This document shows positions 1-64,000 of a stretch of 64,000 bases of DNA, one piece after another. Source of the stretch: Herbidospora galbida (GTDB lineage Bacteria; Actinomycetota; Actinomycetes; Streptosporangiales; Streptosporangiaceae); the NCBI RefSeq assembly GCF_005233835.1, contig NZ_SZQA01000018.1:1-64000 (forward strand), given 5' to 3'. Within the stretch, counting starts at the first letter, position 1; each line of letters starts with the position of its first letter. The position numbers and the translations under genes were made by a program. Under the pieces are notes generated by a model. That model worked only from the letters and a program-made list of their open reading frames with translations, searched no databases and was not told the DNA's origin.

Positions 1-1
1 C

Positions 2-118
2 AGCAACACCCACCGCGCCGACGCCCTGCAACCATGGATGGAGCACTACAACACCCGACGACGTCACAGCGCACTGGACGGTCACCCTCCGATCAGCCGA
101 CTGTCACCAACGTCATGA
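2..118 (+). mobile_element. IS481-type transposase, C-terminal end only (cut by window edge)
   Basis: An open frame enters from the left edge and stops with TGA at 116-118. Its last residues include WMEHYNTRRRHSAL followed by GHPPISRL, the ending typical of IS481/rve-family integrases (YN..R.H.AL.G.PP). That part of the protein closes the DDE domain of the transposase. The start and the catalytic DDE residues lie outside the window, so whether the element is intact cannot be judged. Its downstream end should lie near 119-131, immediately before the stop of the leftward MerR-type gene. Confidence 0.75.
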
Positions 119-128
119 CCGAGTACAG

Positions 129-530
129 CTAGTGCGCGGCCGGGCGCTGATGGGCCTGGTTGATGCGCAGCGCCTCGGCGAGCTGGTCTTCCAAGATGAT
201 GATGCGGCAGGCAGCTTCCACCGGGGTGCCCTGGTCGACGAGTTCGCGGGCGCGCGCGGCCAGGCGCAACTGGTAGCGGGAGTAGCGGCGATGGCCGCCG
301 CTGGAGCGCAGCGGCTCGATCAGTTTGGCGACGCCCAGAGCCCGCAGGAAAGTCGGGGTGACACCGAGCATGTCGGCGGCCGCGCCCATGCTGTAGGCGG
401 GGTAGTCCTCATCATCGAACCGGTCCTCGAACCGGTCTTCGGCCGCCGGCCCGTTCTTGGGTTCAGCGGTGTCCGCGATCCTGCCGTGAGTCAGCGTGTC
501 TTCACCGGCAGTCCGGCGACGTTGAGCCAT
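129..530 (-). CDS. Small MerR-family HTH regulator
   Basis: 133 aa. The acidic N-terminal third is low complexity. Residues about 46-90 form a MerR-type winged helix: YSMGAAADMLGV, then a recognition helix and the wing SSGGHRRYSRYQL. A short predicted helix follows that could serve for dimerisation. There is no ligand-binding domain, and the length fits the short MerR/HspR-like actinobacterial regulators, some of which sit beside cold-shock or chaperone genes. No such neighbour is visible: an IS481 end lies downstream and non-coding DNA upstream. The target is unknown. A strong GC stem-loop (556-586) lies 26 bp ahead of the start. Confidence 0.8.
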   Translation of the reverse strand: MAQRRRTAGEDTLTHGRIADTAEPKNGPAAEDRFEDRFDDEDYPAYSMGAAADMLGVTPTFLRALGVAKLIEPLRSSGGHRRYSRYQLRLAARARELVDQGTPVEAACRIIILEDQLAEALRINQAHQRPAAH

Positions 531-555
531 ACATTCCTTTCCTACGCGCGCACAG

Positions 556-586
556 GGGGCCCCGACGCCTATTGCGCCGGGGCCCC
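556..586. terminator. Strong GC stem-loop upstream of the MerR-type gene
   Basis: The arms GGGGCCCCG (556-564) and CGGGGCCCC (578-586) are perfect complements around a 13-base loop that can pair further. No T-tract follows on either strand. It could end a transcript from further right or form the leader of the MerR-type mRNA. Confidence 0.4.
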
Positions 587-815
587 GAAGAGTTCAACAC
601 CATCTACCGGCCATCTGGCCGGTTCACTGTTTCCGCGTCCGCCCTACTGCTCGGCGGCGATGCGGGGATCGCGAATGCGTGACCGGAGACCACCTGCCTA
701 TCTGTGGAACTGCGGCACCCGAGCGGCGAGACACAGCCGGCAACGGGCGATCCCGATGGCGTTCAACACTCCCTTCATCTCTTATTTTCGCGACCTACTG
801 GCCGGCTTCATCTGC

Positions 816-962
816 GGCAGCGCGTCCACGTTCGGGACCCCGGCACTGCACTGGCCCCTCACGTCCGACCTTCTGCCATAACTGCGACTGCGACTTCACC
901 GGCAGCGCGTCCACGGCCGGGCCCCTTGCTACTGCTGGCCCGTCTCGTCCGAACCTTCTGCC
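816..962. repeat. Two imperfect direct repeats of 62 bp, 85-bp period
   Basis: Copies at 816-877 and 901-962 share the first 15 bases exactly (GGCAGCGCGTCCACG) and end with the same ACCTTCTGCC. The middle matches with a few substitutions and small gaps, roughly 80% by eye. Neither copy is in a recognised gene. Confidence 0.6.
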
Positions 963-1315
963 GTCGATCCACTTCGTCGTGCTCCGGGCGGTTCATCGTG
1001 ATGCTGGTACTTCCGCCGCCCGGGTAGATCCGTCCCTTGCGATGAGAGAAACACTAGCGTCGTCGCTCACCAATGTCTACTCCGGCGAATACAGATTTTC
1101 GATGTCGGGGACGGCAGTCCTCCGGGGTGGTGCCGTGACAGCGGGAAACGCCGCATCTCGCTGGCCAGGGCCGGCTCCGCTGTGGCGGACGACCAAAAGA
1201 GCCCGCACGCAGTGGGGCCCTTGGCGATCGGGTGCGCACAGCGGCCGCCGGGACCTGCCCCGTTTTCGGCACGCCTGCCTCCAGGATCACCTCGCCGGCA
1301 GCCCTCTCTGCGGTG

Positions 1316-1410
1316 GGGTGCCATGACGGTTGGACCGATGAGGAGTTCGATCTGGTCTCGCGGACCGCAGAGGAGAAGGGCTGACAGTCCCGGACCTGGC
1401 GGCCGCCTGA
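1316..1410 (+). pseudogene. Possible frameshifted remnant of a small ribbon-helix-helix/MobC-like gene
   Basis: One frame reads WTDEEFDLVSRTAEEKG and hits a stop at 1382-1384. The overlapping frame from 1381 continues LTVPDLAAA before stopping at 1408-1410. Joined, these read like the helical part of plasmid mobilisation (MobC) or other ribbon-helix-helix proteins, which often have TDEE...V...AE..GLT...A. The similarity is judged by eye over about 27 residues, so this is tentative. A mobile-element gene fragment would suit the transposase-bordered surroundings. Confidence 0.25.
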
Positions 1411-1461
1411 TGCGGTGGTCCTGATGCGCCGGGCCACAGAAGACCGAGGCCGAAGAGGTCC

Positions 1462-2280
1462 CTATAGCCGGGCGAGCGTGAGCACGACGATGAGTTGCAG
1501 CGTGCGGTAGGCATCGGCCATGGTCTGGGCCTCGAACGCGAGGGTGCGCCCGTTCCGGGTGACTCCGGGAATGAGGGCGGCCAGATCCGCCGCGCCCAGC
1601 TGGTGCAGATCGACCTGGACCCGCACCGGTAGGTGGATATCGAACGGCACCACGGCGGCGTGAAGCTCGATCGCCTGCCCGGCGGCGGCTCGCAGGCGTT
1701 CGCATGCCTCCTCGGGGTGCAGGGTGTCGGCGGCGTGCTGGCCGAGGCCCCGTTTGACCGCCACGGTGACGGCCCGGGGCGCCATCGCGCTGAACTCCTC
1801 GCAGGCCGCGTCGTCTCCGCTGGCCAGGACGACCGGCACGCCGTAGGAGGCGGCCAGCAGGGTGTTCAGGCCGATTTCGCCGTACGAGACGCCACCGATG
1901 CGGACATCGAGGATGCCATCGGCCATGGTGTGAGCGAGGACGGCACCGCTCACACCCGCGCGAGCGTGGTACCCCACGAACATCGCCATCTGGACGCCGT
2001 CCTGGAGGCCCGCCACCATGCCCAGCCCTCGCGGCTTGCCGCGAATCAGCCGGGCTCGACGGTCGAGGTCCTCGGGCAGGATGTTCCGGTAGGGGCCGTG
2101 GGAGTCGGCCACCAGGACTTCGGCGGACGGTTCGGCGTCCAAGATGCCGGCCACCACGGCGTTGGCCTCGGCCGTCATCAACCGGCGGCCGCGTTCGTAG
2201 TCGTGCCGCTCGGGAACGGTTTCCGCCGCGTGGACGATGCCGGCGACGCCTTCGAGGTCCACCGAGATCAGGATCTTCAT
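1462..2280 (-). CDS. dppA: M55-family D-aminopeptidase, DppA-like
   Basis: 272 aa, the usual size for peptidase family M55. The N-terminus MKILISVDLEGVAGI carries the Asp and Glu zinc ligands of the family. DSHG near residue 60 and GYHARAG near 105 supply the expected metal-binding and catalytic histidines. Characterised members are self-compartmentalising zinc D-aminopeptidases that release D-amino acids such as D-Ala from small peptides. It has no signal peptide, so it should be cytoplasmic. It is the last gene of a leftward operon, 42 bp after the ring-opening amidohydrolase. An SD-like GGAGAG precedes the ATG. Its link to the amidohydrolase and carbamate kinase upstream is unexplained; a ureide or peptide-like substrate is possible. 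Confidence 0.88.
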   Translation of the reverse strand: MKILISVDLEGVAGIVHAAETVPERHDYERGRRLMTAEANAVVAGILDAEPSAEVLVADSHGPYRNILPEDLDRRARLIRGKPRGLGMVAGLQDGVQMAMFVGYHARAGVSGAVLAHTMADGILDVRIGGVSYGEIGLNTLLAASYGVPVVLASGDDAACEEFSAMAPRAVTVAVKRGLGQHAADTLHPEEACERLRAAAGQAIELHAAVVPFDIHLPVRVQVDLHQLGAADLAALIPGVTRNGRTLAFEAQTMADAYRTLQLIVVLTLARL

Positions 2281-2322
2281 GGCCGTGTCTCTCCGGGGTC
2301 AGGGCCGGATTCGCAGCGGAGC

Positions 2323-3420
2323 TCAGCCCAGGTCGGCGATGGCGATGACCGGGCCGCCGCCGCTCGGGCCCTGGTGGACGGCCGCGACGCTGACGAAGAC
2401 GGCCGGGTCGCCCGTCACGCTGGCCGCGACGCCGCCCACGGTCGCCTTGATCTGGCGGTGCCAGTGGACGTCGCTGTCGTCGAGCATGATGTTCCTGCGG
2501 CCGCGCACGCTGCCCGTCGGGTCGGCCTCGCACTTCATGAACAGGTTGACCAGGCGGCCGCCCAGGTCGCTGGGGTGGGGGCGCTCCGGCAGGTCGATGC
2601 CCGCGTCGCGGATGGCCGCCCAGATGCCGTCGGTGTCGAGCGCGTCCTTCATGACCGAGTGGCCCGCGCGGTAGCGCCCGCCGATGCCGCGCACGTTGCC
2701 CACGACCACGATCTGGGCCACGTCGAGTTCGACGCCGCTCGAACACGACGCGACCGAGGAGTAGAGCGACAGGTCGCGGTGGATCTGGTCGGCCGACGGC
2801 ATCTCGATCTCGCCCAGCGCCACGGCGATGCCGAGGGCGGTCGTGGAGTTGGAGATGTCCATCGAGGGGCCGGTGTCCTCGGTGATCACGTCGTGGCCGC
2901 GGGACTTGGCGTCGTTGATGGTCGACAGGGTCAAAAGCGGGGTCTTGGTCTGCACGTAGTGGACGTCGCGCGGGTCGTCGATGCCGGCGATCTTCATCGC
3001 CTCGCGGACGCCGGCCGCGACCTTCTCGACCATGGCCGGGCGGCCGATGTCCTCGGGGAGGATGACCTCGCTCATGGCGATGCCCACGCTCAGCCGGGGT
3101 TCGTCGCTCTGGACCGCCGAGGCGGGGTCGACCGTGGCGAAGATCGTCGCGTGCGGCGACAGGACGCCGTCGGTGCCGCCCGACCAGACCAGCGGCACGC
3201 TCTCGGGCGACGGGTGGCCCCTGCTCGCCAGGACCTCGCGGAAGGCGCGGTCGGCCAGGATGCGGGTGTAGTCGTTGACGCCGCCGTTGCCCTCGGTCTT
3301 GCCGATGACGGCCAGCACGCGGGCGGCCTCGATCACGCCGTCGTCGATGAGCTTCGCGAGCCCGGACGCGTCGGTCACGCTCTCGATGGCGACCTTGCGT
3401 ACCTCGATGGGGTCCGGCAT
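2323..3420 (-). CDS. Ring-opening amidohydrolase (cyanuric acid hydrolase/barbiturase family)
   Basis: 365 aa, full length for the AtzD/TrzD/barbiturase family, which hydrolytically opens cyclic imides (cyanuric acid to carboxybiuret, barbituric acid to ureidomalonate). The fold has three repeats, each supplying a Lys-Ser pair. Visible candidates are K41 in GKTEGNGG with S80 in SGGTDG, K159 in QTKTP with S227/S228 in SCSSG, and K296 in FMKCEAD with S344 before HQGPSGGGP. The usual SGGTEG and SGGAEHQG motifs are altered ([15 protein letters not shown]), so the substrate may differ from cyanurate. The ATG abuts the TAG of carbamate kinase with no gap, so the two are almost certainly cotranscribed. 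The family is secure; the substrate is not. Confidence 0.9.
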
Positions 3421-4341
3421 CTAACTCTCCCGGTGAACCGTTGTACCGATATTTCCTGAAATGGCGGCGGCAATGTTGTCCAGCGACGTGATCACTGACT
3501 TGGCGCCGCCCTCCTCGACGAAGCGCAGCGCGGCCTCGACCTTCGGGCCCATGCTGCCGCTGGCGAAATGTCCCTCGGCCTGCAGTACCCGCATCTCCTT
3601 CGGCGTCACGCTCCCGATGGGACGGGCCTCGGGGGTGCCGTAACCGGCGATGGCGTGCGGGACGTCGGTCGCGATGACCAGGATGTCCGCCCCGACCGCC
3701 TGGGCCAGGGCGCAGGCCGCGTGGTCCTTGTCGATGACGGCCTCCACGCCGTGCAGCCGGCCCTCGGCGTCGCGCACGACCGGCACTCCCCCGCCGCCCG
3801 CGGCGACGACGGTGTAACCGGCCTCCATCAGCGCCACGGCCGGGGCGGCGTCGAGGATCTCCACCGGCCGGGGCGAGGCGACCACGCGGCGCCAGCCGCG
3901 CTCGAACTCCCGCCACGACTGGCCGAGCGCCTGGAAGCGCCGGGCCTCCACGACCGAGAAGTACTGCCCGATCGGCTTGACGGGGTCGTGGAAGGCCGGG
4001 TCGTCGGGGTCGACGAGGGTGCGGGTGACCACGGTCGCCGACGGGATCGGGTCGAGGGCGTTCATGATCAGGGCGCCGAGGGTGCCCTGGGTCTGGGCGC
4101 CGCACCAGTCGAGCGGCACCGGCGGGACCACGTGGGCGGTGAGCTGGTTCTTCAGCAGGATGTTGCCGACCTGGGGGCCGTTGCCGTGGGTGATCGCCAC
4201 CCGGTGGCCGTGGCCGATCAGGTCGGCGACGTGGGTCATGGCGCGCTCGATCGCGCGCTTCTGGTCGGCCGGGGCGGCGGAGCCGTCCGGCGCGGTCATC
4301 GCGTTGCCGCCGAGGGCGATCAGGACACGCTCACCCGTCAC
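3421..4341 (-). CDS. arcC: Carbamate kinase
   Basis: 306 aa, the normal length. The amino-acid-kinase fold begins with ALGGNAM. HGNGPQVG (near residue 53), the CGAQTQG segment and AAGGGGVPV are family signatures, as is the IDKDHAACALA segment. The enzyme interconverts carbamoyl phosphate + ADP and carbamate + ATP. In degradative pathways it makes ATP, with carbamate falling apart to CO2 and ammonia. No arginine deiminase or catabolic ornithine transcarbamylase is nearby, so the carbamoyl phosphate probably comes from another source. The candidate in this window is the FdrA-DUF1116 fusion at 31008-33809. GTG start. The gene lies 76 bp after the C45-type gene and directly before the ring-opening amidohydrolase. 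Confidence 0.93.
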   Translation of the reverse strand: MTGERVLIALGGNAMTAPDGSAAPADQKRAIERAMTHVADLIGHGHRVAITHGNGPQVGNILLKNQLTAHVVPPVPLDWCGAQTQGTLGALIMNALDPIPSATVVTRTLVDPDDPAFHDPVKPIGQYFSVVEARRFQALGQSWREFERGWRRVVASPRPVEILDAAPAVALMEAGYTVVAAGGGGVPVVRDAEGRLHGVEAVIDKDHAACALAQAVGADILVIATDVPHAIAGYGTPEARPIGSVTPKEMRVLQAEGHFASGSMGPKVEAALRFVEEGGAKSVITSLDNIAAAISGNIGTTVHRES

Positions 4342-4417
4342 ACGGCGAAACTATCCGCCGCCCATCTCCCCGGCATTGGCGACTCTCGCCGTCGAAGGTC
4401 ATGACCCTGGGCAAGAT

Positions 4418-5509
4418 TCACCAAGTGCGCCGTCCGCACGGCCCGCCCTCGGTGGCCCGCACCTCGCCGTTCTTCAGGTCGAGCTCGACCGTCGCGAGGG
4501 TGATGTGGTCGTCGTCATGGCCGGGCTCGGTGTGGTGGCAGACGCCGCCGGCGTGCCGGGCCATCACCTTGCGGACCGTCGCCGCGTCGGGCTTGGCGGT
4601 GTGCCGGCGCAGGCCGCGCCGCAGCTGGTCGCGCCGGATGAGGGTGCCCGGGTGCAGGCGCGGATAGGGGTCGCTGGGCACCACGCGCGGGTCGAGGAAG
4701 TGGTTGGTGTGGACGAGCATGCCGTCGTCCTCGGGAACGGTCCACCCGGGTCCGCCCGGGTGGAGTTCGCAGGTCACGGCCGCGTTTCCGCCGGGGCCGT
4801 GGGAGACCAGGCTGAGCGAGGAGGAGGCCGTGACGGGGGCGGTGGTGAGGGTGTAGGCGGCCGAGGTGACCGAGTCGCACTCGTCGAGCACCCGGCGGGC
4901 GGCCACGTGGACCGGCAGGCCGATCCCGTCGGCGCCGTCGTCGTCGTGGTGGAGGCGGGTGAACAGCAGCCCCAGGCCGCTGCTGTTGACGCCGATCTTG
5001 CCGACGACGCCGTATTCGGTGAGGGTCGTGGTCACGCGGCCGTCGGGGAACGGGATCGTCCAGACGAGCCAGCCGGCCGCCATCTGGCGCATCCAGTCCC
5101 ACGTCTGCACGGCCACGGGCGGGGCGTCCTCGTCGTCGCCGAGCAGGACGACGGCCGAGCACTCGCTCTCGCGCACGCCTCCCAGGTAGGAGAGGATCTC
5201 GGTCCGGGCGTTGACGGCGGCGAGGTCGGTCACGGGCAGACGGGCGCCTTCCGCCATTCCGGTGATCTCTTCGGCGAGGTCGGGCGCCCACGCCTCGATC
5301 GCCTTCATCCCGAGCTTGCCGAGCTCGGTCAGATCGGGCTGCCGCCCCCCTGCTTTGTGCCGGAATACCTCGGTGTAGACGGCGACGGTGCGGGCGATGT
5401 CGGCGCTGTGCGCCTGCCCGAATTCATGGCCGCGGTCGAAGGGATCACTGACGGTAGAGGTATAGGCGCGGGTCACGGTATTGAGCATCTCATTCGTGGA
5501 TCGTTCCAT
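4418..5509 (-). CDS. C45-family Ntn-hydrolase (acyl-CoA:6-APA acyltransferase-like)
   Basis: 363 aa from the ATG at 5509, chosen because GGAG lies 4 bases ahead of it; an upstream ATG at 5536 is possible. RGHEFGQAH near the start and ARTEILSYLGG resemble the penicillin acyltransferase (C45) family. RESECSAVV contains the likely autocatalytic cysteine of an N-terminal nucleophile hydrolase, around residue 120. Members cleave or transfer amides, including beta-alanyl and acyl amides, after self-cleavage before the Cys. It has no signal peptide. It is probably the first gene of the operon with carbamate kinase, the ring-opening amidohydrolase and DppA, which suggests amide-bond chemistry on a related compound. 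The substrate is unknown. Confidence 0.75.
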   Translation of the reverse strand: MERSTNEMLNTVTRAYTSTVSDPFDRGHEFGQAHSADIARTVAVYTEVFRHKAGGRQPDLTELGKLGMKAIEAWAPDLAEEITGMAEGARLPVTDLAAVNARTEILSYLGGVRESECSAVVLLGDDEDAPPVAVQTWDWMRQMAAGWLVWTIPFPDGRVTTTLTEYGVVGKIGVNSSGLGLLFTRLHHDDDGADGIGLPVHVAARRVLDECDSVTSAAYTLTTAPVTASSSLSLVSHGPGGNAAVTCELHPGGPGWTVPEDDGMLVHTNHFLDPRVVPSDPYPRLHPGTLIRRDQLRRGLRRHTAKPDAATVRKVMARHAGGVCHHTEPGHDDDHITLATVELDLKNGEVRATEGGPCGRRTW

Positions 5510-5674
5510 CTGGCTCCGAAATGTGATCCTCATCACCTGGGAGTTTGATGGCTTCGCCGTAATCTGCCCGGAATTTCCCGTTTTAAAATGCCCGATTTCT
5601 CCGTTACGGCCCCGCCCACCACGGCCCCGACCACCGCCCCCGGCGAGGGGCGGCGGCCGGCGCTCACCGGCCGC

Positions 5675-6814
5675 TCAGCCCAGCCGCCGCGACGTCAGCC
5701 GCCCGACCGCCTCGTCGATCACCTCGTCGCGCTTGCAGAACGCGAACCTCACGTAGTGCCGCCCGGTCTCGGCGTGGTCGTAGAAGACCTGCGTCGGGAT
5801 CGCCACCACCCCGGCCAGCTCGGGCAGCCGGCGGGCCAGGTCGAGCCCGTCGGTCAGCCCCAGCGGCCGGATGTCGGTCTGCACGAAGTAGGTCCCGGCC
5901 GTCTTCAGCACCTCGAACCCGGCCTCGGCCAGCCCCGCCGATAGCCGGTCGCGCTTGGCCTCGAGACTGCCGCGCAGGTCGTTGACCCAGCCGAGCTCGT
6001 GGCGCAGCGCGTGGGCCACGCCGAGCTGCCAGGGCACCGCCGAGGTGAAGGTGAGGAACTGCTTGACCGCCGTCACGGCCGTGACCAGCTCGGGCGTGGA
6101 GCAGATCCACCCCGTCTTCCAGCCGGTCACCGAGAACGACTTCCCGGCGCTGGAGACCCGGACCGTGCGCTCGCGCATGCCGGGCAGGGTGGCCAGCGAG
6201 ACGTGCGGGACGCCGTCGAAGGTCAGGTGCTCGTAGACCTCGTCGGTGATGGCGATCAGGTCGTGGTCGCGGCAGAACGCGGCGATGGTCTCCAGCTCGG
6301 CGGGCGTGAAGACGGTGCCGGTCGGGTTGTGGGGCGAGTTGACGATGATCGCCCGGGTGTTGGGGCCGGCGCGCAGGTCGGCCGGGTCGAAGGTGAAGCG
6401 GCCGTCGACCGGGCGCAGCGGCACCGCCCGGCGGGTACCCCCGGCCAGCGCGATCGCGGCCGGATAGGAGTCGTAGTAGGGCTCGAAGACGATCACCTCG
6501 TCGCCGGGCTCGACCAGGGCCAGCACCGCCGCCGCGATGGCCTCGGTCGCCCCGACGGTGACCAGGACCTCGGTGTCGGGGTCGTAGGACAGGCCCTGGG
6601 TCTCCTTGGCGTGTTCGGAGATCGCCTGCCGCAGTTCGGGCACGCCGATGCCGGGGGCGTACTGGTTGCGGCCGCTCAGGATCGCCTCGGTCGCCACGTT
6701 GAGCATCGCGGCGGGGCCGTCTTCGTCGGGAAACCCCTGGCCGAGGTTGATCGCGCCGGTCTTGACGGCCAGCCCCGTCATCTCGGCGAAAATCGTCGGG
6801 CCGAATTCCCTCAT
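5675..6814 (-). CDS. Class I PLP-dependent aminotransferase (DapC-like subgroup)
   Basis: 379 aa from ATG 6814; a GTG at 6835 would add 7 residues. Class I fold landmarks are INLGQGFPDEDGP, NQYAPGIGVPELRQAI, NSPHNPTGTVF (substrate/PLP site), ITDEVYEHL, and SSAGKSFSVTGWKTGW with the Schiff-base lysine. The sequence resembles the actinobacterial group annotated as N-succinyldiaminopimelate aminotransferase DapC or kynurenine/methionine aminotransferase-like. Specificity cannot be fixed from sequence alone. The gene is divergent from the DUF418 gene, with only about 37 bp between starts, so the promoters overlap or one transcript is leaderless. Confidence 0.85.
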   Translation of the reverse strand: MREFGPTIFAEMTGLAVKTGAINLGQGFPDEDGPAAMLNVATEAILSGRNQYAPGIGVPELRQAISEHAKETQGLSYDPDTEVLVTVGATEAIAAAVLALVEPGDEVIVFEPYYDSYPAAIALAGGTRRAVPLRPVDGRFTFDPADLRAGPNTRAIIVNSPHNPTGTVFTPAELETIAAFCRDHDLIAITDEVYEHLTFDGVPHVSLATLPGMRERTVRVSSAGKSFSVTGWKTGWICSTPELVTAVTAVKQFLTFTSAVPWQLGVAHALRHELGWVNDLRGSLEAKRDRLSAGLAEAGFEVLKTAGTYFVQTDIRPLGLTDGLDLARRLPELAGVVAIPTQVFYDHAETGRHYVRFAFCKRDEVIDEAVGRLTSRRLG

Positions 6815-6851
6815 ACGTCCAACTAGCACCCGCACAATTTACTCTGTTCGC

Positions 6852-7742
6852 ATGGCGAGGATCCGGGAGCTCGACGCCCTCAGGGGGTTCGCGGTCTGCG
6901 GGATCATGCTCGTGAACACCTGGCAGCACGCCGACCCGCGCCCCGTGGAGGGCGCCGCGTTCATGGCGTTCGTCGAGGGCCGGTTCTACCCGATCTTCTC
7001 GTTCCTGTTCGGCGTGAGCTTCGCGCTGTTCCTGCGCTCCCACGACGACCGGCTGATCATGCTGCGGCGGCTGGCCGTGCTGGCCCTGTTCGGCGTCGGC
7101 CACTGGTGGCTGATGCCCGGCGAGGTGCTGCTGCCCTACGCCCTGCTCGGCGCGGGCGTCCTGCTGCCGGCCAGCTACCTGCCCAAATGGCTCAACCCGG
7201 TGCTCGGTGTGGGCGTGGTGGCGTGGGCGGTGGCGCAGGGCAGCCCGTGGATCCTCATCGGCGGCCTGTTCCTGCTGGGCCTGGCCTGCGTCGACTACGG
7301 CGGGCCGAAACCGAGCCCGCTGGTCTTCGTGGCCGCCGTGGTCGCGGCGGTCGCGTTCTTCCCCTTCGGCGGGTTCCTCTCGGCGCTGGCCGGGGCGGCG
7401 GTCTACGCGTCGGGGTTCCTGCTGCTGAGCCCCCGGGTGTTCGAGCCGCTGGGGCGGATGGCGCTGACCAACTACGTGACGAGCTCGTTCGTCATCCTCG
7501 CGGCGCGGGCCGAGTCGTTCTCCGACGTCGTCGCGGTCACGGTGGTGACCCTGGTCGTCCAGTGGTGGTTCTCGGCGTGGTGGCTCTCGCGGTTCCGCTA
7601 CGGCCCCCTCGAATGGGTCTGGCGGTGCCTCACCTGGATGCGGCGGGTCCCCAACAGGCAGACTGGGGCAGGTGACCGTAGTAGCGCTGGGCCAGATCCC
7701 GATCGACCACGAGCCCAAGAAGAACCTGGAGACCGTGCGTGA
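6852..7742 (+). CDS. DUF418-type multipass membrane protein
   Basis: 296 aa. RIRELDALRGFAVCGIMLVN at the N-terminus is the DUF418/YeiB signature. About seven hydrophobic segments follow, and the C-terminal DUF418 part has RMALTNYVTSSF and FRYGPLEWVWR. The family is common in actinobacteria but has no established biochemical function; it is related to acyltransferase-3-like membrane proteins. The last 71 bases overlap the start of the nitrilase-family gene. The final 20 or so residues are polar and atypical, so the true fold ends near residue 265. Confidence 0.85.
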   Translation: MARIRELDALRGFAVCGIMLVNTWQHADPRPVEGAAFMAFVEGRFYPIFSFLFGVSFALFLRSHDDRLIMLRRLAVLALFGVGHWWLMPGEVLLPYALLGAGVLLPASYLPKWLNPVLGVGVVAWAVAQGSPWILIGGLFLLGLACVDYGGPKPSPLVFVAAVVAAVAFFPFGGFLSALAGAAVYASGFLLLSPRVFEPLGRMALTNYVTSSFVILAARAESFSDVVAVTVVTLVVQWWFSAWWLSRFRYGPLEWVWRCLTWMRRVPNRQTGAGDRSSAGPDPDRPRAQEEPGDRA

Positions 7743-8454
7743 GGCGCTCGCCTCGGCGGAGGCCGACCTGGTCGTCTTCCCCGAAGCCACGCTGAGCCGC
7801 TTCGGCCGGCACATCGGCGAGGTCGCCGAACCCCTCGACGGCCCGTTCGTCACCGGGCTCCGCGAGGCCGCCCGCGAGTACGGCACCGCCGTGATCGCCG
7901 GGGTCTGGGAGCCCGACGGGGGCCGCGTCGCCAACACGGCGGTCGCCGTCGACGCCGACGGGTCGCTGAAGGGGGCGTACCGGAAGATCCACCTGTTCGA
8001 CTCGTTCGGGTCGCGGGAGTCGGAGTTCGTCAGCCCCGGCCCCGAGCCGGTCGTGGCCGAGGTGGCCGGGCTGAGGGTGGGCCTGGCGACCTGCTACGAC
8101 GTGCGGTTCCCCGAGCTGTTCCGGAAACTGGTCGACCAGGGCGCCGACGTGTTCGCGGTGATCGCGGCGTGGGCGGCCGGGCCGCTGAAGGAGGACCACT
8201 GGACCACCATGGTCCGGGCCCGCGCGATCGAGAACACCACCTGGACCGTCGCGGTCGGCCAGCCGCCCCACGCCGACGGCTTCGGGGTCGGGCACAGCAT
8301 GCTCGTCGACCCGATGGGCGTGGTGACCAGGGCTCTCGGCCCCACGCCGGGCGTCGGCGCCGGCGTGATCGACGCGGCCCGGACCGAGACGGTCAGGGCG
8401 GCGCTGCCCTCCCTGCTGCATCGGCGATTCACAATCGGGGACATTGCCGGGTGA
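7672..8454 (+). CDS. Nitrilase-superfamily amidase (carbon-nitrogen hydrolase)
   Basis: 260 aa. The Glu-Lys-Cys triad of the superfamily is visible: E38 in VVFPEATLS, the Lys in AYRKIHLFD (about residue 107) and the Cys in GLATCYDVRFPEL (about 143). The KIHLFD and CYD.RFPEL signatures place it with the Nit/omega-amidase-like branch, which includes deaminated-glutathione amidase, so hydrolysis of a primary amide is likely. It is cytoplasmic. The GTG start at 7672 has GGGGCAG just ahead of it and lies inside the end of the DUF418 gene, so translation of the two is probably coupled. Confidence 0.87.
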   Translation: MTVVALGQIPIDHEPKKNLETVREALASAEADLVVFPEATLSRFGRHIGEVAEPLDGPFVTGLREAAREYGTAVIAGVWEPDGGRVANTAVAVDADGSLKGAYRKIHLFDSFGSRESEFVSPGPEPVVAEVAGLRVGLATCYDVRFPELFRKLVDQGADVFAVIAAWAAGPLKEDHWTTMVRARAIENTTWTVAVGQPPHADGFGVGHSMLVDPMGVVTRALGPTPGVGAGVIDAARTETVRAALPSLLHRRFTIGDIAG

Positions 8455-8504
8455 ATCCCTCCTAACGGGAGGTGAGGAAGTCAATCGCTCGTAAACTGTC
8501 CCCC

Positions 8505-8963
8505 ATGAGTGAGCCAGGGCAGAGCACACGCATGCAGAAGGTGATCCCACCGCGCCTGCTCGTGCCATACCTGGCCGGACGGCGCACCGTCATCTCCGGT
8601 TACGTCTACCGGGTGCAGGACTGCGAGCGGCTGACCACCCCCCGGGCGATCGTCGACGCCCTCGACCTCTCCTTCGAGGGGTCGGAGCTGGTCCCGGGCG
8701 TACCCGAGCTCTACATCCTGCGCTGGCTGGCGCGGGAGATCGACACCTACGTCGTTCCCTACGGCCCCCACATGGGCGGCGACTGGAGCGATTCGCCCCC
8801 CTTCGCCGGAAACGGCTTCACCGCCTCGCGGGAGCACGTCGTGCCGCAGTTCCACACCATGCCCATGCCGATCCCGGCGGGCGCCGAGATCGTCCACCTC
8901 ACCCGGCAGGGCGAGCGCCTGTTCGCGGCCTTCGACGGCCTCTCGTGGCGGCCGGCCGCATGA
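8505..8963 (+). CDS. Conserved-looking hypothetical protein
   Basis: 152 aa from ATG 8505. I do not recognise the family. It looks like a compact soluble protein: hydrophobic core stretches (RRTVISGYVYRVQDC, ELYILRWLAREIDTYVV) alternate with proline/glycine turns, and there is no signal peptide or membrane segment. The segment with YGPHMGGDWSDSPPF is rich in possible ligand residues. It overlaps the next gene by 4 bases (ATGA), so the two unknown proteins are probably made together and may interact. Confidence 0.65.
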   Translation: MSEPGQSTRMQKVIPPRLLVPYLAGRRTVISGYVYRVQDCERLTTPRAIVDALDLSFEGSELVPGVPELYILRWLAREIDTYVVPYGPHMGGDWSDSPPFAGNGFTASREHVVPQFHTMPMPIPAGAEIVHLTRQGERLFAAFDGLSWRPAA

Positions 8964-9376
8964 GCGGCGACGTCGAACCGGTCGGCCTCGGGTTCATGGC
9001 GACCTACCGGGGCCGCAACTACCCGGCCGCCATCGGCCCCGGGGGCGACGACGTCGTCCTCTTCAGCGAGTCGGCCGAACCGGGCTTCGAACGCGGCCGC
9101 GGCTACCACCGCCTGGCCGTGACGACCAAGGAGCTCGACCGTCTCGTGCTGCTCCGCACCGTCGGCGAGTTCGGCGGCGAGCCCTGCCTGGTCCTCGACG
9201 AGGACGACGGCGAGGAGGGCGGCCTGCACATCGCCTACACCGGCCACAGCGGCATGAAGGCCGAGGCCCTCGGCTACTGGCTGGTCGACCACGGGGCCTA
9301 CGAGGTCGTGGTGCCCCGGGAAGAGGTGCACTCGATCAGGGTCGAGCGCGTCGCCATCCCGCTCACCTCCGGCTAG
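8960..9376 (+). CDS. Hypothetical protein coupled to the preceding gene
   Basis: 138 aa. I do not recognise the family. It is acidic and mainly beta-like (FMATYRGRNYPAAIG, GFERGRGYHRLAVTTKEL, LVDHGAYEVVVPREEV), resembling small actinobacterial proteins of unknown role that accompany an immunity-like or regulatory partner. It has no signal peptide or membrane helix. The start ATG overlaps the stop of the preceding gene (ATGA), indicating translational coupling. It ends before a convergent carboxyltransferase gene, with about 87 bp between them and no clear terminator. Confidence 0.6.
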   Translation: MSGDVEPVGLGFMATYRGRNYPAAIGPGGDDVVLFSESAEPGFERGRGYHRLAVTTKELDRLVLLRTVGEFGGEPCLVLDEDDGEEGGLHIAYTGHSGMKAEALGYWLVDHGAYEVVVPREEVHSIRVERVAIPLTSG

Positions 9377-9463
9377 CCGGCTTTCCCAGGGCGGGGCCGA
9401 CCGGGCCGGAGACGTCGGACCCGGCCGGCACCATGAGCCCGACCCCAGGGTGGGCGGGCCGGG

Positions 9464-10963
9464 TCAGCTCGTGCCGACGGCCCGGTAGCGGGCGATCCGC
9501 CGGTTCACGCGATCACCGGCCGGTTCGGCCAGGAGCGTGGCGATCTCTTCCTCCAAGGCGCGGGCGACCCTCTTGGCGAAGGCGGGCTGTTCGTAGACCG
9601 CGTCGGGGCACTCGGCGATGATCCGGTCGACGATGCCGTCGCGCTTCAGGTCGGCCGCCCGCACCCCCTGCGCCTGGGCGATCTCGGGGGCGAAGTCGAC
9701 CGTGCGGTAGAGGATCGCCGACGCGCCCTCCGGGGGCAGCGGCGAGAGCCAGGCGTGCTGGGCGGCGAGCACCCGGTCGGCGGGCAGGAGCGCCAGGGCC
9801 GCGCCGCCCGAGCCCTGGCCGAGCAGCAGGCAGACCGTCGGGGCGTCGAGCATGACGAGGTCGGCGAGGGAGCGGGCGATCTCGCCCGCCAGGCCGCCCT
9901 CCTCGGCCGCCTTCGACAGTTCGGCCCCGGCCGTGTCGATGACGGTCACCAGGGGCAGGCCGAGCTCCTCGGCCAGTTTCATGCCGCGACGGGCCACCCG
10001 CAGCCCGGCCGGGCCGATCTTCAGGCCGGACCGCGCGCCGCGCCGGTCCTGGCCGAGCACCACCGCCGGGGCGCTGCCGAACCGGGCCAGGGCCAGCAGC
10101 AGCCCGGGGTCGCTCTCGCCCGCCCCGGTGCCGTTCAGCGGGGTGACGTCGGTGGCGGCCAGCCTCAGCAGGGTCCGGACGCCGGGCCGGTCGTCGCGGC
10201 GGGAGCTGACGATGGCGTCCCAGGCCGGGACGTCGGTCCTGGCCTCGGGCTCGGTGGCCGGCGGCGGCGCCGGGAGGTCCTTCGGCGCGCACAGCACGCC
10301 GAGCGCCCTGACGGCGATCTCGCGCGCCTGCGCCGCCGGGACCACCGCGTCGACCAGACCGTGGGCGAACAGGTTCTCCGACTCCTGTACGCCCTTCGGG
10401 AAGCGGTAGCCGTACAGGGACTCGAAGACGCGCGGCCCCAGGAAACCGATCATCGCGCCCGGTTCGGCGGCGGTGACGTGGCCCAGCGACCCCCATGACG
10501 CGAACACGCCCCCGGTGGTCGGATGGCGCAGGTAGACGACGTAGGGAAGCCCGGCCTCCTTGTGCGCCGTCACCGCGGCGGTGATCTTGATCATCTGGAC
10601 GAACGCCAGCGCGCCCTCCTGCATCCGGGTGCCCCCGCTGGCGGGCGCGGCCAGCAGCGGCAGCCGCTCGGCGGTGGCGCGTTCGACGGCGGCGACGAGG
10701 CGCTCTGCCGCCGCGACGCCGATCGACCCGGCCAGGAACGAGAACTCCCCGGCGACCACGGCGACCCGGCGGCCGTCGAGCCGCCCCTCACCGGTGACCA
10801 CCGACTCGTCGTAGCCCGACTTGTTCCGGGCGGCGGCCAGTTCGGCGGCGTAGTCGGAGCCGGGCGGGGCGATCTCCAGCGGTGGCCGGTCCCAGGAGAC
10901 CCACGAGCCGGGGTCGAGCACGACCTCGATCAGGGTGCGCGCGTCGGGTCTCTCGGGGGTCAC
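9464..10963 (-). CDS. Fused acyl-CoA carboxyltransferase (AccD + AccA halves)
   Basis: 499 aa. The N-terminal half is the AccD/PccB-type carboxyltransferase beta fold: VVTGEGRLDGRRVAVV, ASGGTRMQEG and HPTTGGVFASWGSLGHV form the acyl-CoA-binding crotonase-like core. The C-terminal half matches AccA-like alpha parts: GPAGLRVARRGMKLAEEL and the oxyanion-hole region VIDTAGAELSKAAEEGG. It should move a carboxyl group from biotin to an acyl-CoA. No biotin carboxylase or BCCP lies in this window, so those subunits come from elsewhere. GTG start with AGAGG ahead; it overlaps the stop of the CaiB-type gene (GTGA). The single-chain form is known in actinobacteria. Confidence 0.85.
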   Translation of the reverse strand: MTPERPDARTLIEVVLDPGSWVSWDRPPLEIAPPGSDYAAELAAARNKSGYDESVVTGEGRLDGRRVAVVAGEFSFLAGSIGVAAAERLVAAVERATAERLPLLAAPASGGTRMQEGALAFVQMIKITAAVTAHKEAGLPYVVYLRHPTTGGVFASWGSLGHVTAAEPGAMIGFLGPRVFESLYGYRFPKGVQESENLFAHGLVDAVVPAAQAREIAVRALGVLCAPKDLPAPPPATEPEARTDVPAWDAIVSSRRDDRPGVRTLLRLAATDVTPLNGTGAGESDPGLLLALARFGSAPAVVLGQDRRGARSGLKIGPAGLRVARRGMKLAEELGLPLVTVIDTAGAELSKAAEEGGLAGEIARSLADLVMLDAPTVCLLLGQGSGGAALALLPADRVLAAQHAWLSPLPPEGASAILYRTVDFAPEIAQAQGVRAADLKRDGIVDRIIAECPDAVYEQPAFAKRVARALEEEIATLLAEPAGDRVNRRIARYRAVGTS

Positions 10964-12117
10964 GGCGCCTCTTTCCCCTTGAGCCAGTCGAGGACCGCCT
11001 CGTTGTCGGCGCCCAGGGCGGGCGGGGCCGTGTGCTCCCCGGCGGGGTGGTGGTCGAAGCGCAGCACCGGTCCGGGCAGCCCGATCGGGCCCAGCACCGG
11101 GTGGTCGACCTCGACGAGGAGCCCCTGGGAGAGGGTCTGGTCCCAGGCGTAGACCTCGTCGATGGTGCGGATCGACCCGGCGGGCACCCCGGCGTCGGCG
11201 AGCCGGCCGAGCCAGTGGTCGCGGGTCTCGCTGGTCAGCACCTTCTCCATCTCGCCGACGAGCTGGTCGCGATGGGCGAAGCGGTCGCGGTTGGTGGCGT
11301 ATTCGGGCCGGGCCGGGTCGATGCCGAGCAGCGCGGCGACCTTCTGCCAGTGGCCCTCGTTGCCGGCCGCGATCTGGATCATGCCGTCGGAGCAGCGGAA
11401 GGCCCCGAAGGGCGCGATCGAGGAGTGGTGGTTGCCGTTGGCCTTCGGTACCTGCCCCGCGACCGTCCACTGGGTCCCGTGGTAGGCGTGCACGCCGACG
11501 ACCGAGGCCAGCAGCGAGGTCCGGACCACCCCGCCCCTGCCGGTGCGCTCGCGCTCGTAGAGGGCGGCGGCGACGCCGTAGGCGCCGTGGATGCCGGCCA
11601 GCAGGTCGGCGATCGACGGCCCGGCGCGATGGGGCTGCCCCGGCGGCCCGGTGACCGACATCAGCCCCGCCTCGCCCTGGGCGATCTGGTCGTAGCCGGG
11701 ACGGCCGCCCTCGGGCCCGTCGTGCCCGAACCCGGTGATCGAGAGCACGACCAGCCGGGGGTTGAGCTCCTCCAGTCTGGCCGTGGAGAAGCCGAGCCGG
11801 TCGAGGACCCCGGTCCGGAAGTTCTCGATGAGGACGTCGGCCTGCCGGATCAGCCGCGTCAGCACGGCCTGACCGTCAGGGTCCTTCAGGTCGAGGGTGA
11901 TCGACCGCTTGTTGCGGTTGGTCGACAGGAAGTAGGTCGAGATGTCGCCCTCGGGCCCGACGAAGGGCGGCCCCCAGCCCCGCGACTCGTCCCCGCCCTG
12001 CGGATGTTCGACCTTGATCACGTCGGCGCCCAGGTCACCGAGCATCTGGGCCGCGTGGGGGCCGGCCAGCGCCCGGGACAGGTCGAGCACCACGACACCG
12101 GTCAGGGGTCCCTGCAC
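10960..12117 (-). CDS. CaiB/BaiF-family CoA transferase
   Basis: 385 aa, typical of class III CoA transferases. Landmarks are LDLSRALAGPHAAQMLGDLGADVIKVEHP at the N-terminus, NRNKRSITLDLKDPDG (residues about 90-105), VLIENFRTGVLDRLG, and PGYDQIAQGEAGLMSVTG near residue 150. The expected catalytic Asp (usually about residue 169 in FRC) falls in the segment SIADLLAGIHG. It exchanges CoA between carboxylic acids. GTG start with GGAGGA 5 bases ahead. The GTGA overlap with the carboxyltransferase gene suggests the pair activates an acid to its CoA ester and then carboxylates it, or the reverse. The substrate is not evident. Confidence 0.9.
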   Translation of the reverse strand: MQGPLTGVVVLDLSRALAGPHAAQMLGDLGADVIKVEHPQGGDESRGWGPPFVGPEGDISTYFLSTNRNKRSITLDLKDPDGQAVLTRLIRQADVLIENFRTGVLDRLGFSTARLEELNPRLVVLSITGFGHDGPEGGRPGYDQIAQGEAGLMSVTGPPGQPHRAGPSIADLLAGIHGAYGVAAALYERERTGRGGVVRTSLLASVVGVHAYHGTQWTVAGQVPKANGNHHSSIAPFGAFRCSDGMIQIAAGNEGHWQKVAALLGIDPARPEYATNRDRFAHRDQLVGEMEKVLTSETRDHWLGRLADAGVPAGSIRTIDEVYAWDQTLSQGLLVEVDHPVLGPIGLPGPVLRFDHHPAGEHTAPPALGADNEAVLDWLKGKEAP

Positions 12118-12186
12118 GATCGTCCTCCGATTTCGATGGGGAGCCCGCAGGCTACCCGTACCAACGGGGGCTGGCACGATCGGGGC

Positions 12187-12738
12187 ATGCCGACCATCGC
12201 CGACCTGGCCGCCCGGATCGCCCTTCTGGAGCCGTCGTGCGGCCCGTCCAGGCTGGTGGCCGTCGACGGCCCGGGAGGCTCCGGCAAGACGACCTTCGCC
12301 GGCCTGCTCTCCGGGGCGCTTGACGGCGCACCCGTGGTGCACAGCGACGACTTCCCCATCCCCTGGGACCAGGGCCCCGAATCCTGGTTTTCCCATCTCA
12401 CCCGAGACGTGCTCGAACCACTACGACGTGGGTCAAAGGCCTCATTCCGCCGGTACGACTGGCGTACCGGAACCTACGCCGAACGACTGGAGGTCCCACC
12501 CGCGCCGGTGATCGTCGTCGAGGGGGTCAGCGTGGCGCGGAAGGAGTGCCCGGCGGCCCTTCGCGTATGGGTGGAGGTGCCCAGGGAGGTCAGGCGGGCC
12601 CGCGTCCTGGCCCGCGACGGCGCGGAGCACGCCGGCGACTGGATCACCTGGACGGCGGCCGAGGACGCCTGGTTCGCCCGGGAGCCGGTCGCGGCCGACG
12701 CCCGGGTGGACGGGACGACCTTCGAGGTCACCTGGTGA
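12187..12738 (+). CDS. Uridine kinase-like P-loop nucleotide/nucleoside kinase
   Basis: 183 aa. A Walker A motif, GPGGSGKTT, lies at residues about 29-37. VVHSDDFPIPWD is the substrate-binding region found in uridine kinase-like proteins, with the two aspartates after the serine, and VIVVEGVSVAR is the next core strand. The C-terminal WFAREPVAADARVDG segment is common in actinobacterial homologues annotated as uridine kinase or (d)CMP kinase-like ATP-binding proteins. It is shorter than true Udk. It is divergent from the CaiB-type gene, about 69 bp apart. Confidence 0.78.
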   Translation: MPTIADLAARIALLEPSCGPSRLVAVDGPGGSGKTTFAGLLSGALDGAPVVHSDDFPIPWDQGPESWFSHLTRDVLEPLRRGSKASFRRYDWRTGTYAERLEVPPAPVIVVEGVSVARKECPAALRVWVEVPREVRRARVLARDGAEHAGDWITWTAAEDAWFAREPVAADARVDGTTFEVTW

Positions 12739-12831
12739 TCGGACGCTGCGGGACGGCCGGCCGCCCGACGAACTCCTCGGCCCGCCCGATGGCATGCGCG
12801 ACGACCTCGTAGGACGCGATGAGGAGACCAT

Positions 12832-13125
12832 ATGCCTGAGGATCAGACCTTCTCCGCGACACCCGGCCGGATCGACCATGCGGCGGCGCGGTTCCACCGA
12901 TCTGTCGCCGACCTGGCCGGCCTGCTGGGCGTCGAGGCGACGCTGCGCGAGTTCGTCGGGAACGAGCACCTCGACGTCCGGCGAAACCTCATCCCCGGGT
13001 TGCGGCTGAACCCGGAGGCGAATCCGCCGGAACTCCGTCCTCTCGTCGAGGAGGTGGTGCGCATCGCCCGCGCGCATCCGGACGGGTACATCCGCCACCG
13101 CGTCGAGATCCAGGTCATGGCCTGA
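12832..13125 (+). CDS. Small hypothetical protein
   Basis: 97 aa. I do not recognise the family. It is amphipathic with three or four predicted helices (RIDHAAARFHRSVADLAGLL, LRPLVEEVVRIARAHPDG) and has no cysteines or membrane segment. GAGGAG followed by 5 bases precedes the ATG, and codon use with GC-rich third positions fits a real gene. The last 11 bases overlap the end of the convergent hyuB-like gene. It could be a small regulatory or toxin-antitoxin-like protein, but nothing in sequence proves this. Confidence 0.55.
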   Translation: MPEDQTFSATPGRIDHAAARFHRSVADLAGLLGVEATLREFVGNEHLDVRRNLIPGLRLNPEANPPELRPLVEEVVRIARAHPDGYIRHRVEIQVMA

Positions 13126-14935
13126 CGTCCACCTCCGCGTGCGGCAGCCCGCCCGACAGCTTCGGGAAGCCCGGCCCCCGGTCGAAGAACGCCTCCGCCG
13201 GCGCCCGCAGCTCGGCCCGCAGCGCCTCGGTGGCCGCCTCGTCGACCGTGAGGCCGTCCGAGAACACCACCCCGTAGTCCTCGCGGGCGGCTTCGAGCGA
13301 CACCTTCCCGTCGCGCACGTCGTCGGCGACCCGCGACGGCTCCCGGTCGAAGGGGGAACCCCACCCGCCGCCGCCCGTCGTCCGCACGCGGACGATCTCG
13401 CCTTCCCGTACGGGAAAGTCGTCGACCAGCCCGTCCATCTCGACGCCGTCGACCGTCACCACGAACGGCCGCCCGGCCCGGCCCCCGTTCACGCCCCAGC
13501 AGCTCAGAATCGACCGGTCGGCGATGCTCATGAACGACGCGTCGCGCAGCAGGCGGATGTGCTTGTCGTAGCCCAGGCCGCCCCGGTAGCGGCCGGGACC
13601 GCCGCTGTCGACGGCCAGACCCAGGCGTTCGACCCGCAGGGGCCAGCGGGCCTCGGCGAACTCCACGGGGATGTTGCGGGAGTCGGGGACCACGTGGATG
13701 GTGTCCTCGCCGTCGGCGTACCAGCGGCCGCCGGAGCCGCCGCCGAGGACCTCGCGCATCAGGTAGTCGTTGCCGGCCGCGTCGTGGCCGTAGACGCCGG
13801 TGTAGCGGATGGTCTCCTGGTCGGCGGGCATCCGGCCTCCGGTCGCCTTGGCCAGCACCCCGGCCAGCACACCGAGCAGCCGGAGGATCACGAAGGTCCG
13901 GGCGTTGGTCGGGGCGGGGAAGACGGGCGTGAGCAGGGTGCCCTTCTCCGGGAAGACCATCTTGATCAGCGGGACGACGCCCTCGTTGACGTCGAGTTCG
14001 GCCATCCGCTCGGGGGTGTCGGCCAGGTTCCGCAGGATCGGGGCCAGCCACTTCTTCAGGAACACCCCGTCGGCGTAGTCGCCGGCGTGGTTGATGGGGC
14101 CCTTGGCCTGCGGGGAGGTGCCGGTGAAGTCGATCACCAGGGGTTCGGGGGCGGCGTGGTCGACGGTCAGGGTGATGCGCTGGGCGTGCAGGCGGGGTTC
14201 GTCGACGCCGTCGTGCTCGGCGTAGTCCTCCCAGACGTGGACGCCCTCGGGGATCTTCGCCAGCAGTTCGCGGCGGAAGGTCTCGGTCGTCTTGGCCAGG
14301 ATCGCGTCGAAGCACGCCTCCACGGCCTCGCGGCCGTAGCGGTCGAAGAGCTCGCCGAGCCGCCGGGCGCCCATCAGGCAGGCCGAGCACTCCGCGTCGA
14401 GGTCGCCGGCCAGGGAGTCGGGCATGCGCGAGTTCCGCGTCATGATCCGCAGCGCGGCGTCGTTGGGCACGCCCTGGTCCCAGAGCCTGATCGGGGGCAC
14501 CATCAGGCCCTCTTCGAACACGCTCCGGGCCCCCGACGGCATCGAGCCGGGGCACGCGCCCCCGATGTCGTCGTGGTGGCCGAAGGCCTGCACGAACGCC
14601 ACCACCTGACCGTCGTGGAAGACCGGGACGGTCACGCACAGGTCGGGCAGGTGGCCGATGCCGCCCTCGGACAGGTAGACGTCGTTGTGGAAGAAGACGT
14701 CGCCGGGGTTCATCGTCTCGATCGGGAAGTCGCGCACGATCGGCTGCACGAGGGCGCTGTAGGAGCGCCCGGTCAGCTTGCGCAGCCGGACGTCGTGGAT
14801 GCCGGCCCGGAAGTCGTGCGCGTCGCGGATCATGGGCGAGCGGGCGGTCCGGGCGATGGCGGTCTCCACCTCCATCTCGACCGACGCCAGGGTCCCCTCG
14901 ACGATCTCGATCAGGATCGGGTCAGCCAAGCTCAC
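13115..14935 (-). CDS. hyuB: Hydantoinase B/5-oxoprolinase-type subunit (HyuB)
   Basis: 606 aa. Matches the HyuB family: MIRDAHDFRAGIHD near residue 35, NPGDVFFHNDVYLSEGGIGHLPDL, HHDDIGGACPGSMP, a VIDFTGTSPQAKGPINHA segment mid-protein, and the C-terminal RTTGGGGWGSPFDR. With HyuA this forms ATP-dependent N-methylhydantoinase, 5-oxoprolinase or acetone carboxylase-type enzymes. The HHDD motif, the substrate or metal region in acetophenone/acetone carboxylases, is present but is shared across subgroups. GTG start, overlapping the end of hyuA by 14 bases, so the two are coupled. No gamma subunit of acetone carboxylase is nearby, which favours a hydantoin- or lactam-opening role. Confidence 0.88.
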   Translation of the reverse strand: MSLADPILIEIVEGTLASVEMEVETAIARTARSPMIRDAHDFRAGIHDVRLRKLTGRSYSALVQPIVRDFPIETMNPGDVFFHNDVYLSEGGIGHLPDLCVTVPVFHDGQVVAFVQAFGHHDDIGGACPGSMPSGARSVFEEGLMVPPIRLWDQGVPNDAALRIMTRNSRMPDSLAGDLDAECSACLMGARRLGELFDRYGREAVEACFDAILAKTTETFRRELLAKIPEGVHVWEDYAEHDGVDEPRLHAQRITLTVDHAAPEPLVIDFTGTSPQAKGPINHAGDYADGVFLKKWLAPILRNLADTPERMAELDVNEGVVPLIKMVFPEKGTLLTPVFPAPTNARTFVILRLLGVLAGVLAKATGGRMPADQETIRYTGVYGHDAAGNDYLMREVLGGGSGGRWYADGEDTIHVVPDSRNIPVEFAEARWPLRVERLGLAVDSGGPGRYRGGLGYDKHIRLLRDASFMSIADRSILSCWGVNGGRAGRPFVVTVDGVEMDGLVDDFPVREGEIVRVRTTGGGGWGSPFDREPSRVADDVRDGKVSLEAAREDYGVVFSDGLTVDEAATEALRAELRAPAEAFFDRGPGFPKLSGGLPHAEVDVRP

Positions 14936-16940
14936 GGCGCACCTCCAGGTTGCCGTAGTCGTCCATGGTCGCGGTGAAGCCGGGGTGCACCGGGAGCGTG
15001 GAGCCGTACTCCTCGATGACCGCGGGGCCCTGCACCACGGCTCCGGCGCCCAGGTCGCGGCGGCGGTAGATCACCGTGCGGGCCCAGCCGTCGAAGTGGA
15101 CGTCGCGGGTGCAGATCGGGGTGGGTTCCTCGAACTGCGCGGGACGGCGGGCCAGCGCCGGGCGGGTGATGGGGCCGACCCCGCTCACGCGGAGGTTGAC
15201 CCATTCGACGGCGTGGCGGGGGTCGTCGCGGTAGCCGTACCCGTAGAGCTTCTGGTGCGCCTCGTGGAAGCGGGCCTCGACGTCGCCGTCGGCGGGCACC
15301 CGCACCTCGTAGGCCTGGCCGTAGTAGCGCAGGTCGGCGGTGCGGACGTACACGTGGTCGGTGAAGCCCTCGCGGGTCAGCGCCTCGGCGGCCTGGGCCT
15401 CCAGGTCATGGAAGATCGCCTCGATCTCGTCGGGGCGGGGGTCGGTGGTCACGTGGGTGCGGACGTAGTCGTTCTTCACGTCCACCGTCAGCAGGCCGAA
15501 GGCCGACACGTTGCCCGGGTCGGGCGGCACGATCGCGCTCTTCAGTCCCAGGACGTCGAGCAGCCGGCAGACCAGCAGCGGGCCGGAGCCGCCGAAGGCC
15601 ACCATGGGGAAGTCGCGCACGTCCAGGCCGCGCTTGACGGTGATCTGGCGGATCGCGTTCGACTGGTTGAAGGCGCTGATCTCCAGGATGCCGGTCGCGC
15701 AGCGCTCGGGGGTGAGGCCGAGCTTGGCGGCCAGGCCCTCGATCCCGGCCCGCGCCGCCGCCGCGTCGAGCGGGATCTCACCGCCCAGCAGGTGGGGCGG
15801 GACCCGGCCCAGGAAGACGTGGGCGTCGGTCACGGTGACCTCGGTGCCGCCCTTGCCGTAGCAGATGGGGCCGGGGTCGGCCCCCGCCGAGCGGGGGCCG
15901 ACCTTCAACGTCCCCTCGGGCGAGATCCACGCCACCGAACCGCCGCCCGCGCCGACGGTGACGATGTCGATCATGGGGATCTTGCAGGGGTAACGCCCGA
16001 TGGAGCCCTCCGTGGTCTGGGAGGGCTCCCCGTCGACGATGACGGCGACGTCGGTGCTGGTGCCGCCGCCGTCCAGGGTGATCACGCTCGGGTGGCCGGC
16101 CGTCCCGGCGATCAGGGCCGCGCCGAGCGCGCCCGCCGCCGGGCCGGACAGGACGGTGGTGATGGGCTGGTTGACGACCTCGGCCGCCGACAGCACCCCG
16201 CCGTTGCTCTTCATCACCGAGAAGCCCCGGCCGAGCCGCTCGGACAGGTTGCCGATGTACGTCCGCATGATCGGCTTCACGGCGGCGTCGACCAGCGTGG
16301 TGACCGAGCGCTCGTACTCGCGGTACTCCCGGAGCACGTCGCTCGACAGGGAGACCACGGCCTCCGGGTGCTCGCGGGCCAGCACGTCGCGCATGAGGCG
16401 TTCGTGCGCGGGGTTGGCGTACGCGTGCAGGAAGCACACCCCGATCGCGGTGACGCCCTGGTCGCGGAGCGAGCGCGCGGCCTCGGCGGCGGCCTCCTCG
16501 TCGAACGGCCGGACCTCCGCGCCCGTGTGGTCGAGGCGGCCCGGCACGGTCTTCACCCGGTGCACCGGCACGATCCGGGGCGGTTTCACCCAGAAGTAGG
16601 AGTTGCCGTAGCCGTCCGGGACGCTCTGGCGGGCGATCTCCAGGATGAACTCGAAGCCTTCGGTCGTGATGAAGCCAAGATGGTCCGACCGGTCGGGACG
16701 GTCTTCCAGGAGCTGGTTCGTGGCCACCGTGGTGCCGTGGACCAGCGCCGAGACGCTCCCCAGGTCGACCCCGCCGCCGTGGAGCTCCAGGACCTTGGCC
16801 ACGCCGGCCAGGAACCCGTCGGCCGGATTCGACGGCGTCGACGGGGTCTTGGTCGTCACGATCTGCCCGGTGCGCTCGTCGACGAGCACCACGTCGGTGA
16901 ACGTGCCACCCGTGTCGACACCGATTCGGACGCTGTACAT
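14922..16940 (-). CDS. hyuA: Hydantoinase A/5-oxoprolinase-type ATPase subunit (HyuA)
   Basis: 672 aa. The N-terminal ASKHA ATPase site is clear: IGVDTGGTFTDVVLVD, then ALVHGTTVATNQLLE (residues about 65-80). LDGGGTSTDVAVI and VGAGGGSVAWI near residues 290-335 complete the nucleotide site, and VAFGGSGPLL follows. The C-terminal third is the hydantoinase A C-terminal domain with YGQAYEVRVP and HQKLYGYGYRDD. The family phosphorylates a lactam, imide or ketone before ring opening or carboxylation. It starts with ATG at 16940 and heads a two-gene operon with hyuB. The substrate is undetermined; a cyclic ureide would suit the rest of the window. Confidence 0.9.
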   Translation of the reverse strand: MYSVRIGVDTGGTFTDVVLVDERTGQIVTTKTPSTPSNPADGFLAGVAKVLELHGGGVDLGSVSALVHGTTVATNQLLEDRPDRSDHLGFITTEGFEFILEIARQSVPDGYGNSYFWVKPPRIVPVHRVKTVPGRLDHTGAEVRPFDEEAAAEAARSLRDQGVTAIGVCFLHAYANPAHERLMRDVLAREHPEAVVSLSSDVLREYREYERSVTTLVDAAVKPIMRTYIGNLSERLGRGFSVMKSNGGVLSAAEVVNQPITTVLSGPAAGALGAALIAGTAGHPSVITLDGGGTSTDVAVIVDGEPSQTTEGSIGRYPCKIPMIDIVTVGAGGGSVAWISPEGTLKVGPRSAGADPGPICYGKGGTEVTVTDAHVFLGRVPPHLLGGEIPLDAAAARAGIEGLAAKLGLTPERCATGILEISAFNQSNAIRQITVKRGLDVRDFPMVAFGGSGPLLVCRLLDVLGLKSAIVPPDPGNVSAFGLLTVDVKNDYVRTHVTTDPRPDEIEAIFHDLEAQAAEALTREGFTDHVYVRTADLRYYGQAYEVRVPADGDVEARFHEAHQKLYGYGYRDDPRHAVEWVNLRVSGVGPITRPALARRPAQFEEPTPICTRDVHFDGWARTVIYRRRDLGAGAVVQGPAVIEEYGSTLPVHPGFTATMDDYGNLEVRRELG

Positions 16941-17122
16941 GCCCCGTTTCTACCGACCTGCCCGACGTGGGGAATCAGCGGGTTGTGCCGAAGAATCCCA
17001 AAATACTCGTCACAGGCTGCCCGGCACCGTCGTGAACCCACGCCAGGTCAGCGGTTCTGGACAGAACGTGGGCGCACACATCGTTGGATTATTTCCAGTC
17101 ACCCGAAAATCCGGCTTCCGGC

Positions 17123-17767
17123 TCAGATGAGGCAGTAGCCGTCGGCGCACGCGTCGCCCTGCGGGACCGACAGCGGCTCGCGCTCCTCGACCTCCCGCAG
17201 CGCCCCGACCAGCACGTCGACGGGCTGGGCGCCGGAGACGGCGTACTTGTCCTCGAACAGGAACAGCGGCACTCCCGAGATGCCCAGCTCACGGGCCCGG
17301 TCGATGTCCGCCCGGACCTCCGGGGCGCCCTCGCCCGTGTCGTCCACCCCCACCTCGGCGGCGAGCTTGGCCAGCACGGCCGCGTCGCCGACGTCGAGGC
17401 CGTCGGTGAAGTGCGCCCGGAACAGGCGGTCGGCCATCTCGGGGGCCTTCCCGTCGCGCTGGGCCAGCCAGATCAGCCGGTGGGCCTCCAGAGTGTTGGC
17501 CCCGATGGCCTTGTCGTACTTGAGGTCGAGCCCGTCCTCGGCCGCGACGCCGACCACCCGGTCGATCATCTGCAGGGCCTGGCCGCCGAACCTGCGCTCC
17601 AGCCAGGTCGTGAGCGGCGTGCCGTCGCTGACGGCCTCGGGCGACAGCTGGAACGGCCGGTAGGCGACCTGAACGGGCTTGCCATAGGCGCGGACGGCCG
17701 CGCGGAACCGCGTGTGCCCGATGTAACACCACGGGCAGACGACGTCGGAAAAGATCTCAACCTTCAC
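17123..17767 (-). CDS. DsbA-family FrnE-like oxidoreductase
   Basis: 214 aa. A thioredoxin fold with an inserted helical domain: EIFSDVVCPWCYIGHTRF at the N-terminus holds the CPWC active site. GISGVPLFLFEDKYAVSGAQ near residue 165 carries the cis-proline and closing strand typical of FrnE/2-hydroxychromene isomerase-like proteins. It has no signal peptide, so it is a cytoplasmic disulfide or mycothiol-linked oxidoreductase. The C-terminus ends with a CADGYC pair, an extra cysteine couple that may take part in redox. The GTG at 17767 was chosen because homologues begin close to the first beta strand; a TTG at 17779 is in frame. Confidence 0.85.
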   Translation of the reverse strand: MKVEIFSDVVCPWCYIGHTRFRAAVRAYGKPVQVAYRPFQLSPEAVSDGTPLTTWLERRFGGQALQMIDRVVGVAAEDGLDLKYDKAIGANTLEAHRLIWLAQRDGKAPEMADRLFRAHFTDGLDVGDAAVLAKLAAEVGVDDTGEGAPEVRADIDRARELGISGVPLFLFEDKYAVSGAQPVDVLVGALREVEEREPLSVPQGDACADGYCLI

Positions 17768-17867
17768 ATCGGCTTGCAACCCTCACGGGCCACGGCCGAA
17801 TTCCCCTGTCCATCAGGCAGATTCCATGACGCGAGCCACGACCGGCCTTCGGCCGACCGCGGCTCGC

Positions 17868-18764
17868 TCATCGCGCCAGATCGTGGAGGCGTTCGGTCAA
17901 CTGGTCGTCATGCCCGTCGATGAGCGCCGACACCGCCCGCCACCAGGCGAACCACTCGGCGCTGCGCCACATCCAGTCGAGCCGCTCCACGGCCGCCACG
18001 ACGTCGCCGACGGTCTGCCAGGCGGGCCCGGTCTCGTCGGTGGTCGCGCCGTGGCGGAGCGTCCACTCCCGCAGCACGTGCCCGGTCTTCGGGTCGATCT
18101 CCTTCTCGTACGGGCTGGGCTCCTCCCCCGGCAGCGGGTGCGGCCCCAGGCCGGCCGCGACACCCCACGACCACTGGGCCTCGGCCGGGCGGGCGTAGCG
18201 GAGGGAGTTGAAGTCGAGATTGGTGCCGAGTTCGTCGTCGAGCCGCCGGACCACGACGGCGTCGAGCCGCCCGCCGGCGTCGAACGAGACGACCAGCTTG
18301 GCCCCGGCCTTCGCTCCGGGCGGCACCGCCACCCGGTCTTCGGCCTGCCAGGAGTTGAGGTCGGCGGTGCCGACGGGCGCCCCCCACAGGATGTCCGCGA
18401 CGTCGTCGGAGACCCACGCGGCCAGCGTCTCGAGAACGGTCAGGTCACCCCACGGCTCGACCGGCTGCGCCTTGACCAGCGCCTCTTCGGGGGCGGGCAG
18501 CTTTCCGTCGCGACTGACGGTCCACCAACCGCCGCCGAGCTCATCGGTCCCGACGAGGAGCGCGGCGACGGCCGCCAGTTCGGCTGAACGCCGAGTCAGT
18601 GGGGCGAGACGGACCAGATCCGCCACGCGTCGGGTGCGTTCGCGGCCGAGCACGGCCTGCGCCTCCCTCAGGAGGGTGGCCGCCGTTGGACGGTCCTCTC
18701 CCAGCAGGTCGGTGGTCAGCCGTCGTGCCTCTGCCCGAGCGTCCTCCGCGTGCGACTCCCGCAT
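17868..18764 (-). CDS. Hypothetical protein, Trp-rich C-terminal half
   Basis: 298 aa. I do not recognise the family. The N-terminal 80 residues are helical and Arg/Ala rich. Residues about 90-160 carry EPWGDLTVLETLAAWV and ILWGAPVGTADLNSWQ, and the C-terminus has a cluster of tryptophans (LDWMWRSAEWFAWWRAV). It has no signal peptide and no clear membrane helix. It lies between the FrnE-like and CoxG-like genes, all leftward, with 100 and 33 bp spacings, so it may share a transcript with the CoxG-like gene. Confidence 0.6.
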   Translation of the reverse strand: MRESHAEDARAEARRLTTDLLGEDRPTAATLLREAQAVLGRERTRRVADLVRLAPLTRRSAELAAVAALLVGTDELGGGWWTVSRDGKLPAPEEALVKAQPVEPWGDLTVLETLAAWVSDDVADILWGAPVGTADLNSWQAEDRVAVPPGAKAGAKLVVSFDAGGRLDAVVVRRLDDELGTNLDFNSLRYARPAEAQWSWGVAAGLGPHPLPGEEPSPYEKEIDPKTGHVLREWTLRHGATTDETGPAWQTVGDVVAAVERLDWMWRSAEWFAWWRAVSALIDGHDDQLTERLHDLAR

Positions 18765-18797
18765 GCGGACAAGTTACGCCCAAAGATCGCCCGATCG

Positions 18798-19442
18798 CTA
18801 CCGTTTCCCGGCACGACCGAGAAGCCACCCGATGACGGCGCTTCCCAGGGCGATCCCGGCGCCCATCCCGAAAGCGGCCAGAACGGGCCACGCCCGGGGT
18901 CCGCGGTCGCGGCCGCCCCCGGTCGCCGGGGCCTCGGCGCGGGTGAAGACGCTCGGCAGCGCCGGCTCTTCGACCTGCGCCTTCTCCACGGGGAACAGCG
19001 CCGGCACCGCGAGGATGTCCTTCTCGACGGCGGTGAAGAACTCCCCCGCCATCTTCTTGGCGACCGAGGTGAGCATCCGCTGCCCGACCCCGCCGACCAT
19101 CCCGCCCACGACGGCGTCGGCGTCGTAGTCGATCCGGGTGCCGCCGTCTTCGTCGGTGAGCCGCACGCGCACGGTCGCGTCGACCGTGCCGGGCGCCCCC
19201 TGCCCGCGCGCCTTCAGCACGAAGGCCTCGGGCTCCTCGGGGTCGGTGAGCGCGACCTGCCCCTGGTAGATGCCCTTGATGGACGCCACCCCCGCCGAGA
19301 CGGTCATGGTGTAGACGTCGCTCCCGACCGCCTCCAGGCGCTGGCAGCCCGGGATGGTGCGCACCAGCACGGCGGGATCCTGCAGAGCGTCCCAGACCTT
19401 CGACCGTTCCGCCCCGATCAGGGCACTGCCGACGACCTTCAC
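18798..19442 (-). CDS. CoxG-like SRPBCC protein with C-terminal membrane anchor
   Basis: 214 aa. Residues 1-150 match the carbon monoxide dehydrogenase subunit G family, an SRPBCC lipid-binding fold: VWDALQDPAVLVRTIPGCQ, SIKGIYQGQV, and DYDADAVVGGMVGGVGQRML. A polar linker is followed by a hydrophobic helix near residues 182-205 (WPVLAAFGMGAGIALGSAV) and a basic tail, which fits membrane attachment. CoxG proteins recruit molybdenum hydroxylases of the CODH type to the membrane quinone pool. A CODH-like molybdenum hydroxylase lies about 4 kb away (23157-26858). The GTG at 19442 was chosen because GGGAGG lies 6 bases upstream. Confidence 0.82.
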   Translation of the reverse strand: MKVVGSALIGAERSKVWDALQDPAVLVRTIPGCQRLEAVGSDVYTMTVSAGVASIKGIYQGQVALTDPEEPEAFVLKARGQGAPGTVDATVRVRLTDEDGGTRIDYDADAVVGGMVGGVGQRMLTSVAKKMAGEFFTAVEKDILAVPALFPVEKAQVEEPALPSVFTRAEAPATGGGRDRGPRAWPVLAAFGMGAGIALGSAVIGWLLGRAGKR

Positions 19443-19648
19443 GGCCACCTCCCTCGGTTGCCGAGCACACTAGAGAATCCAGGCGACCGGCGAGTACGGC
19501 AACATCTGCCGCCCGCGGGCGCGAACACCGTGCAGATGTTCACCAACCCCCACAGGTCGACGATCACCAGCGTAGACCCGCCCTCTCCCGGCGCGTTCCC
19601 GAGCACGCCGAGGAGCCCGGCCCGCGCCCGGGACTAGGATGGCGCGTC

Positions 19649-20479
19649 ATGCGCCGGGGCCTCTCGATCATCCTGGCGGCCCTCGTGCTGAGCGCCTGTT
19701 CGGCGCCCGTGGCCGCTCCTCCGCCGGAGGCGGATCCCCCGCAGGCCGTCGCCCGGCCCTCCGGACCGGCCGGCTCGCCGTCGCCGTCTCCTACGCCCAG
19801 CGGGCTGCCGGCCCCCGGTGAGGTCACCCGGATGAAGCGGGACGGGTTCCCCGTCATCAGCAGCGTCCCGACCAAGCGGAAGGTCGTCTTCCTCACCATC
19901 GACGACGGCTGGGAGCAGGATCCGGGGTTCGCCCGGATCATCCGCGAGCGTGGGATCCCGATCACCGTCTTCCCGACCCGGGACGCCGTCGAGGCCAAGG
20001 GCGACCAGGAGGCCGGGCAGGGCTGGAAGTACATCGGGGCGGGCGGCTGGCCCTACTTCAAGGACCTGGGCGTGGCGATAGAGAACCACACCCTCACCCA
20101 CCCCGACCTGCGCACCCTCGGCCTGGAGGCGCAGAAGGCGGAGATCTGCGGCGCGGCGAAGACCATCGACCGGCACATCGGCCGGGCGCCGGAGCTGTTC
20201 CGGCCGCCCTTCGGCTCGTGGAACGCCACCACGCTGACCGCCGCCGCCGAGTGCGGCATGCGGGCCATGGTCCTGTGGACTGCCTCCGTCCAGACGAACG
20301 CGCGGATCGCGTACCAGACCCCCGGCAAGAAGCTCCACCCGGGCGACATCCTGCTCCTGCACTTCCGCCCGCCGCTGGAGAAGGACTTCACCCGGCTGGT
20401 GCGGAAGGTGGAGCGGCGCGGCTTCTCCTTCGGCGACCTGGGCGCCTACCTCGACCGGCTGCTGCCCGCCCCGTCGTGA
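19649..20479 (+). CDS. Polysaccharide deacetylase lipoprotein (NodB homology)
   Basis: 276 aa. A lipoprotein signal ends in LSAC at residues about 14-17, followed by a Pro/Ser/Ala-rich linker to about residue 60. The NodB domain has FLTIDDGW (the usual T.DDG motif 1), ENHTLTHPDL (motif 2, both metal histidines) and FRPPFGSWN (motif 3). LLHF near the C-terminus is the late histidine motif. The expected job is N- or O-deacetylation of a cell-wall or exported glycan outside the membrane. It reads alone, divergent from the CoxG-like gene and facing cydA. Confidence 0.87.
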   Translation: MRRGLSIILAALVLSACSAPVAAPPPEADPPQAVARPSGPAGSPSPSPTPSGLPAPGEVTRMKRDGFPVISSVPTKRKVVFLTIDDGWEQDPGFARIIRERGIPITVFPTRDAVEAKGDQEAGQGWKYIGAGGWPYFKDLGVAIENHTLTHPDLRTLGLEAQKAEICGAAKTIDRHIGRAPELFRPPFGSWNATTLTAAAECGMRAMVLWTASVQTNARIAYQTPGKKLHPGDILLLHFRPPLEKDFTRLVRKVERRGFSFGDLGAYLDRLLPAPS

Positions 20480-20488
20480 CCGCGCCGC

Positions 20489-20704
20489 TCACGCGCCGGC
20501 CAAGCGGAAAGCGCCCCGTTCCCAGCGGTCGATGAGGCTCGGCCTCGGGCGTCTCACCCGCGCGGTGTACGCCTCAATCAGCCTCCCGGCGGACGCCCCC
20601 GCGTCCCCCGGTGCGGGACATTCGATGGCGTAGGAAATCCCGTTCGGACAGGGCGCTCGTCCCTGTCGGCCGGGACACCCCCCGCGGCATGCTCGATACC
20701 GCAA
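20489..20704 (-). CDS. Possible small protein, uncertain
   Basis: 71 codons. The C-terminal 50 or so (from NGISYAIECPAPGD to IDRWERGAFRLAGA) have strongly GC-biased third positions like real genes here. The N-terminal 20, with four cysteines, do not, so the start is doubtful. I do not recognise the family. It could be a genuine small gene, the tail of a decayed gene, or chance. The rest of the 390-bp gap to cydA shows only the operator-like array at 20805-20847. Confidence 0.3.
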   Translation of the reverse strand: MRYRACRGGCPGRQGRAPCPNGISYAIECPAPGDAGASAGRLIEAYTARVRRPRPSLIDRWERGAFRLAGA

Positions 20705-20804
20705 CGGGGGTTGCGCGCACCGGGATCCGGGGGTTGGGAGAGCTCCGGATCCCGGTCATTCCACGCATGTGACGAAGATCGCAGCAGACACCGGAGCTTG
20801 AGCT

Positions 20805-20847
20805 CTACAAGCTGTAGTACTACTGGAGGTAGCACTACGCCCCGTAG
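20805..20847. promoter_or_regulatory. Three evenly spaced CTAC-N5-GTAG dyads ahead of cydA
   Basis: CTACAAGCTGTAG (20805-20817), CTACTGGAGGTAG (20820-20832) and CTACGCCCCGTAG (20835-20847) repeat every 15 bp. The half-sites CTAC and GTAG alternate at spacings 9, 6, 9, 6, 9. Read in the other phase, the same DNA gives the near-palindromes GTAGTACTAC (20814) and GTAGCACTAC (20829). The array ends 22 bases before the cydA ATG and would overlap the promoter or leader, so repression is the natural reading. BlaI/CopY-type repressors bind TACA/TGTA dyads of this general kind; the actual protein is unknown. Confidence 0.7.
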
Positions 20848-20869
20848 AGCATCCGGAGGGGGACCGACC

Positions 20870-22300
20870 ATGGACGCTTTGGACCTGGCACGGTGGCAGT
20901 TCGGGGTGACCACCGTCTACCACTTTCTTTTCGTACCGCTGACCATCGGGCTGGGCGTGTTCGTCGCCGGCCTGCAGACCGCCTGGTACCGCACCGGCAA
21001 AGAGCACTACCTGACGCTGACGAAGTTCTTCGGCAAGCTGTTCCTGATCAACTTCGCGATGGGTGTGGTCACCGGCATCGTGCAGGAGTTCCAGTTCGGC
21101 ATGAACTGGAGCGAGTACTCGATCTTCGTCGGCGACGTCTTCGGGGCGCCGCTGGCCCTTGAGGCGCTGCTGGCGTTCTTCCTGGAGTCGACGTTCCTCG
21201 GGCTGTGGATCTTCGGGTGGGACAAGCTGCCCAAGAAGCTCCACCTGGCCACGATCTGGGCGGCCGTCATCGGGTCGAACCTGTCGGCCTACTTCATCCT
21301 GGCCGCGAACGCGTGGATGAAGCACCCGGTCGGCTACGAGGTGGTCGACGGCAAGGCCCGGATGACCGACCTATGGGCGGTGCTGACCAACTCGACCGCG
21401 CTCGCGCAGGTCCCCCACGTGGTGGCCGGGTCGTTCGTGGTGGCGGGCGGGTTCGTGCTGGCGGTGGCCGGTTACCGGATCCTGCGGGAGCGCAACGCCA
21501 CCGGGCTGATCCCCCGGAAGAAGGACTTCAGCGACGTCACCATGCCGATGCGCCGTGAGGTGGACATGTGGCGGGCGGCGCTGCGCGGCGCGCTGGTGAT
21601 GACGGCCCTCGCCGGGGCGATCGTCGCGCTGACCGGGGACATGTCGGGGCAGCTGCTGCACACGCAGCAGCCGATGAAGCTGGCCGCCGCCGAGGGGCTG
21701 CGGCACGACACCGCGGGAGCGCCGTTCTCGCCGGTACCGGGGATCGAGGTCCCCAACATGCTGAGCCTGCTGGCCGCGCACGACCCCAACGCCACCATCC
21801 AGGGCATCGACGACATCCAGCAGCGCCTGGTGGCCCAGTTCGGCCCCGGCGACTACGTGCCGAACCTGCCGATCGTCTACATGTCCTTCCGGGTGATGAT
21901 CGTGTTCGGCATGGCCACCGTGGGGCTGGCCTTCCTCGGGCTCTTCCTGACCCGCGGCCGGGGCCGCCGGGCCCGGCCGGTGCCGACGTGGTTCGCCCGG
22001 CTCTGCGTGCTGGCGCTGCCGCTGCCGATCGCCGCGATCATCTCCGGGTGGCTGCTGAGCGAGATCGGCCGTCAGCCCTGGACCGTCCAGGGTGAGCTGC
22101 TCACCGCCGCGAGCGTGTCGCCGGGCGTGAGCCTGACCGAGGTCGCGATCTCGCTGGGCCTGTTCACCCTCGTGTACGGCGTCCTCGCGGTCGCCGAGGC
22201 GGTGCTGCTGATCAGGCACGTCAAGGCGGGCCCCGACGAGCCGATGCCGGCCGTGGCGCCCGACGAGACCGACCGCCGCGTCCCGACCCTGATGTACTGA
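20870..22300 (+). CDS. cydA: Cytochrome bd ubiquinol/menaquinol oxidase subunit I
   Basis: 476 aa, the short-Q-loop form usual in Gram-positive bacteria. DLARWQFGVTTVYHFLFVPL begins the protein, with the heme b595 histidine in TVYHF. EFQFGMNWSEYS, GAPLALEALLAFFLEST (with the conserved acidic proton-path residues) and the heme b558 His/Met regions (AQVPHVVAGSF; later helices) follow across about nine membrane segments. It oxidises quinol and reduces O2 to water with high affinity, under low oxygen or when the main oxidase is inhibited. GGAGGGGG lies 7 bases before the ATG. cydB follows after 11 bp. Confidence 0.95.
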   Translation: MDALDLARWQFGVTTVYHFLFVPLTIGLGVFVAGLQTAWYRTGKEHYLTLTKFFGKLFLINFAMGVVTGIVQEFQFGMNWSEYSIFVGDVFGAPLALEALLAFFLESTFLGLWIFGWDKLPKKLHLATIWAAVIGSNLSAYFILAANAWMKHPVGYEVVDGKARMTDLWAVLTNSTALAQVPHVVAGSFVVAGGFVLAVAGYRILRERNATGLIPRKKDFSDVTMPMRREVDMWRAALRGALVMTALAGAIVALTGDMSGQLLHTQQPMKLAAAEGLRHDTAGAPFSPVPGIEVPNMLSLLAAHDPNATIQGIDDIQQRLVAQFGPGDYVPNLPIVYMSFRVMIVFGMATVGLAFLGLFLTRGRGRRARPVPTWFARLCVLALPLPIAAIISGWLLSEIGRQPWTVQGELLTAASVSPGVSLTEVAISLGLFTLVYGVLAVAEAVLLIRHVKAGPDEPMPAVAPDETDRRVPTLMY

Positions 22301-22311
22301 GGTGCCCTGAC

Positions 22312-23220
22312 ATGACCACGTTCTGGTTCATCCTGATCGCCTTCCTCTGGACCGGCTACTTCGTCCTGGAGGGCTTCGACTTCGGGGTCGGCGCGCTGAT
22401 GCCGGTGCTGGCCCGCGGCGAGGCCGAGCGCCGCCAGGTGCTGCGGACCATCGGCCCGGTCTGGGACGGCAACGAGGTGTGGCTGATCACCGCGATCGGC
22501 GCCATGTTCGCCGCCTTCCCCGCCTGGTACGCCGGGTTCCTCAGCCAGTTCTACCTGGCGGCCGTCATGGTCGTCCTGGGGCTGATCGTGCGCGGCGTCG
22601 GGCTCGAATGGCGCGGCAAGGTGCGCGCGAAGGAGACCCCGCTGGTCGACGCCGCGATCGTCGCCGGCAGCGTGCTGCCCGCCTTCCTGTGGGGGGCGAT
22701 CTTCGGCAACGTGCTGTTCGCCTCGGCGTTCGCCACCGTCATGGGCGGGCTGCTGTCGCTCGGTCTAGCGCTGGTCCACGGCGCCGTGTTCGTCGCGCTG
22801 AAGACCAAGGGCCCGGTCCGGGCCCGCGCCCGCGAGATCGCGTGGGTCGCGGGCGTGGTGCTCGTCCCGGTGGTGGCCTTCGCCCTGTGGCGGCTGGACG
22901 CCTGGCCGGCGTACGCCGCGATGGCGGCGTACGCGGCCGGGGTCGGGCTCGTCTGGGCGGGCAAGGAGGCGTGGGCCTTCGCGTGCACGGCGGTCACGAT
23001 CGTCCTGACGACCGCCGCGACGTTCCTCACGCTGTACCCCGAGCCCCTGCCGGGGCTCACGGTCGAGTCGGCCGCCTCGGCCCCCTACACGCTCACGGTC
23101 CTCACGTGGATCGGCCTCATCGCGCTCCCGGGGGTCATCGCCTACCAGGCGTGGACCTACTGGGTGTTCCGCAAGAGGCTGACCGCTCCGGAGGTCCTGC
23201 TGGAGTCGCGCAGCGCGTAG
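22312..23220 (+). CDS. cydB: Cytochrome bd oxidase subunit II
   Basis: 302 aa with eight or more membrane helices. FVLEGFDFGVGALMPVLAR at the N-terminus and GPVWDGNEVWLITAIGAMFAAFPAWYA are the subunit II signatures; the Asp/Glu of WDGNEVW lie near the quinol/heme interface. It pairs with the CydA encoded just upstream. The cydDC genes for assembly are not in this window. Its last 64 bases overlap the end of the convergent molybdenum hydroxylase large-subunit gene, so the two transcripts must read into each other. Confidence 0.95.
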   Translation: MTTFWFILIAFLWTGYFVLEGFDFGVGALMPVLARGEAERRQVLRTIGPVWDGNEVWLITAIGAMFAAFPAWYAGFLSQFYLAAVMVVLGLIVRGVGLEWRGKVRAKETPLVDAAIVAGSVLPAFLWGAIFGNVLFASAFATVMGGLLSLGLALVHGAVFVALKTKGPVRARAREIAWVAGVVLVPVVAFALWRLDAWPAYAAMAAYAAGVGLVWAGKEAWAFACTAVTIVLTTAATFLTLYPEPLPGLTVESAASAPYTLTVLTWIGLIALPGVIAYQAWTYWVFRKRLTAPEVLLESRSA

Positions 23221-25580
23221 AGGTCGGACGGGGAGATCGGCATCTTGTCGACGACGATCTTCTCGGCGTCCTCGACCGCGCCGGCGATGACGGCGGAGAC
23301 CGGGATGACCCCGGCCTCGCCGGCCCCCTTGATGCCCAGGGGGTTGAGCGGGGACGGGGTCTCCAAATGGTCGGTCTCGATCTTGGGGATCTCGGTGACG
23401 TAGGGCATCAGGAAGTCCATGAACGAGGCGTTGAGCAGCTGGCCGTACTCGTCGTAGGCCATCTTCTCGTAGAGCGCCCCGCCGACGCCCTGGGCGACGC
23501 CGCCGTGGATCTGCCCCTCGACCAGCATCGGGTTGATCATCTTGCCGCAGTCGTGGACGACGGCGTACCGGAGGATCTTGATCTCGGCCGTGTCGGGGTC
23601 GGTCTCGACGATGGCGGCGTGCATGCCCGACGCGAACGTCGAGCGCACCGGCGAGTAGTAGTCCTTGCCCTCCAGGCCCGGCTCCTGGCCCTCGGCGACC
23701 GGGGGCCTGTCCATGCTGCCGCCGGTGGCGAACTGGGTGGCCCGCTTGGCCTCCTCGTCGAAGGCGTACCGCAGCGGGTTGGAGAGCACCGCGACGGTGG
23801 CGAGCGGGATCGAGGCGCTGGGCGCGCCCACGACGTGCACCATGCCGTCGGTGATCTCCAGGTCGGCCGGGTCGGCCTCCAGTGCGTCGGCGGCGATCCG
23901 GAGCGCCTTCTCCTTGACCTTCCGGCAGGCCAGGGCGATCGCGTTGCCGCTCATCACGGCGGCCCGGGAGGCGAACGTGCCGACGGCGTAGCCGAACCGC
24001 CGGGTGTCGCCGGTGACGACCGACACCTTCTCGATCGGCACGCCGAGCTCGGTCGCGGCGATCTGGGCGAACACCGTCTCGTGGCCCTGCCCCTGGCTGG
24101 TGAGCCCGGTGGAGACGTGGACGCGCCCGTCGGAGGTCACCTGGACGTGGCCGCCCTCATAGGGGCCCACGCCCGTTCCCTCGACGTAGCAGCCGACCCC
24201 GATGCCCAGCCGCCGGCCCTCTTTCCGGGCCTCGGCCTGCATCGCGGGGAAGTCGTCCCAGCCGATCAGGTCTTTCAGCTTGCGCAGCGACTCGGGGTAG
24301 TCGCCGCTGTCGTAGATCAGCGGACGGCCGTCCTGGAAGATCATCTGCTGGTCGTAGGGGAACTCGTCGGGCTGGATGAAGTTCGCCGCCCGCACGTCGG
24401 TGCGGTCCTTGCCCAGGTACTGGGCGATCTTGTCCATCGTGCGCTCCATGCAGAACACGCCCTGCGGGCGCCCGGCCCCCCGGTAGGGGGTGACCTGCAC
24501 GGTGTTGGTGTAGACGGAGAAGAACTCGACCCGGTAGGAGCCGATCTTGTACGGCCCCAGCAGCTGCGTCGAGGTGATGATCGGCACGATGATGCCGTAG
24601 GGCGTGTAGGCGCCGTGGTCGTGCAGGATCTCGACGTCGAGCCCGAGGACGCGGCCCTCGTCGTCGAACCCCACCTTGACGTGCTGCACCTGCGCCCGCT
24701 CGTGCGCCGAGGAGATGAAGTGCTCCCGCCGGTCCTCGGTCCACTTGACCTCGCGGTTCAGCAGCCGGGCCGCCCACGGGACCAGGATCTCCTCCGGCCA
24801 CGGGTGCACGATCTTCACCCCGAACCCGCCGCCGACGTCGGGCGCGATGACCTCGACCTTCGGCAGGGGCAGCCCGAGCTTGGCCGCGACGGCCATCCGC
24901 ACGCTCGTGGACGTCTGGGTGGAGCTGTAGACGCGCAGGGAACGGTCGTCGGCGTCCCAGCGGGCGTACACCCCCCTGCCCTCCATCGGCATGCACGCCG
25001 ACCGCTCGATGTCGAGCCGGAACTCCAGCGTGTGGGGCGCGGCGGCGATGACCTCACGGGTGGCGCGGCCGTCGCGGTGGGCGACCTCCTGCACCATGTG
25101 CGCGCCGATGTTGCCCGGCACGTCGTCGTGCACCAGGTTGGGCCCCTCGACCGCGTTCTCCAGCCCGACGACGGGCTTGAGGAACTCGTAGGAGACCTGG
25201 ATCCGCTCGCAGACGTCCTCGGCGATGTAGCGGTCGGCGGCCACGACCATGACGATCGGCTCGCCCACGTGCCGCACGACGTCCTTGGCCAGGCAGTAGG
25301 CGGTCCGCCCGTGGGTCAGCGCCGGATGGGGGATCAGCAGCGGCAGCGGCTCGCGCACCCCCTCGGGCAGGTCCTCCCACGTGTAGATCGCGACCAGGCC
25401 CTCGACGTCGATCGCGTCGTCGACGTCGATGCCGGTGATGCGGGCGTGCGCGTGCGGCGACCGGACGAACGCCACGGCCAGCGCGTCGGCGCCCAGGTCG
25501 TCGAGGTAGCGGCCGTTCCCGGCGACCAGCCGGGCGTCCTCCCTGCGGTGGACCGGCTCGCCGAACAGCTTCGTCGTCAC
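23157..25580 (-). CDS. Molybdenum hydroxylase large subunit (xanthine dehydrogenase/CODH-like form II)
   Basis: 807 aa. Starts VTTKLFGEPVHRREDARLV, the usual opening of CoxL/XdhA-like chains. The Mo-pterin regions are visible: PDVGGGFGVK, PYRGAGRPQG (the AYRGAGR form II motif, not the AYXCSFR loop of true CO dehydrogenase), SQGQGHETVF, and GIKGAGEAGVIP with the catalytic glutamate near the C-terminus. It should hydroxylate an N-heterocycle or aldehyde, not CO. GTG start overlapping the stop of the small subunit (GTGA). Context with an NCS2 base permease and PucR favours a purine or pyrimidine substrate. Its 3' end overlaps cydB. Confidence 0.9.
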   Translation of the reverse strand: MTTKLFGEPVHRREDARLVAGNGRYLDDLGADALAVAFVRSPHAHARITGIDVDDAIDVEGLVAIYTWEDLPEGVREPLPLLIPHPALTHGRTAYCLAKDVVRHVGEPIVMVVAADRYIAEDVCERIQVSYEFLKPVVGLENAVEGPNLVHDDVPGNIGAHMVQEVAHRDGRATREVIAAAPHTLEFRLDIERSACMPMEGRGVYARWDADDRSLRVYSSTQTSTSVRMAVAAKLGLPLPKVEVIAPDVGGGFGVKIVHPWPEEILVPWAARLLNREVKWTEDRREHFISSAHERAQVQHVKVGFDDEGRVLGLDVEILHDHGAYTPYGIIVPIITSTQLLGPYKIGSYRVEFFSVYTNTVQVTPYRGAGRPQGVFCMERTMDKIAQYLGKDRTDVRAANFIQPDEFPYDQQMIFQDGRPLIYDSGDYPESLRKLKDLIGWDDFPAMQAEARKEGRRLGIGVGCYVEGTGVGPYEGGHVQVTSDGRVHVSTGLTSQGQGHETVFAQIAATELGVPIEKVSVVTGDTRRFGYAVGTFASRAAVMSGNAIALACRKVKEKALRIAADALEADPADLEITDGMVHVVGAPSASIPLATVAVLSNPLRYAFDEEAKRATQFATGGSMDRPPVAEGQEPGLEGKDYYSPVRSTFASGMHAAIVETDPDTAEIKILRYAVVHDCGKMINPMLVEGQIHGGVAQGVGGALYEKMAYDEYGQLLNASFMDFLMPYVTEIPKIETDHLETPSPLNPLGIKGAGEAGVIPVSAVIAGAVEDAEKIVVDKMPISPSDLYALRDSSRTSGAVSLLRNTQ

Positions 25581-26053
25581 GGGCCCTCCTCGGCCATCAG
25601 CTCGGCGGCGCGGTGCACCGACTTCACGATGTTCTGGTAGCCGGTGCACCGGCACAGGTTCCCCGCCACCGCCTCGATCGCCTCGTCGTCGGCGGGCGCG
25701 GGGTTCTCGCGCAGGAACGCGGTCACCGTCGTGAGGAACCCGGGCGTGCAGAACCCGCACTGCAGCCCGTGGCACTCGGCGAAGGCCCGCTGCACCGGCG
25801 ACAGCTCGCCGTCCTTCGCCAGCCCCTCGACGGTGGTGACCTCCTGCCCGGTGACCGACACCGCGAAGGTCAGGCAGGCCCGCACCGGCTGCCCGTCGAG
25901 CAGCACCGTGCAGGCCCCGCAGACTCCGTGCTCGCATCCGACGTGGGTGCCGGTCAGCCCCAGGTCGTGCCGGAGGAAGTCGCTGAGCAGCCGCCGCGCG
26001 GGCACCCGCGCCTGCCGCGGCACCCCGTTGACGATCAGCGTGACCTCATGCAT
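25577..26053 (-). CDS. Molybdenum hydroxylase 2Fe-2S small subunit (CoxS-like)
   Basis: 158 aa. The N-terminal plant-type ferredoxin domain has GCEHGVCGACTVLLDG plus a later Cys (ACLTFA). The C-terminal helical domain has LQCGFCTPGF and NLCRCTGYQNIV. Together these bind the two 2Fe-2S clusters that carry electrons from Mo to FAD. The start ATG overlaps the end of the FAD subunit by 8 bases and the stop overlaps the large-subunit start, so all three subunits are translationally coupled. Confidence 0.93.
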   Translation of the reverse strand: MHEVTLIVNGVPRQARVPARRLLSDFLRHDLGLTGTHVGCEHGVCGACTVLLDGQPVRACLTFAVSVTGQEVTTVEGLAKDGELSPVQRAFAECHGLQCGFCTPGFLTTVTAFLRENPAPADDEAIEAVAGNLCRCTGYQNIVKSVHRAAELMAEEGP

Positions 26054-26858
26054 CGGCGGCCTCCTTCAGCGCGCGCTCGGCCAGCACCCCGGTCAGGTGC
26101 CGCCGGTAGTCGGCGGTGGCGTGGATGTCGGCCTCCGGCTCGATCCGCTCTCGTACGATCCGCGCCGCCCGCGCCCAGTCGCCCTCGGCCTCGGTGACGT
26201 CCACGACCACGGGCACCGCCCCGACGCTCAGGCAGGCGACCCGGGCGTGGTCGGGCCCGACCAGCGCCGCGACCCCGGCCATGGCGTAGTCGCCGTGCCG
26301 CCGCGCCACCTCGACGATCGCCGTCCCGCCTTCGGCGGCCGGGAAGAAGGCCGAAACGGCCAGTTCGCCGGTGCGCAGCGACGACTCCATCGGCCCGGTG
26401 AAGAATTCGGCGGCCGGGATGTCGCGTTCCCCTTCAGGCCCGCGCGCCCGGACCGAGCCGCCGAGCAGCGCCAGCACGGCCGGCATCTCGGCGGCCGGGT
26501 CGGCGTGCACGATGCTCCCCACGGTGGTCCCCCGGTTCCGGACCGCCGGATGGGCCACCAGCCGCAACGCCCTCCTGACCAGCGGCTGCGCGGCGAACGC
26601 GGTCTCACTGGCCTCGACCTCGGCGTGCCGCGCCAGCGCCCCGACCCGCACGCCCCCGGCCTCGGCGGTGATCTCCCCGAGCCCGGCCACGTGGTTGATG
26701 TCGACCAGCTGACCGGGCGCGGCCAGCCGCATGTTCATGAGCGGGATGAGGCTCTGGCCCCCGGCCAGCACCTTCCCGTCGGCCCCCGCCGCGGCGAGCG
26801 CCTCGACGGCCTCTGCCACCGTGGCGGGAGCGTGGTAGACGAAAGAAGGAGGCTTCAC
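26046..26858 (-). CDS. Molybdenum hydroxylase FAD subunit (CoxM-like)
   Basis: 270 aa. AGGQSLIPLMNMRLA near residue 36 is the FAD pyrophosphate-binding motif of the CoxM family, and RNRGTTVGSIVHADPAAE (about residue 108) is the second FAD motif. The C-terminal CO-dehydrogenase flavoprotein domain follows. The subunit takes electrons from the 2Fe-2S clusters and passes them to NAD, a quinone or O2. The GTG start abuts the TAA of the permease with no gap. Order on the strand is permease, FAD, 2Fe-2S, Mo subunit. Confidence 0.92.
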   Translation of the reverse strand: MKPPSFVYHAPATVAEAVEALAAAGADGKVLAGGQSLIPLMNMRLAAPGQLVDINHVAGLGEITAEAGGVRVGALARHAEVEASETAFAAQPLVRRALRLVAHPAVRNRGTTVGSIVHADPAAEMPAVLALLGGSVRARGPEGERDIPAAEFFTGPMESSLRTGELAVSAFFPAAEGGTAIVEVARRHGDYAMAGVAALVGPDHARVACLSVGAVPVVVDVTEAEGDWARAARIVRERIEPEADIHATADYRRHLTGVLAERALKEAADA

Positions 26859-28178
26859 TTAAACCGTTCTACTCCCAGAAAGGGCTCGCAGCAGGTGATA
26901 TCCGCCCAGGACGACGATCGTGCCCAGCGCGATCCCGGCCAGGGAGAAGTCGCCGGAGACCTGGTGCGTGACCGGGCCGATGGCCAGGATGATGCCCGCG
27001 CCGATCGGAACCATGTTGACGGGATCGGCGAAGTCGACCCGGTTCTCGATCCAGATCTTCGCGCCGAGGAGCCCGATCATGCCGTACAGGATGACCGTGA
27101 CGCCACCGAGCACGCCGCCGGGGATCGCGTAGACGAGCTGGCCGAACTTGGGCACCAGACCGAGCAGGATGGCGATCACGGCGGCGATGTAGTAGGCCAG
27201 CGTCGAGTAGACCCTGGTCGCGGCCATGACGCCGATGTTCTCCGCATAGGTCGTGGTGGGCGAGCCGCCGACGGCCGAGGTGACCACGGTGGCCACGCCG
27301 TCGCCGATGATCGCGCGGCCCATCACCGGGTCGACGTCGGCGCCGGTCATCTCACCCACGGCCTTGACGTGGCCGATGTTCTCGGCGATGAGGGCGATGA
27401 CGGCCGGCAGCACCAGGATGACGGCCGAGAGCTGGAACGTCGGCGCGTGGAAGTTCGGCAGGCCGAACCACTCGGCCTGCTCCACCCCGGCGAAGTTGAC
27501 GCGGAAGTGGGTGGTGACCTTGCCCGCGCCGTCGGGGGCGGTGATCTGGCCGAAGATCAGATCGGCGCCCCACGACAGCAGGAAGCCGATGACCAGCCCG
27601 AGCAGGATGCCGAGCCGGCCGATGAACCCCCGGAAGGTCGCGATGATCACGAAGACGACGACCATCGTGATGAGCGCGATCCAGTGGTCCTGCGGCCAGT
27701 AGATGTCGGCCACGACATAGGCCAGGCCGAACCCGATGAGCATGACCACCGCGCCGGTGACCACAGGAGGGAAGATCCTGTTGATCGCGCCGACGCCCAT
27801 GAAGTGGATGAGCACGCCGCACAGCGCCAGCACGACGCCCGCGACGAGGATCGCGCCGGTGATCACGGCCGGGGAGCCGCCGGAGGCGGTGATCGCCAGC
27901 GCGCCGCCGACGAACGACGCCGAGGTGCCGAGATAGCTGGGCACCTTCCCCTGGACGATGAGCAGGAAGATGATCGTCGCGACGCCGCTCATCATCACCG
28001 CGACGTTGGGGTCGAGCCCCATCACCACGGGGAAGACGAACGTGGCGCCGAACATCGCGATGACGTGCTGGGCGCCGAACCCGATCATGCGCGGCCACGA
28101 CAGCCGCTCGTCGGGTCTGACCACCTCGCCCGGTGCGAGCGTGCCCTTTTCTCCGTGTACCTTCCACCCGAAAGCCAT
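26859..28178 (-). CDS. NCS2-family nucleobase permease (uracil/xanthine type)
   Basis: 439 aa from the ATG at 28178, chosen because AAAGGGG lies 6 bases ahead; an upstream in-frame start at 28205 is less likely. It has about 12-14 membrane helices. FGAQHVIAMFGATFVFPVVMG opens the fold. IAENIGHVKAVGEMTG carries the conserved substrate Glu of helix 8, and SPTTTYAENIGVMAATRV is the helix-10 motif. The sequence looks nearer UraA/RutG-type pyrimidine permeases than XanQ, but specificity is not certain. It is the first gene of the molybdenum hydroxylase operon, so it probably imports that enzyme's substrate by proton symport. Confidence 0.9.
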   Translation of the reverse strand: MAFGWKVHGEKGTLAPGEVVRPDERLSWPRMIGFGAQHVIAMFGATFVFPVVMGLDPNVAVMMSGVATIIFLLIVQGKVPSYLGTSASFVGGALAITASGGSPAVITGAILVAGVVLALCGVLIHFMGVGAINRIFPPVVTGAVVMLIGFGLAYVVADIYWPQDHWIALITMVVVFVIIATFRGFIGRLGILLGLVIGFLLSWGADLIFGQITAPDGAGKVTTHFRVNFAGVEQAEWFGLPNFHAPTFQLSAVILVLPAVIALIAENIGHVKAVGEMTGADVDPVMGRAIIGDGVATVVTSAVGGSPTTTYAENIGVMAATRVYSTLAYYIAAVIAILLGLVPKFGQLVYAIPGGVLGGVTVILYGMIGLLGAKIWIENRVDFADPVNMVPIGAGIILAIGPVTHQVSGDFSLAGIALGTIVVLGGYHLLRALSGSRTV

Positions 28179-28249
28179 GTGAGCCCCTTTGCCATGGGCC
28201 GACACCTGGTGGCCACCCCGCGGGCTTCCCAGCGCGGCAAATCGTTCAG

Positions 28250-28269
28250 CAGCCCTTCTACCAGGGCTG
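28250..28269 (-). terminator. Stem-loop between pucR and the permease operon
   Basis: CAGCCCT (28250-28256) and AGGGCTG (28263-28269) form a perfect 7-bp stem with a 6-base loop, extendable with one mismatch. It lies 64 bp past the pucR stop and about 70 bp before the permease start. No U-tract follows, so it may be a weak terminator or an mRNA leader element. Confidence 0.4.
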
Positions 28270-28332
28270 TTGCGGGCACATTAGGCCCGTGATCTCTGTA
28301 GCACACGGGCAGCATGTGCCAAACAACCGGCC

Positions 28333-29943
28333 TCAGATGCCGCGCATGTTGAGGACATGGAGCGCCAGCGTGAGGTTGAGGCGCAGATGGGCGTCTTCGG
28401 TGAAGTTGCCGAGCAGGCGTTCGAGCTTGCCGATGCGGTAGCGCAGGGTGTTGTAGTGGAAGTGCAGCCGCCGGGCGGTCTCCGCCACGTTGAGGTTGGT
28501 CTCCAGCAGCACGTGCAGGGTGCGCCGCAGGTCGGCGTTCTCGGCGTCGTCGTCGCCGGCCAGCGCGCCGAGGGTCTCGCGGACGAACGCGTGCAGCTCG
28601 GCGGTGTCGTTGACGAGCGACAGCAGGCGGTAGACGCCGAGCTGGTCGAAGTGGGCGACCGCGCCGTTGCCGTGCAGCTGGCGGCCCACCCGGGCGGCCT
28701 TGAGCGCCTGGGCGTAGGCGTCGGCGAGCCCTTCGGCGCCGGAGGCGATCCGGCTCATGCCGGTGGAGAAGGTGCACTCGGCGAACGCCGACTGGGCGGC
28801 GGTGGCGAGGCGGGCGGTGTCGACCCCGGCCCCGACGATGACGACGACCTCGTGGGAGAACCCGGCGACCGCGCCGCGCGGGTCGTGGCGGCGTACGGCG
28901 GCCTGCCAGACGGCCAGCAGCCGATCTTGGGCGGTGCGCTCGTCGCTCTCGGGGTCGAGTTCGGCGACCATCACGCTGACGGGGCGCTCCAGGTCCCAGC
29001 CGAAGGCCTTGGCGCGTTCGGCGATGCGCCCGCCGCCCCGGCCGGTGAGCACGTCGCGCAGGAAGTCGGCGCGGTACTTGCTCTCGACCGCGTTGACGGC
29101 CTCCTGCTTGGTGATGACGAGGGCGGCGACGGTGGCGGCCCGCTCCAGGATGCGGATGTCGCTCTCGCGCAGGGTGCCGGCCTGGCTGAAGGCGACGATC
29201 CGGCCGTGGTGGTGGCCGCCGGCCACTATCGGCACGACGGCGTAGTGCCCGTCGGCCCGCACCATCGGCTCGGGCTGGTCGCGGCCCGGCCCGCTGATCA
29301 TGTACGCGTCGCGCAGCATCGCGACCTGCTCCGAGCCTCCGGCGGCGGCCAGGGTGGCGCCCGAGACGTCCATGGCGGCGACCGCGACCTCCAGCAGGCC
29401 GGCGACCTCGGCGGTCACCTCGCGCATGCCGCCGCCCGCGAGCACGATCTGGACGAGCCCCCGGTGGGCGTCCTCGGCGCGGGCGAGGATGGCGGCCTGC
29501 CGGTTGAGGATGTCGGTCAGCACCTGATTGAGGATGTCGTCGAACCCAACGTCGTTCGGCAGGATGATCAGCGGGAAGCCGAGCCGGTCGGCCTGCTCGA
29601 TCATCTCGGCGGGCAGCTCGTCGAGGTACCGGCCCAGTTTGATGGCGAGGGCCGAGAGCCCGCGTTCGTCAAGATCCGCCACAAGGCGGCCCAGCGACTG
29701 GGGAGTGTTCCTGAGCGGGTAACCGGTCGTGAGCAGCAGTTCGTTGGGCTTCACCCACGCCAGGATGTCGGGCACCTCCATGACGTTGAGGCGCTGGACG
29801 ATGCGGTCGAGCCCGGATCGCCCGGCGATGAGCCGCGCCCCGGCGAGGGTCGACACTCCCAGGACCTCTCCGACGGCCACCCCGTGGATGATCGTTCCGG
29901 TGCTGGCGAGCCGCATGGCGGGTGCAGCGGGATCCGTCGTCAT
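28333..29943 (-). CDS. pucR: PucR-family transcriptional regulator
   Basis: 536 aa. Residues about 20-140 are the PucR N-terminal purine-catabolism regulatory domain (VGEVLGVSTLAGARLIAG, PDILAWVKPNELLLTTGYPL). A GGDEF-like/GAF-like middle follows. The C-terminal HTH_30 domain reads LHVLLETNLNVAETARRLH then HFHYNTLRYRIGKLERLLG. PucR activates purine catabolic genes in Bacillus, and related proteins control ureide and nucleobase use. It sits between the permease/Mo hydroxylase operon and the divergent DUF2877/FdrA-DUF1116 genes, so it is the prime candidate to control both. It shares a 165-bp divergent region with them. Confidence 0.9.
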   Translation of the reverse strand: MTTDPAAPAMRLASTGTIIHGVAVGEVLGVSTLAGARLIAGRSGLDRIVQRLNVMEVPDILAWVKPNELLLTTGYPLRNTPQSLGRLVADLDERGLSALAIKLGRYLDELPAEMIEQADRLGFPLIILPNDVGFDDILNQVLTDILNRQAAILARAEDAHRGLVQIVLAGGGMREVTAEVAGLLEVAVAAMDVSGATLAAAGGSEQVAMLRDAYMISGPGRDQPEPMVRADGHYAVVPIVAGGHHHGRIVAFSQAGTLRESDIRILERAATVAALVITKQEAVNAVESKYRADFLRDVLTGRGGGRIAERAKAFGWDLERPVSVMVAELDPESDERTAQDRLLAVWQAAVRRHDPRGAVAGFSHEVVVIVGAGVDTARLATAAQSAFAECTFSTGMSRIASGAEGLADAYAQALKAARVGRQLHGNGAVAHFDQLGVYRLLSLVNDTAELHAFVRETLGALAGDDDAENADLRRTLHVLLETNLNVAETARRLHFHYNTLRYRIGKLERLLGNFTEDAHLRLNLTLALHVLNMRGI

Positions 29944-30048
29944 GGTGCGCTCCGGGGGGATTTGAACGTTCTCAGCAAATTGTGCCTGACCGGGCGACTG
30001 TCAGGAAGAGCCAAGCATTTGGCCGACTGTTGGCAGATTTCCCCGTAC

Positions 30049-30063
30049 GGACCCCGGGGGTCC
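30049..30063. promoter_or_regulatory. 15-bp palindrome in the pucR / DUF2877 divergent region
   Basis: GGACCCCGGGGGTCC has 7-bp perfect arms about one central G. It lies between the two divergent starts (29943 and 30109). A second dyad, GCCAA-GCAT-TTGGC, is at 30010-30023. Either could be an operator for PucR. No textbook -35/-10 pair is clear here. Confidence 0.45.
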
Positions 30064-30108
30064 CGTTCTAGCGTCCCTTCTAATGGGGGTTCGGATGAGG
30101 GAGGACTC

Positions 30109-31011
30109 GTGGCTGTAGGTACGCGCCCTCGAAGCCGCCGCCCGGTGCAGACGGCGCAGCCCGAGGTCACGTACCTGTCCGGGGCCGCCGCCACCAGTCT
30201 CCGGCCGCTTCTGGAGGCCCCGCGCCGCCCCGCCCGGGTACTGGCCGCCTTCCCGTTGGCGGTCTACCTGGAGGTGCGGACCGAGACCGAGCCGCGCGTG
30301 CTCGCGCTCGTCTCGGGTGAGGCCACCCGCCTGCCCAACGCCGTTGTGCTCACCGGCGCGCTGGAGGGTTTCGCCCCAGGCGACGACGCGTGGGTCGGCG
30401 ACGGGGTCGTCGAGGCCGGCGGCCGTGCCGTCCGGGTCCGCCGCTGGTGGGACCCCGCTCCGCCGCTGGGTTCGGTCTCCCGTACGGCCCTCGCCGGGTC
30501 GCTCCCCGTCCTCCACGACATCTGCGTCTCCTCCCCCCGACGGCCCGGCCTGGAGAGCGGCGGCGCGTCCGCGCTGCTGTCGGCCGGCTGTCACCGGGGC
30601 TCGCTCGTCGACGCGATCACCGCGGCCGAGCAGCTCATGGGCCTGGGGCCGGGCCTGACGCCGAGCGGCGACGACATGCTGGCCGGGCTCCTGGTGACCC
30701 TGCGCTCGGTCGGCACGGCGGCCGGGGTCGGCCGGGCCGTGTGGCTGGCCGACTGGCTCGCCGCGGCGGTGACCTTCGACGCCCGCACCCGGACCACACC
30801 GATCTCCGCGACGCTGCTGCACTGCGCGGCGCGCGGCGAGGCGGGCCTGGAGACCCTCGCGGTGCTGCGCGGCCTCACCGGCCGCCAGCCGCTGGAACCG
30901 GCGGCGCACCGCCTGCTCCGCCTGGGTCACACCTCGGGCGCCGACCTGGCATGGGGCATCCGGACGGGAGTGTCGGCCGTCCTCGGACTTGGTGAGAGGG
31001 ACGCTGAGTGA
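30109..31011 (+). CDS. DUF2877 protein, AllH/YlbF-like oxamate carbamoyltransferase component
   Basis: 300 aa from GTG 30109, with GAGGGAGG 4 bases ahead. The DUF2877 hallmark GLGPGLTPSGDDMLAGLLV lies near residues 182-200, preceded by a Gly-rich stretch (GCHRGSLVDAITAAEQLMG). In E. coli the homologous gene (ylbF/allH) sits with fdrA (allF), ylbE (allG) and a carbamate kinase gene (allK), and that set is implicated in converting oxalurate plus phosphate to oxamate and carbamoyl phosphate. Here it overlaps the FdrA-DUF1116 gene by 4 bases (GTGA), so the proteins probably form one complex. The exact substrate in this organism is unknown. Confidence 0.85.
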   Translation: MAVGTRPRSRRPVQTAQPEVTYLSGAAATSLRPLLEAPRRPARVLAAFPLAVYLEVRTETEPRVLALVSGEATRLPNAVVLTGALEGFAPGDDAWVGDGVVEAGGRAVRVRRWWDPAPPLGSVSRTALAGSLPVLHDICVSSPRRPGLESGGASALLSAGCHRGSLVDAITAAEQLMGLGPGLTPSGDDMLAGLLVTLRSVGTAAGVGRAVWLADWLAAAVTFDARTRTTPISATLLHCAARGEAGLETLAVLRGLTGRQPLEPAAHRLLRLGHTSGADLAWGIRTGVSAVLGLGERDAE

Positions 31012-33809
31012 ACCTGGTGGAGATCCGTCCGGGGGTCTATCACGACTCGGTCAGCCTGATGAGGGTCAGCCAGGCGCTGACCGGCCGCCCGGGGGTCGAG
31101 CTGGCGATCGTGGCGATGGCGACGGCACTGAACGTCGAACTCGCCGCGGACGCGGGCTTCGACGTCCCGGCCGCGACGGCCGGCGACCTGCTGGTCGCGA
31201 TCCGGGCGAAGACGGACGCCGACCTCCACGACGCCGCCGCCGACCTGGAGCAGCAGCTGTCGGCGCGGGCCGAGACCCGGAACCGGGAGGAGGCCCTCCC
31301 CCGCACGATCCGGGCCGCCACACGCCTGGCCGACCCGTCGGCGGTCGTGCTGGTCAGCGTGCCGGGCGAGCACGCCTTCACCGAGGCGATGGAGGCGGTC
31401 GACGCCGGCCACTCCGTGATGATCTTCAGTGACAACGTGCCGGTGGCGCGGGAGGTGACGTTGAAGGACCTCGCGCTTGAGCGCGGCGTCCTGGTCATGG
31501 GCCCCGACTGCGGCACTGCCATCGTCGGCGGCGCGGGCCTGGGCTTCGCCAACGTCGTCCGCCCTGGCCGGGTCGGCGTGGTCGCCGCCTCAGGAACCGG
31601 CGCCCAGCAGCTCACCGCCCTGCTCGACCTGGCCGGAGTGGGCGTCAGCCACGTGCTCGGCGTCGGCGGCCGCGACCTGGGCGCCGAGGTCGGCGGCCGG
31701 TCCACCCTCCAGGCCCTGGACGCCCTCATGGCCGACCCGGCGACCGAACTCATCGTCGTGGTCTCCAAGCCGCCCGACCCCGACGTGGCCGCCCGCCTGG
31801 ACGAGGCGATCGCCCGGAGCCCCAAGCCCGTGATCACGGCCCTGCTCGGCGAAGGCCGGCCCGACCTGACCACGGCGGCCGAGTCGGTGCTGCGCGCCGT
31901 CGGCGCCGAGATCCCGGTCTGGCCGAGCTGGCCCGGGAACACCGAGCCCGGCGACGGCCCCCTGCGCGGCCTCTACTCGGGCGGCACCCTGTGCACCGAG
32001 GCCCGCCTGATCGCCGGCACGGGCGACTTCACCGACTTCGGCGACGACGCGTACACCGTGGGCCGCGCCCACCCCATGATCGACCCCGCCCTCCGCCTGG
32101 AGGCCCTCGGCGCGGTGACCGACGGCGTCGTCCTCCTCGACGTCGTCCTGGGCCACGGCTCCGACCCCGACCCGGCCGGCTCCCTGTCGGCCGCCGTCGC
32201 CGCCGCGAAGTCGCGGGGCGTGGCCGTGGTGGTCGCGCTGGTCGGCACGGAGGGCGACCCCCAGAACCTCGAGGCCCAGGCGGCCCGCCTGTTCGAGTCG
32301 GGCGCCGAGGTCTACACCTCGAACGCCCAGGCCGCCCGGAGAGCCGCGACACTCGCGGGTCACCCGGTGTCCGGGCCTCCCGACGCACCGGTGCGGGCCG
32401 ACGGCGGGTCGGGCTCCGAGGCCGGGCGTCCGTTGGCCATGCTCTCGGCGGAGCCCTCGGTCATCTCCGTGGGGGCGTCGATCCTGGCCGAGTCGCTCGA
32501 CCGGCAGGCCGTCGCGCACACGCCCGTCGACTGGCGTCCTCCGGTGACGGGCGTGGCCGCAGACCTGGCGGCCGTCATGGCCGATCCCCGGCGCGGGGCC
32601 GCCAACGAAAAGGCCGTCGGCAGGCTGCTGAGCGCGCGGCCGCATCTCGTCGGGGTGAAGCGGGCCGGAGACGTACTGGACCTCCCGAAGGGGACCTTCT
32701 TCCACGCCGGGCCGCCCATCGAGTGGGAACGGGCCTCCGGTCCCATGCGGGGCGCGCTGATCGGCGGGATGCTGTTCGAAGGGCTCGCGGCCGACGCCGA
32801 GGAGGCCGAGCGGAAGCTCGCGGGCGGCGAGGTCAGGCTCGACTCCTGTCACCACCACCGGACCGTCGGGCCCATGGCGGGCGTCGTGTCGCCGTCCATG
32901 TGGATGCTGGAGGTGCACGACGCCGAGAACGGCGGCACCGCCTACTGCTCACTCAACGAGGGTCTGGGCAAGGTGCTCCGCTACGGCGCCTACGGGCCCG
33001 AGGTGATCGAGCGGCTGCGGTGGATGGGCGAGGTCCTGGGCCCGGCGCTGGCCGAGGTCATGAAGGTCACCGGCCCGCTCGACCTGCGCAACCTGATCGC
33101 GCAGGCCCTCCAGATGGGCGACGAGCTGCACAACCGCAACCGGGCCGCGACCTCCCTCATGGTCAGGGAGCTCGCCCCGGCCATCGTGGACGCCGTCCCG
33201 AACCAGGCGGCCGAGGTCCTCCGGTTCGTCAACGGCAACGACCACTTCTTCCTCAACGCCGGCATGGCGGCCGCCAAGGTCGCCGCCGACGCGGCGCGGA
33301 ACGTCGAGGGCTCCTCGATGGTCGTCGCGATGGCCCGCAACGGCACCGACTTCGGCATCCAGGTCTCCGGCCTCGGCGACCGCTGGTTCACCGGCCCGGC
33401 GGGCGTCCCCGACGGCCTCTATCTCGGCGCCTACGGCCCCGCCGACGCCAACCCCGACATCGGCGACTCGACCATCACCGAGACGGTCGGCCTGGGCGGC
33501 TTCTCGATGGCCGCCGCGCCGGCGATCGTCCGGTTCGTGGGCGGCGACGTCGCCGACGCGGTCGCCGCCACCACGGCCATGTACGAGATCACTCTCGCCG
33601 AGCACCCCGTTTACCAGATCCCGGGTCTCGGGTTCCGCGGCACGCCCGCCGGGATCGATGTCACACTGGTCACGCGGACCTCGGTGCTGCCGGTAGTCAA
33701 TACGGGTATCGCCGGGCGCGTCGCCGGAACGGGGCAGGTCGGAGCGGGTTTGGTGAGTCCTCCGATGGAGGCTTTCACCGCCGCGTTGGCCGCTTTGGCC
33801 CGGGTTTAA
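31008..33809 (+). CDS. FdrA-DUF1116 fusion (AllF-AllG-like carbamoyltransferase)
   Basis: 933 aa. Residues about 1-465 are an FdrA-type succinyl-CoA-synthetase-like chain: VEIRPGVYHDSVSLMRVS, VMIFSDNVPVAREVTLKDLA, LVMGPDCGTAIVGG, VGVVAASGTGAQQLTALLD, and VVLLDVVLGHGSDPDPAG. After a 40-residue Gly/Ser/Ala linker, residues about 510-933 are DUF1116 (YlbE): ANEKAVGRLLSARPHLVGV, DSCHHHRTVGPMAGVVSPSM, HNRNRAATSLMVRELAP, and NGNDHFFLNAGMAAAK. In E. coli these are separate proteins, so this is a natural fusion that fixes 1:1 stoichiometry. Expected chemistry is phosphorolysis or transfer of a carbamoyl group. GTG start overlapping the DUF2877 stop. Confidence 0.88.
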   Translation: MNLVEIRPGVYHDSVSLMRVSQALTGRPGVELAIVAMATALNVELAADAGFDVPAATAGDLLVAIRAKTDADLHDAAADLEQQLSARAETRNREEALPRTIRAATRLADPSAVVLVSVPGEHAFTEAMEAVDAGHSVMIFSDNVPVAREVTLKDLALERGVLVMGPDCGTAIVGGAGLGFANVVRPGRVGVVAASGTGAQQLTALLDLAGVGVSHVLGVGGRDLGAEVGGRSTLQALDALMADPATELIVVVSKPPDPDVAARLDEAIARSPKPVITALLGEGRPDLTTAAESVLRAVGAEIPVWPSWPGNTEPGDGPLRGLYSGGTLCTEARLIAGTGDFTDFGDDAYTVGRAHPMIDPALRLEALGAVTDGVVLLDVVLGHGSDPDPAGSLSAAVAAAKSRGVAVVVALVGTEGDPQNLEAQAARLFESGAEVYTSNAQAARRAATLAGHPVSGPPDAPVRADGGSGSEAGRPLAMLSAEPSVISVGASILAESLDRQAVAHTPVDWRPPVTGVAADLAAVMADPRRGAANEKAVGRLLSARPHLVGVKRAGDVLDLPKGTFFHAGPPIEWERASGPMRGALIGGMLFEGLAADAEEAERKLAGGEVRLDSCHHHRTVGPMAGVVSPSMWMLEVHDAENGGTAYCSLNEGLGKVLRYGAYGPEVIERLRWMGEVLGPALAEVMKVTGPLDLRNLIAQALQMGDELHNRNRAATSLMVRELAPAIVDAVPNQAAEVLRFVNGNDHFFLNAGMAAAKVAADAARNVEGSSMVVAMARNGTDFGIQVSGLGDRWFTGPAGVPDGLYLGAYGPADANPDIGDSTITETVGLGGFSMAAAPAIVRFVGGDVADAVAATTAMYEITLAEHPVYQIPGLGFRGTPAGIDVTLVTRTSVLPVVNTGIAGRVAGTGQVGAGLVSPPMEAFTAALAALARV

Positions 33810-33910
33810 TTCCCTTTGACCCTGGTTTGACCCTAATATCGGTGGCCAACCTCAGAAAATCGCGCGGTAATCTCGCGCGGCCCGGACGAGGAGAATTGGG
33901 GACCCCGCCT

Positions 33911-35914
33911 ATGACGACCGATCGCCTGCTCGGTATGGTCCCCGATGGTCAGGGCGGGACGCCCGAGGGGCAGGGCAGGCTCGTCGGCCGCCGCTACCGG
34001 CTGCTCTCGCCGGTAGGCCGGGGCGGCATGGGCATGGTGTGGCACGCGCACGACGTGCTGCTCGACCGCGACGTCGCGGTCAAGGAGCTGATCCTCCCCT
34101 ACGGCCTCGACCAGCAGGGCCGCCAGACCGCCCACACCCGCATGCTCCGCGAGGCCCGTTCGGCCGCGCGGCTGAGCCACCCGGGCATCGTGACCGTCCA
34201 CGACGTCGTCGAGGAAGACGGCCGCCCGTGGATCGTGATGGAGCTGGTCCGGGCCTGGTCGCTGGAGCAGGCGGTGCGCCAGAGCGGGCCGCTGCCGGTC
34301 GTCCAGGCCGCCGAGATCGGCATAAGGGTCCTCGACGCGCTGCGCCACGCGCACGCCGCCGGGATCCTGCACCGCGACGTCAAGCCCGGCAACGTGCTGC
34401 TGACGGCCGACCGCGTGGTCCTCACCGACTTCGGCATCGCCGCCATCGAGGGCGACGTCTCGATCACCCACCCGGGCCTGCTGATGGGCTCCCCGGCCTA
34501 CATCCCGCCGGAGCGGCTCCAGGGCCGCCCGATCACGTTCGCCGCCGACCTGTGGTCGTTCGGCGCCACGCTGTACGCGGCGGTGGAGGGCCGGCCCCCG
34601 TACGAGGGACCCGACGCCGTCGCCGTGCTGGGCGCGGTGCTGACCCAGGAGCCCAACCGCCCCGGGCGGGCGGGCGCGCTGATGGGCGTCATCGAGGGGC
34701 TGCTGCGCAAGAACCCGGCCGACCGGCTGCCCGCCGCGCAGGTGTCGGACATGCTCGAACACGTGCTGCGCCAGCACGGCGTCGGCGTCCGCCCGACCGC
34801 CCCGCCGCAGTCGCCGCCACAGTCGCCGCCACAGTCCTCGCCGCAGCCCTCCCCGGCGCCGACCCCCGCCGACCAGACCCCGGTTCAGATGATGCCGCCG
34901 CTCGACCCGCCCTCCGGCCCGATGCCCTCGCGCATCATCGAGACCCCGTCGGGCCCGGTCCGGGTGCCCTACGACCCCAACAGCCCGTCGGGCGGCTACC
35001 CGATGAGCGCCCCCAGGCCCGACCCGCTGAGCAGCCCCACCGGCGACATCACCTCGACGGGCGGCGTGTCGTTCTTCGCGCCGATCACCCCGTCGAAGCC
35101 CGGCGGCCCGAGCCGTCCGGCGCCCGCCGGGGTGGGGCAGACCTCGGGCGGCTGGCCGACGCCCGACCAGAAGGACCTGCCCGAGTTCGGCGACCTGGGC
35201 AAGGAGACCCGCGCCGGGAAGCCCTTCGACGCGCCGGCCGACAAGACCGCCGAGCGGAAGCCCCCCGCGCCGCGCGCCTCCCGCCGCCGCAAAGACCCCG
35301 ACGACGACCGGGGCAGCCGCAGCAGCCTGCTCGCGGTGGTCGCGGCCATCGCCGTGATCGCGGTCGTGGTGCTGGTGCTGTTGATCATGGTGCCGGGTGA
35401 CACCCCGCCCGCCGAACCGCAGAACCAGGTAGTGGCGACCGGTCCGGCCACCGGCGGCGACGGGCCGGCCGTGCCCGCCTCGCCCGAGGGCGAGCTGCCC
35501 GAGGGGTTCCGCAACCACACGGTCGGCAACGTCACCGTCGCGGTCCCCGACACCTGGAAGGTCGCCGCACAGGACGGCGCGGTCGTGCTGACCGGCCCGA
35601 AGGACAGCGGCCAGAGCGGCCTGATCGAGGAGATCCCCGACGGAAGCCTCGACGCGCTGAAGGCGACCGAGAGCAAGGCCTCCTTCGAGGAGTACACCCA
35701 GCTCGCGCTGGCCCAGGTCGACTACCGCTGGCCGGCCGCCGAGTGGGAGTACACCCACCGCGACGCCGCGAACGTGACCGTCCACACGGCCGTCCGCTAT
35801 GTCACGGCCGAGGGCCGCGCCTACGCGATCACCTACACGGCGCCCGACTACGACTGGACCGAGAGCGCCGCGAGCGTCCGCGCGACCCTGTGGAACTCCT
35901 TCAGCCCGGCCTAA
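33911..35914 (+). CDS. Membrane Ser/Thr protein kinase (PknB-type)
   Basis: 667 aa. The kinase domain covers about residues 28-285: GRGGMGMVWHA glycine loop, K58 in VAVKEL, HRDVKPGNVLL, LTDFGIA, and GSPAYIPPERL activation loop. A long Pro/Gln/Ser-rich linker (residues about 300-465) contains repeats of PPQSPPQS. One membrane helix lies near residues 471-495 (LLAVVAAIAVIAVVVLVLL), then an extracellular domain of about 170 residues with no PASTA repeats and one compact fold (VTVAVPDTWKVAAQDG). It senses something outside and phosphorylates cytoplasmic targets. A tandem TTTGACCCT (33815 and 33826) lies upstream. Confidence 0.9.
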   Translation: MTTDRLLGMVPDGQGGTPEGQGRLVGRRYRLLSPVGRGGMGMVWHAHDVLLDRDVAVKELILPYGLDQQGRQTAHTRMLREARSAARLSHPGIVTVHDVVEEDGRPWIVMELVRAWSLEQAVRQSGPLPVVQAAEIGIRVLDALRHAHAAGILHRDVKPGNVLLTADRVVLTDFGIAAIEGDVSITHPGLLMGSPAYIPPERLQGRPITFAADLWSFGATLYAAVEGRPPYEGPDAVAVLGAVLTQEPNRPGRAGALMGVIEGLLRKNPADRLPAAQVSDMLEHVLRQHGVGVRPTAPPQSPPQSPPQSSPQPSPAPTPADQTPVQMMPPLDPPSGPMPSRIIETPSGPVRVPYDPNSPSGGYPMSAPRPDPLSSPTGDITSTGGVSFFAPITPSKPGGPSRPAPAGVGQTSGGWPTPDQKDLPEFGDLGKETRAGKPFDAPADKTAERKPPAPRASRRRKDPDDDRGSRSSLLAVVAAIAVIAVVVLVLLIMVPGDTPPAEPQNQVVATGPATGGDGPAVPASPEGELPEGFRNHTVGNVTVAVPDTWKVAAQDGAVVLTGPKDSGQSGLIEEIPDGSLDALKATESKASFEEYTQLALAQVDYRWPAAEWEYTHRDAANVTVHTAVRYVTAEGRAYAITYTAPDYDWTESAASVRATLWNSFSPA

Positions 35915-35927
35915 ATCCGTTTCAACC

Positions 35928-35964
35928 GCTGTCATGAGCCATGCCAGACTTCGCTCATGACAGC
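35928..35964. promoter_or_regulatory. 11-bp inverted repeat enclosing the MFS start codon, with an 8-codon upstream ORF
   Basis: GCTGTCATGAG (35928-35938) and CTCATGACAGC (35954-35964) are perfect complements around a 15-base loop. The right arm contains the ATG (35957) of the MFS gene. The left arm contains another ATG (35934) that opens an 8-codon frame, MSHARLRS, whose TGA (35958-35960) overlaps the MFS ATG. A folded mRNA would hide the MFS start, and translating the mini-ORF would open it. The element also follows the kinase stop by 13 bp and could act as its terminator. Confidence 0.5.
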
Positions 35965-37216
35965 GATCCCCCTCGCATCCCACCAGAAGGTGCAACGCCG
36001 TACTCTCGGGGTGCTCTCCCTGGTCCAGATCGTCTCCGGGGTCGGGATCGCCGTGGTGCTCGCGCTGAGCTCCCTCATGGTGTACGAACTCTCGGGCTCC
36101 GAGGCGATCAGCGGCCTGGCCGGCACGGCCACCGTCCTGGGCACCGCGTTGATGGCGCTCCCGGCGGCCAGGGCCGCCGACGGCGGCGGCCGCAGGGCCG
36201 GGCTGTCCCTCGCCTACGGAGCCGCCCTCCTCGGCTGCGTGGCGGCGGTGGCGTCGATGGAACTCGGATCGTGGCCGCTGCTGCTGCTCTCGCTGGTCTT
36301 CATCGGCGCGGGCAGCGCCGGAAACCTGTCGGCCCGCTACGCCGCCACCGACCTCGCCCCGCCCGGCCGGACCGCCCGCCACCTGTCGCTCGTCGTCTGG
36401 GCGGCCACGATCGGCAGCGTCGCGGGCCCCAACCTGGCCCACCCGGCCGACCTGCTCGGCATGGACTGGGGGCTGGCGCACTCGGCCGGCCCGTTCGCGC
36501 TGGCCGCGGCCGCGTTCGCGGTCTCCCTGGTGGTGATCAACGCGGGGCTGCGGCCCGACCCGCTGCTGCTGGCCCGTCAGGCCCGTGAGGTGACCGTCGC
36601 CCGGAGGCGGCAGCCGCTGCGGGAGGCCGTGGAGACGGTGAAGGCGACCCCGGCGGCCCGGACGGGCCTGCTGACGATCGCGGCGGGACACACCGCGATG
36701 GTGTCGGTGATGTCGATGACGCCCGTCCACCTCGACCACGGGCACGCCGACATCTCGGTCATCGGGATGGTGCTGAGCCTGCACATCGCCGGGATGTTCA
36801 TGTTCTCCCCGCTGGTCGGCTGGGCCGCCGACCGCCTCGGCCGGGGCGTGGTCGCGGCGACCGGCATGGGCGTCCTGGTGGCGGCCGGGCTGCTGGCCGC
36901 CCTCGGCGGGCACGACGTCCCCGTGATCACGGCGGGCCTGATCCTGCTGGGCCTGGGCTGGTCGTGCTCCCTCGTCGCGGGTTCGGCGATGCTGACCGAG
37001 GCGGTCGACCTGGAGCGCCGCCCGGCCGTCCAGGGCCTGTCGGATCTGACGATGAACGTCTGCGGCGCGGCCGGCGCGCTGCTGGCCGGGGCGATCGTCG
37101 GCACGATCTCCTACCCGGCCCTCGGCCTGATCACCGCGGCCCTGACCGGGCTCACCGGAGTGGTCATCTGGCGCCGGCGCACGCCGGCGCCCGCCGCGCG
37201 TCCTTCCGAGGCCTGA
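35957..37216 (+). CDS. MFS transporter
   Basis: 419 aa with about 12 membrane helices. The MFS motif A-like loop between helices 2 and 3 reads PAARAADGGGRRAGL and its second-half copy is VGWAADRLGRGVV, after MFMFSPLVG. The tail is polar. It resembles actinobacterial drug-efflux-type MFS proteins; no substrate can be assigned. The start sits inside an 11-bp inverted repeat with only a weak SD, so expression may be controlled by mRNA folding. GTG 35987 is an alternative start. Confidence 0.83.
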   Translation: MTAIPLASHQKVQRRTLGVLSLVQIVSGVGIAVVLALSSLMVYELSGSEAISGLAGTATVLGTALMALPAARAADGGGRRAGLSLAYGAALLGCVAAVASMELGSWPLLLLSLVFIGAGSAGNLSARYAATDLAPPGRTARHLSLVVWAATIGSVAGPNLAHPADLLGMDWGLAHSAGPFALAAAAFAVSLVVINAGLRPDPLLLARQAREVTVARRRQPLREAVETVKATPAARTGLLTIAAGHTAMVSVMSMTPVHLDHGHADISVIGMVLSLHIAGMFMFSPLVGWAADRLGRGVVAATGMGVLVAAGLLAALGGHDVPVITAGLILLGLGWSCSLVAGSAMLTEAVDLERRPAVQGLSDLTMNVCGAAGALLAGAIVGTISYPALGLITAALTGLTGVVIWRRRTPAPAARPSEA

Positions 37217-37227
37217 CGGCGCCGGCC

Positions 37228-38823
37228 TCACTTGGCGTCGGCGTAGCAGGTCACCGGTATCGCCTCCATGGGGAACCTCACCGCGGTCGCGCCGAACAGC
37301 AGGCGGGTCGCCTCCTCCGCGCTCGCCTCGATGGCGGCGGCCACCTCTCCGGCCTGCTCTTCCGGGCAGTGGATCATGACCTCGTCGTGCTGGAAGAACA
37401 CCAGCTTCGCGGGTTCCCTGAGACGGCCGCGCAGCACGGCCATCAGGGTGAGGGCCCATTCGGCGGCGGTGGCCTGGACGACGAAGTTGCGGGTGAAGCG
37501 GCCCCGGTCGCGGGCCGCGCGGCCCCCCTCGGGCCCGGAGACGACGGCCCGCCAGCGGTCGGACGGCGGCGGGCTGGTGCGGCCGAGCCACGAGCGGACC
37601 ACCCGGCCCTCCTCCCCGGCGCGGGCGGCGTCTTCGACGAACGCGTAGGCCTGCGGGAAGCGGGTGCGCATCACGGCCAGCAGTTTGGGGGCGTCGCCGC
37701 TGGTGCCGCCGTACATGGCCGACAGCATGGCGATCTTGGCGGCGTCGCGCTGGCCGCCGAACGCCTGGGCCAGCGCGGCGTAGAGGTCGATCTCCCCGGC
37801 GGCTCGGGCCAGCCCCCGGTCGCCGGCCATCGCGGCCAGCACGCGCGGTTCGAGCTGGGCGGCGTCGGCGACCACGAGCGTCCAGCCGTCGTCGGCGACC
37901 ACCGCCTTCCGCATCACCTTCGGGATCTGCAGCGCCCCTCCTCCGCTGGTCGCCCACCGGCCGCTGACGACCCCGCCCACGACGTATTCGGCCCGGAAGC
38001 GGTCGGCGCGCACCCACTGGTCGGCCCAGACCCAGCCGTGGAAACTGAACAGCCGGGCCAGCTCCTTGTACGCCAGCAACGGCGCCACCCCCGGATGGTC
38101 GACCTCTTTCAGCACGTGGGAGCGGGTCGACGGCACCGGCACCCCGGCCGCCTTGAACGCCTTCACGATCTGCTGCGGCGAGTCGGGGTTGAGCGGCTGG
38201 CCGAACGCCGCCGACACCTGGTCGGCCAGCGCCTGGAGCTTGGGGGGCCGCATGCCGTGGGCGGGGCGCGGCCCAAGCAGGTCGGTCAGCAGGGCCTGGT
38301 GCACCGACTCACGCCACGGCATGCCGTCGTGGCCCATCTCGGCCGCGATCAGCCCGCCGGCCGACTCGGCCGCGACCAGCAGCCGGAACCGCCCCGGTTC
38401 GGGCAGCGCCGCGATGCGGGCGGCCTGCGCGGCGGCGACCTCGTCGACGAGGGCGGCCCCGGGCTCGGCCGGGGCGGGCTCGGGGTCGAACAGCGACCCC
38501 TGGGCGGCCTCGGGGGTCTCGTGGCGGTCTGCGGGCACCGGCAGGCCGTGGAGCCGGGCGTGGGCGGCCTCGGCCGACCGGGGCTCGCCGTAGTGGCCCT
38601 CGGCGGCCAGCAGCAGGTTCTCGGTCAGCGCGACGTCGTGGCAGCGCGCCACCCGTACGCCCCGGGCCAGCAGTCCCGGATAGACCCGCCGCGTGTCGGC
38701 CCACACCCACCGGGGCGCCTCGCGCGCCTCGACCTCGGCCACCGCCGCCGCCAGGTCGGCCACGGGGCCTCCGGGCAGCAGCTCACCGCTGCCGTCTTTC
38801 GCCCCGGAAACCGCAACCTGCAC
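37228..38823 (-). CDS. Short family A DNA polymerase (PolA-like, no 5' nuclease)
   Basis: 531 aa, much shorter than Pol I (about 900 aa), lacking the 5'-3' nuclease. The first 200 residues correspond to a 3'-5' exonuclease-like region with no clear DED-type motifs. The polymerase part has motif A as VVADAAQLEPRVLAAMAGD (usual DYSQIELR), an O-helix region around RDAAKIAMLSAMYGG, and motif C as FFQHDEVMIH. The catalytic aspartates of motifs A and C are kept. Actinobacteria often carry this as a second, orphan polymerase annotated 'bifunctional 3'-5' exonuclease/DNA polymerase'; its role, perhaps in repair, is unproven. It is convergent with the MFS gene, 11 bp apart. Confidence 0.85.
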   Translation of the reverse strand: MQVAVSGAKDGSGELLPGGPVADLAAAVAEVEAREAPRWVWADTRRVYPGLLARGVRVARCHDVALTENLLLAAEGHYGEPRSAEAAHARLHGLPVPADRHETPEAAQGSLFDPEPAPAEPGAALVDEVAAAQAARIAALPEPGRFRLLVAAESAGGLIAAEMGHDGMPWRESVHQALLTDLLGPRPAHGMRPPKLQALADQVSAAFGQPLNPDSPQQIVKAFKAAGVPVPSTRSHVLKEVDHPGVAPLLAYKELARLFSFHGWVWADQWVRADRFRAEYVVGGVVSGRWATSGGGALQIPKVMRKAVVADDGWTLVVADAAQLEPRVLAAMAGDRGLARAAGEIDLYAALAQAFGGQRDAAKIAMLSAMYGGTSGDAPKLLAVMRTRFPQAYAFVEDAARAGEEGRVVRSWLGRTSPPPSDRWRAVVSGPEGGRAARDRGRFTRNFVVQATAAEWALTLMAVLRGRLREPAKLVFFQHDEVMIHCPEEQAGEVAAAIEASAEEATRLLFGATAVRFPMEAIPVTCYADAK

Positions 38824-38856
38824 GGTTCCACCCTGCCAGGCCCCACCGACAATCCC

Positions 38857-40368
38857 TCAGGCCAGCGGGATGATCACCTCGTCCTCGACCGGGGGTTCGA
38901 GCTCCTGGGCGAGGCAGCCGGTCGCGGCGAAGCAGCGGATGCGGAGTTCGCCGGGCGAGACCGAGACGTGCAGGAAGCTCTTGAAGAACGGCGGGGTGTC
39001 CCAGTCGGTGAGCTCGGAGATCCAGCGGTGGAAGAAGCGGCCCACCGGCAGGTGGAAGGGCATCGGCCAGCCGCCGAGGAACCGGGCCGCCCACTTCATC
39101 CGGGCGGTGATCCGCACGGGCGGGGTGTCGCGGACCGGCTCGTTGCCGATCCGCCGCGACATCAGCGCCACGGCCTCTTCAGGCGTCAGGTAGAGCCACT
39201 TCATCCGCAGCTTGCGCGAGTAGAGCAGGCTGTAGAACGACAGCGAGTCGCCGCGCAGCGGGTAGCAGCGGAAGTCGTCTTCGTGGACCTTGTCGACGCG
39301 CGGGATCGTGTGGGTGGCGTGCATGAACGCGCCCCCGCCGCCCGAGACGAGATATTGGATCACCCGCCCGTCGACGTTGACCGGGAACCGCTGGTAGTTG
39401 TGGACGTCGCCGCCGATCGCGGCGACGTAGTTGTGGGCCGGGTCGCGGACGATCTCGTCGACCGTGCCGCCGCCCTCGATCGGGCACGGCTTGTAGTCGT
39501 TGCGCACGTAGATCGGCTTGCCGGTGATGAGCACCTTGGGCCGGGCGTCGGCCGACGACACGTGGCGCAGCCACTCGCCCTGCTCGCGATCGAGCGAGCC
39601 GGTGATGCCGGTGTCGATGCCGACCAGCACGAGTTCGCCGAGGTCGAGCACCCAGTAGGGGGCCGGCTGCCGGGCCTCCTGCGTCGGCTTGCCGCGCAGC
39701 TTCCACGCCTCGGCCAGCGCGGCCTCGTCGATCGCCTCGGGCTTCTTCCAGAGCAGGCCGCGCAGGCCGGCCGGGGAGAGCTTGAAGCCCTCCCGCTCGA
39801 CCTTGAGCGGCTTGGCGCCGCAGAACACCCGCATGAAGCCGCCGAGGCCGTCGTACCAGTCGTGGTTGCCGGGGATGGCGTAGATCGGGGCGTCGTAGTC
39901 CTTGAACGGGCGGAAGAACTTGTCGCAGTAGTCGCTCGCGGCGCCCGTGGGGTAGATCACGTCGCTGGCGATCACCGCGAAGTCGGTCGTCGCGCCCGTT
40001 TTGAGCAGGCCCGGGACGACGGCGTACTGGGAGGCGTCGCCCTCGCCGGTGTCGCCGATGACGATGAACGAGTACTCCGGGCCCGTCTGCCGGGTCATCC
40101 GGAAGTCGGGGTCGGCGCCGTTCTCCCGCAGGGACGCCACCCAGCGGCGGCGGACCTCCGCGGACGGATCGCCGAACAGCCCGGCGAGGATCTCGTTGCG
40201 CGAGCGCCACAGGGTCTTCGGGTGTAACCACGTGAAGGAGTTCTTGCTGGGGCGCAGCGCCTGGAAGCTCCCGATCTCCTGACAGTGCCACCCCGCGCCG
40301 TGTTCGGAGACCCGGGAGGAGACCAGCTTCCCGCGCGCGGCCGCAGCCTCGACGCCGATGTCCGCCAT
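38857..40368 (-). CDS. Calcineurin-type metallophosphatase
   Basis: 503 aa. Metal-binding motifs of the calcineurin-like fold appear in order: VIGDTGEGD (about residue 101), ASDVIYPTGA, PGNHDWYDGLGG (about 180), a late ITGKPIY, and GGDVHNYQRF (about 305). The D-x-D/H, GNHD and GDxH ligands are recognisable, with the first motif altered to GDTGEG. N-terminal and C-terminal regions are specific to a long actinobacterial family. No signal peptide or membrane helix is evident. It could be a phosphodiesterase or phosphatase for an intracellular substrate. It sits 33 bp after the polymerase gene start and 20 bp from the FAD oxidase, all leftward. Confidence 0.82.
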   Translation of the reverse strand: MADIGVEAAAARGKLVSSRVSEHGAGWHCQEIGSFQALRPSKNSFTWLHPKTLWRSRNEILAGLFGDPSAEVRRRWVASLRENGADPDFRMTRQTGPEYSFIVIGDTGEGDASQYAVVPGLLKTGATTDFAVIASDVIYPTGAASDYCDKFFRPFKDYDAPIYAIPGNHDWYDGLGGFMRVFCGAKPLKVEREGFKLSPAGLRGLLWKKPEAIDEAALAEAWKLRGKPTQEARQPAPYWVLDLGELVLVGIDTGITGSLDREQGEWLRHVSSADARPKVLITGKPIYVRNDYKPCPIEGGGTVDEIVRDPAHNYVAAIGGDVHNYQRFPVNVDGRVIQYLVSGGGGAFMHATHTIPRVDKVHEDDFRCYPLRGDSLSFYSLLYSRKLRMKWLYLTPEEAVALMSRRIGNEPVRDTPPVRITARMKWAARFLGGWPMPFHLPVGRFFHRWISELTDWDTPPFFKSFLHVSVSPGELRIRCFAATGCLAQELEPPVEDEVIIPLA

Positions 40369-40388
40369 ACGGTCAATCTTGCTCGGTT

Positions 40389-41918
40389 TCAGGGGACGAG
40401 GACACCGGGGTTCAGAATCCCCATCGGATCGAGACTTTTCTTGATCGCCCGCATGACGCCGACGCCCACGGGGCCGATCTCGGTGGCGTAGGCGGCGCGG
40501 TGGTCGCGGCCGACGCCGTGGTGGTGCGAGATGGTTCCCCCGGCCAGCCCGATCGCCTCGTTGGTCTTGGCCTTGGCGGCCTCCCAGCGGGCCAGCGGGT
40601 CGTCTCCGGCGGCGGTGACGACGGTGAAGTAGAGCGACGCGCCGGTCTCGTAGAGGTGGGAGACGTGGCACATCACGATCACCCGGCCGAGCGCGGCCTC
40701 CAGAGCGAGCCTCACGGCCTCGTAGAGCCGGGGCAGGCCCGACCAGTGGGCGGCGGTCTCCAGGGTCTCCACGGTCGCCCCGGCGGCGATGAGCGCGTCA
40801 CGCAGGTAGGGGCCGCCGAACCGGCCCTCGGCCCAGCGCTCGGCGGGCTCGGCCCCCAGATTCTCGGCGTCGGCGAACCTCGGCGGCTCGCCCCGTTCCC
40901 AGCCCACGACCATCAGGCAGCCCGACCCGCCGCCGATCATGGTCTCGGTCTCGTCGGACAGGCGGATCACCGCGGGGAGCCTGCGCTCCTGGGCCAGTAC
41001 GCGCATCGCCTCGCGCCCCGCCCCGAACGACGGGAACCGCCAGGCGTCCCACTTGCGCCACACGGGCAGGCGGCGCACCCGCAGCCGCATCGAGGTGATC
41101 ACCCCGAACGCCCCCTCGGAGCCGAGCACGACGTGCCGCAGGTCGGGCCCGGCGGCCGAGCGCGGCGCCCGGCCGAGTTCCCAGTCGCCGGCCGGCGTCG
41201 CCACGGTCAGCCCCTCGACCATGTCGTCGAACCGCCCGTAACCGGCGGAAGCCTGCCCCGACGAGCGGGCGGCGGCGAACCCGCCGAGGGTGGCGTACTC
41301 CCACGACTGCGGGAAGTGCCCCAGCGTCAGCCCCCGCGCGTTGAGCAGTTCCTCGGCCTGCGGCCCGCGCAGCCCCGGCTGGAGCTCGGCCAGCATCGAC
41401 TCCTCGTCGACCGACACCAGTTTGTCGAGCCGCCGCAGATCGAGCGTGACCACTCCGGTGTAGCCGTCGATGTCGGGCGTGACGCCGCCGACGACGGACG
41501 TCCCGCCGCCGAACGGCACCACCGCGACCATCTCGTCGGAGCAGATCCGGAGCACCTCGGAGACCTCGTGGTGCGACCCGGGCAGCACGACGGCGTCGGG
41601 GGCGTCGGAACCGTCACCCCTCCGCATCTTCAGGAGGTCTGGTGTGGATTTGCCCCTCGTGTGGCGGATACGAGCATCAGCATCGGTTCGCACCCTCTCT
41701 GCGCCTACGATGGACCGCAACGAGTCCAGCACGAAGGGTGACAGGCCGGACGCGGAAAGCCGCACATCGCCGAATCCCGCCGGTTCTTCGGCCGACGGGG
41801 TGACGCCCAGCGCCTCCGCGAGCAGCTCCAGCACCTCCGGGGCGAGCCCGGTCGCCTTGCCGGGGTCACCCCAGCCCGACCAGAGCATGGGCTGCACGGG
41901 GGTACGCGGAGTCTCCAC
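40389..41918 (-). CDS. FAD-linked oxidase, alkyl-DHAP synthase-like
   Basis: 509 aa from GTG 41918, with GAGAGG 10 bases ahead. A VAO-type FAD domain holds VPFGGGTSVVGGV (pyrophosphate loop, residues about 133-145) and EYATLGGFAAARSSGQAS. The C-terminal substrate domain ends with GGTISHHHGVGRDH and LDPMGILNPGVL, which is the alkyldihydroxyacetonephosphate synthase (AGPS) signature. AGPS makes the ether bond of ether lipids; bacterial homologues may instead be glycolate/lactate oxidase-like. It is divergent from GlpD, which handles glycerol 3-phosphate/DHAP, supporting a glycerophospholipid link. Confidence 0.85.
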   Translation of the reverse strand: METPRTPVQPMLWSGWGDPGKATGLAPEVLELLAEALGVTPSAEEPAGFGDVRLSASGLSPFVLDSLRSIVGAERVRTDADARIRHTRGKSTPDLLKMRRGDGSDAPDAVVLPGSHHEVSEVLRICSDEMVAVVPFGGGTSVVGGVTPDIDGYTGVVTLDLRRLDKLVSVDEESMLAELQPGLRGPQAEELLNARGLTLGHFPQSWEYATLGGFAAARSSGQASAGYGRFDDMVEGLTVATPAGDWELGRAPRSAAGPDLRHVVLGSEGAFGVITSMRLRVRRLPVWRKWDAWRFPSFGAGREAMRVLAQERRLPAVIRLSDETETMIGGGSGCLMVVGWERGEPPRFADAENLGAEPAERWAEGRFGGPYLRDALIAAGATVETLETAAHWSGLPRLYEAVRLALEAALGRVIVMCHVSHLYETGASLYFTVVTAAGDDPLARWEAAKAKTNEAIGLAGGTISHHHGVGRDHRAAYATEIGPVGVGVMRAIKKSLDPMGILNPGVLVP

Positions 41919-41940
41919 AGGATGCCGGCCTCTCGATAGG

Positions 41941-41954
41941 TTACCCAAGGGTAA
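41941..41954. promoter_or_regulatory. Dyad TTACCC-AA-GGGTAA between the FAD oxidase and glpD
   Basis: Six-base perfect arms around AA lie in the 60-bp divergent region, 25 bp before the glpD ATG and 23 bp before the oxidase GTG. The position suits an operator serving both genes. The sequence does not match a site I can name. Confidence 0.5.
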
Positions 41955-41978
41955 TGCCCGTCCCGATCAAGGAACCGC

Positions 41979-43478
41979 ATGGAGTCTTCCCTCAACGCGA
42001 CCCGCCGTGCCCGCGATCTCGACGACGCGCGCGACGACGTCGCCGACCTCCTCGTCGTCGGCCTGGGCGCCACGGGGGCGGGGGTGGCGCTCGACGCCGC
42101 CGCGCGGGGCCTGTCGGTGGTCGCGATCGACGCCCACGACCTGGCCTTCGGCACCTCCCGCTGGAGCTCCAAGCTCATCCACGGGGGCCTGCGCTACCTC
42201 GCGTCCGGCCAGATCGGGCTGGCCAGGGAGAGCGCCGCGGAACGCCATCTGCTGATCGCTCACACCGCCCCCCACCTGGTGAAGGCGCAGCCCTACCTGC
42301 TGCCGCTGACCCCGGCCGTGTCGGCGGCCACGGCCCGGAAGCTGATGACCGGCTACCGGCTCGGCGACGTGTTGCGCGCCGCCGCGGGCACGCCCAGGAA
42401 GCTGATCCCGGGCCCGGCGCGGCTGGGCGCGGCCGAGGCGCTCGACCTGGTCCCGGCGCTGGCCGCCGACGGTCTGCGGGGCGCGCTGCGGTCCTACGAC
42501 GGCCGGGTGGTCGACGACGCGCGGCTGGTGGTCGCGCTGGCCCGCACCGCCGCCGGGCACGGCGCGCGGGTGCTGACCCGCTGCCGGGCGCTCGGCCTGT
42601 CCGGCGACGGGGCCGAGGTGCGCGACGAGCTGTCGGGTGACACGTTCACGATCAGGGCCAAGGCGGTGGTGAACGCCACGGGCGTGTGGGCGGGCGGCCT
42701 GGCCCCCGAGATCGCGCTGCGGCCCTCGCGCGGCACCCACCTAGTGCTCCGTGAGGGCGTGCTGGGGCCGTTGCGGGCGGGGCTGCACGTGCCCATGCCG
42801 GGCGAGTCGAGCCGGTTCCTGCTGGTGCTGCCGCAGAGCGACGGCCACGTCCTGGTGGGGCTGACCGACGAGCCGGTCGAGGGGCCGGTGCCCGATGTGG
42901 CCGACGTACCCGAGAGCGACGTTGCGTTCCTGCTGGCCACGCTCAACGGCGTGCTGGGCGTGCCGGTGACGCGCGACCAGGTCGCGGGCGCCCACGCCGG
43001 GCTGCGCCCGCTGCTCGACGCCGGCACCGGCCGCACCGCCGACCTGTCGCGCCGTCACGCGGTGCTGAAGGGCAAGGACGGCGTCGTGACCGTCGTCGGC
43101 GGCAAGCTGACCACCTACCGCCGCATGGCCGAGGACGCCGTCGACGCGGCCTGCCCGCACGCCCGGCGCAGCACCACCGCCCGGCTGCCGCTGGTCGGCG
43201 CCACGACGCGGGGGCTCAGGGCCCCGTGGCGGCTGGTCGAGCGCTACGGCTCGGAGGCCGAGGACATCACCGCCCTCATCGAGTCGAACCGGGCGCTCGG
43301 CGCGAAGGTCGTCCCGGGCGGCGCGACCACCTGGGCCGAGCTGGTCTGGGCGGTCCGCCACGAGGGCGCGCTCGACGAGGACGACCTGCTCGACCGCCGT
43401 ACCAGGATCGGGCTGGTTCCGGAAGACCGCCGGACGGCGCTGAAAGTCGCACGGCACGTTCTGTCACTTGAGCCCTGA
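41979..43478 (+). CDS. glpD: Aerobic glycerol-3-phosphate dehydrogenase
   Basis: 499 aa. The FAD dinucleotide fold begins VVGLGATGAGVALDAAARG (a variant of GxGxxG), followed by GTSRWSSKLIHGGLRYL, the GlpD signature near residues 60-75. VVNATGVWAG, RGTHLVLREGVL and VVGGKLTTYRRMAEDAVD complete the family motifs, and the C-terminal helical domain is present. It oxidises glycerol 3-phosphate to DHAP at the membrane, reducing the quinone pool. AAGGAA lies 5 bases before the ATG. It shares a short divergent promoter with the AGPS-like gene. Confidence 0.93.
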   Translation: MESSLNATRRARDLDDARDDVADLLVVGLGATGAGVALDAAARGLSVVAIDAHDLAFGTSRWSSKLIHGGLRYLASGQIGLARESAAERHLLIAHTAPHLVKAQPYLLPLTPAVSAATARKLMTGYRLGDVLRAAAGTPRKLIPGPARLGAAEALDLVPALAADGLRGALRSYDGRVVDDARLVVALARTAAGHGARVLTRCRALGLSGDGAEVRDELSGDTFTIRAKAVVNATGVWAGGLAPEIALRPSRGTHLVLREGVLGPLRAGLHVPMPGESSRFLLVLPQSDGHVLVGLTDEPVEGPVPDVADVPESDVAFLLATLNGVLGVPVTRDQVAGAHAGLRPLLDAGTGRTADLSRRHAVLKGKDGVVTVVGGKLTTYRRMAEDAVDAACPHARRSTTARLPLVGATTRGLRAPWRLVERYGSEAEDITALIESNRALGAKVVPGGATTWAELVWAVRHEGALDEDDLLDRRTRIGLVPEDRRTALKVARHVLSLEP

Positions 43479-43481
43479 CGT

Positions 43482-43514
43482 TTGACACCATCGTCTAAGG
43501 TTAGGATTACCTAA
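43482..43514 (+). promoter_or_regulatory. Promoter with IdeR/DmdR-type iron box
   Basis: TTGACA at 43482-43487 is a strong -35. TAAGGTTAGGATTACCTAA (43496-43514) matches the actinobacterial iron-box consensus TTAGGTTAGGCTAACCTAA at 16 of 19 positions and covers the -10 region (GATTAC at a 17-bp spacer, or TAGGAT at 14). Binding of an iron-loaded IdeR/DmdR repressor here would shut off the downstream gene. Confidence 0.75.
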
Positions 43515-43545
43515 CCGGAGATGATCACAAGGACGGATCGGGCAC

Positions 43546-44454
43546 ATGAGCAAGGGTTGCGACCACGCCGCGGGCCTGCACACCGGCGACGCGCCGGTGC
43601 TCGCCAGCGCCACGGTCGGCGCCCGCCGGTGGCTGCTCATCGAGCACAACGGCCCATGGGCCGCCTACCTGCCCGAATGCCGCCTTCCGCAGAGCGTGCT
43701 GGCCCTCATCGACCGCGCCACCGCCCTCGGCATCCGTTCGCAGCTGATCCGCCGCCCCGACCGTGAGACCACTCAAGGCCCCCGTGCGCTGCACGTTTTC
43801 GTCGGATCGTCCACGGGGAGCGACCCCTGGCTGGCTGAGGCCTGGCTCGATCACCCCGACGATCTTGACCTGGGCGCACTCGTGGACGGAGCGCTTCCGG
43901 AGTCCTGCATACTTGTGAGTGAGCCGGTATTTCTGGTCTGCACGCACGCCAAGCGCAACGCGTGCTGCGCCCGCTTTGGTCTCCCGATCGCGAGATCACT
44001 ATCCCGGAACCACCCCGGGAATGTGTGGGAAACCACACATGTCGGCGGCGATCGATACGCCGCCAACCTCGTGTGCTTGCCACACGGGCTTTACTACGGC
44101 AGCATGTCTGAGGCTGCCGCGCTCGCGGCGGCACACGCCTACCGTGACGGCAAGATCGTTCTTGACCGTTTCCGGGGGCGCGCGGGTCTCCCTGAGCCAT
44201 CGCAAGCCGCCGAGCATTTTGTCCGGTCACACACGGGCGAGCTCTCGGTCGGCGGAGTGGCCGTGGAATCCTCCCGGTCGGAAGGTGACTCCACCGTGTG
44301 CGTTGTGCAAACCAACGCGCAGGGTGGAACGTCCCGTTTTCGGGTAGTGGTCGAGCCTTCGGTGTTCGCGGCACCGTGCGGTCTCGCCTGCGCCGAAGAG
44401 ATCACGACCTACAGGTTGGCCGAGCTCAAGCAGCTCACCCCGGCTTTGACCTGA
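43546..44454 (+). CDS. Sucrase/ferredoxin-like 2Fe-2S protein, probably iron regulated
   Basis: 302 aa. It belongs to the sucrase/ferredoxin-like family (thioredoxin-like ferredoxin fold): VCTHAKRNACCARFG (about residues 128-142) and VGGDRYAANLVCLPHGLYYG supply the characteristic cysteines and HVGG.R.AAN motif. The C-terminal part has AAPCGLACAEE, a further cysteine pair. Such proteins are proposed 2Fe-2S electron carriers, and some actinobacterial members are tied to siderophore or iron metabolism. The iron box just upstream supports that here. The real substrate or partner is unknown. A hairpin terminator follows the stop directly. Confidence 0.82.
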   Translation: MSKGCDHAAGLHTGDAPVLASATVGARRWLLIEHNGPWAAYLPECRLPQSVLALIDRATALGIRSQLIRRPDRETTQGPRALHVFVGSSTGSDPWLAEAWLDHPDDLDLGALVDGALPESCILVSEPVFLVCTHAKRNACCARFGLPIARSLSRNHPGNVWETTHVGGDRYAANLVCLPHGLYYGSMSEAAALAAAHAYRDGKIVLDRFRGRAGLPEPSQAAEHFVRSHTGELSVGGVAVESSRSEGDSTVCVVQTNAQGGTSRFRVVVEPSVFAAPCGLACAEEITTYRLAELKQLTPALT

Positions 44455-44470
44455 GGCTTCGCAAGAAGCC
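44455..44470 (+). terminator. GGCTTC-GCAA-GAAGCC hairpin after the ferredoxin-like gene
   Basis: A perfect 6-bp stem with a GCAA (GNRA) tetraloop begins at the base after the TGA. No U-tract follows. The position and stability suggest transcript termination or 3'-end protection. Confidence 0.55.
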
Positions 44471-44571
44471 GGGAACACCACGGACGCTCCTCGCGTTGCA
44501 AAAGAGGACACCATAAGCGTCCAATGCGGCACAAACACTGAAATACCTCTTCTCACCAAAGGTGGTTTCTC

Positions 44572-44886
44572 ATGTCTCAGGTACGTCGGCAGCTCGCCCG
44601 CCCCCGCCCCAGTTGGGGTTGGCAGGATGATGCCGCGTGCCGGGGAGAGGACCTTGTGCTGTTCTTCGGCCCTGACGGGGAGCGCCAGCCTGAGCGCGAC
44701 ATCCGCGAGCGGAAGGCGAAGGCGATCTGCGCCGGTTGCCCGGTCCGCGCGGAGTGTCTTGACTACGCGCTTTCCCGCCCTGAGAAGTACGGCACCTGGG
44801 GTGGCCTGAACGAGGACGAGCGCGCCTCCGAGCGTCGCCGTCGGATGCGGCGCGCCGCGAGCGCCGGCATCAGCGCCGTCGCCTAG
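44572..44886 (+). CDS. WhiB-family iron-sulfur transcription factor
   Basis: 104 aa. Four cysteines bind a 4Fe-4S cluster: one in DDAACRGEDLVLFF, then CAGCPVRAEC with three more. YGTWGGLNEDER is the G[VI]WGG turn, followed by a basic tail (SERRRRMRRAAS) for DNA contact. WhiB proteins act with the primary sigma factor and respond to redox, NO or O2. The subgroup (WhiB1/WblE-like or another) is not clear. AAAGGTGG precedes the ATG. It follows the ferredoxin-like gene by 117 bp with a hairpin between, so it is probably separately transcribed. Confidence 0.92.
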   Translation: MSQVRRQLARPRPSWGWQDDAACRGEDLVLFFGPDGERQPERDIRERKAKAICAGCPVRAECLDYALSRPEKYGTWGGLNEDERASERRRRMRRAASAGISAVA

Positions 44887-44919
44887 CATCACCACCCTCC
44901 CCGGTAAAGCGAGACGCGG

Positions 44920-44938
44920 ACGGCCGAAGGCCGGCCGT
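44920..44938. terminator. Hairpin between whiB and the convergent cydB
   Basis: ACGGCC (44920-44925) pairs with GGCCGT (44933-44938) around GAAGGCC. It lies 34 bp after the WhiB stop and 49 bp after the convergent cydB stop, where a bidirectional terminator would be expected. It lacks a T-tract. Confidence 0.45.
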
Positions 44939-44986
44939 GGCTCGCGCGGTGAATCTGCCTCCAGAAACTCGCCGAATCCTCCCTGG

Positions 44987-45988
44987 TCAGTGGCTTGCTG
45001 GGACGTTCCGCACACCGATGCGGCGGCGGAACGCCCAGTAAGTCCACGACTGGTACAGCAGCACCAGCGGCAGGAACACGACCGCGACCCACGTCATGAT
45101 CTGCAAGGTCTTCGGCGTGGACGCGGCGTTTTCTATGTCCAGGCCGTTCTCCGAGCCGACCGTCGACGGCAGCACATCCGGATAGAGCGCCGCGAACAGG
45201 CTGATCGTGGCCGCCCCGAGCGCGGCGGCCGATCCGAGGAACGCCCGGCCCTCCCGGCCGAAGAAGTTGGCCACCATCCCCGCTGCCCACGCGCCGATCG
45301 CGACCACCGTGAGCAGAACACTCGCGAACGACCCTTCCATGGCCTGTGCCCAGGTCAGGAATGCGATGGCCAGAACCGCCGCGACCACCCCGCTTTTCTC
45401 CGCGACGCCCTTCGCCTTCCGCCGGATCCGGCCCCGCGTTTTCAGCGCCAGGAATACCGCGCCGTGCGTGACGAAAAGGGCAAGCGTCGTCAATCCGCCG
45501 AGTAGCGCGAACGGGTTCAGCAGATCCCAGAACGTGCCGACGAATTCATGCTTCTCGTCCAGGGCGATTCCGCGCACGATGTTGCCGACCACCACGCCCC
45601 ACAGGAACGCGGGCACGACCGAACCCCAGAAAAGGCAGCGGTCCCAGTTGCGCCGCCACCGCCTGCCGTTGTGCTTGCCCCGGTATTCGAAGGCCACCCC
45701 GCGCACGATCAGCGCCAGCAGGATCAGCAGCAGCGGCAGGTAGAAGCCGCTGAACAGGGTGGCGCACCACTCGGGGAAGGCGGCGAGCAGCACGCCGCCG
45801 GCGGCGATGAGCCAGACCTCGTCGCCGTCCCACCCGGGCCCGATCGCGCCGATCATCACCTGGCGTTCCCGCTCCTCCTTCGGCAGGTACGGCAGCAGGG
45901 CCCCCACCCCGAAGTCGAAGCCCTCCAGGACGAAGTAGCCCGTGAAGAGCACGGCGATGGCGGCGAACCAGATGTCGTTGAGCGTCAC
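44987..45988 (-). CDS. cydB: Second cytochrome bd subunit II, without an intact partner
   Basis: 333 aa from GTG 45988, with GGAGAGGA 4 bases ahead. AVLFTGYFVLEGFDFGVGALLPYL and GPGWDGDEVWLIAAGGVLLAAFPEW are the CydB signatures; the loop after helix 3 (RGKHNGRRWRRNWDRCLFWG) differs clearly from the other CydB at 22312. It retains all membrane helices and no internal stop, so the reading frame is intact. The gene immediately upstream is a wrecked cydA remnant, so this subunit either is a leftover, works with the CydA from 20870-22300, or has another role. Confidence 0.9.
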   Translation of the reverse strand: MTLNDIWFAAIAVLFTGYFVLEGFDFGVGALLPYLPKEERERQVMIGAIGPGWDGDEVWLIAAGGVLLAAFPEWCATLFSGFYLPLLLILLALIVRGVAFEYRGKHNGRRWRRNWDRCLFWGSVVPAFLWGVVVGNIVRGIALDEKHEFVGTFWDLLNPFALLGGLTTLALFVTHGAVFLALKTRGRIRRKAKGVAEKSGVVAAVLAIAFLTWAQAMEGSFASVLLTVVAIGAWAAGMVANFFGREGRAFLGSAAALGAATISLFAALYPDVLPSTVGSENGLDIENAASTPKTLQIMTWVAVVFLPLVLLYQSWTYWAFRRRIGVRNVPASH

Positions 45989-46158
45989 GGCGTCCTCTCC
46001 ATGGGCCAGGGCGGCTTCGGACCGTACGTCTGCCGGTATTCGAGTCGATGCGGGGGGATGTCGCTGGAGAACAGCGGCTTCCAGCAGGGCGACCAGGAAG
46101 TGGTGGACCGTGGTGAGGTGAGGCCGAACTGCCACCGGGCCAGGTCCACGACGTCCAC
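45985..46158 (-). pseudogene. cydA: Degenerate cydA remnant (5-bp duplication and large internal loss)
   Basis: The first residues read VDVVDLARWQFGLT, the CydA N-terminus (compare MDALDLARWQFGVT in the intact copy). A tandem duplicate of GTGAG on the + strand (46113-46122) breaks the frame. Removing it would restore GLTTVHHFLV, again CydA-like. After that almost the entire membrane domain is missing. About 58 codons remain, ending with a TGA that overlaps the cydB GTG. So a cydAB operon has lost its catalytic subunit. A translated short peptide is possible but not indicated. Confidence 0.7.
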
Positions 46159-46182
46159 TCAGTCACCGTAAGTGACGGTTGA

Positions 46183-46809
46183 TCACACGGAGCGGAGGCA
46201 CGCCATGGTTTCGTCGTCGGTGAGCTGCTCGAACCGTTCGTACCAGCTGCCTACGGAACCGAACTCCTCGGGCGCCATGACCGCGACGACCTCGTCCGCC
46301 TCGCTTTCGAGCGATCTGACCGCGGGGGCGGCGCCGACCGGGACGGCCAGGATGACGCGGCGCGGGTTCTTCGACCGCACCGCCCGCAGCGCCGCGCGGG
46401 CCGTGCCGCCGGTGGCCAGGCCGTCGTCGACCACGATCACGTCGCGGCCGCTCAGGTCGGGGGGCGGACGTCCCTCGCGGTAGGCGTCGACCCGGCGGGC
46501 CAGTTCGGCGCGTTCGGCCGCCACGACGTCGGCCAGGTCACGCTCGTGGTAGCCGGTCCGGCGGAGCATCGCGCGGTCGAAGACCGGTTCGCCGCCCTCG
46601 GCGATGGCGCCCAGGCCCAGCTCGGGCTGGAGGGGGTGCCCGAGCTTGCGGGTCACCAGGACGTCGAGCGGCACCCCGAGCGCCTGGGCGACCACGGCGC
46701 CGACGGCCACCCCGCCGCGCGGCAGGGCGAGCACGATGTCGGCGGGCGTGCCCGCCAGCGCCTCCGCGAGGAGCGCGCCGGCGGTCGCCCGGTCCGGGAA
46801 GGACTTCAC
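46183..46809 (-). CDS. Phosphoribosyltransferase-family protein
   Basis: 208 aa from GTG 46809. VIVVDDGLATGGTA (about residue 123) is the PRPP-binding loop of type I phosphoribosyltransferases, and LALPRGGVAVGAVVAQALGV near residue 30 is the first conserved strand-loop. Homologues with LPRGGVP and VTRKLGHP are a distinct family of unproven substrate, sometimes found near erythromycin-esterase-like or dienelactone hydrolase domains. It starts 23 bp after the rsgA stop on the same strand and lies 24 bp before the cydA remnant. Confidence 0.82.
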   Translation of the reverse strand: MKSFPDRATAGALLAEALAGTPADIVLALPRGGVAVGAVVAQALGVPLDVLVTRKLGHPLQPELGLGAIAEGGEPVFDRAMLRRTGYHERDLADVVAAERAELARRVDAYREGRPPPDLSGRDVIVVDDGLATGGTARAALRAVRSKNPRRVILAVPVGAAPAVRSLESEADEVVAVMAPEEFGSVGSWYERFEQLTDDETMACLRSV

Positions 46810-46831
46810 CTTTCCGGTCCTACCCACGCGG

Positions 46832-47932
46832 TCAGGGACGGTTGCGGCCCCGCATCCCCTTGTGGATGATTTTCCACTTCCTGGTCTCCTCGGCCTGGAG
46901 CCGGGCGTCGCTGCGCCGCGCCATCCAGGCCGCCTCCCGCTGGAGCTTGCGCCAGCTCTCCAGCCGCCGTTCGGGCAGCTCGCCGCTCTCCAGCGCCGCC
47001 AGGACCGCGCAGCCCGGCTCGGCCTCGTGGGAGCAGTCGCCGAAGCGGCACTGTTCGGCCAGGTCCTCGATCTCCGAGAAGACCCGGTCGACGCCGTCGG
47101 ACATGTCGTACAGGCCGACCCGCCGGATGCCCGGGGTGTCGATGACGATGCCGCCACCGGGCAGCGGGATCAGCTCCCGGTGCACGGTGGTGTGGCGGCC
47201 CCGGCCGTCGCCGGCCCGGACCTGCTGGGTCTCCATGACCTCGCCGCCCGCCAGGGCGTTGACGAGGCTCGACTTGCCCGCGCCGGAGGCGCCCAGGATC
47301 ACGGCGGTCCGGGAGCCCATCAGGTAGGAGCGGACGACGTCGACCCCGTCGCCGGTGAACGACGAGACGGCGTGCACGTCGACGCCCGGCGCGGCGCCCC
47401 TGACGTCGTTCAGGAGGTCGTCGAGGCCCTGGTCGAAGAGGTCGGCCTTGGTGATGACGACGACGGGCGTGCCGCCGCTCTCCCAGGCCAGCGCGGTCAG
47501 CCGCTCGATGCGGCCGAGGTCGGCGAAGTCGGTCGCGTGCATGGCCGGTTCTGCCACGAACACGATGTCGACGTTGGCGGCCAGCACCTGGCCCTGCCCG
47601 TCGCCCGACAGCCCTCCGCGCGAGTCGCGGGACACTCCGCCCCGGACGAACGCGGTGGCCCTGGGCAGCACCTCGTCGAGTTCGTAGCGGCCCTCGGCGA
47701 GGAGCCGCAGCGCCACCCAGTCGCCCACGCACGGGAGTCTCGTGGGGTCGGCGGCGGAGTCACGGCGCACCCGGGCGCCGTAGTGGACCTGGATCTGGCC
47801 CTGTTCGGTGATGACCTCGGCGGCGCCGCGGTGCACCCGGGAGACCCGGCCCGGGATGGTGTCGGCGGGGAGCGCACGGGTGTCGTCCCAGCCGAGAAGA
47901 GAAAGATCGAAAACGAGCGGTTCGAAGAACAC
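46832..47932 (-). CDS. rsgA: Ribosome small-subunit GTPase RsgA
   Basis: 366 aa. An N-terminal OB-fold (residues about 25-115) precedes a circularly permuted GTPase domain: G4 VITKAD comes before G1 ILGASGAGKSSLVNAL, and G3 DTPGIRRVG follows. The C-terminal zinc site is CRFGDCSHEAEPGC. RsgA assists late 30S maturation and removes assembly factors. GTG start at 47932. A 17-codon leader peptide with a strong SD ends 41 bp upstream. It probably shares a transcript with the phosphoribosyltransferase gene downstream. Confidence 0.93.
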   Translation of the reverse strand: MFFEPLVFDLSLLGWDDTRALPADTIPGRVSRVHRGAAEVITEQGQIQVHYGARVRRDSAADPTRLPCVGDWVALRLLAEGRYELDEVLPRATAFVRGGVSRDSRGGLSGDGQGQVLAANVDIVFVAEPAMHATDFADLGRIERLTALAWESGGTPVVVITKADLFDQGLDDLLNDVRGAAPGVDVHAVSSFTGDGVDVVRSYLMGSRTAVILGASGAGKSSLVNALAGGEVMETQQVRAGDGRGRHTTVHRELIPLPGGGIVIDTPGIRRVGLYDMSDGVDRVFSEIEDLAEQCRFGDCSHEAEPGCAVLAALESGELPERRLESWRKLQREAAWMARRSDARLQAEETRKWKIIHKGMRGRNRP

Positions 47933-47973
47933 TTCGGGTGAAACCCTTCAGGATGAAACAGGCCCCGCGTACG

Positions 47974-48027
47974 TCAGCGGGCGGCCCGGAGGTGGATGGA
48001 CGGCAGGCTCAGGAGAAAGACCCGCAT
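47974..48027 (-). CDS. Short leader-type peptide upstream of rsgA
   Basis: 17 residues, MRVFLLSLPSIHLRAAR. The ATG at 48027 follows GGGAGGTGGCGACAC, a near-perfect SD at good distance, which makes translation likely. It ends 41 bp before the rsgA GTG. The three leucines, two serines and single His do not point to one amino acid for attenuation. It could be a translational coupling leader for rsgA or a functional micropeptide. Confidence 0.5.
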   Translation of the reverse strand: MRVFLLSLPSIHLRAAR

Positions 48028-48134
48028 GTGTCGCCACCTCCCTGAAGGAAAAGACCGGCTCGTTCCGGCCACGCAGAACCATAGGACAGCCGCGAAGGAG
48101 CCCGCAACGCAATTACCGCGCCTCCTGCGCGCGA

Positions 48135-48166
48135 AAGCCCCGGTCCGTCTCGGCGGGCCGGGGCTT
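48135..48166 (-). terminator. Terminator after glyA
   Basis: AAGCCCCGG (48135-48143) pairs perfectly with CCGGGGCTT (48158-48166), a 9-bp GC stem, 13 bases past the glyA stop. On the minus strand the stem runs into TTTCG, a short T-run. This is the expected position and shape for the glyA terminator. Confidence 0.7.
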
Positions 48167-48179
48167 CGTTCGGGCGCGA

Positions 48180-49445
<1,266 letters not shown>

Positions 49446-49566
49446 TGAGCGCCTTCCTCGGAACTCGACGACTGCGTCGACCCAGGCGCACGGCCGACGC
49501 GGTTTCCGCTCCCCGGTGGTGCCCCACCTCATAGCGCCAGTAGCGAGAACCCCACCTTATCGGCTG

Positions 49567-50535
49567 TCAGTGCTGCCGGGTGTTACCCGCGAGCGGCCAG
49601 AGACGGTCGACCTCGGCGTTGAGGGTGGCCCCGATCAGCACCGCCAGCGCGGTGATGTAGAGCCAGAGCAGCACCGCGATCGGCGCGGCCAGCGAGCCGT
49701 AGATCGACAGGGGGTCGAACCAGGCGGCCAGCACCTCGCGCAGCACCGCCGCGCAGATGATCCAGATCACCAGGGCCAGCAGCGCGCCGGGCACCTCGCG
49801 CCACCATTTCGTCCGCATCGGGACGCTCACGTGGTAGAGCAGCGTGAGCATCAGCACCGACCCGGCCACCACGATCGGCCAGTAGAAGATCGAGATGAGC
49901 GGCTGGTAGTCGGGCAGGGCGGTGGCCAGCAGGGTCGGCCCGACGACCAGGATCGGCATCACGACCAGGCCGATCAGCAGGGCCGCGAGATAGAGGCCGA
50001 AGCTCATGATCCGGGTGCGGATGATGCCGCGGGTCTCGCCCAGGCCGTACGCGATCGAGATCAGGTCGACGTAGACGAACAGGGCGCGCGACCCCGACCA
50101 CAGGGCGAGCAGGAAACCCACCGAGATCAGCGAGACCTCGCCGCCGTTGAACACGTTGTTCAAAAGGGGCTCGACCACCCGCTGGACCGCGTCGGGGGTG
50201 AAGAGCAGGTCGGCGTGATCGATCACCGACGCCTTGATCTCGGTGATGGTCGCCGGGCCGAGGAGGCTCGAAAGGTGACCGAGAACACCCAGGAGCCCGA
50301 GCACGAAGGGCGGCAGCGACAGCAGGGCGAAGAACGCCGCCTCCCCCGCCAGGCCGGTGACCCGGTAGTTGACCCCGGCCATCGTCGTGTCCTTGACCAG
50401 CGCCCAGAAGCTGGTGCCCACGAAGCGCTCCATCCCCGCGCGGGCGCGCGCCATGCCGGTGCGGGACTGGTGCCCGAACCAGTGGCGGCGGGACCGGCGC
50501 CGGGGCGCGTTCGCGGAGGTCATCGGCGTTAACAT
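49567..50535 (-). CDS. YihY/BrkB-type membrane protein
   Basis: 322 aa from ATG 50535 (GGCGAG 8 bases ahead); ATG 50523 is possible. It has six predicted membrane helices: GLAGEAAFFALLSLPPFVLGLLG opens, LLALWSGSRALFVYVDLISIAYG is the YihY hallmark, and PIAVLLWLYITALAVLIGATLNAE closes. The family was once annotated as ribonuclease BN but is now viewed as a membrane protein of unknown or transport-like role (virulence factor BrkB family). It is divergent from the cysteine leader and sulfite reductase operon, sharing a 75-bp region with a 15-bp palindrome. Confidence 0.87.
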   Translation of the reverse strand: MLTPMTSANAPRRRSRRHWFGHQSRTGMARARAGMERFVGTSFWALVKDTTMAGVNYRVTGLAGEAAFFALLSLPPFVLGLLGVLGHLSSLLGPATITEIKASVIDHADLLFTPDAVQRVVEPLLNNVFNGGEVSLISVGFLLALWSGSRALFVYVDLISIAYGLGETRGIIRTRIMSFGLYLAALLIGLVVMPILVVGPTLLATALPDYQPLISIFYWPIVVAGSVLMLTLLYHVSVPMRTKWWREVPGALLALVIWIICAAVLREVLAAWFDPLSIYGSLAAPIAVLLWLYITALAVLIGATLNAEVDRLWPLAGNTRQH

Positions 50536-50553
50536 TACGTGTCTCGCCAAGGG

Positions 50554-50603
50554 GTCCACACTGTGGACGCAAACTTGGACATCAAGTACCCGCAAGGTAT
50601 TGT
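50554..50603 (+). promoter_or_regulatory. Palindrome plus promoter of the sulfur operon
   Basis: GTCCACACTGTGGAC (50554-50568) has perfect 7-bp arms around one base. It ends 6 bp before TTGGAC (50575-50580), a 17-bp spacer, and TATTGT (50598-50603). The predicted start point near 50610 falls at or one base before the leader-peptide ATG at 50611, so that mRNA would be leaderless. The palindrome is placed for an activator or a repressor. Confidence 0.65.
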
Positions 50604-50610
50604 TACGGAC

Positions 50611-50694
50611 ATGCCAGTGGACCCGATGCTCGTCGTGCGCCGTCACGTCGACCTTCAGCGCGTCCGCAGCGCCATCTGTATCGACGCCCGTTGA
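50611..50694 (+). CDS. Cysteine attenuation leader peptide
   Basis: 27 residues. It contains the block VVRRHVDLQRVRSAIC, the conserved core of actinobacterial leader peptides (RRHVDLQRV...C) found ahead of sulfur-assimilation and uptake genes. The single cysteine codon TGT is close to the end, just before an attenuator. When charged Cys-tRNA is scarce, ribosome stalling there should prevent the terminator. An in-frame ATG at 50626 is an alternative start. The ATG at 50611 is probably leaderless from the promoter at 50575-50603. Confidence 0.82.
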   Translation: MPVDPMLVVRRHVDLQRVRSAICIDAR

Positions 50695-50741
50695 TCGCCG
50701 CCCCTTCTTTCTGTTAAGGGCGCGTGACAGGCGTCTTTTTT
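50683..50741 (+). terminator. Attenuator terminator ahead of the sulfite reductase gene
   Basis: GACGCC (50683-50688), within the last codons of the leader peptide, pairs with GGCGTC (50730-50735), which is followed by six T (50736-50741). An inner stem, GCCCCTT with AAGGGC, lies in the loop. A T-run this long is rare in this GC-rich DNA. A ribosome stalled on the Cys codon would cover the left arm and allow read-through. Confidence 0.75.
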
Positions 50742-50814
50742 CATGCCCCCGCACTCAGCGCCGAGGCGGGAGGGAAAGCCTGGACGCGCGCGACCACCAC
50801 TGGAAAGGTCCCGC

Positions 50815-52497
50815 ATGAGCACCCCGGCCCGCCCGGCGAACCGCCACCACAAGCGCCCTCGCGGCGAAGGTCAGTGGGCTCTCGGCTATCGCGAGCCTCT
50901 GAACAAGAACGAGGAGAACAAGAAGAACGACGACGGGCTCAACGTCCGTCAGCGGATCATCGACGTCTACTCCAAGCGCGGCTTCGACTCGATCGACCCC
51001 GCCGACCTGCGCGGCCGCATGCGCTGGTACGGCCTCTACACGCAGCGCAAGCCCGGGATCGACGGCGGCAAGACCGCCATCCTGGAGCCCGAGGAGCTCG
51101 ACGACCGCTACTTCATGCTCCGCATCCGCATCGACGGCGGCCAGCTCGACCTCAACCAGCTCCGGGTGATCGCCGGCATCTCCAACGACTTCGGCCGGGG
51201 CACCGCCGACATCACCGACCGGCAGAACGTCCAGCTCCACTGGGTCGAGATCGAGTCGGTCCCGGAGATCTGGGAGCGCCTCGAAGCGGTCGGCCTGTCC
51301 ACGACCGAGGCCTGCGGCGACACCCCGCGCGTCATCCTGGGCTGCCCGCTGGCGGGCGTCGACGCCGACGAGGTCATCGACGGCCGGGAGCAGATCCGCG
51401 AGGTCTACGACCGGTTCATCGGCGACAAGGCGTTCTCGAACCTGCCCCGCAAGTTCAAGTCGGCCATCAGCGGCTGCGCCGCCCACTGCACCGTCCACGA
51501 GATCAACGACGTGGCCTTCGTGGGCGTGGTGAACGAGGCCGGCGAGGCCGGGTTCGACGTCTGGGTGGGCGGCGGCCTGTCGACCAACCCGATGATCGGC
51601 AAGCGGCTCGGCGCGTTCGTCCGGCCCGACCAGGTGGCCGACGTCTACGGCGGCGTCATCGGCATCTTCCGCGACTACGGCTACCGGCGGCTGCGCCACC
51701 GGGCCCGCATCAAGTTCCTGGTGAACGACTGGGGCGCCGAGAAGTTCCGGCAGATCCTCCAGGACGAATACCTCGGCCACGCGCTGCCCGACGGTCCGGC
51801 GCCCGCGCTGGCCGACGACACCCGCCGCGACCACGTGGGCGTGCGCCGCCAGCGCGACGGCAAGTTCTACGTCGGCTTCGCGCCCAAGGTCGGCCGGGTC
51901 GACGGCGACACCCTGGCCAAGATCGCCGACCTGGCCGAGGCCCACGGGTCGAACCGGGTCGCGATGACGGTCGAGCAGAAGATGGTCATCCTCGACGTGC
52001 CGGAAGAGCGGGTCGAGTCGCTGGTCGACGGCCTCGACGCGATCGGCCTGAAGGTGCGCCCGTCGACGTTCCGGCGGCAGACGATGGCCTGCACCGGCAT
52101 CGAGTACTGCAAGCTCGCGATCGTCGAGACCAAGGCGACCGCGACGACGCTGATCCACGAGCTGGAGAACCGCCTCCCCGACTTCGAGCACCCGCTCACG
52201 ATCAACGTGAACGGCTGCCCGAACTCCTGCGCGCGCATCCAGGTCGCCGACATCGGCCTCAAGGGCCAGCTCGTCGTCGACGAGAAGGGCGAGCAGGTCG
52301 AGGGCTTCCAGATCCACCTGGGCGGCTCCCTGGGCGCGACCCCGGGCTTCGGCCGCAAGGTCCGCGGCCTGAAGACCACCGCCGAGGACCTGCCCGACTA
52401 CGTCGAGCGGGTGGCCTCCAACTACGCCAAGCAGCGCAGCGACGACGAGTCGTTCGCCGCCTGGGTGCAGCGCGCCGACGAGGCGGACCTGAAGTGA
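50815..52497 (+). CDS. sir: Ferredoxin-sulfite reductase (NirA/Sir type)
   Basis: 560 aa. It has two sulfite/nitrite reductase ferredoxin-like half domains and two siroheme/4Fe-4S halves. TDRQNVQLHWVEIE is the substrate-binding arginine region, and RQTMACTGIEYCK plus VNVNGCPNSCARIQ give the four cysteines that hold the 4Fe-4S/siroheme centre. It matches mycobacterial NirA, a six-electron reductase taking sulfite to sulfide. GGAAAGG lies 6 bases before ATG 50815, downstream of the Cys attenuator. It is followed with a 1-base overlap by a Zn-ribbon protein, then cysH and the chelatase, the same order as the mycobacterial nirA-cysH-che1 cluster. Confidence 0.93.
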   Translation: MSTPARPANRHHKRPRGEGQWALGYREPLNKNEENKKNDDGLNVRQRIIDVYSKRGFDSIDPADLRGRMRWYGLYTQRKPGIDGGKTAILEPEELDDRYFMLRIRIDGGQLDLNQLRVIAGISNDFGRGTADITDRQNVQLHWVEIESVPEIWERLEAVGLSTTEACGDTPRVILGCPLAGVDADEVIDGREQIREVYDRFIGDKAFSNLPRKFKSAISGCAAHCTVHEINDVAFVGVVNEAGEAGFDVWVGGGLSTNPMIGKRLGAFVRPDQVADVYGGVIGIFRDYGYRRLRHRARIKFLVNDWGAEKFRQILQDEYLGHALPDGPAPALADDTRRDHVGVRRQRDGKFYVGFAPKVGRVDGDTLAKIADLAEAHGSNRVAMTVEQKMVILDVPEERVESLVDGLDAIGLKVRPSTFRRQTMACTGIEYCKLAIVETKATATTLIHELENRLPDFEHPLTINVNGCPNSCARIQVADIGLKGQLVVDEKGEQVEGFQIHLGGSLGATPGFGRKVRGLKTTAEDLPDYVERVASNYAKQRSDDESFAAWVQRADEADLK

Positions 52498-52649
52498 TGA
52501 GTGAACGGGCGGCCCCCTATTACTGCCCGTACTGCGGTGAAGAGGATCTTGAGCCGTACGTCTCCGACGAGGAGCCGTACGGGTGGTACTGCCGGAGCTG
52601 CGCCCGGGCCTTCCGGGTGAAGTTCCTGGGGATAGGCGTGCGATCGTGA
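52497..52649 (+). CDS. Small zinc-ribbon protein in the sulfite reductase operon
   Basis: 50 aa. CPYC near residue 10 and CRSC near residue 32 make a four-cysteine zinc ribbon, with acidic and aromatic residues between. The start overlaps the sir stop by one base (TGATG). I know of no assigned function. Its fixed place between sulfite reductase and APS reductase suggests a metal-binding or assembly helper for sulfur assimilation, which is inference. It is too small to carry a catalytic domain of its own. Confidence 0.75.
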   Translation: MSERAAPYYCPYCGEEDLEPYVSDEEPYGWYCRSCARAFRVKFLGIGVRS

Positions 52650-52669
52650 CCCCCCGTGAGGAGAGCGTG

Positions 52670-53398
52670 ATGACCCTGGTGGACATCGAGGTTGAGCTAG
52701 AGCGCCGGCGCGGCGTGCTCGACCTCCAGAGCATCGTCGAGTCGGCGGCCGAGTTCCTTGAGGACGCCCCCGCCCGAGAGATCATCCGCTGGGCGGCGGC
52801 GACCTTCGGCGACCGTATGTGTCTCACCTCCTCGATGTCCGACGCGCTGCTGATCGACCTGGTGAGCCGGGTGAAGCCGGGCGTCGACGTGCTGTTCATC
52901 GACACCGGCTACCACTTCGCCGAGACGATCGGCACCCGCGACGCGGTCGAGGCCGTCTACGACGTCAACCTGATCAACATCACCCCGTCGCGGACCGTCG
53001 CCGAGCAGGACCGCGACCTCGGGCCGCGCCTGCACGGCCGCAACCCCGACCTGTGCTGCTTCCTGCGCAAGGTCGAGCCGCTGAACCGGGCGCTGGAGCC
53101 CTACCTGGCGTGGATCTCCGGCATCCGCCGCGACGAGTCGCCGACCCGGACCGGCACCAAGGTCGTCGAGTGGGACGCCAAGCGCCAGATGGTCAAGGTC
53201 AACCCGATCGCGCGGTGGACCCAGGAGGACGTCGACAACTACATCGCCGACAACGGCGTCCTGATCAACCCGCTCCACTACGACAACTACCCCTCGATCG
53301 GCTGCGCCCCCTGCACCCGCAGGGTCGCCGACGGCGAAGACGCGCGGTCGGGCCGCTGGGCCGGACTGGGCAAGATCGAGTGCGGTATCCACCTTTGA
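52670..53398 (+). CDS. cysH: APS/PAPS reductase
   Basis: 242 aa from ATG 52670, GAGGAG ahead. The PP-loop fold has SSMSDALLIDLVSRV near residue 50 and VLFIDTGYHFAET. DLCCFLRKVEPLNRAL and GCAPCTRRV supply two cysteine pairs for a 4Fe-4S cluster, so it should use APS like the actinobacterial enzymes, not PAPS. The C-terminal ECGIHL has the catalytic cysteine. It reduces APS to sulfite with thioredoxin. Sulfate adenylylation genes (cysDN) are not in this window. Its TGA overlaps the next gene's TTG. Confidence 0.93.
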   Translation: MTLVDIEVELERRRGVLDLQSIVESAAEFLEDAPAREIIRWAAATFGDRMCLTSSMSDALLIDLVSRVKPGVDVLFIDTGYHFAETIGTRDAVEAVYDVNLINITPSRTVAEQDRDLGPRLHGRNPDLCCFLRKVEPLNRALEPYLAWISGIRRDESPTRTGTKVVEWDAKRQMVKVNPIARWTQEDVDNYIADNGVLINPLHYDNYPSIGCAPCTRRVADGEDARSGRWAGLGKIECGIHL

Positions 53399-54111
53399 CG
53401 CCCCTGGTGGCCGTGGCGCACGGGTCCCGCGACCCGCGCGCCGCCGCCGTGGCCGAGGCGCTGCTCCATCGGGTCCGCCTGGCGCGTCCCGGCCTGGACG
53501 TCCGGGTCAGCTACCTCGACCACGTGAAACCGGCGCTGACCGACGCCCTGGCCCCGCTCGCCGAGGCGGTCGTGGTGCCGCTGCTGCTGACGGCGGCCTA
53601 CCACAGCAAGGTCGACATCCCGGGCGCGCTGGCCGGGATCGACGCCCGGGTCGAGGTCAGCCCCACGCTGGGCCCCGACCCGCTGCTGACGGCCGCCCTG
53701 GAGCGCCGCCTCGCCGAGGCCGGCGCGGTCGTCGGCGACCCCGGGACGGCGGTCGTGCTGGTGTCGGCCGGGTCGAGCGACGCGACGGCCAACGCGACGG
53801 TCCGCACGATCGCCCGCGACTGGGCGCGCTCGCGGCCGTGGTGGGCGGTCACGACGGCGTTCGCCAGCGCCTCGGGCCCCCGTCCGGCGGAGGCGGTGGC
53901 GATGCTGCGCGCCGCCGGGGCGCCGCGCGTGGTGGTGGCGCCCTACCTGCTGGCGCCCGGTTTCTTCGCCGACAAGGTGGCCCGGGAGGCCCTGGCGGCC
54001 GGCGCCGATCTGGTGGCCGACAGCCTGGGACCGGCGCCGGAGCTGGTCCGGATCGTCCTCGACCGCTACGACGCGGCCACGGCCAGGCGGCCGGCATACC
54101 TCCGCGTCTGA
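53395..54111 (+). CDS. Sirohydrochlorin chelatase (CbiX/SirB-like)
   Basis: 238 aa. Two tandem chelatase domains: AVAHGSRDPRAAAVAEALL at the N-terminus with the metal-site His in AHGS, and LLLTAAYHSKVDIPGAL, where the second His sits in YHSK. It should insert iron into sirohydrochlorin to make siroheme, the cofactor of the sulfite reductase at the head of this operon. The TTG start overlaps the cysH stop (TTGA); GTG 53407 is an alternative. This is the Che1 position of the mycobacterial nirA-cysH-che1 cluster. Confidence 0.87.
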   Translation: MTPLVAVAHGSRDPRAAAVAEALLHRVRLARPGLDVRVSYLDHVKPALTDALAPLAEAVVVPLLLTAAYHSKVDIPGALAGIDARVEVSPTLGPDPLLTAALERRLAEAGAVVGDPGTAVVLVSAGSSDATANATVRTIARDWARSRPWWAVTTAFASASGPRPAEAVAMLRAAGAPRVVVAPYLLAPGFFADKVAREALAAGADLVADSLGPAPELVRIVLDRYDAATARRPAYLRV

Positions 54112-54171
54112 GTGCCCGGTCGGCCGGCGGCGGTGGCGGCCTCGGCGGCTGGGTTTCCTGCGCGCCTGATC

Positions 54172-54867
54172 TCAGTCGAGCTCGCAGCGGACCGGTTCGA
54201 GCGTCTCCCGGCCCGAGCCCGCCCGGTCGACCACGAGAGGCTGCGCGCACGTCGTGGGCGGGACGAACAGGCCCGGGTAGCGGTAGACGTGGATCGTGGC
54301 GAACATCTTCTCGTCACGGGCCTGCTCGGCGCGTTCCTCGATCTCGGCGGCGGTGAGCGTGCCGGGCTCCTCGGTGTAGGGGAAGACGCGGGTCTTCACC
54401 CTGACCATGCCCTCGTTCCAGGCGGGCCGGTCGGGGTCGGCGTGGTTGTCCCAGCGCAACTCGGTGACCGGGCCGCAGGGGGCCTGAGTGACCAGTTCGC
54501 CGCCGACCCACACCCCGGCGTAGGCCTGCGTGCCGGTGCAGTGGACGAAGATCTCCATCGGCCCCTCGCTCGCCGGATAGAACACGTCCTCCAGTTCACC
54601 GGGCGACTGCGCCGAGTCCTCGTCCATCAGGTAGACGACCGGCTCCGTCGGCGTGGCCGGGGTCGGCTGGGCCAGGGTGTGGTCGCTCGCGGGGAGCGGC
54701 CCCGGAAGCGCGACGGACCCGGCGATCACCACGGCGGTCGCCGCCACCGCCGCGCCCAGTGCGGTCCGGCGCCGCCGGATCCGCCCGGCCCGCCGGTCGA
54801 TCTCCTCCAGGGAGATCCTGTGTACGGGCGCCTCACGGGTGTCGTCCTCGAAAAGCTCACGGATCAT
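54172..54867 (-). CDS. Single-pass membrane protein coupled to a SigE-family sigma factor
   Basis: 231 aa. Residues 1-32 are charged and cytoplasmic (MIRELFEDDTREAPVHRISL), then a membrane helix near residues 36-56 (ALGAAVAATAVVIAGSVALPG), then an extracellular domain of about 170 residues with two or three cysteines (VHCTGTQ, APCGP, TTCAQP). The start overlaps the sigma-factor stop (ATGA). Position and layout fit a partner or anti-sigma-like protein of actinobacterial SigE-family ECF factors, though no zinc anti-sigma motif is visible. Confidence 0.7.
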   Translation of the reverse strand: MIRELFEDDTREAPVHRISLEEIDRRAGRIRRRRTALGAAVAATAVVIAGSVALPGPLPASDHTLAQPTPATPTEPVVYLMDEDSAQSPGELEDVFYPASEGPMEIFVHCTGTQAYAGVWVGGELVTQAPCGPVTELRWDNHADPDRPAWNEGMVRVKTRVFPYTEEPGTLTAAEIEERAEQARDEKMFATIHVYRYPGLFVPPTTCAQPLVVDRAGSGRETLEPVRCELD

Positions 54868-55352
54868 CGCCTGCTCCAGTCCATGGCGGGGTCGACGCGC
54901 AGCTTCGCCAGGGCGCGACTTGCCTGGCTCCGGACGGTGACCTCCGAGCAGCCGAGTATCGCGGCGATCTCGGCGTCGGAGAGGTCCTCGAAATAGCGCA
55001 GCACCAGCACCGCCCGCATCTTCGGCGGCAGCGTGGCCAGCGCGGCCCGCAGCACGTCGCGGTCGTCGAGGGTGTCCTCGACCCCGGGGTCGGTCAGGTC
55101 GGGCAGCTCACCCGTGGGCACCTCGCGCCGCCACATGCGGCGCCACCAGGAGTTGTGGGTGTTGACGAGGATGCGGTAGACGTACGCGTCGGGGTTGTCA
55201 CCGACCCGCCGCCAGGCGAGCCAGGCCTTGGCCAGCGCGGTCTGCGTCAGGTCCTCGGCGGTGGCCCAGTCGCGGCACAGCAGGTAGGCCATGCGCAGTA
55301 ACCGGGCCGACCGCTGCTCGACGTACCGCTCGAAGTCGGCCCGGTCGCGCAT
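54864..55352 (-). CDS. SigE-family ECF RNA polymerase sigma factor
   Basis: 162 aa. Region 2 has LLRMAYLLCRDWATAEDLTQTALAKAWLAW, matching the SigE-family ECF group of actinobacteria. Region 4 has LPPKMRAVLVLRYFEDLSDAEIAAILGCSEVTVRSQASRAL in shorter pieces near residues 105-150. NTHNSWWRRMWRREV is the linker typical of the group. It should direct transcription of a cell-surface or stress regulon with its membrane partner encoded by the overlapping gene. Confidence 0.9.
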   Translation of the reverse strand: MRDRADFERYVEQRSARLLRMAYLLCRDWATAEDLTQTALAKAWLAWRRVGDNPDAYVYRILVNTHNSWWRRMWRREVPTGELPDLTDPGVEDTLDDRDVLRAALATLPPKMRAVLVLRYFEDLSDAEIAAILGCSEVTVRSQASRALAKLRVDPAMDWSRR

Positions 55353-55427
55353 GTCGGGGTCCTCACCGTCGGAGAAATCATGTCACCGACGATGACGCGA
55401 CGGCACCGGCGATCTGTTGCACCGGTG

Positions 55428-56189
55428 TCAGTGGTCTCTGTGCTTCCAGGCGGTCTTGGAGTCGCGGACGGCCTCGCGGATCGAGTCGTTGACGATCCGG
55501 TTGGTCTCGCGGATGGAGTCGTTGACCGCCTGGTTGATGGCGCCGTGCATGGAGCCGTGGCCGAGGCCGCGGCGGTTGAGCCACCATTCGGTCCAGGCCA
55601 GGGCGTTGCGCCGGATGGGCGCGGCGTGGGAGTCGCCGATGACCTTGATGTCGCCCATGACGACGTAGCCGCGGACGCGGACGATCGGGGCGTGCTGGCC
55701 GGGTGGCGCCTCGACCACCTTGACCTTCTTGTCGCCCATGATCGCCACGCCGCTGAGCTGCACGTCGACGCCGTCGGGGACGATGATCTTGATGTCGCCC
55801 ATCACGCAGGTCGCCACGATGTCGATCTCGTTGGAGCGCACTTCGGCCTCACGGAGGTCGAGGGTCACGTCGCCCATGACGGCCACCGCGGCGATCTCGT
55901 TCTCGACCCGCCACTTGCCCTTGCGCTTGGTGTCGCCCATCACGGCGACGAACCACTGGCGGGCCTTGCCCGGGGGCTTCGCGGGGGCGTAGGCGGGGGC
56001 GGGGGCGCCGCCGGGGAGGTCGGCCGTCAGCTGGGCCAGTTCGCCCTGCGTCTGGGCCAGGTAGGCGGCCTCGGTGCGGTCGGTCAGTTCGGCGAGCGTC
56101 AGCCGGCCTTCGGTGGAGGCCACCCGCAGCCGCTCGACGACGGCTTCGCGCTCGCTGTCGGACGCGCGCATGCCGGCTGGTTCGGTCAT
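55428..56189 (-). CDS. DUF1707 / LiaF-like repeat protein
   Basis: 253 aa. Residues about 7-60 are the DUF1707 (SHOCT-like) helical domain (RASDSEREAVVERLRVA, GRLTLAELTDRTEAAYLA). The rest is a beta repeat region related to the C-terminal domain of LiaF: VAVMGDTKRKG, VAVMGDVTLDL, TCVMGDIKIIV, GVAIMGDKKVKV and VVMGDIKVIG appear five times. Family members may sense envelope stress or act in cell-wall defence. It has no signal peptide or membrane helix. It lies 75 bp beyond the sigma factor start, on the same strand, so it is probably transcribed separately. Confidence 0.83.
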   Translation of the reverse strand: MTEPAGMRASDSEREAVVERLRVASTEGRLTLAELTDRTEAAYLAQTQGELAQLTADLPGGAPAPAYAPAKPPGKARQWFVAVMGDTKRKGKWRVENEIAAVAVMGDVTLDLREAEVRSNEIDIVATCVMGDIKIIVPDGVDVQLSGVAIMGDKKVKVVEAPPGQHAPIVRVRGYVVMGDIKVIGDSHAAPIRRNALAWTEWWLNRRGLGHGSMHGAINQAVNDSIRETNRIVNDSIREAVRDSKTAWKHRDH

Positions 56190-56244
56190 GGCTAAGAATC
56201 TAACCCTCCGGGAGCTCCCGCTCGATCCTCCCTGGGGACGATTC

Positions 56245-56859
56245 CTACCTCACCCTGGCCCGCACCCGCAGCACCAGGAAGACCGCCACGGCGAGGGCGC
56301 ACACCACGATCACCCCGTTGGTGAGCCAGCCGGAGTAGCGCTGGACGACCTCCCAGTTCTCCCCGAGGAGATAGCCCGCCAGCACGAAAATGGAGTTCCA
56401 GATAAGGCTGCCCAGGGCGGTGAGCAGGGTGAACGTTCCGAGAGGCATCCGCTCGACCCCGGCCGGGATCGAGATGAGGCTGCGGAAGACCGGCACCATC
56501 CGGCCGAAGAAGACGGTCTTGCGCCCGTGGCGGGCGAACCAGGCCTCGGTCCTCTCGATGTCGTCGACCGTGACGAAGGGGACTCTGCCGAGCAGGGCGA
56601 CGGTGCGGTTCCGGCCGAGGAGGGCGCCCAGGCCGTACAGGACCAGAGCCCCCGCCACCGATCCGGCCGTGGTCCAGGCGATGGCGGCGACCAGGCTCAT
56701 GTTCCCCTGGCTGGCGGTGAACCCGGCGAGCGGGAGGATGAGCTCGCTGGGGATCGGCGGGGCCAGGTTCTCGATCGCGGTGGCCAGCCCCGCGCCGGGA
56801 GCGCCCAGGGTCTCCATCAGACCGACGACCCAGGCGGCGATTCCGTCTAGTTTCTCCAT
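56245..56859 (-). CDS. DedA-family membrane protein
   Basis: 204 aa with four or five hydrophobic segments. ENLAPPIPSELILPLAGFTA near residue 30 is the DedA signature, and FFGRMVPVFRSLISIPAG (about residue 118) is the second, with the conserved Arg and Pro. The family transports undecaprenyl phosphate and other lipids between membrane leaflets, keeping cell-wall carrier recycling going. ATG 56859 was chosen as the first Met before the fold; the SD is weak. Confidence 0.88.
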   Translation of the reverse strand: MEKLDGIAAWVVGLMETLGAPGAGLATAIENLAPPIPSELILPLAGFTASQGNMSLVAAIAWTTAGSVAGALVLYGLGALLGRNRTVALLGRVPFVTVDDIERTEAWFARHGRKTVFFGRMVPVFRSLISIPAGVERMPLGTFTLLTALGSLIWNSIFVLAGYLLGENWEVVQRYSGWLTNGVIVVCALAVAVFLVLRVRARVR

Positions 56860-56981
56860 GGCGATCACGCTAGGGAGATCCCTTCGCCCGATTGAGCCGG
56901 AAAGCCACCGTTTCGTCCGGGGGACAGCCTCATCCCGCCAGCCCACAATCTGGACATATCACCATAAAGTACCCTGGAAGG

Positions 56982-58367
56982 GTGACGATCAGTGAGCTGA
57001 TGCTCGCCGTGGCGCACGACGACCTGGATCGCGCCCGTGCGGCACTGCGGCGCGAACCCGACCTGAACCGCGGCCGTGGCACCCTGCCGCTCTACCGCGC
57101 GGCCCAGCGAGGCAACGCCGCCATGGTGACGCTGCTGCTCGAACACGGCGCCGACCCGAACCAGGCCTCCCATGGCGAAGAGGAGGGCCTGCCCCTGTGC
57201 GCGGCGGCCTGCTGGAACCACGAGGAGGCGCTCCGCGCCCTGCTGGAGGGCGGCGCCGACCCCGACCTGATCGAGTGCGACGAGTGGACCCCGCTGATGT
57301 GGGCGGCCACCCTCGGCCACCTGGAGACCGCCGACCTGCTGCTCGACTTCGGCGCCGACCCCGACCTGTGCTCCCCTCTGGTGGCCGCCGCCCGGTTCGG
57401 GGCCTACGGAGTGGTGTGGAGCCTGCTGGAACACGGCGCCACTCCCCTGTACGAGGCCCTGGAGGTCGCCCGCGCCCTCGCCGCCCGGGACCTGGCCGAA
57501 CTGACGGAGGGCTGCGATCCCCCGGCCGAGGTGTCGCTGGCGGCCGACGGCACCACCCTGGTGTCCATCCCCTCCCCCGAGGGCGACGAGGTCTCCCAGC
57601 GCGGCCACGCGGCCATCGCGACCCTTCTCGAAGACGCTCTCGGCGAGCGCCCGCCGGTCGAGGACCTGATGCGGCGCGCGGTCCCCTACCGGGACGTCGA
57701 CGAGGACGGGGAGACCTGGTGGGCGGCCGTGCACGCCATCCAGCGCCGCGCCGACGACGAGACCTTCTCCTCGGCGGTCGCCCTGGTCGGCCGCGACGAC
57801 CCGATGGAGCGCGACTTCGGCGTCGACGTCCTGTCCCAGTTCGGCTTCACCGCCGGCACCCGCCCCTACCTCGACCGGACCCTGCCGGTCCTCCGCGACC
57901 TGGCCGAACGGGAGGAGGACCCCCGGGTGATCGACTCGATCCTGCGCGCCCTCGGGCAGCAGGGAGACCCCCGGGTGCTGCCCGACGTGCTGGCGCTGAT
58001 CGGACGGCCGGGCCGGGTGCACACGGTCCGCGATCCGGTCGCGCTGTCGGCCGTGCTGCCCGGCGAGGACAGAGACGGCCTGGCGGCGCTGATCACCCTG
58101 TCGCGGGACCCTTCCGCGGACGTCCGCGACTACGCGACGTTCGGCCTGGCCGCCCTCGACGCCGACAACGGCGACCTCCGGACGGCCCTCGCCGAGCGGC
58201 TGAGCGACCCCGACCTGGTCACGGCGGCGGAGGCGACGCGCGGCCTGGCGATCCGGGGCGACGACCGGGCGGTGCGAGGGGTGCACCGGGTGCTCTCGGA
58301 GAGCGAGGACGCGTACGCGCGCGACGTGGCGCTCCAGGCGGCGGGCACGCTGGGCCTGGACCTGTAA
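56982..58367 (+). CDS. Ankyrin-HEAT repeat protein
   Basis: 461 aa from GTG 56982. Residues about 5-200 are ankyrin repeats (LPLYRAAQRGNAAMVTLLLEHGADPN, then two or three more copies with GADPD). From about 280 to the end are HEAT-like helical repeats (LRALGQQGDPRVLPDVLALIG, LRTALAERLSDPDLVTAAEATRGLA). It has no catalytic domain, signal or membrane segment, so it should be a protein-binding scaffold. Only 12 bases separate TAAAGT (56965) from the GTG, so the mRNA may be nearly leaderless; ATG 57000 is the alternative. Confidence 0.75.
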   Translation: MTISELMLAVAHDDLDRARAALRREPDLNRGRGTLPLYRAAQRGNAAMVTLLLEHGADPNQASHGEEEGLPLCAAACWNHEEALRALLEGGADPDLIECDEWTPLMWAATLGHLETADLLLDFGADPDLCSPLVAAARFGAYGVVWSLLEHGATPLYEALEVARALAARDLAELTEGCDPPAEVSLAADGTTLVSIPSPEGDEVSQRGHAAIATLLEDALGERPPVEDLMRRAVPYRDVDEDGETWWAAVHAIQRRADDETFSSAVALVGRDDPMERDFGVDVLSQFGFTAGTRPYLDRTLPVLRDLAEREEDPRVIDSILRALGQQGDPRVLPDVLALIGRPGRVHTVRDPVALSAVLPGEDRDGLAALITLSRDPSADVRDYATFGLAALDADNGDLRTALAERLSDPDLVTAAEATRGLAIRGDDRAVRGVHRVLSESEDAYARDVALQAAGTLGLDL

Positions 58368-58370
58368 GGG

Positions 58371-59258
58371 TCACGGCCCCGACAGCGCGGGCGCCGCCGC
58401 TCTGAGGTCGGCCGCCAGGGCGAGGTCACCCTCGGCCTGCCACGTGTGGTCCGCTCCCCGGCCGCCGAGCACGAAACAGTATTCGGCTGCGTCGGCCCGC
58501 AGCGACAGGGCGACCTCCTGGCCCTCGTACGCGGAAGAAGGCGTGCCCGGAAGCAGGGGGAGGTGCCAGTCTCCTCCCCCGTCGCCGGTCAGGGTCAGGC
58601 GGATCGACCGGTCGCCGAGGTCCAGGCCGCTCAGGACGGCCGTCATGGGCAGCAGCCGGGCGCACAGGTCGGCCATCGGGTGGAGTTCCCCGGCCGTCGG
58701 CGTGGGGAGGTTCAGGCCTTCGGACACGGCGGTGTCGTGGGTGTGGATCCACGTCTCCAGGGCGCGGCCGAGGATCTGGTCGCCGACGGGCAGGGGCAGG
58801 CCGCCGGGGGTGACCATCCGCGCGGGATCGGCATCGGACAGGGCGTGGCACAGGGCGTCGGCCTGGTCGCGCCACGACCGGTGGGTCTCCAGCAGGGAGC
58901 GGGAGCGTTCGTGGTCGTGAACGGCCGCGGTCCGGGCCGTGGGCTCGTCGTCGGTGATCGGCGGGCCGTGGACGGGCGCGCCGACGGCCGCCGCGACCAG
59001 GCCGTCCTTGGCCATGAGGTGCCCGAGGAGCTCCTGGAGGTTCCAGCCTTCGACGATCTCCACGTCCCAGGCCGTCGCCGAGGCGAAGACGGCGTCCATG
59101 GCGGCCACCCGGCCCGCGTAGGGGCGGGCCCAGGAGACGCACGGCGCGGCCGGGCGGCGGCGGGCGGCGGACGTGGCGAGCAGGCGGGCCCGGCCGCCCG
59201 GCGGCGGGGCGATGGGGGCCTCGTCGAGCAGGTCGAGGTAGAGGCGGTCGAGGCTCAC
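58371..59258 (-). CDS. MDMPI-domain protein, probable anti-sigma partner
   Basis: 295 aa. The short N-terminal region ends in APPPGGRARLLATSAARRRP, the kind of linker seen in RskA-type anti-sigma factors. From about residue 50 the protein is a mycothiol-dependent maleylpyruvate isomerase-like (DinB/MDMPI) four-helix domain: MDAVFASATAWDVEIVEGWN, ELLGHLMAKDGLV and LETWIHTHDTAVS, the last two with the metal-ligand histidines. It starts with GTG overlapping the ECF sigma factor stop (GTGA). Sequestering the sigma factor in response to a metal or thiol signal is inference. Confidence 0.75.
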   Translation of the reverse strand: MSLDRLYLDLLDEAPIAPPPGGRARLLATSAARRRPAAPCVSWARPYAGRVAAMDAVFASATAWDVEIVEGWNLQELLGHLMAKDGLVAAAVGAPVHGPPITDDEPTARTAAVHDHERSRSLLETHRSWRDQADALCHALSDADPARMVTPGGLPLPVGDQILGRALETWIHTHDTAVSEGLNLPTPTAGELHPMADLCARLLPMTAVLSGLDLGDRSIRLTLTGDGGGDWHLPLLPGTPSSAYEGQEVALSLRADAAEYCFVLGGRGADHTWQAEGDLALAADLRAAAPALSGP

Positions 59259-59791
59259 AGCGCCTCCTCGTTCAGCGTCTCGGCCAGGCGGCGCAGGGCC
59301 AGCCGGATGCGGGACTTGGCGGTCCCCTCCGGTACGCCGATCTCCACCGCCACCTCGCGATAGGTGCGGCCTCCGTAGTAGGCCAGCTCTATCACCTGGC
59401 GCAGGGCGTCGGGTAAGCCCACCACGGCCTCGCGCACCCGCTTGATCTCGTCGGCGGCCACGACGCCCTCTTCGAGGTCGTGGGGGCGTTCGAACAGGCG
59501 GGGGGCGAGGGCGCCGACGCGGCGGCGCTCCTCCGACCTGACGTGGTCGACCGAGCGCCGATGGGCGACGGTCGCCAGGAAGGTGCGCAGGCTGCCCCGT
59601 GACGGGTCGAAGCCCAGCGGCCGCTCCCAGAAGGTCGCGAAGACCTCCTGGGTGATGTCCTCTGCGGCGACCCGGTCGCGGGTCACGCGGAGCGCCAGAC
59701 CGTAGAGCAGGGCGGAGAAGTGGTCGTACAACTCCCCCAGCGCGGACTCGTCGCCGCTGACGACCCGGCGGTGGAACAGGTGGTCGTCCAC
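59255..59791 (-). CDS. ECF sigma factor (SigK-like)
   Basis: 178 aa from GTG 59791, chosen because GGGGAG lies 6 bases ahead and because a start at 59821 would leave only 25 bp to the divergent gene. Region 2 has LGELYDHFSALLYGLALRVT and EDITQEVFATFWERP, and DHVRSEERRRVG precedes region 4, with LPDALRQVIELAYYGGRTYREVA then VPEGTAKSRIRLALRRL. It is coupled to the MDMPI-domain protein. It reads away from the AidB-like gene, so one regulon may include it. Confidence 0.9.
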   Translation of the reverse strand: MDDHLFHRRVVSGDESALGELYDHFSALLYGLALRVTRDRVAAEDITQEVFATFWERPLGFDPSRGSLRTFLATVAHRRSVDHVRSEERRRVGALAPRLFERPHDLEEGVVAADEIKRVREAVVGLPDALRQVIELAYYGGRTYREVAVEIGVPEGTAKSRIRLALRRLAETLNEEAL

Positions 59792-59846
59792 GGCGGCTCC
59801 CCCACTCGTCGACCCGAGCATCGCATTATTCGCCCGAGATGGTCAG

Positions 59847-61457
59847 ATGGATGACATGAGCCATGAAGTGATGAATCAGGTGCCGCCGCTGTCCGGTCAC
59901 GACGTGGCGGCCGACCCGGCGCTGGCGGCGGCGCTGGCCCGGGAGGGCGCCGACTGGGCCGAGGGCGAGCTGCGGCAGCTCGGCACCCTGGCGGGCACCG
60001 CGAAGGCGCAGGAGTGGGGGCGGCTGGCCAACGAGAACGAGCCGGTCCTGAGGACGCACGACCGCTATGGCCACCGGATCGACGAGGTGGAGTTCCACCC
60101 GGCGTGGCACGAGCTGATGACCGTCGCCGTCGAGCACGGGCTGCACGCCGCGCCCTGGACGATGGCCCGGCCGGGCGCCCACGTGGCGCGGGCGGCCAAG
60201 TTCTACGTGTGGTCGCAGGTCGAGGCGGGGCACGGGTGCCCGATCTCGATGACCTACGCCTCGGTGGCCGCGCTGCGGCACGCCCCGGCGCTCGCGGCCG
60301 AGTGGGAGCCCGCGCTCGCCTCCCGTACCTATGACTTCGGCCTTCGCCCCCTGGCCGACAAGCGCGGGGTGCTCGCCGGGATGGCCATGACCGAGAAGCA
60401 GGGCGGGAGCGACGTCCGGGCGAACCTGACGACCGCCGAGCCGCTCGGCGACGGGACCTATGCCCTGACCGGCCACAAGTGGTTCAATTCCGCGCCGATG
60501 TGCGACGTGTTCCTGGTGCTGGCCCAGGCGCCGGGCGGGCTCTCCTGCTTCCTGCTCCCCCGCGTGCTCCCCGACGGGACCCGCAACGCGATCAGGCTCA
60601 TGCGGCTGAAGGACAAGCTCGGCAACCGGTCGAACGCCTCGGCCGAGGTCGAGTACGAGAACGCGGTGGCCTGGCTGGTCGGCGAGGAGGGGCGCGGGGT
60701 CCGGACGATCATCGAGATGGTCAACATGACCCGGCTCGACTGCGTGATCGGCTCGGCGGCGGGAATGCGGCTGGGGCTGACCCAGGCCGTCCACCACGCC
60801 CGGCACCGCACGGCGTTCGGCCGGCTGCTCATCGACCAGCCGCTGATGCGGAACGTGCTGGCCGACCTGGCGCTGGAGTCCGAGGCGGCGACGGTGCTGA
60901 TGATGCGGCTCGCCGGGGCCACCGACCGGGCCGTGGCCGGTCAGGCGCAGGAGGGGATGTTCCGGCGGGTGGCGCTGGCGGCCGGGAAGTACTGGGTCTG
61001 CAAGCGCGCCGCCGGGCACGCCGCCGAGGCGCTCGAATGCCTGGGCGGCAACGGCTACGTCGAGGAGTCGGGGATGCCGCGGCTGTTCCGCGAGTCGCCG
61101 CTGAACGGCATCTGGGAGGGGTCGGGCAACGTCGCCGCGCTCGACCTGATGCGGGCGCTCACTCGCGAGCCCGAGGCGGCGGAGGCGTTCTTCACCGAGG
61201 TCGAGCTCGCCACCGACCCCCGGATCTCCGAATCGGTGAGCCGGGTCCGCAAGACGCTCGCCCACGCCACCGAGGCCGACGCTCGGCGGCTCGCCGAGGA
61301 GATGGCGCTGGTGCTGCAGGCCTCGCTGCTGATCAGGTTCGCCCCGGCGAGCGTGGCCGACGCGTTCTGCGCCTCGCGGCTCGGCGGCGGCTCGGGCCGC
61401 GCCTACGGCGCCCTGGGGCCCGGCCCCGACCTGGACGCCATCCTGGCCCGGATCTGA
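59847..61457 (+). CDS. AidB-like acyl-CoA dehydrogenase
   Basis: 536 aa. The acyl-CoA dehydrogenase fold is clear: MTEKQGGSDVRANLT (FAD/substrate region, about 172), ALTGHKWFNSAPMCDVFLV, MRLKDKLGNRSNASAEVEYE, and ALECLGGNGYVEESGMPRLF near residue 400. These are the AidB/isovaleryl-CoA-like subgroup signatures, with LNGIWEGSGNVAALDLMRAL just after. AidB proteins bind DNA and are induced by alkylating agents in E. coli, but most homologues have unknown substrates. ATG start 59847; the ECF sigma gene diverges from it. Confidence 0.87.
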   Translation: MDDMSHEVMNQVPPLSGHDVAADPALAAALAREGADWAEGELRQLGTLAGTAKAQEWGRLANENEPVLRTHDRYGHRIDEVEFHPAWHELMTVAVEHGLHAAPWTMARPGAHVARAAKFYVWSQVEAGHGCPISMTYASVAALRHAPALAAEWEPALASRTYDFGLRPLADKRGVLAGMAMTEKQGGSDVRANLTTAEPLGDGTYALTGHKWFNSAPMCDVFLVLAQAPGGLSCFLLPRVLPDGTRNAIRLMRLKDKLGNRSNASAEVEYENAVAWLVGEEGRGVRTIIEMVNMTRLDCVIGSAAGMRLGLTQAVHHARHRTAFGRLLIDQPLMRNVLADLALESEAATVLMMRLAGATDRAVAGQAQEGMFRRVALAAGKYWVCKRAAGHAAEALECLGGNGYVEESGMPRLFRESPLNGIWEGSGNVAALDLMRALTREPEAAEAFFTEVELATDPRISESVSRVRKTLAHATEADARRLAEEMALVLQASLLIRFAPASVADAFCASRLGGGSGRAYGALGPGPDLDAILARI

Positions 61458-61526
61458 GTCACCGGACCGCTACCGGCCGGAAACACGGAGGAAACGGCCC
61501 GGCGCTCTCATGAAGGGGACTCACCG

Positions 61527-61674
61527 GAGGGTGAGGCGCACCTAGGGTTCCGCTCTTCGTGAGGCCTGGTCCGAGAGGTGCAGGCGGCCGCAAGGCCGTT
61601 CCACGGCGGGGGAAAAGCCCGGGAGACAGTCACGACGGCTGCCTCTCCACCTGAGGCTTTTCCCCGAAAAGGAG
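61527..61674 (+). promoter_or_regulatory. Guanidine-I (ykkC) riboswitch with expression platform
   Basis: The aptamer, about 61527-61626, has the class hallmarks in order: CCTAGGGTTCCG (61541-61552), CTGGTCCGAGAG (61566-61577), then ACGGCGGGGGAAAAGCCCGG (61603-61622) with GGAGA after. These match the ykkC/guanidine-I consensus. GGGGAAAAGCC (61609-61619) is perfectly complementary to GGCTTTTCCCC (61655-61665), which ends just before the AAAAGGAG SD. That 11-bp switch helix would compete with the aptamer. Guanidine binding should therefore free the SD or prevent termination. Confidence 0.88.
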
Positions 61675-61679
61675 TGCCC

Positions 61680-62801
61680 GTGGGACACCTCCACAACAAC
61701 TACGGCCCCGAGGCCCGCTCGGCCGTGGAGCGCGAGGCCGCGCTGCCCACGACCATGCACCAGCGCGAGATCGCGCGCGGCCTCGAACTCGGGCTGCGGG
61801 GGGCCGACTCGATCGTCGACCGGACCATCCCCACCTTCTCCCGGGGCGAGCTGCCGCACTTCGCCGGGATCAACACCTTCCTCAAGGCCCCGTACGTCGA
61901 GGACGTCCGCACCTGCGGCGACTACGACGTGGCGGTGATCGGCGCGCCGTTCGACGGCGGCACCACCTACCGGTCGGGGACCCGGTTCGGCCCCCAGGGC
62001 ATCCGCAAGATCAGCGCCCTCTACGGCCCCTACAGCTTCGAGCTCGGCGTCGACCTGCGGGAATCCATCACGATCTGCGACCTGGGCGACATCTTCACCA
62101 TCCCGGCCAACATCGAGAAGACCTTCGACCAGATCAGCAAGGGCGTCTCGCACGTCTACGCGTCGGGGGCGTTCCCGGTGGTGCTGGGCGGGGACCACTC
62201 GATCGGCTACCCGACCGTCCGGGCGGTGGCCGAGCACCACACCGGGAACGTCGGGATCATCCACTTCGACCGCCACGTCGACACCCAGGAGACCGACCTC
62301 GACGAGCGGATGCACACCACGCCCTGGTTCCACGCCACCGACCTGCCGAACGTGCCGCCGAAGAACCTCGTCCAGATCGGGATCGGCGGCTGGCAGGCGC
62401 CGAGGCCGGGCGTGAAGGTCGGCCGCGAGCGCGGCACCACGATCATGACCGTCACCGACTGCGTCGAGATGGGCATCGAGGCCGCCGCCGAGCGGGCCCT
62501 GGAGGTGGCCTGGGACGGGGCCGAGGCCGTGTGGCTGTCGTTCGACGTCGACTGCCTGGACGCCGCGTTCGTGCCCGGCACCGGCTGGCCCGAGCCGGGC
62601 GGCTTCCTGCCGCGCGAGGTGCTGAAGTTCATCCAGCTCATCGCCGACGCCCGGCCGCTGGCCGGCATCGAGGTGGTCGAGTGCGCGCCGCCCTACGACA
62701 ACGCCGAGATCACCTCCCTCATCGCCACCCGCGTGATCTGCGACACCCTCGGGTGCCTGGTCCGCGCGGGTCACCTCCCCAAGAAGAAGGGAGCGGCGTG
62801 A
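61680..62801 (+). CDS. gdmH: Guanidine hydrolase (GdmH-type ureohydrolase)
   Basis: 373 aa from GTG 61680, AAAAGGAG ahead. The ureohydrolase metal ligands are H173 in GGDHSIG, D197, H199 and D201 in HFDRHVDTQE, and D289/D291 in SFDVDCLDAAF. The DRHVD variant in place of the arginase/agmatinase DAHxD motif and PGTGWPEPGG match cyanobacterial GdmH (Sll1077), a nickel guanidine hydrolase giving urea and ammonia. The riboswitch upstream supports guanidine as substrate. Its TGA overlaps the start of the transporter gene (TGATG). The HypA/HypB-like chaperones used by GdmH are not in this window. Confidence 0.88.
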   Translation: MGHLHNNYGPEARSAVEREAALPTTMHQREIARGLELGLRGADSIVDRTIPTFSRGELPHFAGINTFLKAPYVEDVRTCGDYDVAVIGAPFDGGTTYRSGTRFGPQGIRKISALYGPYSFELGVDLRESITICDLGDIFTIPANIEKTFDQISKGVSHVYASGAFPVVLGGDHSIGYPTVRAVAEHHTGNVGIIHFDRHVDTQETDLDERMHTTPWFHATDLPNVPPKNLVQIGIGGWQAPRPGVKVGRERGTTIMTVTDCVEMGIEAAAERALEVAWDGAEAVWLSFDVDCLDAAFVPGTGWPEPGGFLPREVLKFIQLIADARPLAGIEVVECAPPYDNAEITSLIATRVICDTLGCLVRAGHLPKKKGAA

Positions 62802-63769
62802 TGTTCCGTCGCGTGCTCTTGGTCTTGCTGCTCTGTACGGCCTGCGCCGCCGCCCCGGCCGAACAGGCCGCGCCGACGGCCGCCCCGATCACCCTCGGGT
62901 TCAGCGCCTGGCCCGGCTGGTTCCCCTGGCAGGTGGCCCAGGAACAGGGCCTGTTCGAGAAGAACGGGGTGACGGTCGAGCTGAAGTACTTCGACAGCTA
63001 CACCGACTCCCTGAACGCCCTGGCGACCGGCACGATCGACGCCAACAGCCAGACCCTCAACGACACCCTGGCCTCGGTGGCCGGCGGCGCGCAGCAGAGC
63101 ATCGTGCTGGTCAACGACAACTCGACCGGCAACGACCAGATCATCGCCGCCCCCGGGATCAAGACCCCGGCCGACCTCAAGGGCAAGACGGTGGCCGCCG
63201 AGCAGGGCACCGTCGACCACTACCTGCTGCTGCTCGCCCTGGAGAAGGCCGGCCTGTCGGAGGCCGACGTGAACTTCACCCCGATGCTCACCGACGCCGC
63301 CGCCGCGGCCTTCGTCGCGGGCCAGGTCGACGCGGTCGGCGCGTTCGCGCCGTTCACCTCGACGGCGCTGGAACGCGAGGGCAGCGCGGCCATCTCGACC
63401 TCGGCCGACTTCCCCGGCGCGATCCCCGACCACCTGGTGGTCACCCGCGACCTGCTCTCCCGCGACGAGAAGGCGGTCCAGGGCCTGGTGAACACGTGGT
63501 TCGACACGATCGAGTGGATCGGCGCGAACCGGGCGAAGGCCGTGGAGATCATGGCCAAGCGGGGCGGGGTGACGCCGGCGGAGTACGAGACGTACGACAA
63601 GGGCACCACGATCTTCACCCTCGACCAGAACCGGACCGCCTTCACCGGCGCGCTCGACCAGCAGGCGAAGCTGATCTCCGACTTCCTGGTCTCGACCAAA
63701 CTCGTCGACGCGGCCCCGCCGCTCGAGGGCCTGTTCATATCCAAATTCGTGGAGGCCGTCCAGCCATGA
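62801..63769 (+). CDS. ABC transporter substrate-binding lipoprotein (NitT/TauT family)
   Basis: 322 aa. A short signal peptide ends in LCTACAAAP with a probable lipobox Cys. The NitT/TauT-like periplasmic-binding fold then follows: LGFSAWPGWFPWQVAQEQGLF, LATGTIDANSQTLNDTLASV, LKGKTVAAEQGTVDHYLLLL. It should bind a small nitrogen or sulfur compound; its place behind guanidine hydrolase suggests guanidine or a guanidine-yielding molecule. It overlaps the neighbouring genes by single-base and 4-base junctions, so they form one operon. Confidence 0.87.
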   Translation: MFRRVLLVLLLCTACAAAPAEQAAPTAAPITLGFSAWPGWFPWQVAQEQGLFEKNGVTVELKYFDSYTDSLNALATGTIDANSQTLNDTLASVAGGAQQSIVLVNDNSTGNDQIIAAPGIKTPADLKGKTVAAEQGTVDHYLLLLALEKAGLSEADVNFTPMLTDAAAAAFVAGQVDAVGAFAPFTSTALEREGSAAISTSADFPGAIPDHLVVTRDLLSRDEKAVQGLVNTWFDTIEWIGANRAKAVEIMAKRGGVTPAEYETYDKGTTIFTLDQNRTAFTGALDQQAKLISDFLVSTKLVDAAPPLEGLFISKFVEAVQP

Positions 63770-64000
63770 CCCTCGCCAACCGCCACCGCGTCCGCGTGAC
63801 CTCGCCGGGAACCCCCGCCCGCGACCGCCGAGACACCGCCGGCACGACGAACCTTGCCGGGGACGACCGCAGCCGGGTGACGTCCCTGACCGGCGTGCCT
63901 GGTATGGCCCACGAGTTCGCCCCGGCCCTGCCGCCCGGGCCGGTGGCCAACGCGGCCCGCCAGGTGGTCGTGGCCGTGACCGACGGGTCGTGGCAGGTCG
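63766..64000 (+). CDS. Start of an ABC transporter gene (cut by window edge)
   Basis: At least 78 codons from ATG 63766, which overlaps the stop of the binding-protein gene (ATGA). The visible part is polar and Arg/Pro rich with no membrane helix yet, so it may be an extended N-terminus of the permease, or a different component. The frame is open to the right edge. Confidence 0.55.
   Translation, partial: MTLANRHRVRVTSPGTPARDRRDTAGTTNLAGDDRSRVTSLTGVPGMAHEFAPALPPGPVANAARQVVVAVTDGSWQV

Follow-up and report, generated by a model that had tools for sequence, protein, structure and literature searches.

The window, a 64,000-nucleotide stretch of Herbidospora galbida DNA, carries a barbiturase-type gene beside a carbamate kinase gene and, 26 kb away on the opposite strand, an arm encoding all three subunits (AllF, AllG and AllH) of a predicted oxamic transcarbamylase. 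The features are as follows:

2323..3420, minus strand: barbiturase-type ring-opening amidohydrolase of the AtzD/barbiturase family (TIGR02714 529 bits, PF09663 486 bits)
3421..4341, minus strand: carbamate kinase (NF009007 281 bits, above its cut-off of 266; TIGR00746 330 bits, below its cut-off of 358)
7672..8454, plus strand: nitrilase-superfamily amidase (PF00795 174 bits)
9464..11470, minus strand: acetyl-CoA carboxylase-type carboxyltransferase, ORF limits, start likely internal (PF01039 187 bits)
10960..12396, minus strand: class III CoA-transferase, ORF limits (PF02515 405 bits)
13115..14935, minus strand: HyuB-like subunit (found in 9 of 9 relatives examined)
14922..16940, minus strand: HyuA-like subunit, hydantoinase/oxoprolinase/caprolactamase family (found in 9 of 9 relatives examined)
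18798..19448, minus strand: CoxG-like protein accompanying the Mo hydroxylase (PF06240 93 bits)
23157..25580, minus strand: Mo hydroxylase molybdopterin subunit, the proposed uracil-to-barbiturate enzyme, start chosen within a longer ORF, 23157-25937 (NCBIfam CODH_aero_grp5 1533 bits)
25577..26053, minus strand: Mo hydroxylase 2Fe-2S subunit (PF01799 107 bits)
26046..26858, minus strand: Mo hydroxylase FAD subunit (PF00941 151 bits)
26859..28205, minus strand: NCS2 uracil/xanthine-type permease (PF00860 257 bits; best model RutG, 364 bits, below its cut-off of 759)
28333..29943, minus strand: PucR-type transcription regulator, divergent from allH (PF07905 126 bits)
30109..31011, plus strand: AllH (DUF2877), subunit of an oxamic-transcarbamylase-like enzyme (PF11392 91.5 bits)
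31008..33809, plus strand: AllF-AllG fusion, FdrA at about residues 6-455 and DUF1116 at about residues 532-923 (NF004760 376 bits, short of its 433 cut-off; PF06545 326 bits)

The kinase and barbiturase are separate genes with 0 bases between them. The kinase stop codon abuts the barbiturase ATG, so the phrase 'fused at zero spacing' in an earlier interpretation, made from the letters alone (the sequence-only reading), means adjacent. AllF and AllG form a single ORF of 933 aa with a 4-base overlap with AllH. The family searches listed above agreed with the ring opener, carbamate kinase, DUF2877 and FdrA-DUF1116 fusion that the earlier interpretation had named. Its claim of homology to E. coli AllFGH also held, at 38% identity for AllF, 46% for AllG and 33% across 134 residues for AllH, and the kinase is 40% identical to E. 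coli AllK/YbcF. The PucR-type regulator keeps its position by the cluster in relatives.

The closest solved structure to the ring opener is 5hwe ('Barbiturase', 585 bits), whereas the best cyanuric acid hydrolase structure (6bum) scored 321 bits. The domain B Arg conserved in cyanuric acid hydrolases (EC 3.5.2.15) is replaced by Asn191 in the window protein. This aligned Asn, which lies 32 residues past the catalytic Lys and differs from the residue given in the published description, is shared by 5hwe and by 134 of 134 other aligned sequences at ≥60% identity; 3 of 3 aligned solved cyanuric acid hydrolases carry Arg. The protein is thus barbiturase (EC 3.5.2.1)-like and is predicted to hydrolyse barbiturate to ureidomalonate. 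This narrows the 'cyclic imide' of the sequence-only reading to barbiturate, with uracil to barbiturate to ureidomalonate as the best-supported case. A cyanuric acid hydrolase at the head of an s-triazine breakdown module would fit the NCBIfam cyanuric acid amidohydrolase model NF052395, whose cut-off of 360 the protein exceeds with 461 bits. However, that identity was rejected on the structure scores and Asn191 despite the pass, the permease is of the uracil type and relatives have cytosine-deaminase-like neighbours, leaving this explanation a negligible probability.

The PF09663 bit score does not separate the two types, as a protein from G340 scored 515 bits yet is only 42% identical to that of the window. 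Classes were therefore set by identity, using stretches retrieved for the other 25 matches in the phylum sample. The 139 identities to the window protein (itself included) fell into two clean groups with none between 43% and 62%. Among 376 genomes sampled from the phylum Actinomycetota, a barbiturase-type gene was present in 21, namely the window genome and 20 more whose genes are 67-76% identical to that of the window. A strong AllG match was present in all 21 of these and in 8 of the 355 others (Fisher P = 3e-28, without kinship correction). The five phylum PF09663 members without AllG are 39-42% identical to the window ring opener. Within the organism's own family (150 genomes), 89 had both a PF09663 gene and a strong AllG, 5 only the former, 1 only the latter and 55 neither, and 58 of 60 same-contig pairs were divergent as in the window. 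Co-occurrence, whose lack had been set beforehand as the refuting outcome, was near-perfect. The PF09663 gene itself was found in 94 of the 150 family genomes and 26 of the 376 phylum genomes, and is thus frequent in certain lineages but rare on the whole; the oxidative pyrimidine pathway is called rare in a passage of a 2013 paper (PMC3758960). When 40 genomes of 80 named loci were searched for AllG, strong matches were obtained in 35 of 35 outside Rhodococcus and in none of five Rhodococcus/Rhodococcoides genomes. Three genomes had barbiturase and kinase with AllG not found: G094 (78% complete), G099 (100% complete, 8% contamination) and G068 (95% complete).

The barbiturase-type gene and AllG lie within 10 kb of each other in 12 of the 21 phylum genomes, and some of these close pairs belong to a single run that also includes genes for carbamate kinase, a permease and a Mo hydroxylase. 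The GC3-based gene caller merges or misplaces some frames in high-GC DNA; gene order was taken from tblastn positions. At each of the loci L081, L082, L086 and L090, barbiturase is accompanied by carbamate kinase, by AllH, AllF and AllG and by Mo hydroxylase subunits, and AllFGH shares a co-directional run with the kinase in L081-L088. At L086 eleven co-directional genes encode barbiturase, a cytosine-deaminase-like protein, permease, kinase, AllH, AllF, AllG, three Mo subunits and CoxG; its ten gene boundaries include two overlaps (184 and 70 bases), approximate values from mixed ORF and tblastn limits. The kinase was not seen in the fetched stretches L080 and L089, or at the Arachnia locus L117, in a genome that has AllG. 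The co-directional runs in other families of the phylum, together with the co-occurrence, support the overall interpretation from which this analysis started.

We propose, with a probability of about 0.72, that the window encodes a phosphorolytic, energy-conserving oxidative pyrimidine pathway leading from uracil through barbiturate, ureidomalonate and carbamoyl phosphate to ATP. Uracil would be taken up by the NCS2 permease and oxidised to barbiturate by the Mo hydroxylase, and the barbiturase would open the ring to give ureidomalonate (3-oxo-3-ureidopropanoate). Relative to oxalurate, ureidomalonate has one extra CH2. An AllFGH-type transcarbamylase would convert ureidomalonate and phosphate to malonamate and carbamoyl phosphate, from which carbamate kinase would make ATP, CO2 and ammonia with ADP; deamidation of malonamate would give malonate. 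We infer every catalytic step in H. galbida; this applies most to the action of AllFGH on ureidomalonate and to what happens to malonamate. Weighing against the proposal are the 26-kb gap between the two arms in H. galbida, the three genomes in which AllG was not found, the loci at which no kinase was seen and the conserved HyuAB discussed below. If the proposal is correct, pyrimidine catabolism gains an ATP-yielding, urea-free branch, and AllFGH, enzymes whose identification dates from 2024, would have another natural substrate besides the first.

For the Mo enzyme, aerobic carbon monoxide dehydrogenase was considered and rejected. The large subunit passes CODH_aero_grp5 well above its cut-off of 950, but AYxCSFR, the large-subunit motif of that dehydrogenase, is missing from it and PYRGAGRPQ is present.

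The urea-forming outcome already published for this pathway would leave the carbamate kinase to an arginine deiminase pathway. The sequence-only reading had stated that no arginine deiminase or catabolic transcarbamylase explains the kinase. This holds for those window ORFs scanned with Pfam or NCBIfam and fails genome-wide, where contig C43 carries a gene resembling arginine deiminase (460.7 bits, short of the 489 cut-off) and, 2 kb away, a PF02729 gene of the transcarbamylase family, the kinase being on C27. The single kinase copy found in the genome, which also encodes urease, could therefore serve arginine. Against this, the kinase abuts the barbiturase in the window, occupies the position immediately upstream of barbiturase in 73 of the 80 named loci and lies within 0.4 kb of it in 28 of 30 own-family loci looked at; moreover, the amidase that adjoins barbiturase in Rhodococcus had no homologue in the window genome at E 1e-100. 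Release of urea and malonate is on this evidence very unlikely.

AllFGH and the kinase might instead use oxalurate derived from allantoin, parabanate or a different oxidised ring and share only the cluster, not the barbiturase product. Oxalurate and oxamate are the reported AllFGH substrate pair (PMC11326118), and AllF-AllG genes occur without barbiturase in runs with Mo hydroxylase, HyuA and HyuB (G181, G284, G306) or with permease (G162, G177). Thus AllFGH can accompany other ring chemistry. An allantoin/oxalurate source was nevertheless set aside, as AllD (ureidoglycolate dehydrogenase) gave no TIGR03175 match in the genome at E 0.001 while the E. coli control matched. Oxalurate as the substrate also sits poorly with strong AllG in every barbiturase-type phylum genome, often close by, and with the AllG tree, in which a branch (support 98/92) sets the barbiturase-linked AllG sequences apart, with the E. 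coli enzyme outside their group. The Rhodococcus group, which has neither strong AllG nor a kinase at the locus, has an amidase adjoining barbiturase. We consider the oxalurate alternative unlikely, and favour the phosphorolytic pathway from uracil.

Some genes of the window are less readily placed in this pathway. HyuA and HyuB, which the earlier scheme omitted, belong to the conserved cluster yet are without a place in the pathway scheme. HyuAB is not favoured as the malonamate enzyme, since the R. erythropolis locus contains HyuA too and no malonamate would be expected to form there. The nitrilase-superfamily amidase is a possible, weakly inferred candidate for malonamate amidase; a CN_hydrolase also lies within the G267 run (L090). 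The class III CoA-transferase, with homologues in 44 of the 80 named loci, possibly activates malonate, and carboxyltransferase homologues were found in 16 of the 80.

In the five Rhodococcus-group genomes, where the AllFGH-kinase module is missing, the amidase adjoining barbiturase is a candidate ureidomalonase, an enzyme for which no gene is named in the portions of the literature searched. Urease alpha was found in 5 of 5 Rhodococcus/Rhodococcoides genomes vs 6 of the 35 named genomes outside that group, with one partial case among the six (P = 0.0007). This contrast is a hint only, because the group is one lineage and the window genome has urease; for the latter reason urea avoidance cannot explain the module in the window genome and was rejected as its general reason. 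In a broader view, to which we give even odds, AllFGH and carbamate kinase would be a general plug-in that harvests carbamoyl phosphate from acyl-ureas and is recruited to different ring openers (those of allantoin breakdown in E. coli, barbiturase in the window and, perhaps, HyuAB in G181, G284 and G306). It would then be the main oxidative pyrimidine route of Actinomycetota, with the urea-forming route a Rhodococcus-lineage exception in which an amidase, encoded by the missing ureidomalonase gene, replaced the module.

The oxidative pyrimidine pathway, with barbiturase and ureidomalonase, was worked out in Rhodococcus erythropolis. The R. erythropolis locus (L100) resembles the window in its barbiturase-type gene (74% identical), Mo hydroxylase, CoxG, RutG-like permease, HyuA, CoA-transferase and carboxyltransferase; it differs in having the adjoining amidase, at 11233-12726 of L100, where the window has kinase and AllFGH. 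The pathway as published yields malonate and urea (PMC3758960), whereas the cluster proposed here would, if the interpretation is true, recover some of the energy as ATP. With the anaerobic allantoin pathway of E. coli the window shares the allFGHK families; there AllFGH and carbamate kinase convert oxalurate via carbamoyl phosphate to ATP (PMC11326118). In contrast, the module of the window is paired with barbiturase and Mo hydroxylase rather than allantoin genes, its AllF and AllG are fused, an AllD match is absent and its AllG is on a separate branch. A further likeness is found in nitrifiers, where the AllFGH-kinase module also adjoins a ureide-degrading enzyme. There, however, the organisms are ammonia-oxidising archaea and Nitrospira, the enzyme is biuret hydrolase, oxalurate is the proposed substrate and atzD was not found in the nitrifier genomes (PMC12625717), whereas in H. 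galbida the module is paired with a barbiturase-type member of the AtzD/barbiturase family.

The sequence-only reading had assigned four genes of the window to the breakdown of a cyclic imide, and all four were found where it placed them:

2323-3420, minus strand: ORF of the putative barbiturase
3421-4341, minus strand: ORF of the carbamate kinase
30109-31011, plus strand: ORF of AllH (DUF2877)
31008-33809, plus strand: ORF of AllF (FdrA) and AllG (DUF1116) as one 933-residue protein

The first two had been described as fused at zero spacing; zero bases do lie between them, but they are two separate adjacent ORFs. The AllH and AllF-AllG ORFs share four bases. Between the two arms lie minus-strand genes for a PucR regulator, an NCS2 permease (top-scoring model, RutG), a three-subunit Mo hydroxylase, CoxG, HyuA and HyuB. 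The NCBIfam label of the Mo large subunit (23157-25580, minus strand), CODH_aero_grp5 (carbon monoxide dehydrogenase; 1533 bits), is probably misleading, because the AYxCSFR motif is missing from this subunit and its occurrence tracks that of barbiturase. The window has a G+C content of 71.6%, and its source genome comprises 8.3 Mb in 116 contigs.

Cytochrome bd oxidase subunit genes also lie within the cluster (20711-23220, plus strand), a second subunit II gene is found further along (44987-46135, minus strand), and bd-type genes adjoin the cluster in three relatives (G147, G107 and G010). An ORF for an M55 (DppA-type) D-aminopeptidase (1462-2280, minus strand) is directly 3' of barbiturase. 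Elsewhere in the window, a serine hydroxymethyltransferase ORF (48180-49532, minus strand) has a ZMP-ZTP riboswitch (57.5 bits; 49473-49554, minus strand) at its start. An agmatinase/arginase-family ORF (61578-62801) has a Guanidine-I riboswitch (73.9 bits) at its 5' end and is followed by an ORF for an ABC-type substrate-binding protein; this region (61531-63769, plus strand) is a candidate guanidine hydrolase operon.

By sequence comparison, the ring opener is a barbiturase. It scored 585 bits against the solved chain 5hwe (named Barbiturase) versus 321 bits against the best cyanuric acid hydrolase, and a genome search found 5hwe to be 100% identical to a protein of Rhodococcus erythropolis NBRC 15567 (locus L100). 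An Arg of three aligned solved hydrolases is replaced by Asn in the window protein and 5hwe, as well as in all 134 further sequences at least 60% identical to the window; four distant relatives have Arg (two) or Asn (two) at this site. PMC4051656 states that barbiturases depart from most of the family at this Arg, but the residue named there is glutamine. AtzD proteins of two further loci (L097 and L098), 39–40% identical to the window, share the Asn191 of barbiturase and have an amidase alongside; they may form another barbiturase-like group, whose route would be hydrolytic.

We propose that uracil would be converted through barbiturate to ureidomalonate, from which AllFGH would form malonamate and carbamoyl phosphate, the latter yielding ATP through carbamate kinase. 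Among 150 genomes of the window's own family, the AtzD/TrzD family (PF09663) was matched in 94 and AllG (PF06545) in 96, with both in 89, PF09663 only in 5, AllG only in 7 and neither in 49. Counting only AllG matches of at least 299 bits, these numbers become 89, 5, 1 and 55 (Fisher 7e-34, kinship uncorrected). Two of the five PF09663-only genomes (G045 and G093) have no kinase at the locus; the other three (G094, only 78% complete, G099 and G068) do have it and count against a strict link. Sixty pairs share one contig, 58 of them divergent as in the window and 21–104 kb apart. Nine of these 60 clusters, picked for compactness or completeness, were read, and all nine hold barbiturase, HyuB, HyuA, CoxG, Mo large and FAD subunits, permease, PucR and AllF/AllG; no carbamate kinase was found in G007 and no AllH in G063. 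The kinase lies within 0.4 kb of the PF09663 gene in 28 of the 30 best-scoring own-family loci.

Across 376 genomes of the phylum, PF09663 was matched in 26 and PF06545 in 46 (29 at 302 bits or more, 17 with weaker matches alone, 134–247 bits). Stretches were fetched for the 25 PF09663 genomes besides the window's. The barbiturase type is present in 21 genomes (the window and 20 at 67–76% identity to it), and a strong AllG accompanies it in all 21. Five genomes (G199, G330, G340, G341 and G446) carry AtzD proteins 39–42% identical to the window, and the PF06545 search found no AllG match in them. Eight genomes have a strong AllG without PF09663. The barbiturase-AllG pairs share a contig in 16 of 21 cases and are at most 10 kb apart in 12. 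Co-occurrence, the check that the sequence-only reading had set itself, is seen in both samples. The sampled genomes are related, so that p-values overstate how much of the evidence is independent; the stronger argument is the clean split between sequence types, together with the runs in other families.

The phylum run L086 encodes, co-directionally, barbiturase, an amidohydrolase of cytosine-deaminase-like type, permease, carbamate kinase, AllH, AllF, AllG, FAD, FeS and Mo subunits and CoxG. For the amidohydrolase, the best model scored 233 bits, under its cut-off of 438. This core, Mo subunits included, recurs in L081, L082 and L090, and also in L091, where a gap precedes the Mo subunits; L091 has an NCS1 cytosine/uracil-type permease. 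Barbiturase through AllG is present in L083, L084, L085 and L087; the last two stop at contig ends, and no Mo subunit was seen within the 20 kb of L083. In L088 the kinase stands with AllFGH, and ABC-transporter genes lie on the side towards barbiturase. The kinase was not found in the stretches fetched for L080 and L089. In R. erythropolis (L100), a uracil phosphoribosyltransferase gene is divergent from barbiturase. This gene, the cytosine-deaminase-like gene and the NCS1 permease point to uracil as the feed.

The published pathway was worked out in R. erythropolis, and the Rhodococcus group may differ at the step after ring opening. Among 80 named loci, the kinase is present in 73, every time just upstream of barbiturase. 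The seven kinase-less loci are five of Rhodococcus/Rhodococcoides, one of Arachnia and one Streptosporangiaceae MAG, absence being judged at the locus only and some loci being incomplete. The PF06545 search covered 40 of the 80 genomes: AllG reached at least 306 bits in all 35 non-Rhodococcus genomes searched, four Rhodococcus/Rhodococcoides genomes gave zero matches, and R. koreensis gave two weaker ones (251 and 245 bits) and nothing stronger. A different gene adjoins the R. erythropolis barbiturase:

11233-12726 of L100: PF01425 amidase

Its homologues occupy the equivalent position in L102 and L125. All five Rhodococcus-group genomes have a gene with 77% identity or more to it, at coordinates that fit a site immediately following barbiturase; no such gene was found in the 35 other named genomes or the window's genome, where the best match is 52%. 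As PMC3758960 gives malonate and urea as end products, formed via ureidomalonase, this amidase is a candidate ureidomalonase. An amidase or amidase homologue also adjoins the distant AtzD gene in three genomes without AllG (G330, G446 and G341), and a single run (L092, of G224) combines an amidase with AllFGH and the kinase.

HyuAB belongs to the conserved genes: HyuB is found in 51 and HyuA in 41 of the 80 named loci, many of which are incomplete. Three genomes without a PF09663 match (G181, G284 and G306; L192, L194 and L195) have a run Mo hydroxylase-HyuA-HyuB-AllF-AllG. The position of HyuAB between Mo hydroxylase and AllF in these barbiturase-free runs suggests that it may be an alternative ring opener feeding AllFGH. 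A permease-AllF-AllG run occurs in two further genomes without a PF09663 match (L191 of G162 and L200 of G177), on short contigs of 8.2 and 6.5 kb. In an AllG tree that includes the window and 14 of the 38 own-family rows, and only matches spanning 330 query residues or more, a branch supported at 98/92 separates thirty barbiturase-linked rows (29 genes, as the window and L001 represent one gene) from E. coli and 16 further rows without a barbiturase link. Two of these 16 are from R. koreensis, which has barbiturase elsewhere in its genome. The thirty are joined, at 90/85, by five rows whose genes stand in Mo hydroxylase-HyuAB or permease-AllFG contexts.

It had also been claimed that no arginine deiminase or catabolic transcarbamylase explains the kinase. 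At genome level this did not hold: on another contig, an arginine-deiminase-like gene (460.7 bits, against a cut-off of 489) lies about 2 kb from a gene of the transcarbamylase family (PF02729, matched three times in the genome). Since this pair is present and the cluster kinase is the sole carbamate kinase found in the genome, the single kinase may serve both the barbiturate cluster and an arginine route. A nitrilase-family amidase (window 7672-8454; also in the G267 run) is a weak candidate for the malonamate enzyme.

The proposal that ring opener, AllFGH and carbamate kinase conserve energy from a cyclic imide stands as a well-supported genomic prediction, backed by co-occurrence in family and phylum. 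Full-text literature searches, judged mostly from listings and with subscription papers mostly outside their scope, returned no description of a link between barbiturase and carbamate kinase or AllFGH. Oxalurate is HOOC-CO-NH-CO-NH2 and ureidomalonate HOOC-CH2-CO-NH-CO-NH2; the barbiturase product is therefore the next homologue of the reported AllFGH substrate. In Kim and Kim 2024 (PMC11326118), E. coli AllF-AllG-AllH is described as an oxamic transcarbamylase, with kinetics for carbamoyl phosphate and oxamate, and a catabolic carbamate kinase is encoded by allK in the same operon. E. coli AllF, AllG, AllH and AllK are 38%, 46%, 33% and 40% identical to the window proteins, and the proposal unites two already known half-pathways in a new variant.
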